From assembly GCA_021325365.1 (NCBI GenBank), contig JAJPHF010000127.1, positions 1-31,990 on the forward strand: 31,990 nt of DNA, in the 5' to 3' direction. The DNA is from Pseudomonadota bacterium (GTDB lineage: Bacteria; Chloroflexota; UBA6077; JAJPHF01). The notes below the pieces were generated by a model. The model made no database searches. It had not been told where the DNA came from and worked only from the letters and a program-made list of their open reading frames with translations. This document shows positions 1 through 31,990 of this stretch, piece by piece (the stretch's first letter is position 1; each line of letters begins with the position of its first letter). The position numbers and the translations under genes were made by a program.

Positions 1-99
1 AATACTGCGAGCGCCACTGCCCCCGTGCCGGCGCCGGAGCCACCGGGAGGGCCGGCGCCGCGGGGGCTTGGGGCGCGGAATACTGCGAGCGCCACTGCC
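1..99. repeat. 78-bp-period direct repeat at the window edge
   Basis: A 21-base sequence beginning AATACTGCGAGCGCC occurs at 1-21 and again at 79-99, so the period is 78 bp. The spacer between the copies is extremely GC-rich and contains GGCGCCGG-type inverted segments. It lies 3' of lysA and may continue to the left of the window. Nothing shows that it is coding. Confidence 0.6.
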
Positions 100-123
100 G
101 CCGCCCCCGCATCGGCCGCCCGC

Positions 124-1482
124 TCAGTCTCGCTGCAAACCGCTGTAGAGCAGGCATTCCTCGCGGAGCAGGTCGTCGTAGGTCTGCCGCCGCCGGATGA
201 CCCGCGCCTGGCCGTCAGCGACGAGGACGGCTGCGGGCTTGGGCGCGAGGTTGTAGTTGCTCGCCATCGCCAGGTTATAGGCGCCCGAGGCGGGCAGCGC
301 CACCAGATCGCCCGCCTGGAGCGCGGGGAGGTCGGCGTCGCGGATGAGCACGTCGCCCGACTCGCAGTACTTGCCCGCCAGCGTCACGCGCTCGATCGGG
401 CCGGCGTCGGCGCGGTTGGCGAGCAGCGCCCGGTACTCCGCGCCGTACAGCGCCGGGCGGATGTTGTCGGCCATGCCGCCATCCACCGCGGCGTAGCGGC
501 GCACGCCCGGGATGTCCTTGATGGCCCCCACCGTGTACAGCGCCACGCCCGCCTGCCCGACGATCGAGCGGCCCGGCTCCAGCGTGATGCGCGCGATCGG
601 CAGCCCCAGCCGCGCGGCCTCGGCCCGCACCGTGCCGCCGACCATCGCCGCCGCCTCGCCGTAGGCCGGCGGGTCGTCCGCCTCGGTGTAGGCGATGCCC
701 CAGCCCCCGCCCGGGCTGAACTCCTGTACCCGCAGGCCGTGCCGCGCCTGCATCTCCGCCGCGAACCGCAGCACGATGCGGACGGTCTCGGCGTAGGGCT
801 CCAGCTCGAAGATCTGCGAGCCGATGTGCGCGTGCAGGCCCATCAGCTCCAAGCCCGGGGCCGCCAGCGCCTCCTGCACGGCGCGCTCCGCGTCCCCCGT
901 CTGGATCGGCAGGCTGAACTTCGAGTCGAGGATGCCGGTCTTGCGGTAGTCGTGCGTGTGCGCCTCGACGCCCGGCCCGACGCGCAGGAGGATGCGCTGC
1001 CGCACGCCGCGCTGTTGCGCTAGCTCGTTCAGCAGCCGCAGCTCGTAGAAGTTGTCGACGACGACGCGCCCGACGCCCGCGTCCAGCGCCTCGGCCAGCT
1101 CGGCGGGCGACTTGTTGTTGCCGTGAAAGTACACCCGCTCCAGTGGTACGCCCGCGCGCCGCGCGGCGTATAGCTCGCCGCCCGACACTACGTCGAGCCC
1201 TAGTCCCTCCTCCGCCACGATCTGGAAGATAGCGGGCGAGCCCAGCGCCTTCGCGGCGAAGATCACCAGCCCGTCGGGGTAGGCCGCGCGCATCCCGGCC
1301 ACGTACTCGCGGCAGCGCGCGCGGATCGTCCCCTCGTCGTAGACGTACAGCGGCGTACCGTACTCGCGCGCCAGCGCGACGCAATCGCACCCCCCCACCA
1401 CCAGATGGCCCTCGCCGTTGCGCTCCGCCCCAAGCGGCAGAATCGCGCTCCAGGTGGCAGCCAACCGTTCCGAAGTCTCCAC
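124..1482 (-). CDS. lysA: Diaminopimelate decarboxylase
   Basis: This is a PLP enzyme of the alanine-racemase-fold group IV decarboxylases. It converts meso-diaminopimelate to L-lysine plus CO2, the last step of lysine synthesis in the cytoplasm. The 452-aa product has the PLP-lysine segment VIFAAKAL (Lys78), HAHIGSQIFE, the phosphate-binding GGGWGI, EPGRSIV, and the C-terminal CESGD and SGAYN active-site segments, all expected for LysA. Length is somewhat above the usual 420 aa because of about 25 extra N-terminal residues. The start is GTG at 1482, because AAGGAG lies 6 bases upstream. An in-frame ATG at 1551 has no such site and lies in repeat-rich DNA. It is the last minus-strand gene before the window edge. 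Its substrate-binding motifs look intact. Confidence 0.96.
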   Translation of the reverse strand: METSERLAATWSAILPLGAERNGEGHLVVGGCDCVALAREYGTPLYVYDEGTIRARCREYVAGMRAAYPDGLVIFAAKALGSPAIFQIVAEEGLGLDVVSGGELYAARRAGVPLERVYFHGNNKSPAELAEALDAGVGRVVVDNFYELRLLNELAQQRGVRQRILLRVGPGVEAHTHDYRKTGILDSKFSLPIQTGDAERAVQEALAAPGLELMGLHAHIGSQIFELEPYAETVRIVLRFAAEMQARHGLRVQEFSPGGGWGIAYTEADDPPAYGEAAAMVGGTVRAEAARLGLPIARITLEPGRSIVGQAGVALYTVGAIKDIPGVRRYAAVDGGMADNIRPALYGAEYRALLANRADAGPIERVTLAGKYCESGDVLIRDADLPALQAGDLVALPASGAYNLAMASNYNLAPKPAAVLVADGQARVIRRRQTYDDLLREECLLYSGLQRD

Positions 1483-1499
1483 GTGGGTCTCCTTCTGCC

Positions 1500-1650
1500 C
1501 CCTCTCCGCATAGGGGGCGGGGGCTCCCGGCGGAGCCGCCCCGCCGTCCACCCCCTTCCCTCGAAGGGAAGGGGAGCTGGGAGGTTAGGTTCCCCCACGT
1601 CTCCCCCCTTTCCCCTATGGGGGAGAGGGGGGCAGGGGGGTGAGGGGTCT
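1500..1650. repeat. Intergenic palindromic repeat cluster
   Basis: The gap between lysA and the next minus-strand gene is filled by C-rich/G-rich inverted repeats. The clearest is a perfect 10-bp stem with arms at 1552-1561 and 1565-1574 and a 3-base loop. A second imperfect pair of CTCCCCC and GGGGGAG-type arms spans about 1600-1633. The sequence resembles the palindromes near 9.35 kb and 13.2 kb. It could fold in RNA and affect lysA mRNA processing, but no T-tract marks it as a standard terminator. Confidence 0.7.
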
Positions 1651-2137
1651 ACCGGCTGGGCACGAGCGACCAATCGGGAGGCAGCTCGTAGCGGCGCACG
1701 CGCCCCTGCGTGGCCGGCGACCGCACCTCCCGAATGCGCCCCTTCCGCTTGATCTCGGAATATGTGTTCTGTAGCTGGACGATGCGCTTCTCGCGCAGGT
1801 TGAACAGCACGACGCCCGCCCGCACCGGCGTCGTCGAGGCGTCGCGCGTCGGCCCGTCCAGAATGCGGAACACCGGCAGCTCTTCGGGCTTGCAGTAGCG
1901 AAACGCCGCGTGGATGCGCTCCAGGTTGTGCGGCGAGTTGTGCTCGTCGAACACCGCCAGGCCGCTCAGCACCCGGTCCTTCAAGTCCGGCGCGAACGGC
2001 GCGGCGGCGTCCAGCAGCTCGACGAGCGTCGTCGGCTGCTGCGCGCAGGCGGCCACCAGCGCGTCCAGCACGGGGCACGGCGCCACGAAACTGACCCGCG
2101 AGGCCATATCGATGATCGTGAAGCGCATGACGTCCAC
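1649..2137 (-). CDS. Hypothetical protein (162 aa)
   Basis: I do not recognise a named family. The 162-aa product starts with a hydrophobic MRFTIIDMASRVSF strand, has a central acidic helix-rich part, and ends in a basic segment (EIKRKGRIREVR) followed by a tyrosine/tryptophan-containing tail. There is no signal peptide, no convincing membrane segment and no cysteine cluster. The chosen start is GTG at 2137, preceded by GGAGGG at a good distance. ATG at 2128, three codons on, is the alternative. Codon use matches the neighbours and the frame is free of low-complexity sequence, so I judge it a real gene. It lies between lysA and the metalloprotease gene on the same strand, separated from the latter by a large hairpin. 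Confidence 0.75.
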   Translation of the reverse strand: MDVMRFTIIDMASRVSFVAPCPVLDALVAACAQQPTTLVELLDAAAPFAPDLKDRVLSGLAVFDEHNSPHNLERIHAAFRYCKPEELPVFRILDGPTRDASTTPVRAGVVLFNLREKRIVQLQNTYSEIKRKGRIREVRSPATQGRVRRYELPPDWSLVPSR

Positions 2138-2188
2138 AACAGCCCTCCCAGGCGGGCGCCTGGCGCTGAATGATACCACTAGTTGTCC

Positions 2189-2245
2189 GGCAACGGTCAA
2201 ATGCTCGGCAGGGGAACTCCCCCTGCCGAGCATTTGACCGTTGCC
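2189..2245. terminator. Perfect 26-bp inverted repeat (terminator-like hairpin)
   Basis: Arms at 2189-2214 and 2220-2245 are exact reverse complements over 26 bases, with a 5-base loop AACTC. It begins 6 bases beyond the stop of the minus-strand metalloprotease gene, the usual place for a transcript-ending hairpin, but no run of T follows. It may act as an RNA 3'-end stabiliser or a Rho-dependent pause site. The arm contains GAGCATTTGACCGTT, closely similar to a segment of the leader elements near 13.6 and 31.8 kb. Confidence 0.7.
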
Positions 2246-2251
2246 GAGCGG

Positions 2252-3418
2252 TTAGGCGGCTGCCGCGTCGACGCGGGTGATCCAAGTGGCAGGCGCGCGC
2301 AGCTCGTCCTCGGTGGGCAGCGTCGCCGGCCCCTCCCAGACGCGGTTCAGGAAGTCCACGCCCCGCGCCTGCACGACCTGGCCGACGAACTTCTCGCCGA
2401 GCGCGTACTGCTCCATCTTCATGCTGAGCCCGGTAACGCGCAGGAACCAGACCTCCACGGCCGAGCGCTGCTTCTGCCGCGCCTCGACGCGCGCCTCGAT
2501 CTCGGCGAAGTGCGGCAGCAGCCCCTTCCCCACCTGGTGCATGATGTGGTTGCTGTAGCCCTCCAGCAGCGCCATCAGCGCCTGCAAGCGCGAGACGAGC
2601 GCGCGCTGCTCGGGCGTCATGAACGAGTTGAGCAGGTTGTGCCCGTGCCGCAGGTTCTCGACCAGCCGCTCGGCCAATCCCCCGAACGGGGCGCCGAGGC
2701 CGCGGCCGTCCGCCAGCTCCTCGACCATGCTGCTCAGGTATTCTTGCAGCGTGCTGTTCAGATAGCGCCGCACCCACGGGTGCAGCTCGAACTCGTGCGC
2801 GTGCGTCGCCTCGTGCAGCGCGATCCACGTGCGCACCTCGGCGGGCGGCATGCCCAGCGTCGCCTCGAGCGCGCGGATGTTGGGCTCCACGAAGTAGAGC
2901 TTGCCCGCGTCCACCGGCTCGCGGCCCAGCAGGCTGATGTCGTACTGGCCGAGCACCCGCCGCGCCAGATAGCCCAACAGCACCCCAAGCTGGCTGCTGA
3001 TCGCCATGCGCCCGATGCCCTGGCCGGCGCCGCGCTCCTTCCGCGCCTTCTCCTCGTAGAACGCCTCGAACGGCTGCAGTAGCTCCTCGAAGTTGGCCGC
3101 GTTCGCCTCGATCCAGCCCGGCCGGTCGAGCACGTGAACCGCGGTCCCCTGCAGCGGCAGGTGGGTCCGCGTGTAGTTGCCAATCGGCGCCTCGATCAGC
3201 TCCAGGACCCGCCGATAGTCGGCCTCCAGCGAGGCGCGCTCCGCGCCGCTCAGCGGCGCGACCGCGCCGCACGTCCGGCGCGCGATGTTGACCGCCCAAT
3301 CCCAGTCGATCAGCTGCGGGCCGCGCCGGCGCCCGTAGTGGTCCACCACGCCCAGCAACAGGCCGGCCGCGGCTCCGATCAGTAGCCCGGTCCCGAGCGA
3401 CCGGCCATAACGAGACAT
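2252..3418 (-). CDS. Zinc-dependent metalloprotease, DUF2342/F420-associated family
   Basis: The 388-aa product matches the uncharacterised zincin-like family often annotated as coenzyme F420 biosynthesis-associated protein (TIGR03624/DUF2342). The N-terminus has a glycine/leucine-rich hydrophobic segment (about residues 8-25), perhaps an anchor. The zinc-binding HEATH motif is at residues 202-206, followed by HEFELHPWVRRYL. The C-terminal part has the family signature around KMEQYALGEKFV and LNRVWEGPATLPT. The substrate is unknown and the F420 link rests on genome neighbourhood in the family, not on biochemistry. ATG at 3418 is chosen because GGAGG lies 4 bases upstream. An upstream extension would read through repeat DNA. 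A luciferase-like, possibly F420-using oxidoreductase lies 5 kb away. Confidence 0.88.
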   Translation of the reverse strand: MSRYGRSLGTGLLIGAAAGLLLGVVDHYGRRRGPQLIDWDWAVNIARRTCGAVAPLSGAERASLEADYRRVLELIEAPIGNYTRTHLPLQGTAVHVLDRPGWIEANAANFEELLQPFEAFYEEKARKERGAGQGIGRMAISSQLGVLLGYLARRVLGQYDISLLGREPVDAGKLYFVEPNIRALEATLGMPPAEVRTWIALHEATHAHEFELHPWVRRYLNSTLQEYLSSMVEELADGRGLGAPFGGLAERLVENLRHGHNLLNSFMTPEQRALVSRLQALMALLEGYSNHIMHQVGKGLLPHFAEIEARVEARQKQRSAVEVWFLRVTGLSMKMEQYALGEKFVGQVVQARGVDFLNRVWEGPATLPTEDELRAPATWITRVDAAAA

Positions 3419-3434
3419 CACTCCTCCAAGCGCG

Positions 3435-3500
3435 GAGTGCCGACGGCCCGTACCGAGTGGACCGCCCCGACTCGGCACCCCGCACTCAGCACTCATCACT
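3435..3500. repeat. Interspersed GCACTCAGCACTC repeat, copy 1
   Basis: Between two minus-strand genes lies an inverted pair, GTGCCGA (3437-3443) and TCGGCAC (3472-3478), followed by GCACTCAGCACTCATCACT (3482-3500). The same tail occurs at 6945-6973. Both copies sit immediately at the 3' end of a minus-strand gene. Confidence 0.65.
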
Positions 3501-3505
3501 CCGTA

Positions 3506-4450
3506 TTATGCCCGAAGCAGGCGCAGCGCCCCCGGCATTACGTCGAATTCCGCCGGCAGCTCGCCGGCGATCTCCCCGTCGCTCTGCACCGGCAGCGGCT
3601 CGCCCGCGCTCATGGCGACCGAATGGACCCGCAGCGTGGCGACCTTGGGATGCTCCAAGTGCCGCCCGAACAGCGCGAGCGGCAGGTAGGCTAGCAGCTC
3701 GAAGCGCCCGACGTCCCCGATCACCACCACGTCCAACAGGCCGTCGTCGAGGCTGGCGCCCGGCGCCATCCGCAGCACCCCGGCGTAGTTGCCCCCGTTC
3801 GCCACGATGACCATGTTGATGCGCCGCGGCGGCTCCAGCGGCGGCCCCCCGTCCGGCCGCAGCTCGAACCGCTTGTTCTCGTAGCCGCGCAGCACCGCAA
3901 AAAAGCCCAGGACGTAGGCCAGCGCGCCGCGCCAGCGGTTGCTCCAGCCCTGGGCGCGCACGGTCACCATCGCGTCGAAGCCCGCGCCCGCGTAGTTGGC
4001 GAAGTAGCGGACGGCGCCCGAGCCGAAGCGGATCCGCCCCACGTCCGTCAGGCGCGGCTCGGCCCGCACGAGCAGGGCGATGGCCGCGCGCGGGGCGAGC
4101 GGTATGCCGGCGCTGCGCGCGAAGTCCTGGGCCGTACCGCTGGGCAGCACGCCCAGCACGGGCGGGGGCGCGCCCGGCGCTCGCCCCGCCATCAGCCCGT
4201 TCACCACCTCGTTGATCGTGCCGTCCCCGCCCACGGCTACCACCGTCCGCCCGGCGCGCGCTGCCGCCGCGGCCAAGCGCGTCGCGTCCCCGGGCGCCTC
4301 CGTGAAGGCGGGCTCGAACGCCAGGCCCACGCGCCCCAGCTCGCGGGCGAGTGCGGGCCACCGCGCGCCCGCGCGGCCGGCGCCGGCGCGCGCGTTGACG
4401 ACGAACAGCGGGGCAGCAGCGGGGCCGTTCACTCCCGCATTGTAGGGCAT
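3506..4450 (-). CDS. Diacylglycerol-kinase-family lipid kinase (YegS/DagK-like)
   Basis: The 314-aa product has the diacylglycerol kinase catalytic domain fold. It has the nucleotide-binding GGDGT at residues 74-78, then LPSGTAQDFA at 102-111, a central NYAGAGFDAMV segment, and a C-terminal VQSDGEIAGELPAEFDV-type strand that completes the catalytic site in YegS/DgkB. Such enzymes phosphorylate diacylglycerol or related lipids with ATP at the membrane face. The exact lipid cannot be read from sequence. The start is uncertain: ATG at 4450 has no clear ribosome-binding site, and GTG at codon 7 is possible. It lies 30 bases beyond the antiporter gene on the same strand, so the two may be co-transcribed. 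Confidence 0.9.
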   Translation of the reverse strand: MPYNAGVNGPAAAPLFVVNARAGAGRAGARWPALARELGRVGLAFEPAFTEAPGDATRLAAAAARAGRTVVAVGGDGTINEVVNGLMAGRAPGAPPPVLGVLPSGTAQDFARSAGIPLAPRAAIALLVRAEPRLTDVGRIRFGSGAVRYFANYAGAGFDAMVTVRAQGWSNRWRGALAYVLGFFAVLRGYENKRFELRPDGGPPLEPPRRINMVIVANGGNYAGVLRMAPGASLDDGLLDVVVIGDVGRFELLAYLPLALFGRHLEHPKVATLRVHSVAMSAGEPLPVQSDGEIAGELPAEFDVMPGALRLLRA

Positions 4451-4480
4451 CGCGACCGCTGCGGCCGCGGCTCGCCCCGC

Positions 4481-6205
4481 TCAGGCTTCCGCCCCGGCCG
4501 CGTAGAAGGCCGTGCGCCGGGCGTTCAGGTCAACCTCCAGCGCAGCGCCGTCCACCCCGTAGCGCGACAGGGTGTGGCGCACGAACTCCAGCGCGGCCTC
4601 GAACTCCGGCTGTACCGTCTCGTCGACGCCGCTCCGTTGCAGCGCCGCGACGGTAGCGGCGGCGTCGGCGCGGACCACGATGTCGATCGCCGGGTTGGCT
4701 TCGCGTGCGTAGTGAATGGCGCGCTCGGCGGCCGGCACCTCCGGAATCGTGATGACCAGCACGCGCGCCAGCCCGAGCTGCGCGTGGGCTAGCAGCGCCG
4801 GGCCGCTGGCGTCGCCCGCGAGCGTCGGCACCCCCCGCGCGTGCGGCGCCCGCAGGCGGAGAGGATCGGCGTCGATCGCCAGGTAGGGCACCCCGTGCGC
4901 CTCCAGCCAGCGCGCGACCTCGGCGCCCACCCGGCCGTACCCGAGCAGCACGACGTGGTCGCGCAGCGCCGGCTGCTCCGGTTCGGCTGCCGCGCGATCG
5001 TCAGCCCGTGCCTCGCCGGACGGGCCGACGGGCGCTGACCCGACCCGGCGGAGCCCACGCGCCAGGACCGGGGCCAAGCGCATCGCCGCGGGGGTCAGGA
5101 CAATCGTCACAATGGCAACGGCGAGCACCAGGCCAAAGACCCGCTCCGACAGAATGCCCTCCGCGACGCCCAGCCGGGCCAGCACGAACGAGAACTCCCC
5201 AACCTGCGCCAGCGCCGCGCCCACGAACAGGGCGGTGGGCAGAGGATAGCCGAAGAGGAGCGGGATGGCGCCGGCGATGGCCGCCTTGCCGACGAGCACG
5301 GCGAGCGCCAGGCCGAGCACGAGCACCGCCTCTTGCAGCACGAACGCCGGATCGAGCAACATGCCGACCGACACGAAAAACAGCGTGATGAATGCGTCGC
5401 GCAGCGGCGTGATCTGGCCCAGCACCTCGTGGCTCAGCTCGGATTCGGCGACGACGAGCCCCGCGAGAAAGGCGCCGAAGGCCAGCGAGAGCCCCGCCCA
5501 GGCGGTGACGAGCGCCGTCCCCAGCGCGAGCGCGATGACGGTGAGCAAGAACAGCTCACGCGAGCCCGTGACGCTGACGCGCAAGAGCACCCAGGGCACC
5601 ACGCGCGGCCCCAGCAGCAGCGTGCCGGCGAGGATCGCCGCTGCCTTCACCGCCGCCAGGGCGAGGCCAGGCACCAGGTCCTCGGTCGGCTGTGCCAGCG
5701 CCGGCAGGATCACCATCATCGGCACCACGCTCAGGTCCTGCACGACCAGCATGCCCAGCGCGATGCGGCCCTGCGGCGCCGCCAGCTCGCCGTGCTGCGC
5801 CAGGAGGCGCACGACGACCACGGTGCTGGACAGCGCGATGAGTGCGCCGAAGAACACAAGCGCGCTCCCCTCCAGCCCGAGGAGCGCGCCCAGGCCCGCA
5901 CCCAGCGCCATGCTGACGGCGATCTGTCCCGCCCCGCCGAGCAGCGCCACCCGACCGACGCGCAGCAGCGCCGGCCCAGAGATCTCCACCCCCAGGGCGA
6001 ACATGAGGAACGTGACGCCGATCTCGGCGAGCACTTCCAGCCGGTTCACGTCCCCCACCGGGCCGGGCGTGAACGGCCCAATCACGATGCCCGCGAGGAA
6101 GTAGCCGAGGATCACCGGCTGGCGGAGCAGCTGGGCGACCATTCCGCCGACGAGCGCGGCGACGAGCGCCATGGCCAGGTCGACGATGAGCTGCGGCACG
6201 TCCAT
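4481..6205 (-). CDS. CPA2-family cation:proton antiporter with C-terminal RCK/TrkA-N domain
   Basis: This is an integral membrane exchanger of the monovalent cation:proton antiporter-2 family (KefB/KefC/RosB-like), probably exchanging K+ or Na+ for H+. Residues 1-385 form about 12-13 hydrophobic segments with typical motifs: PVILGYFLAGIVIGP, GVTFLMFALGVE, FGALIALSSTVVV and GAALAQVGEFSFVL. A short charged linker leads to a Rossmann-like TrkA-N domain from about residue 417, with GYGRVG at 422-427 and the nucleotide-binding acidic residue in AIDADP. That domain is a regulatory NAD(H)/nucleotide sensor in relatives. Length 574 aa is normal. No ribosome-binding site is obvious before ATG 6205. 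No KefF/KefG ancillary gene lies next to it. Confidence 0.93.
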   Translation of the reverse strand: MDVPQLIVDLAMALVAALVGGMVAQLLRQPVILGYFLAGIVIGPFTPGPVGDVNRLEVLAEIGVTFLMFALGVEISGPALLRVGRVALLGGAGQIAVSMALGAGLGALLGLEGSALVFFGALIALSSTVVVVRLLAQHGELAAPQGRIALGMLVVQDLSVVPMMVILPALAQPTEDLVPGLALAAVKAAAILAGTLLLGPRVVPWVLLRVSVTGSRELFLLTVIALALGTALVTAWAGLSLAFGAFLAGLVVAESELSHEVLGQITPLRDAFITLFFVSVGMLLDPAFVLQEAVLVLGLALAVLVGKAAIAGAIPLLFGYPLPTALFVGAALAQVGEFSFVLARLGVAEGILSERVFGLVLAVAIVTIVLTPAAMRLAPVLARGLRRVGSAPVGPSGEARADDRAAAEPEQPALRDHVVLLGYGRVGAEVARWLEAHGVPYLAIDADPLRLRAPHARGVPTLAGDASGPALLAHAQLGLARVLVITIPEVPAAERAIHYAREANPAIDIVVRADAAATVAALQRSGVDETVQPEFEAALEFVRHTLSRYGVDGAALEVDLNARRTAFYAAGAEA

Positions 6206-6431
6206 CGGCTACAGCGGTTTCCCTAGGCGAGGAGCCCTCTGGAGACCGTCTAGATAACGTCGGGCAGGGCCTCGCCCCCCGCCGCCCGGCCGATGCTGCC
6301 CGGTTCGCTCTGCCTCGAAACCGCTCTCGTGCGGCTTGCCGGCCGCGGAGTGCTGGTCGCCCTCCGTCATGAGCCCGGCGGGCGTTCCGCTGCTCGGCGT
6401 CCAGCGCGACATCATGCTGCTTGGCTCCTTC
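6206..6431. other. Intergenic region without recognised feature
   Basis: This 226-bp stretch separates the antiporter gene (start 6205) from the MaoC gene (end 6432). I see no plausible gene, strong hairpin or sigma70-like promoter. It should contain the antiporter promoter. Confidence 0.4.
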
Positions 6432-6893
6432 TCAGTGCGGGGCGCCGCTGGCGGCGGGCCGGCCGCGGACCAGGCGGGTGATGCGAAAGGTATTGACCGC
6501 GATTCCCTGCTGGTTGCGGACGGTATGCCGCGCCGTGACGATGCCCCGGCCGGGCTGGCGCGAGGCCCGCGTCTCGACGATCGCGACCTGGACCCGGATC
6601 GTGTCTCCGGGGCTCACCGGCGCGTGCAGGCGCAGCTCGTCTAGCCCCAGGAACGCCATGCCCGTCCCGCGGAACCACTCCTCCGACATGACCAGGCCCT
6701 CGGCGAGGCAAAGCGTCAGCAGCCCGGGCGCCACCCGCCGCCCGAACACGCTCTCCTTCTCGTAGTGCTCGCGGTTCAGGAACAACTCTTCGTTGAGCCC
6801 GGCGAGCGCGACGAGCTGGCCGACCTCGTAGTCGTACACCGTGCGCCCGCGCGTCACCAGCTCCTGCCCCACCGCGAAGTCTTCGAAGTACAC
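6432..6893 (-). CDS. MaoC-like hot-dog-fold dehydratase
   Basis: The 153-aa product is a single hot-dog domain of the MaoC / (R)-specific enoyl-CoA hydratase family, which adds or removes water on acyl-CoA substrates. It shows the N-terminal YFEDFAVGQE segment, the FGRRVAPGLLTLCLAEGL helix region, and the LHAPVSPGDTIRVQV strand common to these proteins. GTG at 6893 is chosen because GGAGG lies 4 bases before it and the product then starts like its relatives. ATG at 6908 would add five residues. It lies 3' of a CoA-transferase gene on the same strand, so a joint role in acyl-CoA metabolism (for example mesaconyl/methylmalyl-type chemistry) is an inference. The substrate is not determinable. 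Confidence 0.85.
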   Translation of the reverse strand: MYFEDFAVGQELVTRGRTVYDYEVGQLVALAGLNEELFLNREHYEKESVFGRRVAPGLLTLCLAEGLVMSEEWFRGTGMAFLGLDELRLHAPVSPGDTIRVQVAIVETRASRQPGRGIVTARHTVRNQQGIAVNTFRITRLVRGRPAASGAPH

Positions 6894-6944
6894 GACCCCT
6901 CCGAGCATCGAGCGCCGAGTACCGCGTGATGGGCCGCGCCCCGC

Positions 6945-6973
6945 TCAGCACTCAGCACTCAGTACTCATCACT
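6945..6973. repeat. Interspersed GCACTCAGCACTC repeat, copy 2
   Basis: CAGCACTCAGCACTCAGTAC followed by TCATCACT fills the gap between the MaoC and CoA-transferase genes. It overlaps the CoA-transferase stop codon (6969-6971). It shares its tail with the copy at 3482-3500. Confidence 0.65.
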
Positions 6974-8171
6974 GAATAGCGCCGTCGGCGCGCAGGCGGG
7001 CGATGGTCGCGGCGTCGAGGCCGAGCCATTCGCGGAGCACGGCGTCCGTGTGCTCCGCGAGCAGCGGCGGCAGCAAGCGGATGGGCGGCGCCGCGCCGTC
7101 GAACTGGACGAACGGCCCTGGCAGACGGATCGGCCCTGCCGTCGGATGCTCCACCGCCCGCACTAGCTCCAGGGCCGCCACCTGCGGGTCTTCTAGGGCG
7201 CGGTCCACCGAGTTGATCGGCGTCGCCGGGATGCCGAGCGGCTCCAGCGCCGCCACCCAGTCCGCCACGTCGCGCTCGCGCGTCACCGCCTCGATTGCCG
7301 CCACCAGCGTGGCGCGGTGCTCCACGCGGCCGGCGTTCGTGGCGAAGCGCGGATCCTCCGGCCACTCGGGATGCCCAAGCGCCTGCGCCAGCCGCGCGAA
7401 CAGGCGGTCGTTCGGCGCCGCGATGATCAGGTAGCCGTCGCGCGCCGCGAAGCCCTGGTAGGGCACGATGGACGGGTGCGCCGTGCCCATCCTGCCCATC
7501 ACCTTGCCCGCCAGCAGGTAGTCGCCCGCGGCGTTCATCAGGATGCCGATCTGCGTGGCGAACAGCGACAGGTCGATCCGCCGGCCCCGGCCGCTGCGCT
7601 CGCGCCCGTACAGCGCCGCGCAGATGGCGCCGTGCGCCGTGAGGCCCGTGGCGATGTCGAGCAGCGGCACGGCCGCCTTCGCGGGCGCGCCATCCGGGTG
7701 GCCGGTCACGCTCATCATGCCGCCGAACGCCTGCACCATCAGGTCGAAGCCGGCCTGGTCGCGGCGCGGCCCCTTCGGCCCGAAGCCCGAGATGCCGCAG
7801 TAGACCAGGCGCGGGTTGCGCGCGACCAGCGTCTCGTACCCGAGCCCTAGCCGCTCCATCGTGCCCACCCGAAAGTTCTCGACGACCACGTCGGCGCGCG
7901 CCGCCAGGTCCAGCGCCAGGTCGCGCCCCTCCGGGTTCTGCAGGTCGATGGCGATGCTGCGCTTGTTGCGATTGATGGCGAGATAGTAGGCGCTCTCGCC
8001 GCCGACGAACGGCGGGCCCCACTCGCGCGTGTCGTCGCCCGCGCCCGGTCGCTCGACCTTCACCACGTCGGCGCCGTCGTCGCCGAGTAGCATCGTGCAG
8101 TATGGCCCCGCGACGACGCGCGAGAAGTCGAGCACGGCGACACCCGCCAGCGGGCCGGGCGCGTGGTCCAT
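6969..8171 (-). CDS. CaiB/BaiF family (class III) CoA-transferase
   Basis: The 400-aa product belongs to the family that moves CoA between carboxylic acids, as in formyl-CoA:oxalate, carnitine or mesaconyl-CoA transferases. Near the N-terminus are LDFSRVVAGPYCTMLLGDDGADVVKVE and the RNKRSIAIDL segment. GFDLMVQAFGGMMSVTG contains Asp143, the expected catalytic nucleophile. The C-terminal substrate domain is complete, and length is typical. ATG 8171 has a canonical GGAGG 7 bases upstream, whereas 44 extra upstream codons are compositionally poor. The downstream MaoC gene suggests an acyl-CoA module. A luciferase-like oxidoreductase is transcribed divergently 164 bp away. The specific substrates are unknown. 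Confidence 0.93.
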   Translation of the reverse strand: MDHAPGPLAGVAVLDFSRVVAGPYCTMLLGDDGADVVKVERPGAGDDTREWGPPFVGGESAYYLAINRNKRSIAIDLQNPEGRDLALDLAARADVVVENFRVGTMERLGLGYETLVARNPRLVYCGISGFGPKGPRRDQAGFDLMVQAFGGMMSVTGHPDGAPAKAAVPLLDIATGLTAHGAICAALYGRERSGRGRRIDLSLFATQIGILMNAAGDYLLAGKVMGRMGTAHPSIVPYQGFAARDGYLIIAAPNDRLFARLAQALGHPEWPEDPRFATNAGRVEHRATLVAAIEAVTRERDVADWVAALEPLGIPATPINSVDRALEDPQVAALELVRAVEHPTAGPIRLPGPFVQFDGAAPPIRLLPPLLAEHTDAVLREWLGLDAATIARLRADGAIQ

Positions 8172-8335
8172 CGCGTAGCCTCCGTGCCGGTCGTGTGGTA
8201 TGCTGCGAGCGGCCGCGAGCCGACAGGCCGCGGCCCGACGCGGCCGGGCCGCGTCGGGCGCGGGCGAAGCCCGCCCCAGGATGCGTGACGGCGGTGGTTT
8301 CATGATAGCCGATCATCCGTGGATGGCTGTGCGAA

Positions 8336-9391
8336 ATGCCAGAGCGTAGCTCCGACGGCGTCCGCTTCGGGATCGTGCTGCCCACGCGCGACTTTATCGT
8401 GCGGGAGCGCATGGAGGACTGCCCCCGCATCTTCGACATGGCCGAGCGCGTGGAGGCCCTGGGCTACGACTCAGCGTGGGTCGGCGATAGCCTCTTGGCC
8501 CGGCCGCGCCTGGAGGCGCTGACCACCCTCGCCTTCGTCGCCGGCCGCACCCGGAGACTGGGCATCGGCACCAGCGTCTTCCTGCCGCCGCTGCGCGAGC
8601 CGGTGCTGCTGGCGTATACCCTCGCCTCGCTGGACCTGATCTCGGGTGGGCGCCTGACGCTCGGCGTGGGCATGGGCGCGAAAGACCCCGCCAGCCTGCA
8701 CGAGTACCGCAGCGTGGGCGTCGACCCCGACCGGCGTCTCAGCCGCCTGGAGGAGACGCTGCTGCTGCTGCGCCGGCTGTGGACCGAGCAGGCTGTCACT
8801 CACGACGGCAAGCACTTCCACATCGAGAACGTCACCGTCCTGCCGCGGCCCGCCCAGCCCCGCGGGCCGCGCATTCTCCTCAGCGTCGGCAACAACGGCG
8901 ACCAGCTCTCGCCGCGGCAGCTGAACCGCGTCCTGGCGTGGGGCGACGGCATCATGCCCAGCCGCGCGCTGCCCGACGAGTACCGCCGCATCTGGGCGCA
9001 GGTGATGGCCGCGGCCGGGCAGCGTGGCCGCGACCCCGCGACGCTCACGCCGGCGCTCTACTTCACGATCCACCTGGGTGACGACGTGAGGGCTGCCGAG
9101 CGGGAGGCCGACGAGTTCCTGCTGAGCTACTATCCGCGCCGCCACTGGGGCGACCGCTGGGGGCCATGGGGGCCGGCCAGCACGATCCGCGAGCGCATCG
9201 ACGCCTTTATCGAGGCGGGCGTGCGCCTCTTCGTCGTGCGCTTCGCGGCCTGGGACGCCCCCGCGCAGCTAGAGCGCTTCACCGACGAGGTCTTCGCCCG
9301 CTACCGCTCAGCCCTTCCCCCTCACCCCCTGCTAGCTGGCGGGGGCGAGGGCGGTCGTTCTCCCTCGCCCCCTGGGAGAGGGCCGGGGTGA
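8336..9391 (+). CDS. LLM-class flavin-dependent oxidoreductase (luciferase-like)
   Basis: The product is a TIM-barrel luciferase-like monooxygenase/reductase using FMN or F420. Visible family segments are VRFGIVLPTRDF at the N-terminus, AERVEALGYDSAWVGDSLLARPRLE, RTRRLGIGTSVFLPPLREPVLLAYTLASLD, GRLTLGVGMG and RPAQPRGPRILLSVGN. This pattern is common in F420-dependent members, but the cofactor cannot be proven here. The natural domain ends near ARYRSAL (about residue 325). The last 25 or so residues (PPHPLLAGGGEGGRSPSPP and on) are translated from a palindromic intergenic repeat, which also supplies the stop codon. ATG 8336 lacks a visible ribosome-binding site. The gene is divergent from the CoA-transferase gene. 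Confidence 0.9.
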   Translation: MPERSSDGVRFGIVLPTRDFIVRERMEDCPRIFDMAERVEALGYDSAWVGDSLLARPRLEALTTLAFVAGRTRRLGIGTSVFLPPLREPVLLAYTLASLDLISGGRLTLGVGMGAKDPASLHEYRSVGVDPDRRLSRLEETLLLLRRLWTEQAVTHDGKHFHIENVTVLPRPAQPRGPRILLSVGNNGDQLSPRQLNRVLAWGDGIMPSRALPDEYRRIWAQVMAAAGQRGRDPATLTPALYFTIHLGDDVRAAEREADEFLLSYYPRRHWGDRWGPWGPASTIRERIDAFIEAGVRLFVVRFAAWDAPAQLERFTDEVFARYRSALPPHPLLAGGGEGGRSPSPPGRGPG

Positions 9392-9455
9392 GGGCGTCCT
9401 CCTCGTCCCTCCCCCTCTCCCCCTGGGAGAGGGTCGGGGTGAGGGCCCGCCCCGT
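9313..9455. repeat. Palindromic GGGAGAGGGTCGGGGTGAGGG-type repeats (two units)
   Basis: Two units share the pattern CCCTCxCCCCCTGGGAGAGGG followed by CGGGGTGAGGG. They are centred near 9375 and 9425, with a diverged third half-unit near 9320-9350. The first overlaps the 3' end of the luciferase-like gene. The same unit appears three times near 13.2 kb. Each can form a CCCTC/GAGGG-type hairpin. Confidence 0.8.
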
Positions 9456-9468
9456 CTCGCCTCCGCAC

Positions 9469-9639
9469 TCACGCCTGCGGTGGCTCGGGGGCGCCGCGCG
9501 GCTGGGCACGCACGCCGCGCTCGCGCTGGAAGCGCACGAGCTGGTCCCACGCGCGCTGACGCGCCTCGGGCGTCTCGGCCCGCTTCAGCATCTCCATGAG
9601 CATCTCTAGCTCAGACGGGGGCGGCGGGGCGTTCTCCAT
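9469..9639 (-). CDS. Small conserved-looking protein (56 aa) next to the DHP-decarboxylase-like gene
   Basis: This short gene starts at ATG 9639, 16 bases beyond the upstream stop codon, behind purine-rich GGGAGGAGAGG. Its product begins MENAPPPPSELEMLMEMLK, continues with a charged amphipathic helix (RAETPEARQRAWDQLVRFQRERG), and ends in a proline/alanine tail. Third codon positions are overwhelmingly G or C, as in neighbouring genes, and it ends just before the palindromic repeats. I do not recognise a family. Position and spacing suggest translation together with the upstream substrate-binding/decarboxylase-like gene, perhaps as a small partner protein. The function is unknown. Confidence 0.6.
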   Translation of the reverse strand: MENAPPPPSELEMLMEMLKRAETPEARQRAWDQLVRFQRERGVRAQPRGAPEPPQA

Positions 9640-9655
9640 CGAGTCCTCTCCTCCC

Positions 9656-10612
9656 CTACGTGTCCAGCAGCTCTGGCACGAACAGCTCTTCCAGATCGAC
9701 CTGGCGGTCGGCCATGCCCTGCTCGTGGACGTACTGCGCGATCGCCTGCATCGTGTGCTCGTTGCGTGCCATGCCGTACGGGAACGGGTCGTCGCCGAAC
9801 AGCGCCCGCGTCTCCTCGACGTGGGCCACCTGCAGCGGCAGGTCGGTCGCCAGGAAGCCGCTCTGGCGCAGCAGCGCGTAGCTCTCCTCCTTCGCCGCGC
9901 AGAACGCGTCGTACAGGCGGCGCGCGAGCGAGCGGTCGCGCTCGTACACCTCCCGCCGCAGGACGACCAGGTGCATGATCGGGAAGTAGCCCGTGCGCCG
10001 GTAGTAGTCGGCCTCGACCTGCCGGTAGTCGGGGAACAGGCGGCGCACGCGCGGCGACCCCGCGACGAAGCAGGCCGGCTGGTGCAGGTGGATCAGCGCG
10101 TCGATCTCGCCCGCCTCCAGCATGTCGCCCAGCGCGCGGCCCGGCGGCGCGTCCGTCACGTCCAGGCCCGCCGGCAGCGGGTACGGCAGCTTCTCCGAGT
10201 CCTCGCGCACCCAGTGGATCGACTCGGGCGCCACGCCGTAGTCGTGCTGCAGGAACCCGCGCACCCAGAAGTTCGCCGTCTGGAGATACTCGGGCAGGCC
10301 CACGCGCCGGCCGGCCAGGTCCTCCGGCCGTTCGATGCCCGCCGCGGTGTTCACGTACAGCGTGTTGTGGCGGAACACCCGCGACGGGAAGATGGGCAAC
10401 GCCACGAACCGATCCACGCCCCGCGCCCGCTCCATCACGTAGTTCGACGACGACAGCTCGCTCGCCTCGAACTCCGCGCCGGCGAACATGCGACGAAAGA
10501 TGTCGTTCGGCAGGCCGGCGACGTACTCCAGCTCGACGCCCTCGGGGCGCACCGCGCCGGTCATGAGCGCGTGCGTGCGGTCGTAGGGCACCCCAAAGTA
10601 GCGCAGTCGCAC
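9656..10612 (-). CDS. ABC-type substrate-binding-like protein / 4,5-dihydroxyphthalate decarboxylase-like
   Basis: The 318-aa product has the periplasmic-binding-protein type II fold of the NMT1/Pht5 branch. It shows a LRYFGVPYDRTHALMTGAV start, a GVELEYV strand, FEASELSSSNYV, a PIFPSRVFRHNTLYVN segment, and the hinge region GRRVGLPEYLQTANFWVRG. Members are annotated as 4,5-dihydroxyphthalate decarboxylase or as solute-binding proteins. There is no signal peptide, which favours a cytoplasmic enzyme or orphan binding domain over a transport component, and no permease gene is near. Of two adjacent GTG codons, 10612 has GGAGG at the better distance (5 bases). The 56-aa gene follows 16 bases later. 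The substrate is unknown. Confidence 0.82.
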   Translation of the reverse strand: MRLRYFGVPYDRTHALMTGAVRPEGVELEYVAGLPNDIFRRMFAGAEFEASELSSSNYVMERARGVDRFVALPIFPSRVFRHNTLYVNTAAGIERPEDLAGRRVGLPEYLQTANFWVRGFLQHDYGVAPESIHWVREDSEKLPYPLPAGLDVTDAPPGRALGDMLEAGEIDALIHLHQPACFVAGSPRVRRLFPDYRQVEADYYRRTGYFPIMHLVVLRREVYERDRSLARRLYDAFCAAKEESYALLRQSGFLATDLPLQVAHVEETRALFGDDPFPYGMARNEHTMQAIAQYVHEQGMADRQVDLEELFVPELLDT

Positions 10613-10713
10613 CACGCCCTCCCTCTCGCCCGTGGCTGAATCGCTCCTGGCCGCAGTGTAGGCCCATCCGCCCCGCGCCTGTCAAGCATCGACCTTCGGC
10701 GTTGTTCGCTGCG

Positions 10714-11343
10714 CTATGCTCTAGCACGCAGGGAGAGCAGGCCTTCGCTCGTTAGAGCGTAGAAGGCAGGCAGAGCCACGAAGACCAGGAGCCCAATAAC
10801 TGGCATCACAGCATAGCCGAGGATGCCCGCGACCGTGTAGCCAGCAATGCCGACCCAGGCCCGCTTGTGCTCTTCTCGGAAGAAGACTGCGTCGACACCC
10901 CGCTCCGCAAGCAGGCCGTGGCGGTGGGCCAGGTAGCTGTAGAAGACGAGCCAGCTCGCGCACATCGCCGCGGCGATGAGGGCATAGACCGCAACAGCTA
11001 CCTGAATGTCAGTGGCGTTCCCTCCCCGGAACGCGTCAGACACGACCACGGTCGGAAACGGCAGCAGCGCCGTGGTGAAGAGAATGCCAAGGTTCGCAAG
11101 CCGTAGGCCTTGATCGGCGTGTCGAATGTGAGCGAAGACGGCGTGGTGGTTCAGCCAGATCACGCCGACGTAAAGGAACGACGCGAAGTAGGCAAGATAG
11201 ACGGGCCATTGCTGCAGCAGCGCTGGCAGCAGCTGACCTGGCTCGTGCTGTGGACTCCGCAGATCGAGGACGAGTAGCGTGATGACGATGGCGAACACGC
11301 CATCACTGAAGGCTTCCGTCCGGTCGGTGTCCTTGTCAGCCAT
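10714..11343 (-). CDS. TMEM175-family (DUF1211) potassium-channel-like membrane protein
   Basis: The 209-aa product has the bacterial TMEM175 signature RTEAFSDGVFAIVIT at residues 8-22. The RxxxFSDG motif lies in the first transmembrane helix, which lines the K+ pore in characterised homologues. About five further hydrophobic segments follow, giving the six-helix single-repeat architecture that forms tetramers in bacteria. NHHAVFAHIRHAD and the C-terminal IGLLVFVALPAFYALTS fit the family. It is expected in the cytoplasmic membrane. It lies 123 bp downstream of the pirin gene on the same strand and could be a distal member of that transcript. No clear ribosome-binding site precedes ATG 11343. 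Confidence 0.92.
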   Translation of the reverse strand: MADKDTDRTEAFSDGVFAIVITLLVLDLRSPQHEPGQLLPALLQQWPVYLAYFASFLYVGVIWLNHHAVFAHIRHADQGLRLANLGILFTTALLPFPTVVVSDAFRGGNATDIQVAVAVYALIAAAMCASWLVFYSYLAHRHGLLAERGVDAVFFREEHKRAWVGIAGYTVAGILGYAVMPVIGLLVFVALPAFYALTSEGLLSLRARA

Positions 11344-11466
11344 GTGCCCACGCTGCCATCAGGCGGGATACCGAGTCGAACGACACCGATCGCCAGATGA
11401 GCAATGGGCCAAGTGCTGTGTCTGGCATTCTGTCACACCGCGGCGCGCGTCAGCTTGTTCCGCCGC

Positions 11467-12429
11467 TTAGCGCGCCTGACCAGGGGGCACGGCACCCAAG
11501 CGCCCAGCCTGGTAGTCGGCGAACGCCTGGGCAATCTCGTCGGGAGTGTTCATCACGAACGGGCCATACTGCACGACCGGCTCGCGGATCGGCAGACCGC
11601 CCATGATGTACACGTCCAGCGTCGGAGAGCGGCTCTCCTGGACCCGGTCAGCCCCCACGCGGATCGCGTCGCCAGCCGCAAGCACCGCGAGCTGTCCCGC
11701 GCGGATCGGGCGACGCTCCGCGCCGACGTAGCCGGCGCCGTTCAGGACGTAGACGAGCGCGTTGAAGTCGGGCCGCCACGGCAGGTCCACCTCCGCGCCG
11801 GGCTGGAGCGTGGCGTGGACGATCGTGATCGGCGTGTGGGTCGCGCCCGGTCCTCGCAGCTCGCCCAGCTCGCCGGCGATGAGGCGTAGCAGCGCACCGC
11901 CATCCAGTGAGCTAAGCAGGGCCACGGACTGGCCGCGGATGTCCTGGTAGCGCGGGGCGATCATCTTGTCCCGAGCCGGCAGGTTGACCCACAGTTGCAG
12001 CCCGTGAAATAAGCCGCCGCTGACGACGAGCTGCTCCGGGGGCTTCTCGATATGGAGGATGCCGGCGCCGGCCGTCATCCACTGCGTGTCGCCGTTGGTA
12101 ATGATCCCGCCGCCGCCCTGCGAGTCCTGGTGCTCGAACACCCCGTCGATCATGTAGGTGACCGTCTCAAAGCCGCGGTGCGGGTGCCAGGGCGTGCCCT
12201 TCGCCTCGCCCGGCGCGTACTCCACCTCGCCCATCTGGTCGAGGTGAACGAACGGGTCGAGGTCGGCCAGCGGCACGCCGGCGAAGGCGCGGCGCACCGG
12301 GAACCCCTCCCCTTCGAAGCCGCTCGGCGCGGTGCTGATGGAGCGCACGCCGCGCAGTCGATCGCGCTGCGGATCCAGCGCGGGTACCCGAGGAAGGGCG
12401 AGAACGTTGTCGACGGTAACTGCTGGCAT
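11467..12429 (-). CDS. Pirin family protein
   Basis: The 320-aa product is a bicupin of the pirin family. The metal site is complete: WHPHRGFETVTY supplies His82 and His84, and AGAGILHIEKP supplies His126 and Glu128. Pirins bind Fe(II). Some cleave quercetin and others modulate dehydrogenases, so the activity here is open. The C-terminal cupin half is present, and the length is at the upper end of normal. ATG 12429 is preceded by a strong AGGAGG 5 bases upstream. It follows the marR-type gene by 21 bp, clearly as one operon, so its expression is probably controlled by that repressor through the palindromic operator near 12.98 kb. Confidence 0.95.
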   Translation of the reverse strand: MPAVTVDNVLALPRVPALDPQRDRLRGVRSISTAPSGFEGEGFPVRRAFAGVPLADLDPFVHLDQMGEVEYAPGEAKGTPWHPHRGFETVTYMIDGVFEHQDSQGGGGIITNGDTQWMTAGAGILHIEKPPEQLVVSGGLFHGLQLWVNLPARDKMIAPRYQDIRGQSVALLSSLDGGALLRLIAGELGELRGPGATHTPITIVHATLQPGAEVDLPWRPDFNALVYVLNGAGYVGAERRPIRAGQLAVLAAGDAIRVGADRVQESRSPTLDVYIMGGLPIREPVVQYGPFVMNTPDEIAQAFADYQAGRLGAVPPGQAR

Positions 12430-12450
12430 AGTGACCTCCTGACCTCCTGC

Positions 12451-12945
12451 TCACCGGTAGCTGAGACACGACGAAGAGTCGATGGACCGATCCAGCCGCC
12501 GCAGCAAGCCGTGCAGGGCCCGCTGCTCCTCGGGCTCTAGGCCCGCAAGCAGGCTAGCGATCAGTTGCTCCTGGGCAGGGACCGCCTCGGCGTAGAGCCG
12601 GCGCCCTTCGGGTGTCAGCTCCAGCCGGTGGATTCGCCGGTCCTCAGGATCAGGTCGGCGTACCATCAGCCCCGCCTGCTCCATGCGGTCGATCAGACCG
12701 CACACGTTCCCCTTGGTGACCAGCAGCCGCTCTGCCAGCTCCTGCTGGCACAGCCCTTCTGCCGAGCCGACCTGGGCGAGCACGTCGAACTGCGATACGG
12801 TCAAGCCGAAGCGGCGTAGGTGCTGCTGGCTGCGGCGCTGGATCTTGTCGTACACCCGTGCCAGCCGCATCCAGGCCAAAACACTCGCCTGCCGGTGGCC
12901 CGCGCGAACGGCCTCCCCGCCTCCCGGGTCGGTTGGTAGATGCAC
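12451..12945 (-). CDS. MarR-family transcriptional regulator
   Basis: The 164-aa product is a winged-helix MarR protein: an N-terminal dimerisation helix (SVLAWMRLARVYDKIQRRSQ), a helix-turn-helix spanning LTVSQFDVLAQVGSAEGLCQQELAERLLVTKGNVCGLIDRME, and the wing PDPEDRRIHRLELTPEGR. The C-terminal helices complete the dimer interface. The start is GTG at 12945 with AGGGGG a few bases upstream. The preceding ATG at 12965 is in another frame. Single cysteines occur in the recognition-helix region (KGNVCGLID) and before it (GLCQQE). Redox sensing is possible but unproven. A perfect palindrome 22 bp upstream covers its promoter, implying autorepression. The pirin gene follows in the same operon. 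Confidence 0.94.
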   Translation of the reverse strand: MHLPTDPGGGEAVRAGHRQASVLAWMRLARVYDKIQRRSQQHLRRFGLTVSQFDVLAQVGSAEGLCQQELAERLLVTKGNVCGLIDRMEQAGLMVRRPDPEDRRIHRLELTPEGRRLYAEAVPAQEQLIASLLAGLEPEEQRALHGLLRRLDRSIDSSSCLSYR

Positions 12946-12967
12946 GCCACCCCCTGCTCTGCCATCG

Positions 12968-12987
12968 ATAGTTTATATATAAACTAT
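12968..12987. promoter_or_regulatory. Perfect 20-bp palindromic operator of the marR-pirin operon
   Basis: ATAGTTTATATATAAACTAT reads the same on both strands over 20 bases. It is A/T-only apart from two bases, in otherwise GC-rich DNA, and lies 22 bp before the MarR start codon. This is the size and symmetry expected for a MarR dimer site. Confidence 0.8.
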
Positions 12988-13005
12988 TCTCAGACAGCGT
13001 TTCAA
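12976..13005 (-). promoter_or_regulatory. Predicted promoter of the marR-pirin operon
   Basis: On the minus strand, TTGAAA (13005-13000) is followed after 18 bases by TATATA (12981-12976). The -10 element lies inside the 20-bp palindrome, so a bound repressor would block RNA polymerase. Confidence 0.6.
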
Positions 13006-13146
13006 GCCCAGCGGTTGCGGGCGCAGGAGCACCCGCAGACCTGTTTCCAAACTCACCTTGCGATCAGTAGGGTCGGGGCGCCGCTTGCTGCGCCCTGCCC
13101 GGTCGCCAGCCGTCCTAGTGCCCGAGCGAATCCGGTGATGGGGCGT

Positions 13147-13285
13147 CCCACTCCCTCTCCCGCTGGGAGAGAGTCGGGGTGAGGGCCGGTCCCTCCCCCT
13201 CTCCCTCTGGGAGAGGGTCGGGGTGAGGGCCGGTCCCTCCCCCTCTCCCTCTGGGAGAGGGTCGGGGTGAGGGCGTCCCCGCGTC
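13147..13285. repeat. Three tandem 44-bp palindromic units
   Basis: Three successive units with a 44-bp period carry CCCTCTCCCxCTGGGAGAG followed by TCGGGGTGAGGGC; their GGGAGAG cores begin at 13165, 13209 and 13253. They match the units near 9.4 kb. There are no unique spacers of CRISPR type. The surrounding bases 12988-13380 hold no gene I can support. Confidence 0.85.
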
Positions 13286-13380
13286 CTCCCCCGCTCCCTC
13301 CGGACGACCGCCCCCCTGCCAATGCGTTCATAGTAGAGAGGCCGCGAGGCGCGCCGGAGAGCGCCTGCTAGCTCGCGCGA

Positions 13381-13625
13381 CGTGGTCGCCTATCTTACGC
13401 CGTACACGCCTCCCCGCGCCCGCCGCCCGCGCCCGGCCCGGGGCACCCCGCCCCGCCGGCCCGGCCCGCGGCAGGAGAGCCAGGGAGTATCGTACGGCGT
13501 AAACGATGCGACCTTCCGCGCCTGACCAGCACGCAGAAACCCGCGCCCGGCCTAGCAGTTAACCACCCGGTAAAGGAGCATCGTTTGACCGTTCCTCGGC
13601 TAAACGCATACACCCGACAGCGGGG
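13381..13625 (+). promoter_or_regulatory. Repeated leader element, copy A (upstream of the ThDP-enzyme gene)
   Basis: About 245 bp here match 31744-31990 read on the minus strand. Over 13488-13605 the hand alignment is roughly 90% identical without gaps. Inside are AAACGATGC (13501-13509) and its reverse complement GCATCGTTT (13578-13586), 77 bp apart centre to centre in both copies. An alternative upstream partner for ACGAT lies at 13489-13493 (ATCGT). A further hairpin has arms CCCG (13613-13616) and CGGG (13621-13624). TTGACC at 13585 begins 201 bp before the gene's ATG. It may be an operator region for a dimeric regulator or a structured RNA leader. Confidence 0.7.
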
Positions 13626-13724
13626 CCGCGGACGCCACCAAGCGCGGCGCCCCGCACCGCCAAACCGCGGAGGACACGCCGCGAGGGCCGGACTCGGCCG
13701 GCGTGCCGAGCCCGGGGCGGCGCG

Positions 13725-13733
13725 TGGTAGAGT
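13725..13733 (+). promoter_or_regulatory. Possible extended -10 promoter element
   Basis: TGGTAGAGT fits a TGnTAnnnT extended -10 and lies 52 bp before the ATG. A similar TGCTATGGT occurs at almost the same distance before glcD. No good -35 is visible, so this is tentative. Confidence 0.3.
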
Positions 13734-13785
13734 TAGCCGCGCGGGCGGCACCACGGCCGCCGACAGAGACAAGGGGGTCGGAGCG

Positions 13786-15510
13786 ATGGGCACGGTGACG
13801 GGAGCCGAGCTGCTGGCGCGGGCGCTGCGCGCCGAGGGCGTCGACACGATCTTCACGCTGATCGGCGACCACATCCTGCCCGTGGCCGACGCCGCCTTCG
13901 AGCACGGCATTCGCTTCGTGGACACCCGCCACGAGTCGGCCGCCATGCACATGGCGGATGGCTGGGCGCGCACAACCGGCCGTACCGGCGTCTGCATGGT
14001 CACCGGCGGCCCGGGCCACGCCAACGTCATCGCCGGGCTGGCGGTCACCTACCTCGTCGAGACGCCAGTGGTGCAGATCAGCGGCCGGCCCGACATCGCC
14101 CAGGAAGGCCTGCTGGCCCTCCAGGAGCTAGACCAGCTCGGCATGGCCGCGCCCGTGACGAAGGACGCGGCCCTGGTGCGCGCGCCGGCCGACATTCCGC
14201 AGGCCGTGGCGCGGGCCTTCCGGCTGGCCCGCGCCGGCCGGCCCGGGCCGGTCCACCTCACCGTGCCGCTCGACGTACAGGACGCCACGGTGGACGACAG
14301 CCGCGTGCCACGCCTGCCCGCGGTCGGTGCGCGGGCAGAGAGCCGCGCCACGCCCGACGCCGCCAGCGTCGAACAAGCGCTGGCGATGCTGCGCGCCGCC
14401 GAGCGACCCGTCGTGATCGTCGGCGCGGCCGCGCGCTACGGTGTCGCGCCCGAGGCGCTCGCCGCCCTGGCCGAGCGGGAGCGCCTGCCCGTCTTCACCG
14501 TGGAGCAGGCGCGCGGACTCCTGGCCGACGACCACCCGCTGAGCTTCGGCTACGCCGACGTGACGCTCAACGCCGCCGCCCGCTACCTCCGCGAGGCCGA
14601 CGTGCTGCTGCTCATCGGCAAGCGCCTCGACTGGCGCATCGGCTTCGGCCGGCCGCCCGCCGTGGCGCCCGATGCGCGCGTCATCCAGGTCGAGGCCGAT
14701 CCGACCGAGGTGGGCCGCAACCGCGCCGTCGACCTCGCCCTCGTCGGCGACCTCGGCGCCACGGTAGACACGCTGGCCGCCGTGCCCCCGCCCCCTACCG
14801 CCAACACTCCATCGTCCGCGCGCGCCGCCTGGCTCCACGCGCTGCACGCTGCGCGCGAGGAGCACTTCGCCCACCTACGCCAGCTGGCCGACGACCCAGA
14901 GGCGCCGCTGCACCCGATGACCGTTGCCCGGGCCGTCGAGCCGTTCCTGGCGCCCGACTCGATCGTCGTCATGGACGCGGGTGACTTCGTGCAGTGGCCG
15001 CGCGCGTACCTGCCCGCCCGTTGGCCGGGCCGCTGGATTCGCACCGGGCCGCTGGGTCACCTGGGCGTCGGCCTGCCGATGGCGCTCGGCTGCCAGGTGG
15101 CGGCGCCCGACGCGCGGGTGACGCTGTTCATCGGCGACGGCGGCCTGGGTTTCTACTTCATGGAGCTGGACACGGCCGTGCGCCACAACCTGCCCGTCGT
15201 CGTGGTTGTCGGCAACGACGCCACCTGGGGGATCGACAACGGCTACCAGCTCGCGTACTACGGCCGCGCGGTCGCCACCAACCTGCGCCCCGTGCGCTAC
15301 GACCGGCTGATGATCGACCTGGGCGGCCACGGCGAGCGCGTCGAGCGGCCCGACGACCTGCCCGGCGCGCTCGAGCGCGCATTCGCCGCGGGGCGCCCCG
15401 CCCTCGTCGACGTGGCCCTGCGCCGTATCCCGAGCGCGCTCGCGGAGGCGACGATGCGCCGCCGGCTGGGCGATACGCCGCCCAAAGTCGATCTGAGCCG
15501 CTGGCGGTAA
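13786..15510 (+). CDS. ThDP-dependent enzyme, acetolactate-synthase/2-hydroxyacyl-CoA-lyase-like
   Basis: The 574-aa product has the three domains of the acetohydroxyacid synthase superfamily. The N-terminal PYR domain has the ThDP-activating Glu50 in DTRHESAAMHMADGW and MVTGGPGHANVIAGL. The central domain follows with RPVVIVGAAARYG. The C-terminal PP domain has the Mg-diphosphate motif GDG at 450-452 through Asn477 (VGNDATWG). It could carboligate or decarboxylate 2-oxo acids or act on 2-hydroxyacyl-CoA; the substrate is not readable. Glyoxylate carboligase is tempting, but that enzyme has Val in place of the catalytic Glu. ATG 13786 is preceded by AGGGGG. The frame is open further upstream only because it reads through the leader element. 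The SDR gene follows 99 bp downstream. Confidence 0.9.
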   Translation: MGTVTGAELLARALRAEGVDTIFTLIGDHILPVADAAFEHGIRFVDTRHESAAMHMADGWARTTGRTGVCMVTGGPGHANVIAGLAVTYLVETPVVQISGRPDIAQEGLLALQELDQLGMAAPVTKDAALVRAPADIPQAVARAFRLARAGRPGPVHLTVPLDVQDATVDDSRVPRLPAVGARAESRATPDAASVEQALAMLRAAERPVVIVGAAARYGVAPEALAALAERERLPVFTVEQARGLLADDHPLSFGYADVTLNAAARYLREADVLLLIGKRLDWRIGFGRPPAVAPDARVIQVEADPTEVGRNRAVDLALVGDLGATVDTLAAVPPPPTANTPSSARAAWLHALHAAREEHFAHLRQLADDPEAPLHPMTVARAVEPFLAPDSIVVMDAGDFVQWPRAYLPARWPGRWIRTGPLGHLGVGLPMALGCQVAAPDARVTLFIGDGGLGFYFMELDTAVRHNLPVVVVVGNDATWGIDNGYQLAYYGRAVATNLRPVRYDRLMIDLGGHGERVERPDDLPGALERAFAAGRPALVDVALRRIPSALAEATMRRRLGDTPPKVDLSRWR

Positions 15511-15609
15511 GCGTCGCCGACCCGCTGGGAGCGCGGCCGTCCCGGCCGCCCGGTCCCCCTCGGGGGCTCCGCTGGCGTGCGCCAGACGCGGCAAGGCAAG
15601 GAGGCAAGT

Positions 15610-16503
15610 ATGCAGCCGACAGGCTCCTTCATGAGCAGCCTGGACGGGCGCGTGGCGTTCGTTACGGGCGCGGCGTCGGGCATCGGGGGGGCGATCGCCC
15701 TCGAGCTAGGACGCTGGGGCGCGCGGGTGGCCGTCGCCGACCTGGACGCCGCGGGCGCGATCGAGACAGTCGCGCAGCTAGCCGAGGCAGCCCCTCGGCC
15801 CCCGAGTGCCGAGGGAGGCTCGCCCGCCTCGCCCCCGAATCCTGGAGCGCGTTCGGCTGATACTCAGCCCCACGACGAGCGACGCGCGGCCCCGGGGACC
15901 GCCGCTAGCGGGCGAGGGCTCGCGGTGCCGGTGGACGTGACGGACTACGCGGCGGTCCAGCGTGCCTTCGCCTTCGTGCGCGAGCGGCTGGGGCCTGTGG
16001 ACATCCTGGTGAACGCGGCCGGCTGGGACACCCCCGAGCGCTTCGTGGACAGCGAGCCGGCCACGTGGGAGCGCCTGCTAGCAATCAACCTGCGCGGGGT
16101 CATCCACACGGTCCACGCGGCGCTGCCCGCCATGCAGGAGCGCCGCTACGGCCGCATCATCAGCCTCGGGTCGGACGCCGGTCGCGTCGGCTCCTCGGGC
16201 GAGGCAGTGTACTCCGCCGCGAAGGGCGGCGTCATCGCCTTCACGAAGACAATCGCCCGCGAGACAGCGCGTCACGGCATCACCGTGAACTGCGTCTGTC
16301 CCGGCCCGACCGACACGCCGCTGCTGGCCCGGTTCACGGAGGCGAACCCCCGGCTGGTCGAGGCGCTGCAACGGGCAATCCCCATGGGCCGCCTGGGACA
16401 GCCAGCCGACGTCGCGCCGGCCGTAGCCTTCCTGGCGTCGGACGGCGCGGCCTTCATCACGGGGCAGACGCTCAGCATCAGCGGCGGCCTCACGATGAGC
16501 TGA
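15610..16503 (+). CDS. Short-chain dehydrogenase/reductase with a 39-aa insertion
   Basis: This is a 297-aa classical SDR that oxidises or reduces an alcohol/carbonyl with NAD(P)H. It has TGAASGIGG for nucleotide binding, an Asp (VADLDAAG) after the second strand that suggests NAD preference, NAAGWD, a catalytic Ser in the SLGSDAGRVGSSGE region, the active-site YSAAK, and a PGPTDTPLL loop. Residues 62-100 (DNA 15793-15909) form a proline/alanine-rich stretch absent from normal SDRs, inserted between the helix after strand 2 and strand 3. The core motifs are undamaged. ATG 15610 has a strong AAGGAGG 5 bases upstream. It is probably in an operon with the ThDP enzyme, handling its product. Confidence 0.93.
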   Translation: MQPTGSFMSSLDGRVAFVTGAASGIGGAIALELGRWGARVAVADLDAAGAIETVAQLAEAAPRPPSAEGGSPASPPNPGARSADTQPHDERRAAPGTAASGRGLAVPVDVTDYAAVQRAFAFVRERLGPVDILVNAAGWDTPERFVDSEPATWERLLAINLRGVIHTVHAALPAMQERRYGRIISLGSDAGRVGSSGEAVYSAAKGGVIAFTKTIARETARHGITVNCVCPGPTDTPLLARFTEANPRLVEALQRAIPMGRLGQPADVAPAVAFLASDGAAFITGQTLSISGGLTMS

Positions 16504-16509
16504 GCTGCC

Positions 16510-16619
16510 GCTACCCCGTCCCTGGTATCGTTCGCCACGCGGCCACAGCCGGCCGCTCGCTCCTGAATGGCCGATGTCTGCTGCTACCCCGTCCGTGGTA
16601 CCGTTCGCCACGCGGCCAC
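16510..16619 (+). repeat. 37-bp direct repeat, two copies
   Basis: Copies at 16510-16546 and 16583-16619 match at 35 of 37 bases, starting GCTACCCCGTCC and ending GCCACGCGGCCAC, with a 73-bp period. They lie between the SDR gene and the tRNA gene. They look like a local duplication, and no function is apparent. Confidence 0.8.
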
Positions 16620-16661
16620 GGCGGCACCTGGTACGCGGCAGCGCCACCCTAAGCACGCCAT

Positions 16662-16691
16662 TTGCTCTCGGGCCCCGCGCTCCAGTAGAAT
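16662..16691 (+). promoter_or_regulatory. Possible promoter of the tRNA-Ala gene
   Basis: TTGCTC (16662-16667) and TAGAAT (16686-16691) are separated by 18 bases and end 12 bases before the tRNA 5' end, consistent with a very short leader. Confidence 0.45.
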
Positions 16692-16703
16692 CCTTACGTC
16701 CCA

Positions 16704-16776
16704 GGGCGTGTAGCTCAGCCGGGAGAGCGCGCGGTTCGCATCCGCGAGGTCAGGGGTTCGATTCCCCTCACGTCCA
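16704..16776 (+). tRNA. tRNA-Ala (anticodon CGC)
   Basis: This is a 73-base cloverleaf. The acceptor arms GGGCGTG and CACGTCC pair with the G3:U70 wobble that marks alanine tRNAs. The D stem is GCTC/GAGC. The anticodon stem CGCGG/CCGCG holds loop TTCGCAT (anticodon CGC, reading GCG). The T stem AGGGG/CCCCT holds TTCGATT, and the discriminator is A. The following bases are CCCA, so the CCA tail does not appear to be gene-encoded in the exact position. Confidence 0.97.
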
Positions 16777-16780
16777 CCCA

Positions 16781-16814
16781 CAGCGCCGTGGTTCTCCGCG
16801 GCGCTGTTTTCTTT
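16781..16814 (+). terminator. Rho-independent terminator of the tRNA gene
   Basis: An 8-bp stem CAGCGCCG (16781-16788) with CGGCGCTG (16799-16806) is followed directly by TTTTCTTT, starting five bases after the tRNA. Confidence 0.88.
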
Positions 16815-16974
16815 CGTCCGCCGATTGCCGGCGCCGGTCCGCGCCCGCTCCCATCTCAAAACTGTAGCTCCATCCAGACACCGTGCCGGCTTCGCGACCT
16901 TGCCCGCCTCCCCAATTGCTGCCTACGATGAATGAGCGTCCGGCATCGGGTCCCAGCTAACGGGAGCGAGAAGC

Positions 16975-17895
16975 GTGGAACCGCGGCTGCAGCAAGTTGC
17001 GTTGGTCCTGGCGGGCGCGGTGGTCGGATTCGTGCTCACGATGGCCGGCGCGACCGCGCTGGGAGGCTACAGGCTCGGCACGGCGGCGCCCGGAGCAGCA
17101 CGGTCACTGCCCACGCCAGCCGTCGGCACCCCCCGGCCGACGCCAGCGCCCACCGTGACGGTCCAGGCTTTGCTCCCCGGGCTCACGCCGACCGTGCCGC
17201 CGACGCCGCAGCCCGCCCCGCCGACCCCGTCGCCCACCGAGGAGCCGACGGAGGCCCCGGCAGCCGCCGAAGCACCCGAAACAGCCGAGCCACCCTCCAC
17301 GACAGCGGAGACCGACGAGTCGGAGGCAACGGAGGCAACAGACGAGCCGGATACCACGGTGGACGCCGCGGTCCCGCCGGCCCCAGCGCCGCCCGCGGGC
17401 CCGCCACCGGCCAGACGGCCCACGGCCGTGCCCCGCGTTGCCGCACCGACGCCAACCGCCGCCCGGCGTGTCGCGCCCGCAGCCCCGAACCCGCCCGTCG
17501 CGGCGCCCCGCGCGCCTGCGGCTCCGAGCCGCCGAGCGCCCGCAGAACCCCCGCCGGAGAGCGCGAGCGCCGCGGTGCCTGCAGCGCCGCCCAGCAACCC
17601 GCCGCCGGCCGCTGCGGCACCGCCCACCGCCGTGCCACCGCCACCCACGATCGCGCGCCCGCCCGCGCCGGCCGCTCCGCCCCCGGCGCCCCCGACAGCC
17701 GTGCCCCCACCGCCCACGGCGGCCCGGGCCGCCCCCGTGCCCCCGGCCACGCACCCAAGCCCCGCGCCGACCGCCCGGCCGGAGGCGCCTGCGCGCCTAG
17801 CCCCGGCTCCCCAAGCATTTCCGACGAGCCTAATGCCCCAGCCACGGCTAACGCCGCCGGCGATCGCCGTGCCCACGCTGCTGCCGGCTCGCTAG
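16975..17895 (+). CDS. Proline/alanine/threonine-rich membrane-anchored protein
   Basis: The 306-aa product starts with MEPRLQQVALVLAGAVVGFVLTMAG, a single N-terminal hydrophobic segment (about residues 7-29) that should anchor it or serve as an uncleaved signal. Nearly all the rest is low-complexity Pro/Ala/Thr sequence: first a Thr/Glu/Asp-rich acidic part (about 70-130), then Pro/Ala with scattered Arg. No folded domain is recognisable. It may be an extended, perhaps glycosylated, cell-surface stalk. GTG 16975 has GGGAG 8 bases upstream. The stop overlaps that of the convergent PAP2-like gene within a CTAG. Because the sequence is low complexity, database similarity alone would not show function. 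Confidence 0.6.
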   Translation: MEPRLQQVALVLAGAVVGFVLTMAGATALGGYRLGTAAPGAARSLPTPAVGTPRPTPAPTVTVQALLPGLTPTVPPTPQPAPPTPSPTEEPTEAPAAAEAPETAEPPSTTAETDESEATEATDEPDTTVDAAVPPAPAPPAGPPPARRPTAVPRVAAPTPTAARRVAPAAPNPPVAAPRAPAAPSRRAPAEPPPESASAAVPAAPPSNPPPAAAAPPTAVPPPPTIARPPAPAAPPPAPPTAVPPPPTAARAAPVPPATHPSPAPTARPEAPARLAPAPQAFPTSLMPQPRLTPPAIAVPTLLPAR

Positions 17896-18611
17896 CGCCG
17901 ACCAGCTACCACCGGCTGCACGGGAGCGGCGTGGTGGGAGGCGAGCAGGGTGGCGGTCGCCAGCGCCCCGCCCAGCAGCGCCCCACCCAGAAGGTCGGTC
18001 GGCCAATGCCAGCTTAGCACTAGGCGGCTGGCGAGGAGCAGCGCGAGCACCCCGGCCAGGAGCAGCATGATCAGGCGAGCGCGGAGCCGGGCCTGCGGGA
18101 CGTGAGCGGAGTTCGCCGCCTGTCGGTGGAGCAGCCAAGCCGCGGCGAGGACGAAGAAGTAAGTCACGCGGATCGCGTAGCCGCTCGGGTAGGAGTGCGG
18201 CGTCAGCACGGAGATGGTCGGGTGATACCACTCGCAGGCGCCCGGGATGGGGAACAGGACGCCCGGCAGCGGCTGAGCCAGGGTTAGCTTCAGGCCCAGT
18301 TCGATAGGCACGCTGAGATAGAGCAGTAGCAGCGCCGCGGCCGCGCGGGACCGGCGGCGGACCAGGCAAACCGCCGCCAGGAGCGCGGTCAGGAGTAAGG
18401 ATACCTCCCCTGCCCCGGCGAAGCTCAACCCAGTTGCCAGCGCGACGTCGCCACAGTCGCGGTGGGCGGCGATCCAACGAAGCATCGGCTCGTCGACGGG
18501 CAGCAACCAGCCATGCGCAGTCGCCAGGGTGATCACGAGGAAGCCAAGCGCCGCGCTAGCCAGCGCCAGGACATAGGCGCGGACCGACGGCTCGGCTCTA
18601 ACTTGCGCCAC
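17892..18611 (-). CDS. PAP2-superfamily membrane protein with altered phosphatase motifs
   Basis: The 239-aa product has about six hydrophobic helices and the layout of type 2 phosphatidic acid phosphatases, which remove phosphate from lipid phosphates or undecaprenyl pyrophosphate at the membrane. The third motif is intact (SRLVLSWHWPTD, Ser195-Arg196-His202-Asp206). In the first motif Lys108 is present but the usual Arg is Leu115. In the second, PSGH reads PSGY (Tyr145), so the acid/base His is missing. Activity may be weak, different or lost. GTG 18611 has only a modest GAGG upstream. It converges with the proline-rich gene, and the two stops share a CTAG. It lies 79 bp downstream of the gas-vesicle/kinase operon. 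Confidence 0.85.
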   Translation of the reverse strand: MAQVRAEPSVRAYVLALASAALGFLVITLATAHGWLLPVDEPMLRWIAAHRDCGDVALATGLSFAGAGEVSLLLTALLAAVCLVRRRSRAAAALLLLYLSVPIELGLKLTLAQPLPGVLFPIPGACEWYHPTISVLTPHSYPSGYAIRVTYFFVLAAAWLLHRQAANSAHVPQARLRARLIMLLLAGVLALLLASRLVLSWHWPTDLLGGALLGGALATATLLASHHAAPVQPVVAGRR

Positions 18612-18690
18612 CGCGGCCTCGCAAGCCCCGCGCCGGGCGTCGGGCAGGCCAGCGATAGGCTACGCTAACGGGGCCGACGTACACCAGGCG

Positions 18691-19842
18691 CTACTTGGTC
18701 GCGGCGGTCGCGAGGGGAAGGGCGATCGTGAAGGTGCTGCCAAGCTGCGGGCCGGCGCTCTCGGCCCACACGCGTCCGCCGTGCGCCTCGATGAGCGCGC
18801 GAGCTAGGTATAGGCCAACGCCGATGCCGCCAAACCGCCGCGTCATGATGTCATTGTCGATCTGGTAGAAGCGCTCGAACAGGTGGGGAATCTCGTCGGC
18901 AGGAATGCCAATGCCAGGGTCGCGGATGGCGAGCCATACCTCGCCGTCCGCCCGCCTCAGGCGGATTGTGACGGCGCCGCCGCCAGGAGAGAACTTCGCC
19001 GCGTTCTCCAACAGGTGCCCGAGTGCTTGGCTGAGCCGCGTGGCATCGCCGCGCACCGACAGCTCGCCATCGGGCGCGTCGACCTTGAATTGGTGATGCG
19101 GATAGCGCTTCGCTACATCGCGAACGGCCTGCTCCGTGAGCTGGTGCAGATCTATCGGGGCGTGAGCTAGCTGTATACCGCCGTGCTGGATGCGCACCAC
19201 CTCCAAAAATGCCTCGACCAGCCGCGACACACGCCGCGCCTGATCGACTACCACATCGAGCTTCTCGGCCGCCTCGTCCGCCGAGCCACGAGCAAGCTGC
19301 CGCTGGACGTACTGCGCCCAGCCGATGACGGCTGACAACGGCGTCTTCAGTTCGTGGCCAGCCACCGTCAAGAAAGCGTCGCGAGCGCGCGTCGCCTGCT
19401 CGACCGCCTCCTGCAATTCGGCCCGCGCTGCGGCGGCGTCCCTCGCGTTAGCCGGGTGGGCGTCGGGACTCCCGGCGCGGCGCTGATCTAATCCCCGCGT
19501 GATGGCGGCCTTTAGCTCCTGTACGTCACATGGCTTGAGGAGGTAGTCGAAGGCGCCCTGGCGCATTGCTTCGATGGCGGTCTCGAGCGACCCGTAGCCG
19601 GTGAGGATCAGAGCGACGGTGCTCGGCGACAGCTCTTTCAGACGGGCGAGCACCGTCAGGCCGCTGTCCTCGCCCACCCGCAAGTCGAGGAGCGCGACGT
19701 CGAAGCGCTCGCGCTCCACCCGCGCCAGCGCATCCGCCGTGTTCCTGACATCCTCTACAGTGTAGCCTTCCTGCTTCAGAATCTCTCGCAAGGTGAAGGC
19801 GACTGCCTCCTCGTCCTCAACGATCAGTACACTAGGCGCCAC
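18691..19842 (-). CDS. Hybrid response regulator-histidine kinase (REC-HisKA-HATPase)
   Basis: The 383-aa product is a phosphorelay protein. The receiver domain (residues 4-118) has VLIVEDEEA, phospho-acceptor Asp53 in LLDLRV, Thr81 and Lys103 (LLKPCD). A linker (119-155) leads to HisKA with His163 in GHELKTPLSAVIGWAQYV. The ATPase domain has LLENAAKF (N box), DPGIGIP (G1), LFERFYQ (F box) and GGIGVGLYLA (G2). There is no DNA-binding output. GTG 19842 is preceded by GGAGGAGG at 6 bases. The frame stays open 405 bases further upstream only as a shadow of the preceding kinase gene. It follows that kinase by 109 bp, so the two probably form one relay whose final effector lies outside the window. 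Confidence 0.93.
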   Translation of the reverse strand: MAPSVLIVEDEEAVAFTLREILKQEGYTVEDVRNTADALARVERERFDVALLDLRVGEDSGLTVLARLKELSPSTVALILTGYGSLETAIEAMRQGAFDYLLKPCDVQELKAAITRGLDQRRAGSPDAHPANARDAAAARAELQEAVEQATRARDAFLTVAGHELKTPLSAVIGWAQYVQRQLARGSADEAAEKLDVVVDQARRVSRLVEAFLEVVRIQHGGIQLAHAPIDLHQLTEQAVRDVAKRYPHHQFKVDAPDGELSVRGDATRLSQALGHLLENAAKFSPGGGAVTIRLRRADGEVWLAIRDPGIGIPADEIPHLFERFYQIDNDIMTRRFGGIGVGLYLARALIEAHGGRVWAESAGPQLGSTFTIALPLATAATK

Positions 19843-19951
19843 GATGCGCCTCCTCCGCGTCCTGGACCGCCTCCGCACGCTGCGCCCAGTCACGCGCTCG
19901 GCCCGTCCCCCGTCCCGGCTCGCCCGCGGGGTTCCTAGTCGTCCGCACTGC

Positions 19952-21976
19952 TCAGCCCTCCGCCGTCGCCGGCAGCGCGACGGTGAACGTCGTCCCGCGC
20001 CCCGAGCGGCTGCGCACCTTGAGCAGTCCACCGTGGTTCTGCACGATGCCGAGACTGACCCAGAGCCCCAGCCCAGTCCCCTTCGACTCACCCTTGGTCG
20101 AGTAGAACGGCTCGAAGATGTGGGGCAGCTTGTCTTCCGGAATCCCCGTCCCCGTATCCCGCACCTGCACGAGCACGTAGCGCCCCGACAGGAACTCGGG
20201 ATCGTTCTCCCTCGACAGGCGGGTGGACACATATAGCGTGCCGCCATCCGGCATCGCCTCCTGAGCGTTCAGGAAGAGGTTCAGAAACACTTGCTTGAGC
20301 TGGTCCGCCGAGGCCGGGACGGGTGGCAAGCCTCGGTCCAGCTCGCTGCGTAGCGCCACTCGGTGCTGTCGTAGCTGGCGCTCCACCAGAGCCATCGTCT
20401 CGTCGAGCACCTGGTTCACGTCGGTGGGAGCCTTCGCCGCCTTCGAGCGGTAGAAGCCAAGCATCTGGCGGATAATGCCCGACACGCGGGCCGTCTCGCG
20501 GTTAGCGATCTCCAGAAAGCGCCGGTTCGGGTCGTCTTCCGGCGTGCGCGACAGGACGAGATACAGGGCGTTGGTGATCGCCTCCAGCGGATTGTTGATC
20601 TCGTGCGCGACGGAGGCGGCAAGCCGGCCCACCGCGGCTAGCTTCTCCGATTCGAAAAGCTGCTGCTCGATGGTCCGCCGCTCTAACTCCCGGATCTTGG
20701 TGAGGTCGTGCAGCACGGAGACGAACGCGGTGACCTGGCCCAGCTCGTCGTAGACCTCGGTCGCGGTGACGCTCATCGTGAGCGGCTCGGCGGTTTCCGG
20801 GTCCACCATCTCCAGTTCGCCGCGCCGCAGGGATGCGGCCTCTAGCCCCAGCTGTGACACGAACGACGTTAGCTTCGCGTTGTTGGCCAAATAAGTCGTC
20901 GTGCCGGGCGTCCCGGGCCGTGCTGGCGGCTGCAACAGACGTTCAGCCTGCTGGTTCATCAAGACGAACTGACCCGTGGCATCGGTCACCACGATGGGGT
21001 CCGCCACGCTGGCCAGGATGAGGTTCAGCCGATCGCGCTCGCGCCGCGCCTCCTCGCCGGCCTCATGGAGCGATTCCAGGCTGCGATTAAGCTCCTCGGC
21101 CGCGCGGCGTAGGTCAGTCACATCTTTGAGAAAGGAGACGAGGCCCCGCTCGCCCGTGCGCAGGTTGGTAGCCGGCTGGCAGATCACCTCGAACAGTAGC
21201 TCGGCGCCCTCCATAGGATCGACCAGCGTTAGCTCGCGGCCCATCGCGCGCCCCTGGTCTAGGGTAAAACTGGAGAGCGCCGCTGAGAGCAGGAAGTTGT
21301 TCAGCTCGCTAGCACGGCGCTTGCCCGGGCTGTCGTCGGGCGTCGTCACCAGCAATCGCTCGGCGTGGATGTTGTATAGCAGGATCTCGTTCTGCTCGTT
21401 GCTCAGCACGATGGGGTCCTGCACGGAGTTGGCCATCCACCAGAGCCACTCCTTCTCGATCGCGTGCTGCTCGCCTGAGGCCCGCGAGCGCTGAGCCTCC
21501 ATTCGGTCGGCGATCATCGCCACGATGCGGCCAGCGTAGGGCAGCAGGTCGCTCAGCTCAGCGTCGGTGACCGGGCGGTCCTTGCTCACGACGAGCACCG
21601 CCGACGCCGGCAGCAGCGGGATGGCGGCAAACGCCAGCAGGCCCGCATCCGCATAGTAGGACCGCCGGCCCTCGGGTATGCGCGGGTCGCGCAGCGCGTC
21701 ATCGACGTGCAGCGGCCGGCCTGACTGGAATGCCTGTACCAACGGCCCGGGGGGTTCGTCAGGGCGCGCCCGAATCTTCTCCTGGATCTCGTCCGGCACG
21801 TTGACCCCGACCGCCTCCTCTAGCGTGCCCTGCCCCTCGTTGAGCACAACGATAAAGGCCCGCCGGTAATCTAGCGCGGCCGCCAACTCTTCTAGGATGG
21901 GCTGCACGAGATCGTGTAGCTCGGCCATCCGCGCAGCTGACGTGGCGCTTTGATAGACCTCGAGAAGATCCTGCAT
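19952..21976 (-). CDS. Soluble sensor histidine kinase, GAF-PAS-PAS-HisKA-HATPase
   Basis: The 674-aa product has no transmembrane segment, so it senses a cytoplasmic signal. An N-terminal GAF-like domain (about 15-160) is followed by two PAS domains (about 180-295 and 315-430) joined by a coiled-coil-like helix (RRAAEELNRSLESLHEAGEE). HisKA follows, with phospho-acceptor His458 in ASVAHEINNPLEAITNAL. The ATPase domain has NLFLNAQEAM, DTGTGIPED, FEPFYSTK and GTGLGLWV. This NtrB-like kinase core often signals through receivers in trans. It starts 34 bp after gvpA on the same strand, with no terminator seen, which places it in the gas-vesicle transcript. The sensed ligand (gas, redox or small molecule) is not apparent. 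Confidence 0.94.
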   Translation of the reverse strand: MQDLLEVYQSATSAARMAELHDLVQPILEELAAALDYRRAFIVVLNEGQGTLEEAVGVNVPDEIQEKIRARPDEPPGPLVQAFQSGRPLHVDDALRDPRIPEGRRSYYADAGLLAFAAIPLLPASAVLVVSKDRPVTDAELSDLLPYAGRIVAMIADRMEAQRSRASGEQHAIEKEWLWWMANSVQDPIVLSNEQNEILLYNIHAERLLVTTPDDSPGKRRASELNNFLLSAALSSFTLDQGRAMGRELTLVDPMEGAELLFEVICQPATNLRTGERGLVSFLKDVTDLRRAAEELNRSLESLHEAGEEARRERDRLNLILASVADPIVVTDATGQFVLMNQQAERLLQPPARPGTPGTTTYLANNAKLTSFVSQLGLEAASLRRGELEMVDPETAEPLTMSVTATEVYDELGQVTAFVSVLHDLTKIRELERRTIEQQLFESEKLAAVGRLAASVAHEINNPLEAITNALYLVLSRTPEDDPNRRFLEIANRETARVSGIIRQMLGFYRSKAAKAPTDVNQVLDETMALVERQLRQHRVALRSELDRGLPPVPASADQLKQVFLNLFLNAQEAMPDGGTLYVSTRLSRENDPEFLSGRYVLVQVRDTGTGIPEDKLPHIFEPFYSTKGESKGTGLGLWVSLGIVQNHGGLLKVRSRSGRGTTFTVALPATAEG

Positions 21977-22010
21977 CGTGACGACGATTCCTCGGCGTGG
22001 CAGCGCTTAC

Positions 22011-22292
22011 CTACTCCCGGCGCGTTTCCACTGTGCCCCGGGCACGGGTAGCCGGCAGCGGCTCCGCTGGTGGCTCCAGCGCCGGCCGAGCGACAGGAGC
22101 AGTGATCCCAACCGCCTCCGCATACTTGAGGTACGTGTCGATGGAGGCGACGACGACGCGTGCCTCGACGGTGATCAGGTCGATGCCGACGAGCGAGATG
22201 CGCACCCACGCGTCGATCACGATGCCTTTGTCGAGCACGCGGTCGAGCACGTCGATGAGGCTAGTACCGCCGGGGCGGCGTTCAACGGCCAT
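22011..22292 (-). CDS. gvpA: Gas vesicle structural protein GvpA
   Basis: GvpA is the main shell protein whose helical ribs form the gas-filled vesicle wall. The 93-aa product has the canonical core at residues 12-61, [18 protein letters not shown] then [19 protein letters not shown] and [14 protein letters not shown], which includes the two amphipathic beta strands and flanking helices. A 30-residue Pro/Ala/Glu-rich tail follows, longer than in many GvpA. The ATG overlaps the gvpJ stop (TAATG), and GGAG lies 6 bases upstream. It is the last gvp gene, unlike many clusters where the abundant shell gene comes first. How stoichiometry is achieved is unclear. Confidence 0.95.
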
Positions 22293-22657
22293 TATTCACT
22301 CCCGCTCTGTTGTCGCCGCGCGGCCCTTCGGGCCGACCGCGCTGCCGGTGTGGTCGGGGCGGCAAGCTGCCGCTCCAGCATCTCTACCCGCGCCCGCAGC
22401 GCGGCTAACTCTTCCGGTTCAGCAAGCTCGGCTTGGCTGCTAAGAAACCCGTCGTGGCGCCACCAGTCAAGCCCGATCTCCTGCGCTTTGTCAATCGAGC
22501 ATACGAGCAGCCGGATACGTACCGTGAGCAGCTCCACGTTGGCTAGCGACACACGAATGTCGCCGGCGACAACCAGGCCCTTGTCCAGCACACGGTCGAG
22601 GATGTCGACTAGGCTCGTCGCCCGTGGCTGACTGGAAGCGGTCCGCTCCAGGCTCAC
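22292..22657 (-). CDS. gvpJ: Gas vesicle protein GvpJ (GvpA paralogue)
   Basis: The 121-aa product shares the GvpA core ([19 protein letters not shown], then [19 protein letters not shown]) but continues with [19 protein letters not shown], a GvpJ-type extension. After it come a Glu/Ala/Leu-rich helix ([19 protein letters not shown]) and a basic tail. GvpJ is a minor shell protein thought to cap or nucleate the vesicle ends. GTG 22657 overlaps the stop of the upstream fusion gene (GTGA), and GGTGAT lies 5 bases before it, which suggests translational coupling. GvpM is the main alternative name within this paralogue group. Confidence 0.88.
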
Positions 22658-23280
22658 AGGAGATCACCCAACGGCCCCAGGTCGAGATTCAGATCTCCCT
22701 CCTCCAGGCCAAAGACGGCGCGTAGCTCGACCATCTTCGCCTCCAGCTCCATCAGGGCCAACCCCATTCGCTCGATCTCCTCCGCAGCGAGCCCGCCCCC
22801 TTCCATGCGTCGCACGGCCTGGCGCTCCAGGATTTGGCGCAGTAGCTCCACTAAGGTTAACACCAGACGCGCCAGCCCACGCTCGGGCGACTCGCCCGCA
22901 TCTGCCTCCGTTCGCCCTGGCAGCCCTGCCAACAGCTCGGACGGGGACTGCTCTACCAGCATGTCCCGGACCACCGAGCCCAGAGCACCAGGTCGCGGGC
23001 CGACGGTCTTCGCGGCGACTGGCGGCTGGGCCACAACTGATCTGGCCGCCAGGGCCCCGCCGGTCGTGGTGGCCAGCGGTCCCGGCGCTCCCGCGCCCGG
23101 CTCGCGCTCGCGGAGCGTCTCTACCGACGACACCAGCAGGTTAAGCCCGAGGTACACGAGATCCACGCCCGCCAGCGACAGGGTAGTCTGGCCGACCAGC
23201 ACCGCGCCTCGGTTGAGCAGGTGATCGACAGCGTCGACGAGCGCGAGGCGCTCCGTCAGCGGCTCTTCAAGCGGCGCCAT
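22654..23280 (-). CDS. GvpS/GvpJ-like domain fused to GvpK
   Basis: The 208-aa product joins two gas-vesicle proteins that are usually separate. Residues about 9-57 (RLALVDAVDHLLNRGAVLVG, TTLSLAGVDLVYLGLNLLVS) are a GvpA-superfamily domain closest in pattern to GvpS. A Pro/Ala/Gly-rich linker of about 70 residues follows. Residues about 132-208 (PERGLARLVLTLVELLRQIL, then RRMEGGGLAAEEIERMGLAL, then the terminal [13 protein letters not shown]) are a complete GvpK domain. GvpK is an assembly factor needed for vesicle formation. The fusion is continuous in one frame with no internal stop, and the linker has no obvious start site. It overlaps gvpJ by 3 bases (GTGA) and the upstream gvpF/L gene by 14. 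Confidence 0.9.
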   Translation of the reverse strand: MAPLEEPLTERLALVDAVDHLLNRGAVLVGQTTLSLAGVDLVYLGLNLLVSSVETLREREPGAGAPGPLATTTGGALAARSVVAQPPVAAKTVGPRPGALGSVVRDMLVEQSPSELLAGLPGRTEADAGESPERGLARLVLTLVELLRQILERQAVRRMEGGGLAAEEIERMGLALMELEAKMVELRAVFGLEEGDLNLDLGPLGDLL

Positions 23281-24172
23281 AATCCTGCCCGACGAACGAG
23301 TATGGGGCCCACGGGCCGGTCAGCTGGACACTCACCCCTTGCGGCTCGTACGCGCGCGCCAGCTCGGCCGCGATTGCCCGGAACGCGTCGGCGGCGGTCG
23401 CATCGACCAACAAGGCCGCGCTCAGCATCAGCCGCGTCGGACCGGGCGCCGCCGCCCCCACAGCATTGCGTCGCGCCGCGGCACTTAGCGATTCGAGCCG
23501 GCCGAATATCGCGGCGAGCGCCTCCGCAGCCAGGCGATCGGCCGCCGCGGCGCGCAGCCGCTCGCGCCGCTTGCGGAGCAGGTAGGCCCGCCCGGGACTC
23601 GCCTGAGCGATCTCCGAGGCGAGCCGGCACAGCTCGTCGCTAGATTCGTTCACCGTGGCGAGCCAGCGTGCGTCGTCTCGGTACACCCTCAGCCCCCACT
23701 CGTACTTGCCACGCACCCGCTCCAGCAAGGTGCGAAACTCCTCCGCGCGCTCGCGGAGCAACGCCTCGACCCGCTCCGGCCCTCGGTAAACCGTGCCGAA
23801 TGCCATCGGCACCAGGGCCGGCGCAGCCGGTAGCAGGGCACGGACCGCATCCTCGTGCTGTACGGCGAGCGGCGCCAACCGCGGGAGGTCGGTCAGCAGC
23901 GCGTTGAGCGGCTCTTCTTCGAACGTCGCGCTCGGCACGCGGCTCACGGCAGCCACGAGGTCTCCCACGGTGATCGGAAACAGCGGCTCGCGCGGGTCGA
24001 GTCCTGACACCGCGCGGTTCGCCAAGAGTCGCTCGCCCTCGGTCCCGGCCTCAACGATCCCGTATAGGTAGAGGAGTGCCGGTGCTCCAGTGAGTGTGAC
24101 GTCTACCGCGCCGGCAGGCCGCTCTCCCGCATCGCGTGGCGAGCTTCCCCGGCGCCCGCCGATTGGGGTCAT
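23267..24172 (-). CDS. Gas vesicle protein GvpF/GvpL family (second copy)
   Basis: The 301-aa product is a GvpF/L assembly protein. In characterised systems GvpF contacts GvpA at the growing vesicle, and GvpL interacts with many accessory proteins. Visible hallmarks are LLYLYGIVEAG at the start of the N-terminal domain, the central LVPMAFGTVYRGPERVEALL, KYEWGLRVY, and the C-terminal VQLTGPWAPYSFVG. The first 28 residues are Gly/Arg/Pro-rich. The ATG overlaps the gvpG stop by 4 bases (ATGA), with AGGAG 5 bases upstream. It is much more alanine- and arginine-rich than the first copy. Which of the two is GvpF and which GvpL cannot be settled from sequence alone. Confidence 0.92.
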   Translation of the reverse strand: MTPIGGRRGSSPRDAGERPAGAVDVTLTGAPALLYLYGIVEAGTEGERLLANRAVSGLDPREPLFPITVGDLVAAVSRVPSATFEEEPLNALLTDLPRLAPLAVQHEDAVRALLPAAPALVPMAFGTVYRGPERVEALLRERAEEFRTLLERVRGKYEWGLRVYRDDARWLATVNESSDELCRLASEIAQASPGRAYLLRKRRERLRAAAADRLAAEALAAIFGRLESLSAAARRNAVGAAAPGPTRLMLSAALLVDATAADAFRAIAAELARAYEPQGVSVQLTGPWAPYSFVGQDYGAA

Positions 24173-24471
24173 GGCGGCTCCTGCCCGCTGTAGGTGATCG
24201 CGGGCGAATCGGGTTCCGCCGATGGGCGGGCGAGCGACTGGCGGTACTCGCGGGCCGCCCGCAGGCGGGCCATGATGTCCGCCTCCTGCGCGGCGTAGTC
24301 TTGCTCGGTGATCTCCCCCTCGTCGAGGTGAAGCTGCAGCTCAAGTAATTCTTCGCGGATACGGGCCTCGTCGTATAGCTCGCGCTCCGCCATCTCCTCG
24401 ATCCGGTTCAGTATGAAGCGGAATCCGGTCAGCGGCGCCGTGAGCGGAGCGGTGAGCAGCTTCAACAGCAT
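24169..24471 (-). CDS. gvpG: Gas vesicle protein GvpG
   Basis: The 100-aa product is a charged, helical GvpG: LLKLLTAPLTAPLTGFRFIL at the start, then NRIEEMAERELYDEARIREE, then LLELQLHLDEGEITEQDYAA, a typical coiled-coil-forming arrangement with a DEGEIT turn. The tail is Ser/Pro-rich. GvpG is a small assembly factor that binds GvpF/L-type proteins. Its ATG overlaps the upstream gvpF stop as TGATG and its own stop overlaps the next ATG, so the three are translationally coupled. Confidence 0.93.
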   Translation of the reverse strand: MLLKLLTAPLTAPLTGFRFILNRIEEMAERELYDEARIREELLELQLHLDEGEITEQDYAAQEADIMARLRAAREYRQSLARPSAEPDSPAITYSGQEPP

Positions 24472-25298
24472 CAGCCCGAGGTCCCTGCGCGCTCTAGCTT
24501 GAGGCGAATATTCACGAAGTTGTATGGCGGCCAGGGGCCAGTGTAAAGAAAGCGCAGCTTGCCCTCGTAGCGCTGGGCGATCTCCTGCACCTTCTGATCG
24601 AAGGCGCCCGCGCTGCTGCGCTCCACCAGGAAGGCGGCGTTCAGGATCATCTTGTCGCCAATGGGTTTGTTGTGCCGCGAGGCAATGGCGCAGTCGCGCA
24701 GGTGATCGTAGATCTCGCGGACGTATGCGTCCGACTTCTCACTCATCGCCTGTTCCACCAGGCGGCCAAGTTGCATGCGTGCGAAGTACGTGGAGGTCTG
24801 TCGGTTGGACATGATTTCGTCCTTCAACCGCCCGATCTCCTCGCTTTCGTCCTCGACCTCTTTCAGTACCGTCTCGGGCGTCCAGTTCACCTTCAGCCCG
24901 AACTCGATCTTGTCCTTCATCTTCTCCAGCACGTCGCGCAAGGCATCGGCCGTGTCCTTCAGGAACTCGACCACGTCCTCCTCAGTGCGAAACACCGTGC
25001 CGAAGCTCATCGGAATGACTGTGAACTCCTTCATCACCGTCTCATTGACGTGCTCGTAGGTCAGCGCGTTCTCCCTCGTCGGGTCGTAGACCATCACGGG
25101 GGTATCCGACACGACCGCCGCCAACCCGCCGTGATGGATGGTGTACACTTCATCGCCACGGCCGCCCATACCGATGTTCCCGAAACTGCGGGGCACGTCC
25201 GCCTCGATGATGCAATAGACCAGCTTGCCCTCGTCGGGGTCGCGCGCCGACGGACGCTCGTCAATAGCAGCCAGGAGCCCCTCCTCTTCCGCGGTCAT
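24471..25298 (-). CDS. gvpF: Gas vesicle protein GvpF/GvpL family (first copy)
   Basis: The 275-aa product is the first gene of the gas-vesicle operon. It shows KLVYCIIEADV at the N-terminal domain, FTVIPMSFGTVFRTEEDVVE, KDKIEFGLKVNW, a lysine/glutamate-rich helical middle, NAAFLVERSSAGAFDQKV, and the terminal FLYTGPWPPYNFVNIRL that marks GvpF/GvpL. ATG 25298 is chosen because GGTGAT (end of an extended Shine-Dalgarno) lies 3 bases upstream. The 34 codons before it are not GvpF-like. It is less GC-rich and more lysine-rich than the second copy, closer to canonical family members. It likely acts as a chaperone for GvpA during nucleation. Confidence 0.93.
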   Translation of the reverse strand: MTAEEEGLLAAIDERPSARDPDEGKLVYCIIEADVPRSFGNIGMGGRGDEVYTIHHGGLAAVVSDTPVMVYDPTRENALTYEHVNETVMKEFTVIPMSFGTVFRTEEDVVEFLKDTADALRDVLEKMKDKIEFGLKVNWTPETVLKEVEDESEEIGRLKDEIMSNRQTSTYFARMQLGRLVEQAMSEKSDAYVREIYDHLRDCAIASRHNKPIGDKMILNAAFLVERSSAGAFDQKVQEIAQRYEGKLRFLYTGPWPPYNFVNIRLKLERAGTSG

Positions 25299-25583
25299 CA
25301 GATCACCCCACGACAGAATAGCAGGTGTATAGGGCCCGGAGAACCACCCGGCCCGGCATGATACGCCCGGGGCCAAAAGGCAGGCCAGCGGCGTCGGCAC
25401 GCCACGCGCAGTCTACGCGCGCAGCAAGATGTATGCCAATAAGATCCCGGGGCAGCAGCAGCGATATGCTTGACGCGCCCCCCCGTCGATGCCAAGCTAT
25501 AGGCACCATTGGCGGCTCAACTCTTCGGCCGCAACACGGGCCCCAACCTCGCGACCACCTCTGACAGAAAGGCTGCGCTACCC
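25299..25583. other. Divergent promoter region between the gas-vesicle operon and the TPR gene
   Basis: This 285-bp gap must contain the gas-vesicle operon promoter (minus strand) and the TPR gene promoter (plus strand). On the minus strand, TTGGCA then 18 bases then TAGACT is a weak candidate, as is TTCTCC then 17 bases then TATTCT nearer the gene. On the plus strand, TTGACG near 25468 lacks a well-placed -10. I see no clear inverted-repeat operator. Confidence 0.3.
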
Positions 25584-27092
25584 ATGCATGTTACCCTTCG
25601 CATGGCCGCCGTGCTGGCCGCAAGCCTGGCGCTCGTCTCCGGTGCCTTCACGCCGTTCACACCGCGAGCGCTGGCAGCACCGGTGGGTCAGTTCGACTAC
25701 CAGGGACGCGCCGCGCAACGCTTCGAGGCGGGCGACTTCCAGGGCGCCGTCGACGACTACACCCGCGCCATCCAAGGCAACCGCAACAACGACCGCAGTC
25801 GCGCCGACGCGTACGTGGGACGGGGCAATGCGCTCGCGCGGCTCGGCAACCTCACCGCCGCCATCGACGACTTCACCCACTCCCTGCTGTTCGCCAACAC
25901 GCCGGAGGCGTACGTCGGACGGGCCGATGCGCGGGCGCGGCAGGGCGACGTGCAGGGTGCGATGGACGACTACGCGACGGCGCTGCGCCTGACCGCCAAT
26001 AGCCCGGCGGCCGCCGACGTGTACAGCGCTCGCGCTACCATGCGGGCCGCACGCGGCGATACGGCTGGGGCGCTCGACGACTTGGCGCAGGCGATCCGCC
26101 TCCGCCCGACCGCCGATCTCTATACGACTCGCGCGGACCTGCGGATGAAGGCCGGCGACCGCGAGGGCGCGATGCAGGACCTGGCACAGGCCATCGCCAT
26201 CAACCCCAACTCGGTGGACGCGCTCAGCGCACAGGCCGGCGCGCTCGCGGACAGCGGCAACCCGCAGGCGGCCATCGAGTACTTCAATCGCGTCCTGGCG
26301 ATCGATCCCCGCGCGGTGGATGCCTACAGCGGCCGAGGCTACGCCCGCTCGGCGCTCGGCGATACGAACGGCGCCATCGAGGATTTCAGCCTGGTCTTGC
26401 AGCTGAATCCCAACGCGGCGGACGCTTACAGCGGCCGCGCCTACGCGCGCTCCAGCGCGGGCGACGTGGCCGGCGCCATCGACGACTTCACCCGGGCCAT
26501 CCAACTCAATCCCAACCTCGCCGATGCCTACCTGGGGCGCGCCTACGCGCGCATTACAGAGAATGACACCACGGGCGCCATTGACGATTTTTCTCAGGCC
26601 ATTAGTCTCAATCCGAACCTGGTCGACGCTTACGACGGCCGCGGCAACGCGCGCGCCAGCAGCGGGGATGCGCAAGGCGCCCTTGAGGATTTCACGCAGA
26701 TCATCCGGCTCCGGCCCACTGCTGCCGCCTACAGCAGCCGCGCCTACGCGAACGCAACGCTCGGCAACCCGCAGGCGGCCATCGACGACTTCACGCAGGC
26801 CATCCAGCTCGATCCGCGGCTCGCCGATGCCTACAGCGGCCGCGCGTACGCTCGCGTGGCGATGGGTGACACGCGGGGCGCAATCGACGACTTCAGCCAG
26901 GCGCTGGCGATCGACGACACCCTGGCCGATGTATACATGGGCCGGGGCTACGCGCGCGGCGAGCTGGGCGACCGCGCCGGCGCCCGCGCCGACATGCAGC
27001 GCGCAGCCGATCTCTTCGCGGCGCAGGGCAAGCCCGACCAGGCCCGGGACGCGCGCAACGCCATCGACGACTTCGCGGACGACGAAGAGTAA
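25584..27092 (+). CDS. Secreted/periplasmic TPR-repeat protein (13 repeats)
   Basis: The 502-aa product has an N-terminal signal peptide (MHVTLRMAAVLAASLALVSG, cleavage likely near PRALAAPVG). About 13 consecutive 34-residue tetratricopeptide units follow, of the form ADAYSGRAYARxxxGDxxGA then IDDFTQAIQLNPNL. The repeats are most alike in the C-terminal two thirds, suggesting recent internal duplication. It ends in an acidic DDFADDEE tail. TPR superhelices bind other proteins, and no catalytic domain is present. The start at 25584 is chosen so that the signal peptide begins the protein; an in-frame ATG at 25509 would add 25 unlikely residues. It is divergent from gvpF, but a functional link is unproven. 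Confidence 0.9.
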   Translation: MHVTLRMAAVLAASLALVSGAFTPFTPRALAAPVGQFDYQGRAAQRFEAGDFQGAVDDYTRAIQGNRNNDRSRADAYVGRGNALARLGNLTAAIDDFTHSLLFANTPEAYVGRADARARQGDVQGAMDDYATALRLTANSPAAADVYSARATMRAARGDTAGALDDLAQAIRLRPTADLYTTRADLRMKAGDREGAMQDLAQAIAINPNSVDALSAQAGALADSGNPQAAIEYFNRVLAIDPRAVDAYSGRGYARSALGDTNGAIEDFSLVLQLNPNAADAYSGRAYARSSAGDVAGAIDDFTRAIQLNPNLADAYLGRAYARITENDTTGAIDDFSQAISLNPNLVDAYDGRGNARASSGDAQGALEDFTQIIRLRPTAAAYSSRAYANATLGNPQAAIDDFTQAIQLDPRLADAYSGRAYARVAMGDTRGAIDDFSQALAIDDTLADVYMGRGYARGELGDRAGARADMQRAADLFAAQGKPDQARDARNAIDDFADDEE

Positions 27093-27254
27093 CCGACGTG
27101 CCCTCGACCCCTCCTCGCGGCATGGAATGGGGTGGACCGGAACGACACATCGCAGTCCACTACCCAAGCCGCGCTCAACCGAGCGGGGGCAACGGCCCCG
27201 GCGCCGTCTGCCCCCCTTCCTTACACAACGGCGACGTGGCGGCCTTCGCACCGG
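27093..27254. other. Convergent intergenic gap
   Basis: The TPR gene and glcF end facing each other across 162 bp. I see no clear T-tailed hairpin. The glcF-proximal part (about 27265-27300) is a C-rich/G-rich repeat-like stretch that encodes the low-complexity GlcF tail. Confidence 0.35.
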
Positions 27255-28601
27255 CTAAGCCGGCTCCCCGCTTGCCTCGGAGGGAAGAGGGGCCGGGGGA
27301 GTCCGGTACGCCTCGTCGAGCAACTCGACGAGATGGCGGACGCGGATAGGGCTGCCGATCTCGGCCAGACCCGCTTGGAGCTGGAGCATGCAGCCGGGAT
27401 TGGCCGAGACGATGACCTCAGGTGTCATGTCGAGGGCATTGGCGAGCTTGCGCCGGCGGAGGTCGCCGGACAGGCCCGGATTGGTGAGATTGTAGATGCC
27501 CGCGCTACCACAGCACAGGTCGGATTCAGCCATCTCCACGAGCTGCACGCCGGGGATCGCCCGCAAGAGCTGGCGCGGCTGGGTCTTGATGCCCTGCGCG
27601 TGGACGAGGTGACACGGCTCCTGGTAGGTGACCCGCAGGTCGAGCCGGCCGGGCGGCGGGACGAGATCGAGCGCGGCCAGGTACTCGGTCACGTCCTTGA
27701 CCTTGGCGGCCATGGCCGCGGCGCGCTCGGCGTAGGCCGGGTCGTCGGCGAGCAGGTGGCCGTACTCCTTGAGCGCGGCGCCGCAGCCGGCGGCATTCAC
27801 GACGATCGCCTCGACGTCGAGCCGCTCGAACGCCTCGACGTTGCGCCGCATGAGCGCACGGCCGTCGTCCAAGAGGCCCGCGTGGACGTGCAGCGCGCCG
27901 CAGCAGCCCTGGCCGGGCGGGGCGACGACCTCGCAGCCGTTCGCCGCCAGCACGCGGGCCGTCGCACGGTCGATCTCCGCGTAGGCGGTGCTCATCACGC
28001 AGCCGGCGAACAACGCGACGCGCCGCTGCGCTGTCCCCGTGGGCATCCAGGTCTGGCCCTTAGGCACCAGGAACTGGCGGTCGATGGCGGGCAGCATCCG
28101 CTCGCGCTCGGCCAGGCCGGCGACGCGCAATAGGCCGGTGGCGCGGGCGAGCCGTTGCAGCCCCGTGCGCTGGTACAGGCGCAGCAGCCCGGCGAACAGC
28201 CGAAAGCGCGGCATCGAGGCGAAGAGACCGCCGAAGACCACCCGCCTAAGCAGGCGCTGCGACCACGGTCGCGGCGTCGCGCGCTCGATCTGGGCGCGGG
28301 CCGCCTCGACGAGCTGGCCGTACTGCACGCCGGAGGGGCACACCGCCTCGCAGGCACGGCAGTCGAGGCACTGGTACATCTGCTCACGGAAGACTGGCGA
28401 GTCGAGACCGATGCGCCCTTCGGCCACCTGGCGGATCAGGTGGATGCGGCCCCGCGGCGAGGACGGCTCGACGTAGCGCTCGCGGTACGTCGGACAGTTT
28501 GGCAGGCACAGTCCGCAGTGGACGCACGTCTGCAGGATGTTGTCGGACGGCACGTCGGGTGACGTGAAGCCCGCTCGAGGAGGCGCTGCGGTCGTGTCCA
28601 C
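27255..28601 (-). CDS. glcF: Glycolate oxidase iron-sulfur subunit GlcF
   Basis: The 448-aa product has two N-terminal 4Fe-4S motifs: CVHCGLCLPNC (Cys26, 29, 32, 36) and CLDCRACEAVC (Cys78, 81, 84, 88). Two C-terminal CCG domains follow (GCCGALHVHAG and LCCGSAGIYN), as in GlcF and heterodisulfide-reductase subunit D. It passes electrons from the GlcD/GlcE flavoproteins to the respiratory chain at the membrane. The last 15 or so residues (PPAPLPSEASGEPA) come from repeat-like DNA. GTG 28601 has only a weak purine-rich site upstream. It lies 79 bp after glcE and completes the operon. Confidence 0.93.
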   Translation of the reverse strand: MDTTAAPPRAGFTSPDVPSDNILQTCVHCGLCLPNCPTYRERYVEPSSPRGRIHLIRQVAEGRIGLDSPVFREQMYQCLDCRACEAVCPSGVQYGQLVEAARAQIERATPRPWSQRLLRRVVFGGLFASMPRFRLFAGLLRLYQRTGLQRLARATGLLRVAGLAERERMLPAIDRQFLVPKGQTWMPTGTAQRRVALFAGCVMSTAYAEIDRATARVLAANGCEVVAPPGQGCCGALHVHAGLLDDGRALMRRNVEAFERLDVEAIVVNAAGCGAALKEYGHLLADDPAYAERAAAMAAKVKDVTEYLAALDLVPPPGRLDLRVTYQEPCHLVHAQGIKTQPRQLLRAIPGVQLVEMAESDLCCGSAGIYNLTNPGLSGDLRRRKLANALDMTPEVIVSANPGCMLQLQAGLAEIGSPIRVRHLVELLDEAYRTPPAPLPSEASGEPA

Positions 28602-28680
28602 GGCTCTTACCGCCTGCGAGGCTGGGATGCGCCTGGGCCACCGCCAGGGGCCAGGCGCTCGGCGCGGCAGGGCGCCCGGG

Positions 28681-30150
28681 CTAGATGCGGCCCACGTAGC
28701 GCCCGGGGTTCAGGATGCCACTGGGGTCAAAGCGCGCCTTTAGCTCGCGCATGACCGCGAGCCCCGCCGGCTCGCGGCCCCACAGCGGCAGGTTCTCCTT
28801 CGCCACCGTGGGGCAGGAGAGCACGACCGACTGCCCCCAGCGACGCACCAGCTCGGTCTGCAGCGCCCAGAGCGCCCAGGCGAACACCGCGGGCAGCGCG
28901 TCCTCCGGCTGCCCCACGCGCAGGTAGATGATACCAGAGCCCGCGTCGGCGAACTGGAGGCAGCGGAGGTCCACCTGGCCCGCCACCTCGGCCACGCCCG
29001 CCATTACCGCCGGCAGGTCGCTGGGCACGACGCTGAGCTTGAGCAATGCGCTGTTGCGCGGGTCGGCGTCGAGCGTCTGAAACGCCAGCAGGCCGTCCCA
29101 GAAGGTTGCCGCAGCATCGGCCGCCAGCGCGCGCGCGTCGGCGGCGCCCCAGACCCCGGCGCGGCTGCAGACTTCGCGGACCTGGCGCGCGGTCGTCACC
29201 TCGGCGCCCTCGAAGCGTGCGGCCAGCGCGGCGCCGGCAGTGCCCGGGCTGCCGCTGGCCGACGGACGCACGCCCAGGCCGCCGGCGACGACGCCGTCGA
29301 GCACGACCACGGCGCAGGGCAGTAGCTGCGACGCGAGCAGCGACTCGGCGGCGACGAGCGCGGCGTCGAGCGCGGCGAAGCTGAGCACGGCGGTGCCGTC
29401 GGCCGGCGGGCGCGGCGAGAGCTTGAAGTTCAGCTCGACGATCACGGCCAGCGTGCCGAGCGAGCCGACGTACAGCTTCATCATGTCGTAGCCGGAGACG
29501 TTCTTCACGACCATGCCGCCGCCGCGCGTGAGCGTGCCGTCGGGGTGAGCCGCGCGCACGCCGATGAGCGCGTCGCGGGCGGTGCCGTAGCGGAAGCGAC
29601 GCGGGCCGGAAAGGTTGGCGGCGACGAGGCCGCCGAGCGTCGCCGTTTCGGGCCGCGGGCAGTCGAGCGCGAGCCGCTGGCCGTGAGCCGCGAGTACCGC
29701 GTCGAGTGCGGCGAAGCTGACGCCCGCCTGGACCGCTAGCGTGAGGTCGGCGGGCTCGTAGGCGACAACCTGGCTCAGCCGGCGCAGGTCGAGCGCGAGG
29801 TCGGCGGCGCGGGGCGGATAGCCGAGCGCCATCGCCGTGCCGCCGCCCCAGGGGATCACGGCGGCGCCGGCCTCGTTCGCCAGCGCCAGCACTGCGACCA
29901 CTTCCTCTGCGCTGCCGGGCGCGGCGACCAGCGCGGGCGTCAGATCGTCGACACGGTATGCCGCGCACCGCTCGCCGGCGTACACCCAATCGGCGCCCAG
30001 CGCGTCCACCAAGCGTCGCTGGAGCGCGACCGCCGCGTCAGGTGCGAGGGGCCGTGGGCTGAGGGCCGGGGGCCAGAGACTATCGTCTCCCGCTGGCCCC
30101 TGCCCCCCGCCCGCAGGTCGCTGCGCCGGGCCTTGCGCCTCAGTGGCCAT
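28681..30150 (-). CDS. glcE: Glycolate oxidase FAD-binding subunit GlcE
   Basis: The 489-aa product has the PCMH-type FAD-binding domain of the GlcD/GlcE family. VIPWGGGTAMALGYPP corresponds to the FAD phosphate loop. ETATLGGLVAANLSGPRRFR and GGGMVVKNVSGYDMMKLYVG then SLGTLAVIVELNFKL match GlcE. The C-terminal FARFDPSGILNPGRYV-like segment (ARFDPSGILNPGRYVG) is the usual end. The first 40 residues are Pro/Gly/Ala-rich, and the true start may be internal. ATG 30150 overlaps the glcD stop by 11 bases, implying translational coupling. It is longer than E. coli GlcE (about 350 aa), mostly in the middle domain. Confidence 0.92.
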   Translation of the reverse strand: MATEAQGPAQRPAGGGQGPAGDDSLWPPALSPRPLAPDAAVALQRRLVDALGADWVYAGERCAAYRVDDLTPALVAAPGSAEEVVAVLALANEAGAAVIPWGGGTAMALGYPPRAADLALDLRRLSQVVAYEPADLTLAVQAGVSFAALDAVLAAHGQRLALDCPRPETATLGGLVAANLSGPRRFRYGTARDALIGVRAAHPDGTLTRGGGMVVKNVSGYDMMKLYVGSLGTLAVIVELNFKLSPRPPADGTAVLSFAALDAALVAAESLLASQLLPCAVVVLDGVVAGGLGVRPSASGSPGTAGAALAARFEGAEVTTARQVREVCSRAGVWGAADARALAADAAATFWDGLLAFQTLDADPRNSALLKLSVVPSDLPAVMAGVAEVAGQVDLRCLQFADAGSGIIYLRVGQPEDALPAVFAWALWALQTELVRRWGQSVVLSCPTVAKENLPLWGREPAGLAVMRELKARFDPSGILNPGRYVGRI

Positions 30151-31591
30151 ATTCGGCCAGCAGCGCCGCGTGGCGGCTGTCCTGGCGCACTTCGCGCACC
30201 TCCGCGCAGGACACGCGGCTGGGGAAGATCTTGTCCGGGTTGAACAGGTCGCGCGGGTTGAAGCTGCCCTTCAGCCGCGCCATCGCCGCCAGGTCGTCGG
30301 CCGTGAAGATCAGCGCCATCTGCTCCTTCTTCTCCAGGCCGATGCCGTGCTCGCCCGAGATCGTGCCGCCCATGTCGATGCAGGTCTGGAGGATCTCCAC
30401 GCCGGCGCGCAGCACGCGCTCGACGGCCCCTTGGTCGCGGCGGTCGAACAGGATCAGCGGGTGCAGGTTGCCGTCGCCCGCGTGGAAGACGTTGGCGATG
30501 CGCAGGTCGTACTCGCGGCTCACCGCCTCGACGCGCGCCAGCGTGGCGGGCAGCTTCGTGCGCGGCACGACGCCGTCCTGCATGTAGTAGCTGGGGGCCA
30601 GCCGGCCCATCGCGCCGAACGCCATCTTGCGAGCGTTCCACAACGCCGCCCGCTCCTCGGCGGTGGCCGCGACGCGCACGCTGCGGGCCGCATTGTCGCG
30701 ACAGATGGCGGCGATGCGCTCGATGGCGAGGTCCAGGCCCTCGCCGAGCCCGTCGACCTCGATCAGCAGCACGGCGCCCACGTCGGGCGGGAAGCCGACG
30801 TGGTACGCCTCCTCGACGGCCTGGCAGACGAGCCGGTCCATCATCTCCATCGCGGCCGGCACGATCCCCTGGGCGATCACCGCCGAGACGGTGTTCGAGG
30901 CGTCAACCACGTTGTCGAACTGGGCGAGCAGCACGCGCACCGCCTCGGGCAGGCGCGTCAGGCGCAACAGCGCCTTGGTGACGATGCCCAGGGTGCCCTC
31001 GGAGCCGACGATCACGCCGGTGAGATCGTAGCCGGGCGTGTCGAGCCCCGGGCCGCCCGTCCAGACTAACTCGCCGCTCGGCAGCACCACCTCCAGCGCT
31101 AGCACGTGGTTCGTGGTCACGCCATAGGCCAGACAGTGCGGCCCGCCGGAGTTCTCGGCCACGTTGCCGCCGATCGTGCAGGCTTTCTGGCTGGAGGGGT
31201 CGGGCACGTAGTAGTAGCCGTGCGGGCTCGTGGCCATGGAGAGGTCGAGGTTGATGACGCCGGGCTCGACCAGCGCGCGGCGGTTGCGGTAGTCCAGCTC
31301 CAGGATACGGTTCATGCGGGTCATGGCGACCTGGATGCCGCCGCGCTTGGCAACCGCGCCGCCCGACAGTCCCGTGCCGGCGCCGCGCGGCACGATCGGC
31401 ACGTCGGCCTCGTTCGCCAGGCGGACGATCTCGACGACCTGCTCGGCGCGCGTGGGCAGCACGACAACCGAGGGCTCGTGGACGTCGAAGGCGCCGTCGT
31501 ACTCGTAGATGGCCAGCTCGTCCGGCCGGTGCACGACGCCATCCGGCCCCAGGACCTGCTGCAGCCGCGCGACCAGCTCAGTGCGCTCCAT
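30140..31591 (-). CDS. glcD: Glycolate oxidase subunit GlcD (FAD-linked 2-hydroxyacid oxidase)
   Basis: The 483-aa product is the catalytic flavoprotein that oxidises glycolate (or D-lactate-like 2-hydroxyacids) to the 2-oxo acid. It has PRGAGTGLSGG at 68-78, PDPSSQKACTIGGNVAENSGG, VIVGSEGTLGIVTKALLRL, FHAGDGNLHP and GEHGIGLEKK, all typical of the VAO/PCMH family. The ending FNPRDLFNPDKIFPS and short tail are also usual. ATG 31591 is chosen because the conserved protein begins here. The open frame continues another 65 codons upstream only through the leader element. The order glcD-glcE-glcF is that of E. coli, but no glcC-type regulator is present. D-lactate dehydrogenase is an alternative substrate assignment. 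Confidence 0.94.
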   Translation of the reverse strand: MERTELVARLQQVLGPDGVVHRPDELAIYEYDGAFDVHEPSVVVLPTRAEQVVEIVRLANEADVPIVPRGAGTGLSGGAVAKRGGIQVAMTRMNRILELDYRNRRALVEPGVINLDLSMATSPHGYYYVPDPSSQKACTIGGNVAENSGGPHCLAYGVTTNHVLALEVVLPSGELVWTGGPGLDTPGYDLTGVIVGSEGTLGIVTKALLRLTRLPEAVRVLLAQFDNVVDASNTVSAVIAQGIVPAAMEMMDRLVCQAVEEAYHVGFPPDVGAVLLIEVDGLGEGLDLAIERIAAICRDNAARSVRVAATAEERAALWNARKMAFGAMGRLAPSYYMQDGVVPRTKLPATLARVEAVSREYDLRIANVFHAGDGNLHPLILFDRRDQGAVERVLRAGVEILQTCIDMGGTISGEHGIGLEKKEQMALIFTADDLAAMARLKGSFNPRDLFNPDKIFPSRVSCAEVREVRQDSRHAALLAEYGH

Positions 31592-31640
31592 CGCTCTGCT
31601 CTCTCTGCCGTGTAGCGCCCCCGGACGCCTCTCTGGGGGC

Positions 31641-31649
31641 ACCATAGCA
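31641..31649 (-). promoter_or_regulatory. Possible extended -10 promoter element of glcDEF
   Basis: On the minus strand TGCTATGGT fits TGnTAnnnT and lies about 50 bp before the glcD ATG, matching TGGTAGAGT at 13725-13733 in position. No clear -35 is seen. Confidence 0.3.
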
Positions 31650-31743
31650 CGCTTTGGCCCGTGGAGACGAGCCACATAGCCCAATCGGGTGTTTCCCGCG
31701 GTTCGGCGTCGCGTGGTCGGGGCGCGGCCCGACCGGACGTGAG

Positions 31744-31990
31744 ACCCCGAGTGCGGGGTGCGCAAGTTTATCCGAGGAACGGTCAAACGATGCTCCTTTA
31801 CCAGTCGGTTAAGTGCTAGGCCGGGCGCGGGTCTGCGCGCGCTGGTCGGGCGCGGAAGGTCGCATCGTTTGCCCCGTACGATAATCCTCCGATGGCTCGC
31901 GGCGGGCCGGGCCGGCGGGGGCGTGCCCCGGGCATGGGCGCGGGCGGCGAGCGCGGTGGGATGCGTGTACGGGCAGGGACGGCGACCACG
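31744..31990 (-). promoter_or_regulatory. Repeated leader element, copy B (upstream of glcD), cut by the window end
   Basis: Read on the minus strand, this matches 13381-13625. AAACGATGC and GCATCGTTT (here at 31862-31870 and 31785-31793 on the plus strand) keep the 77-bp spacing. The adjacent hairpin is ACCCCG/CGGGGT (31754-31759 and 31744-31749), longer than the CCCG/CGGG of copy A. TTGACC begins 195 bp before the glcD ATG. The match runs to the last base, so the element may extend beyond the window. Confidence 0.7.

Follow-up and report, generated by a model that had tools for sequence, protein, structure and literature searches.

Leaders of the translational riboswitch type form a class in which alternative pairing takes place over the ribosome-binding site. 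In Paracoccus, a glycolate regulon is controlled by GntR and IclR proteins (GlcR/BhcR; PMC11323563), and the enterobacterial RU repeats, or ERIC, are intergenic sequences of palindromic structure (PMC2759123). The locus described here lies in a window of 31,990 nucleotides (the whole stretch of DNA that was analyzed) from an uncultured Chloroflexota, in which two unrelated metabolic operons appear, from sequence comparison, to have the same upstream region of about 400 bases, with a tightly conserved core of 120 bases. It resembles ERIC in length class (100-200 bp), intergenic position and, in copy 1 of the duplicated element, a strong palindrome, a likeness of general type, but its two copies are matched in distance and orientation to start codons, and their similarity seemingly runs on to the ATG. 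With riboswitch-type leaders it shares a layout of three strands, A, B and C, in which B can pair upstream or downstream and C carries a ribosome-binding-like site; it differs from them in that it has no Rfam match, a negative covariation test and no predicted fold that clearly exposes the site; moreover, the TTG behind that site is not the start of the gene itself but begins an open frame that continues into it, and no match was found in the relatives searched. The likeness to Paracoccus would consist in dedicated control of glycolate oxidase alongside control of the pathway that consumes its product; unlike in that system, a Pfam scan of 29 window proteins revealed no recognizable GntR or IclR regulator. 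We tentatively regard a shared cis-regulatory leader or module as the best reading of this arrangement.

Comparison of the window with itself by blastn aligned positions 13381-13605 of the plus strand (copy 1, upstream of a ThDP/SDR operon) with positions 31990-31766 of the minus strand (copy 2, upstream of glcD) at 83.6% identity over 232 columns (E ~5e-64), the next-best match of either copy reaching an E-value of 9e-4, and no third copy was detected in the 32-kb window. A repeat-finding tool likewise reported 155 nt at 86% between both copies, and their best local alignment scored 163, compared to a maximum of 77.5 among at most 200 pairs of random window segments, close pairs being skipped. 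The core (13486-13605 on the plus strand, 31766-31885 on the minus strand) is identical at 107 of 120 positions without gaps, and the left part (13381-13485) at 87 of 98 ungapped columns with 14 gap columns, identity per ungapped column being 0.89 in both. Identity falls abruptly at 13605/31766. Leftwards, copy 2 stops at the window end (31990), so that the conservation spans at least 225 bp and the duplication may extend further left. Both copies have the same orientation to the downstream gene, with 201 bp from TTG(ACC) to ATG on the ThDP side and 195 bp on the glcD side. The duplication is real: the near-identical element with a gap-free core, matched orientation and near-equal ATG distance that an earlier note had described from the sequence is confirmed by these comparisons.

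The same note had reported a weak similarity continuing towards both start codons, and this part of its description stands in a faint form. Global alignment of the stretches between core and ATG (13606-13785 on the plus strand, 180 bp; 31592-31765 on the minus strand, 174 bp) scores 11, compared to -8.2 +/- 4.9 for shuffled sequences, of which 1 in 500 reaches that score (a second set of 500 shuffles gave the same count), and random window segments equal it in 7/1000 and 3/1000 cases. When all 136 pairs of the 17 upstream regions in the window were ranked (175 bp each, some extending into neighboring genes), the ThDP/glcD pair came first with a z of 3.25, the runner-up having 2.28. Local-alignment scores of the two stretches are less striking, being matched by 43/500 and 36/500 shuffles, and their ungapped identity (109/162, or 0.67, in an alignment with 30 gap columns) is not above that of shuffled sequences (mean 0.64, maximum 0.76 of 200). 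Compared with the upstream regions of orthologues in the nearest genome found (G001), the upstream regions score at chance, with 97/500, 95/500 and 106/500 shuffles performing as well. The ThDP and glcD upstream regions are thus more alike than each is to that of its own orthologue, which speaks for copying of the upstream region rather than separate insertion of an element and suggests that the copied unit was probably the whole region of about 400 bp.

The frames of both downstream genes stay open across the element, as the earlier note had also observed (ORFs 13585-15510 and 31786-30140), and the resulting N-terminal extensions look non-coding. Position-specific GC is flat in them (0.81/0.75/0.72 and 0.66/0.68/0.71), the frames opened by TTG are without coding signal, and a coding-like distribution of GC over codon positions sets in at the ATGs (0.80/0.52/0.93 in the ThDP gene, for example), indicating that the ATGs at 13786 and 31591 are probably long-standing starts. 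Twenty mismatches in and around the core are spread 7/8/5 over codon positions 1/2/3, and together with the onset of coding-like GC at the ATGs this led us to reject a protein-coding element. When copy 2 was translated in frame (residues 1-135 of a 616-residue open frame) and compared with proteins, none of the 7978 candidates scored, which were confined to lengths of about 340-1080 residues, matched at E <= 10.

On the plus strand, copy 1 precedes a gene for a ThDP-dependent enzyme (13786-15510) and one for an SDR-family dehydrogenase (15610-16503, with its start placed at the ATG behind AAGGAGG), which is probably in the same operon. On the minus strand, copy 2 precedes glcD-like (30140-31591), glcE-like (28681-30150) and glcF-like (27255-28601) genes, whose best NCBIfam scores all lie below the curated cut-offs (501.0 against 567.9, 160.1 against 284 and 332.0 against 333 bits, respectively), GlcF falling short by one bit. 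The ThDP enzyme reaches no NCBIfam cut-off among the 25 of 51 families shown. Against solved relatives, it scores 263.7 bits with oxalyl-CoA decarboxylase, 260.4 with benzaldehyde lyase, 257.3 with 2-hydroxyacyl-CoA lyase and 256.5 with acetolactate synthase, compared to at most 188.9 bits with glyoxylate carboligase (Gcl) chains, among the best 60 of 68 matches. In glyoxylate carboligase, the catalytic Glu is replaced by Val. E50, the Glu in the RHESAA motif, is invariant in 11 aligned sequences, including that of the window's ThDP enzyme. A role of this enzyme as glyoxylate consumer, as the earlier note had proposed, is therefore not supported by these sequence comparisons; its notion of a shared module is supported for the upstream region (orientation, spacing, apparent flank paralogy and core dyad).

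To look for the element elsewhere, we searched genomes with the core region and with a covariance model, as well as other sequence collections. Named relatives of the window's proteins place its source in the Chloroflexota, and near-identical metagenome contigs encode GlcD at up to 95% and the ThDP enzyme at 84-100%. The nearest genome found keeps the ThDP-SDR pair (GlcD 78%, ThDP enzyme 71% and SDR 70%); there, 97 bp separate glcD from the open frame before it, which from its sequence we take to be prmC. Searches by blastn, run without a positive-control genome, found the core region in 0 of 29 class genomes at E <= 0.001 and in 0 of 400 phylum genomes at E <= 1e-4, the latter with at most two candidates scored per genome in the 20 entries listed. 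The best blastn matches of the element had E-values of 0.004 over 42 columns among 31 loci with ThDP relatives, and of 0.0023 over about 30 bases in four genomes; blastn against plasmids and phages, and exact patterns of the element in viral contigs and genome contigs, led nowhere. The covariance model (R1) yielded 17 matches in 14 of the 29 class genomes at E <= 10, the best having per-genome E-values of 1.2e-4 and 2.1e-4. We rejected these as true relatives: the five full-length matches of the 17, on which open frames were checked, all lie in long open frames, and the full-length alignments displayed do not preserve the dyad arms, although L086, a partial match, has its own dyad. The model matches in the class thus look like chance, and the expectation that relatives would carry the element was not borne out in the genomes searched. 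At lax thresholds, Rfam returned only sub-threshold matches, no family fitting either region, and the best by E-value was radC, which lies opposite in strand to copy 2 and reaches 19.3 bits where its gathering score is 40. Nothing recognizable as this element appeared among the papers listed by literature searches.

Within the core, a long-range dyad with arms identical in both copies is formed by AAACGATGC (13501-13509 on the plus strand; 31862-31870 on the minus strand) and GCATCGTTT (13578-13586 on the plus strand; 31785-31793 on the minus strand), the pairing of which we call hairpin II. Stems of at least 9 bp of any composition are frequent in shuffled sequences (213/1000 and 260/1000), and those with arms of at most 50% GC are rare (3/1000 and 0/1000), so that the dyad is unusual only because of its A+T-rich arms. 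A stem of at least 9 bp common to both copies appeared in 6 of 5000 column-shuffled core pairs. Core mismatches affect 1 of 34 paired columns of hairpin II, compared to 13 of 87 unpaired ones (Fisher p 0.053), and the sole change in the paired columns turns T-G into C-G. The stability of hairpin II does not exceed that of shuffles in either copy (z +0.9 in copy 1 and -1.2 in copy 2).

A second long-range pairing, hairpin I, has strand B in common with hairpin II. In copy 1, arm A (GGTCGC...TTACGCCGTAC, 13384-13405 on the plus strand) can pair with strand B (13492-13513 on the plus strand), which is alternatively the partner of arm C in hairpin II. Folded alone, hairpin I is strong in copy 1 (z -5.2, with 0/200 shuffles as stable) and weak in copy 2 (z -1.7, 14/200), and folds of the whole 230-nt element gave a z of -2.4 (1/200) for copy 1 and +0.1 (107/200) for copy 2. 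By eye, hairpin I seemed to contain compensatory changes, with self-pairing at -69.0 against cross-pairing at -56.7. Its covariation between copies fails the controls, as arm A of copy 2 pairs at -31.8 with strand B of copy 1 and at -30.1 with its own, and 759 of 2000 permutations pair equally well. Compensatory evolution of hairpin I was consequently rejected, the gap between self- and cross-pairing stemming from copy 1 alone. When copy 1 was shuffled 1000 times, the arrangement with a shared strand arose 4 times, under a strict definition by which copy 2 does not display it.

Arm C overlaps a Shine-Dalgarno-like site, AAAGGAG, followed after 6 nt by TTG as a possible start codon (13572-13587 on the plus strand, with an open frame to 15510; 31784-31799 on the minus strand, with an open frame to 30140). 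On its two strands together, the window has six instances of AAGGAG with a start codon 4-9 nt behind it, two of them in these copies, and the conserved core extends about 20 nt past the TTG. The predicted fold favors A:B over B:C pairing by 4.8 and 2.6 kcal/mol, and the GG of AAAGGAG stays mostly paired in it (unpaired 0.05/0.05 and 0.02/0.22), so that A:B pairing does not clearly free the site. With arm A removed, hairpin II is predicted to form in copy 2 only.

In the reading as a shared cis-regulatory module, a promoter/leader region of about 400 bp ending at the start codon would have been copied between operons in this lineage, a step that is supported, though not proven, and the 120-bp core would since have been kept by selection as a module acting in cis on both operons. 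Such a shared upstream module is supported by orientation, spacing, an apparent paralogy towards the start codons, and the conserved dyad within a core free of gaps. Weighing against this reading are the number of copies, only two, the failure to find the element in the relatives searched and the faintness of the similarity beyond the core. Its mechanism stands on clearly weaker ground than the duplication: the element may act in the transcribed leader, where strand B would pair either with arm C over AAAGGAG/TTG or with the upstream arm A, and its choice of partner would determine whether ribosomes can enter upstream of the two operons. That it constitutes a lineage-specific RNA switch of three mutually exclusive strands, which would hide or expose the upstream in-frame TTG and so govern, for glycolate oxidase and ThDP enzyme alike, how ribosomes load or whether an isoform with an extended N-terminus is made, seems improbable to us, and the modeled folds lend it no clear support. 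If regulatory, the module would tie glycolate oxidation in this uncultured Chloroflexota lineage to a ThDP/SDR pair that is uncharacterized, and would exemplify the copying of a whole promoter/leader region to build a small regulon.

The main rival to a shared module is an ERIC-like or MITE-like palindromic repeat, dispersed between genes in many copies across the genome, two of which lie upstream of these operons by chance. We consider it doubtful, though a serious contender: the strong palindrome of copy 1, the sharp drop of identity at the right edge, the lack of matches in the nearest genome and in the class and phylum genomes searched, and the presence of another interspersed repeat beside copy 1 are all in keeping with it, and it keeps this rank since the class is rich in interspersed repeats and copies were counted in the window only. 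The equal orientation and near-equal ATG distance, seen in two copies only, speak against it, as do a similarity that seems to reach the start codon, the failure to recognize by eye any terminal repeat or target duplication (copy 2 being incomplete at one end) and the failure to find a third copy in 32 kb. Were it a repeat, it would add one further intergenic palindrome family. A further alternative would be a functionless recent duplication of the upstream region, in which the higher identity of the core reflects gene conversion or chance. The failure to find the element in the relatives searched and the equal identity of left part and core over ungapped columns would suit this explanation, but a gap-free core beside gapped flanks and a conserved dyad with A+T-rich arms beyond chance make it very unlikely.

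A control region acting at the DNA level, with a transcription factor on an ATCGT-N9-ACGAT dyad and a distal ATCGTTT half-site and with promoters near the ATGs, is likewise unlikely, if somewhat less so. This operator-like 5+5 dyad is intact in both copies (13489-13507 on the plus strand; 31864-31882 on the minus strand) and absent from the rest of the window, also when spacers of 6-12 are allowed, and TGnTAnnnT boxes resembling extended -10 elements lie about 60 bp before both ATGs; if these are real promoters, the element would lie upstream of transcription. Control of glycolate oxidase through DNA-binding regulators, as described in PMC11323563, also fits. Against it, factor sites are short, yet conservation spans at least 225 bp, scans for promoters and terminators detected none, and the element is without any linked regulator gene. 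The nearest regulator, encoded by a divergent MarR gene at 12451-12945, has its own perfect palindrome, ATAGTTTATATATAAACTAT, at 12968-12987, which differs from ATCGT-N9-ACGAT and by eye has just half-sites alike.

A different interspersed repeat adjoins copy 1 at 13144-13292. With at most one mismatch, its 21-mer is present in 16 of the 29 class genomes, compared to 0 control matches.

REP-like repeats (CCCTCTCCC...GGGAGAGGGTCGGGGTGAGGG) are found at two places in the window, 13144-13292 and 9310-9464, with three repeats in register at each. Allowing at most one mismatch, a 21-mer of this repeat is present in 16 of the 29 genomes examined from the organism's class, reaching 120 occurrences in the genome with the highest count, and yielded zero control hits.

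A perfect, A+T-rich palindrome of 20 bp (ATAGTTTATATATAAACTAT) is located at 12968-12987, on the upstream side of a divergent marR gene (12945-12451) that lies directly downstream of it, and is probably this gene's own operator.

The SDR encoded in the window (15610-16503) carries a Pro/Ala-rich insertion of approximately 39 residues, which is missing from its orthologue in G001, the nearest genome found. Two 45-bp direct repeats, 91% alike and spaced 73 bp start to start, occupy 16505-16622, flanked by the SDR gene on one side and a tRNA-Ala gene (at 16704) on the other.

Between the ThDP/SDR and glcD operons, gas-vesicle genes (22654-25400) encode two GvpL/F proteins, one GvpG and one protein combining GvpK and gas-vesicle domains.
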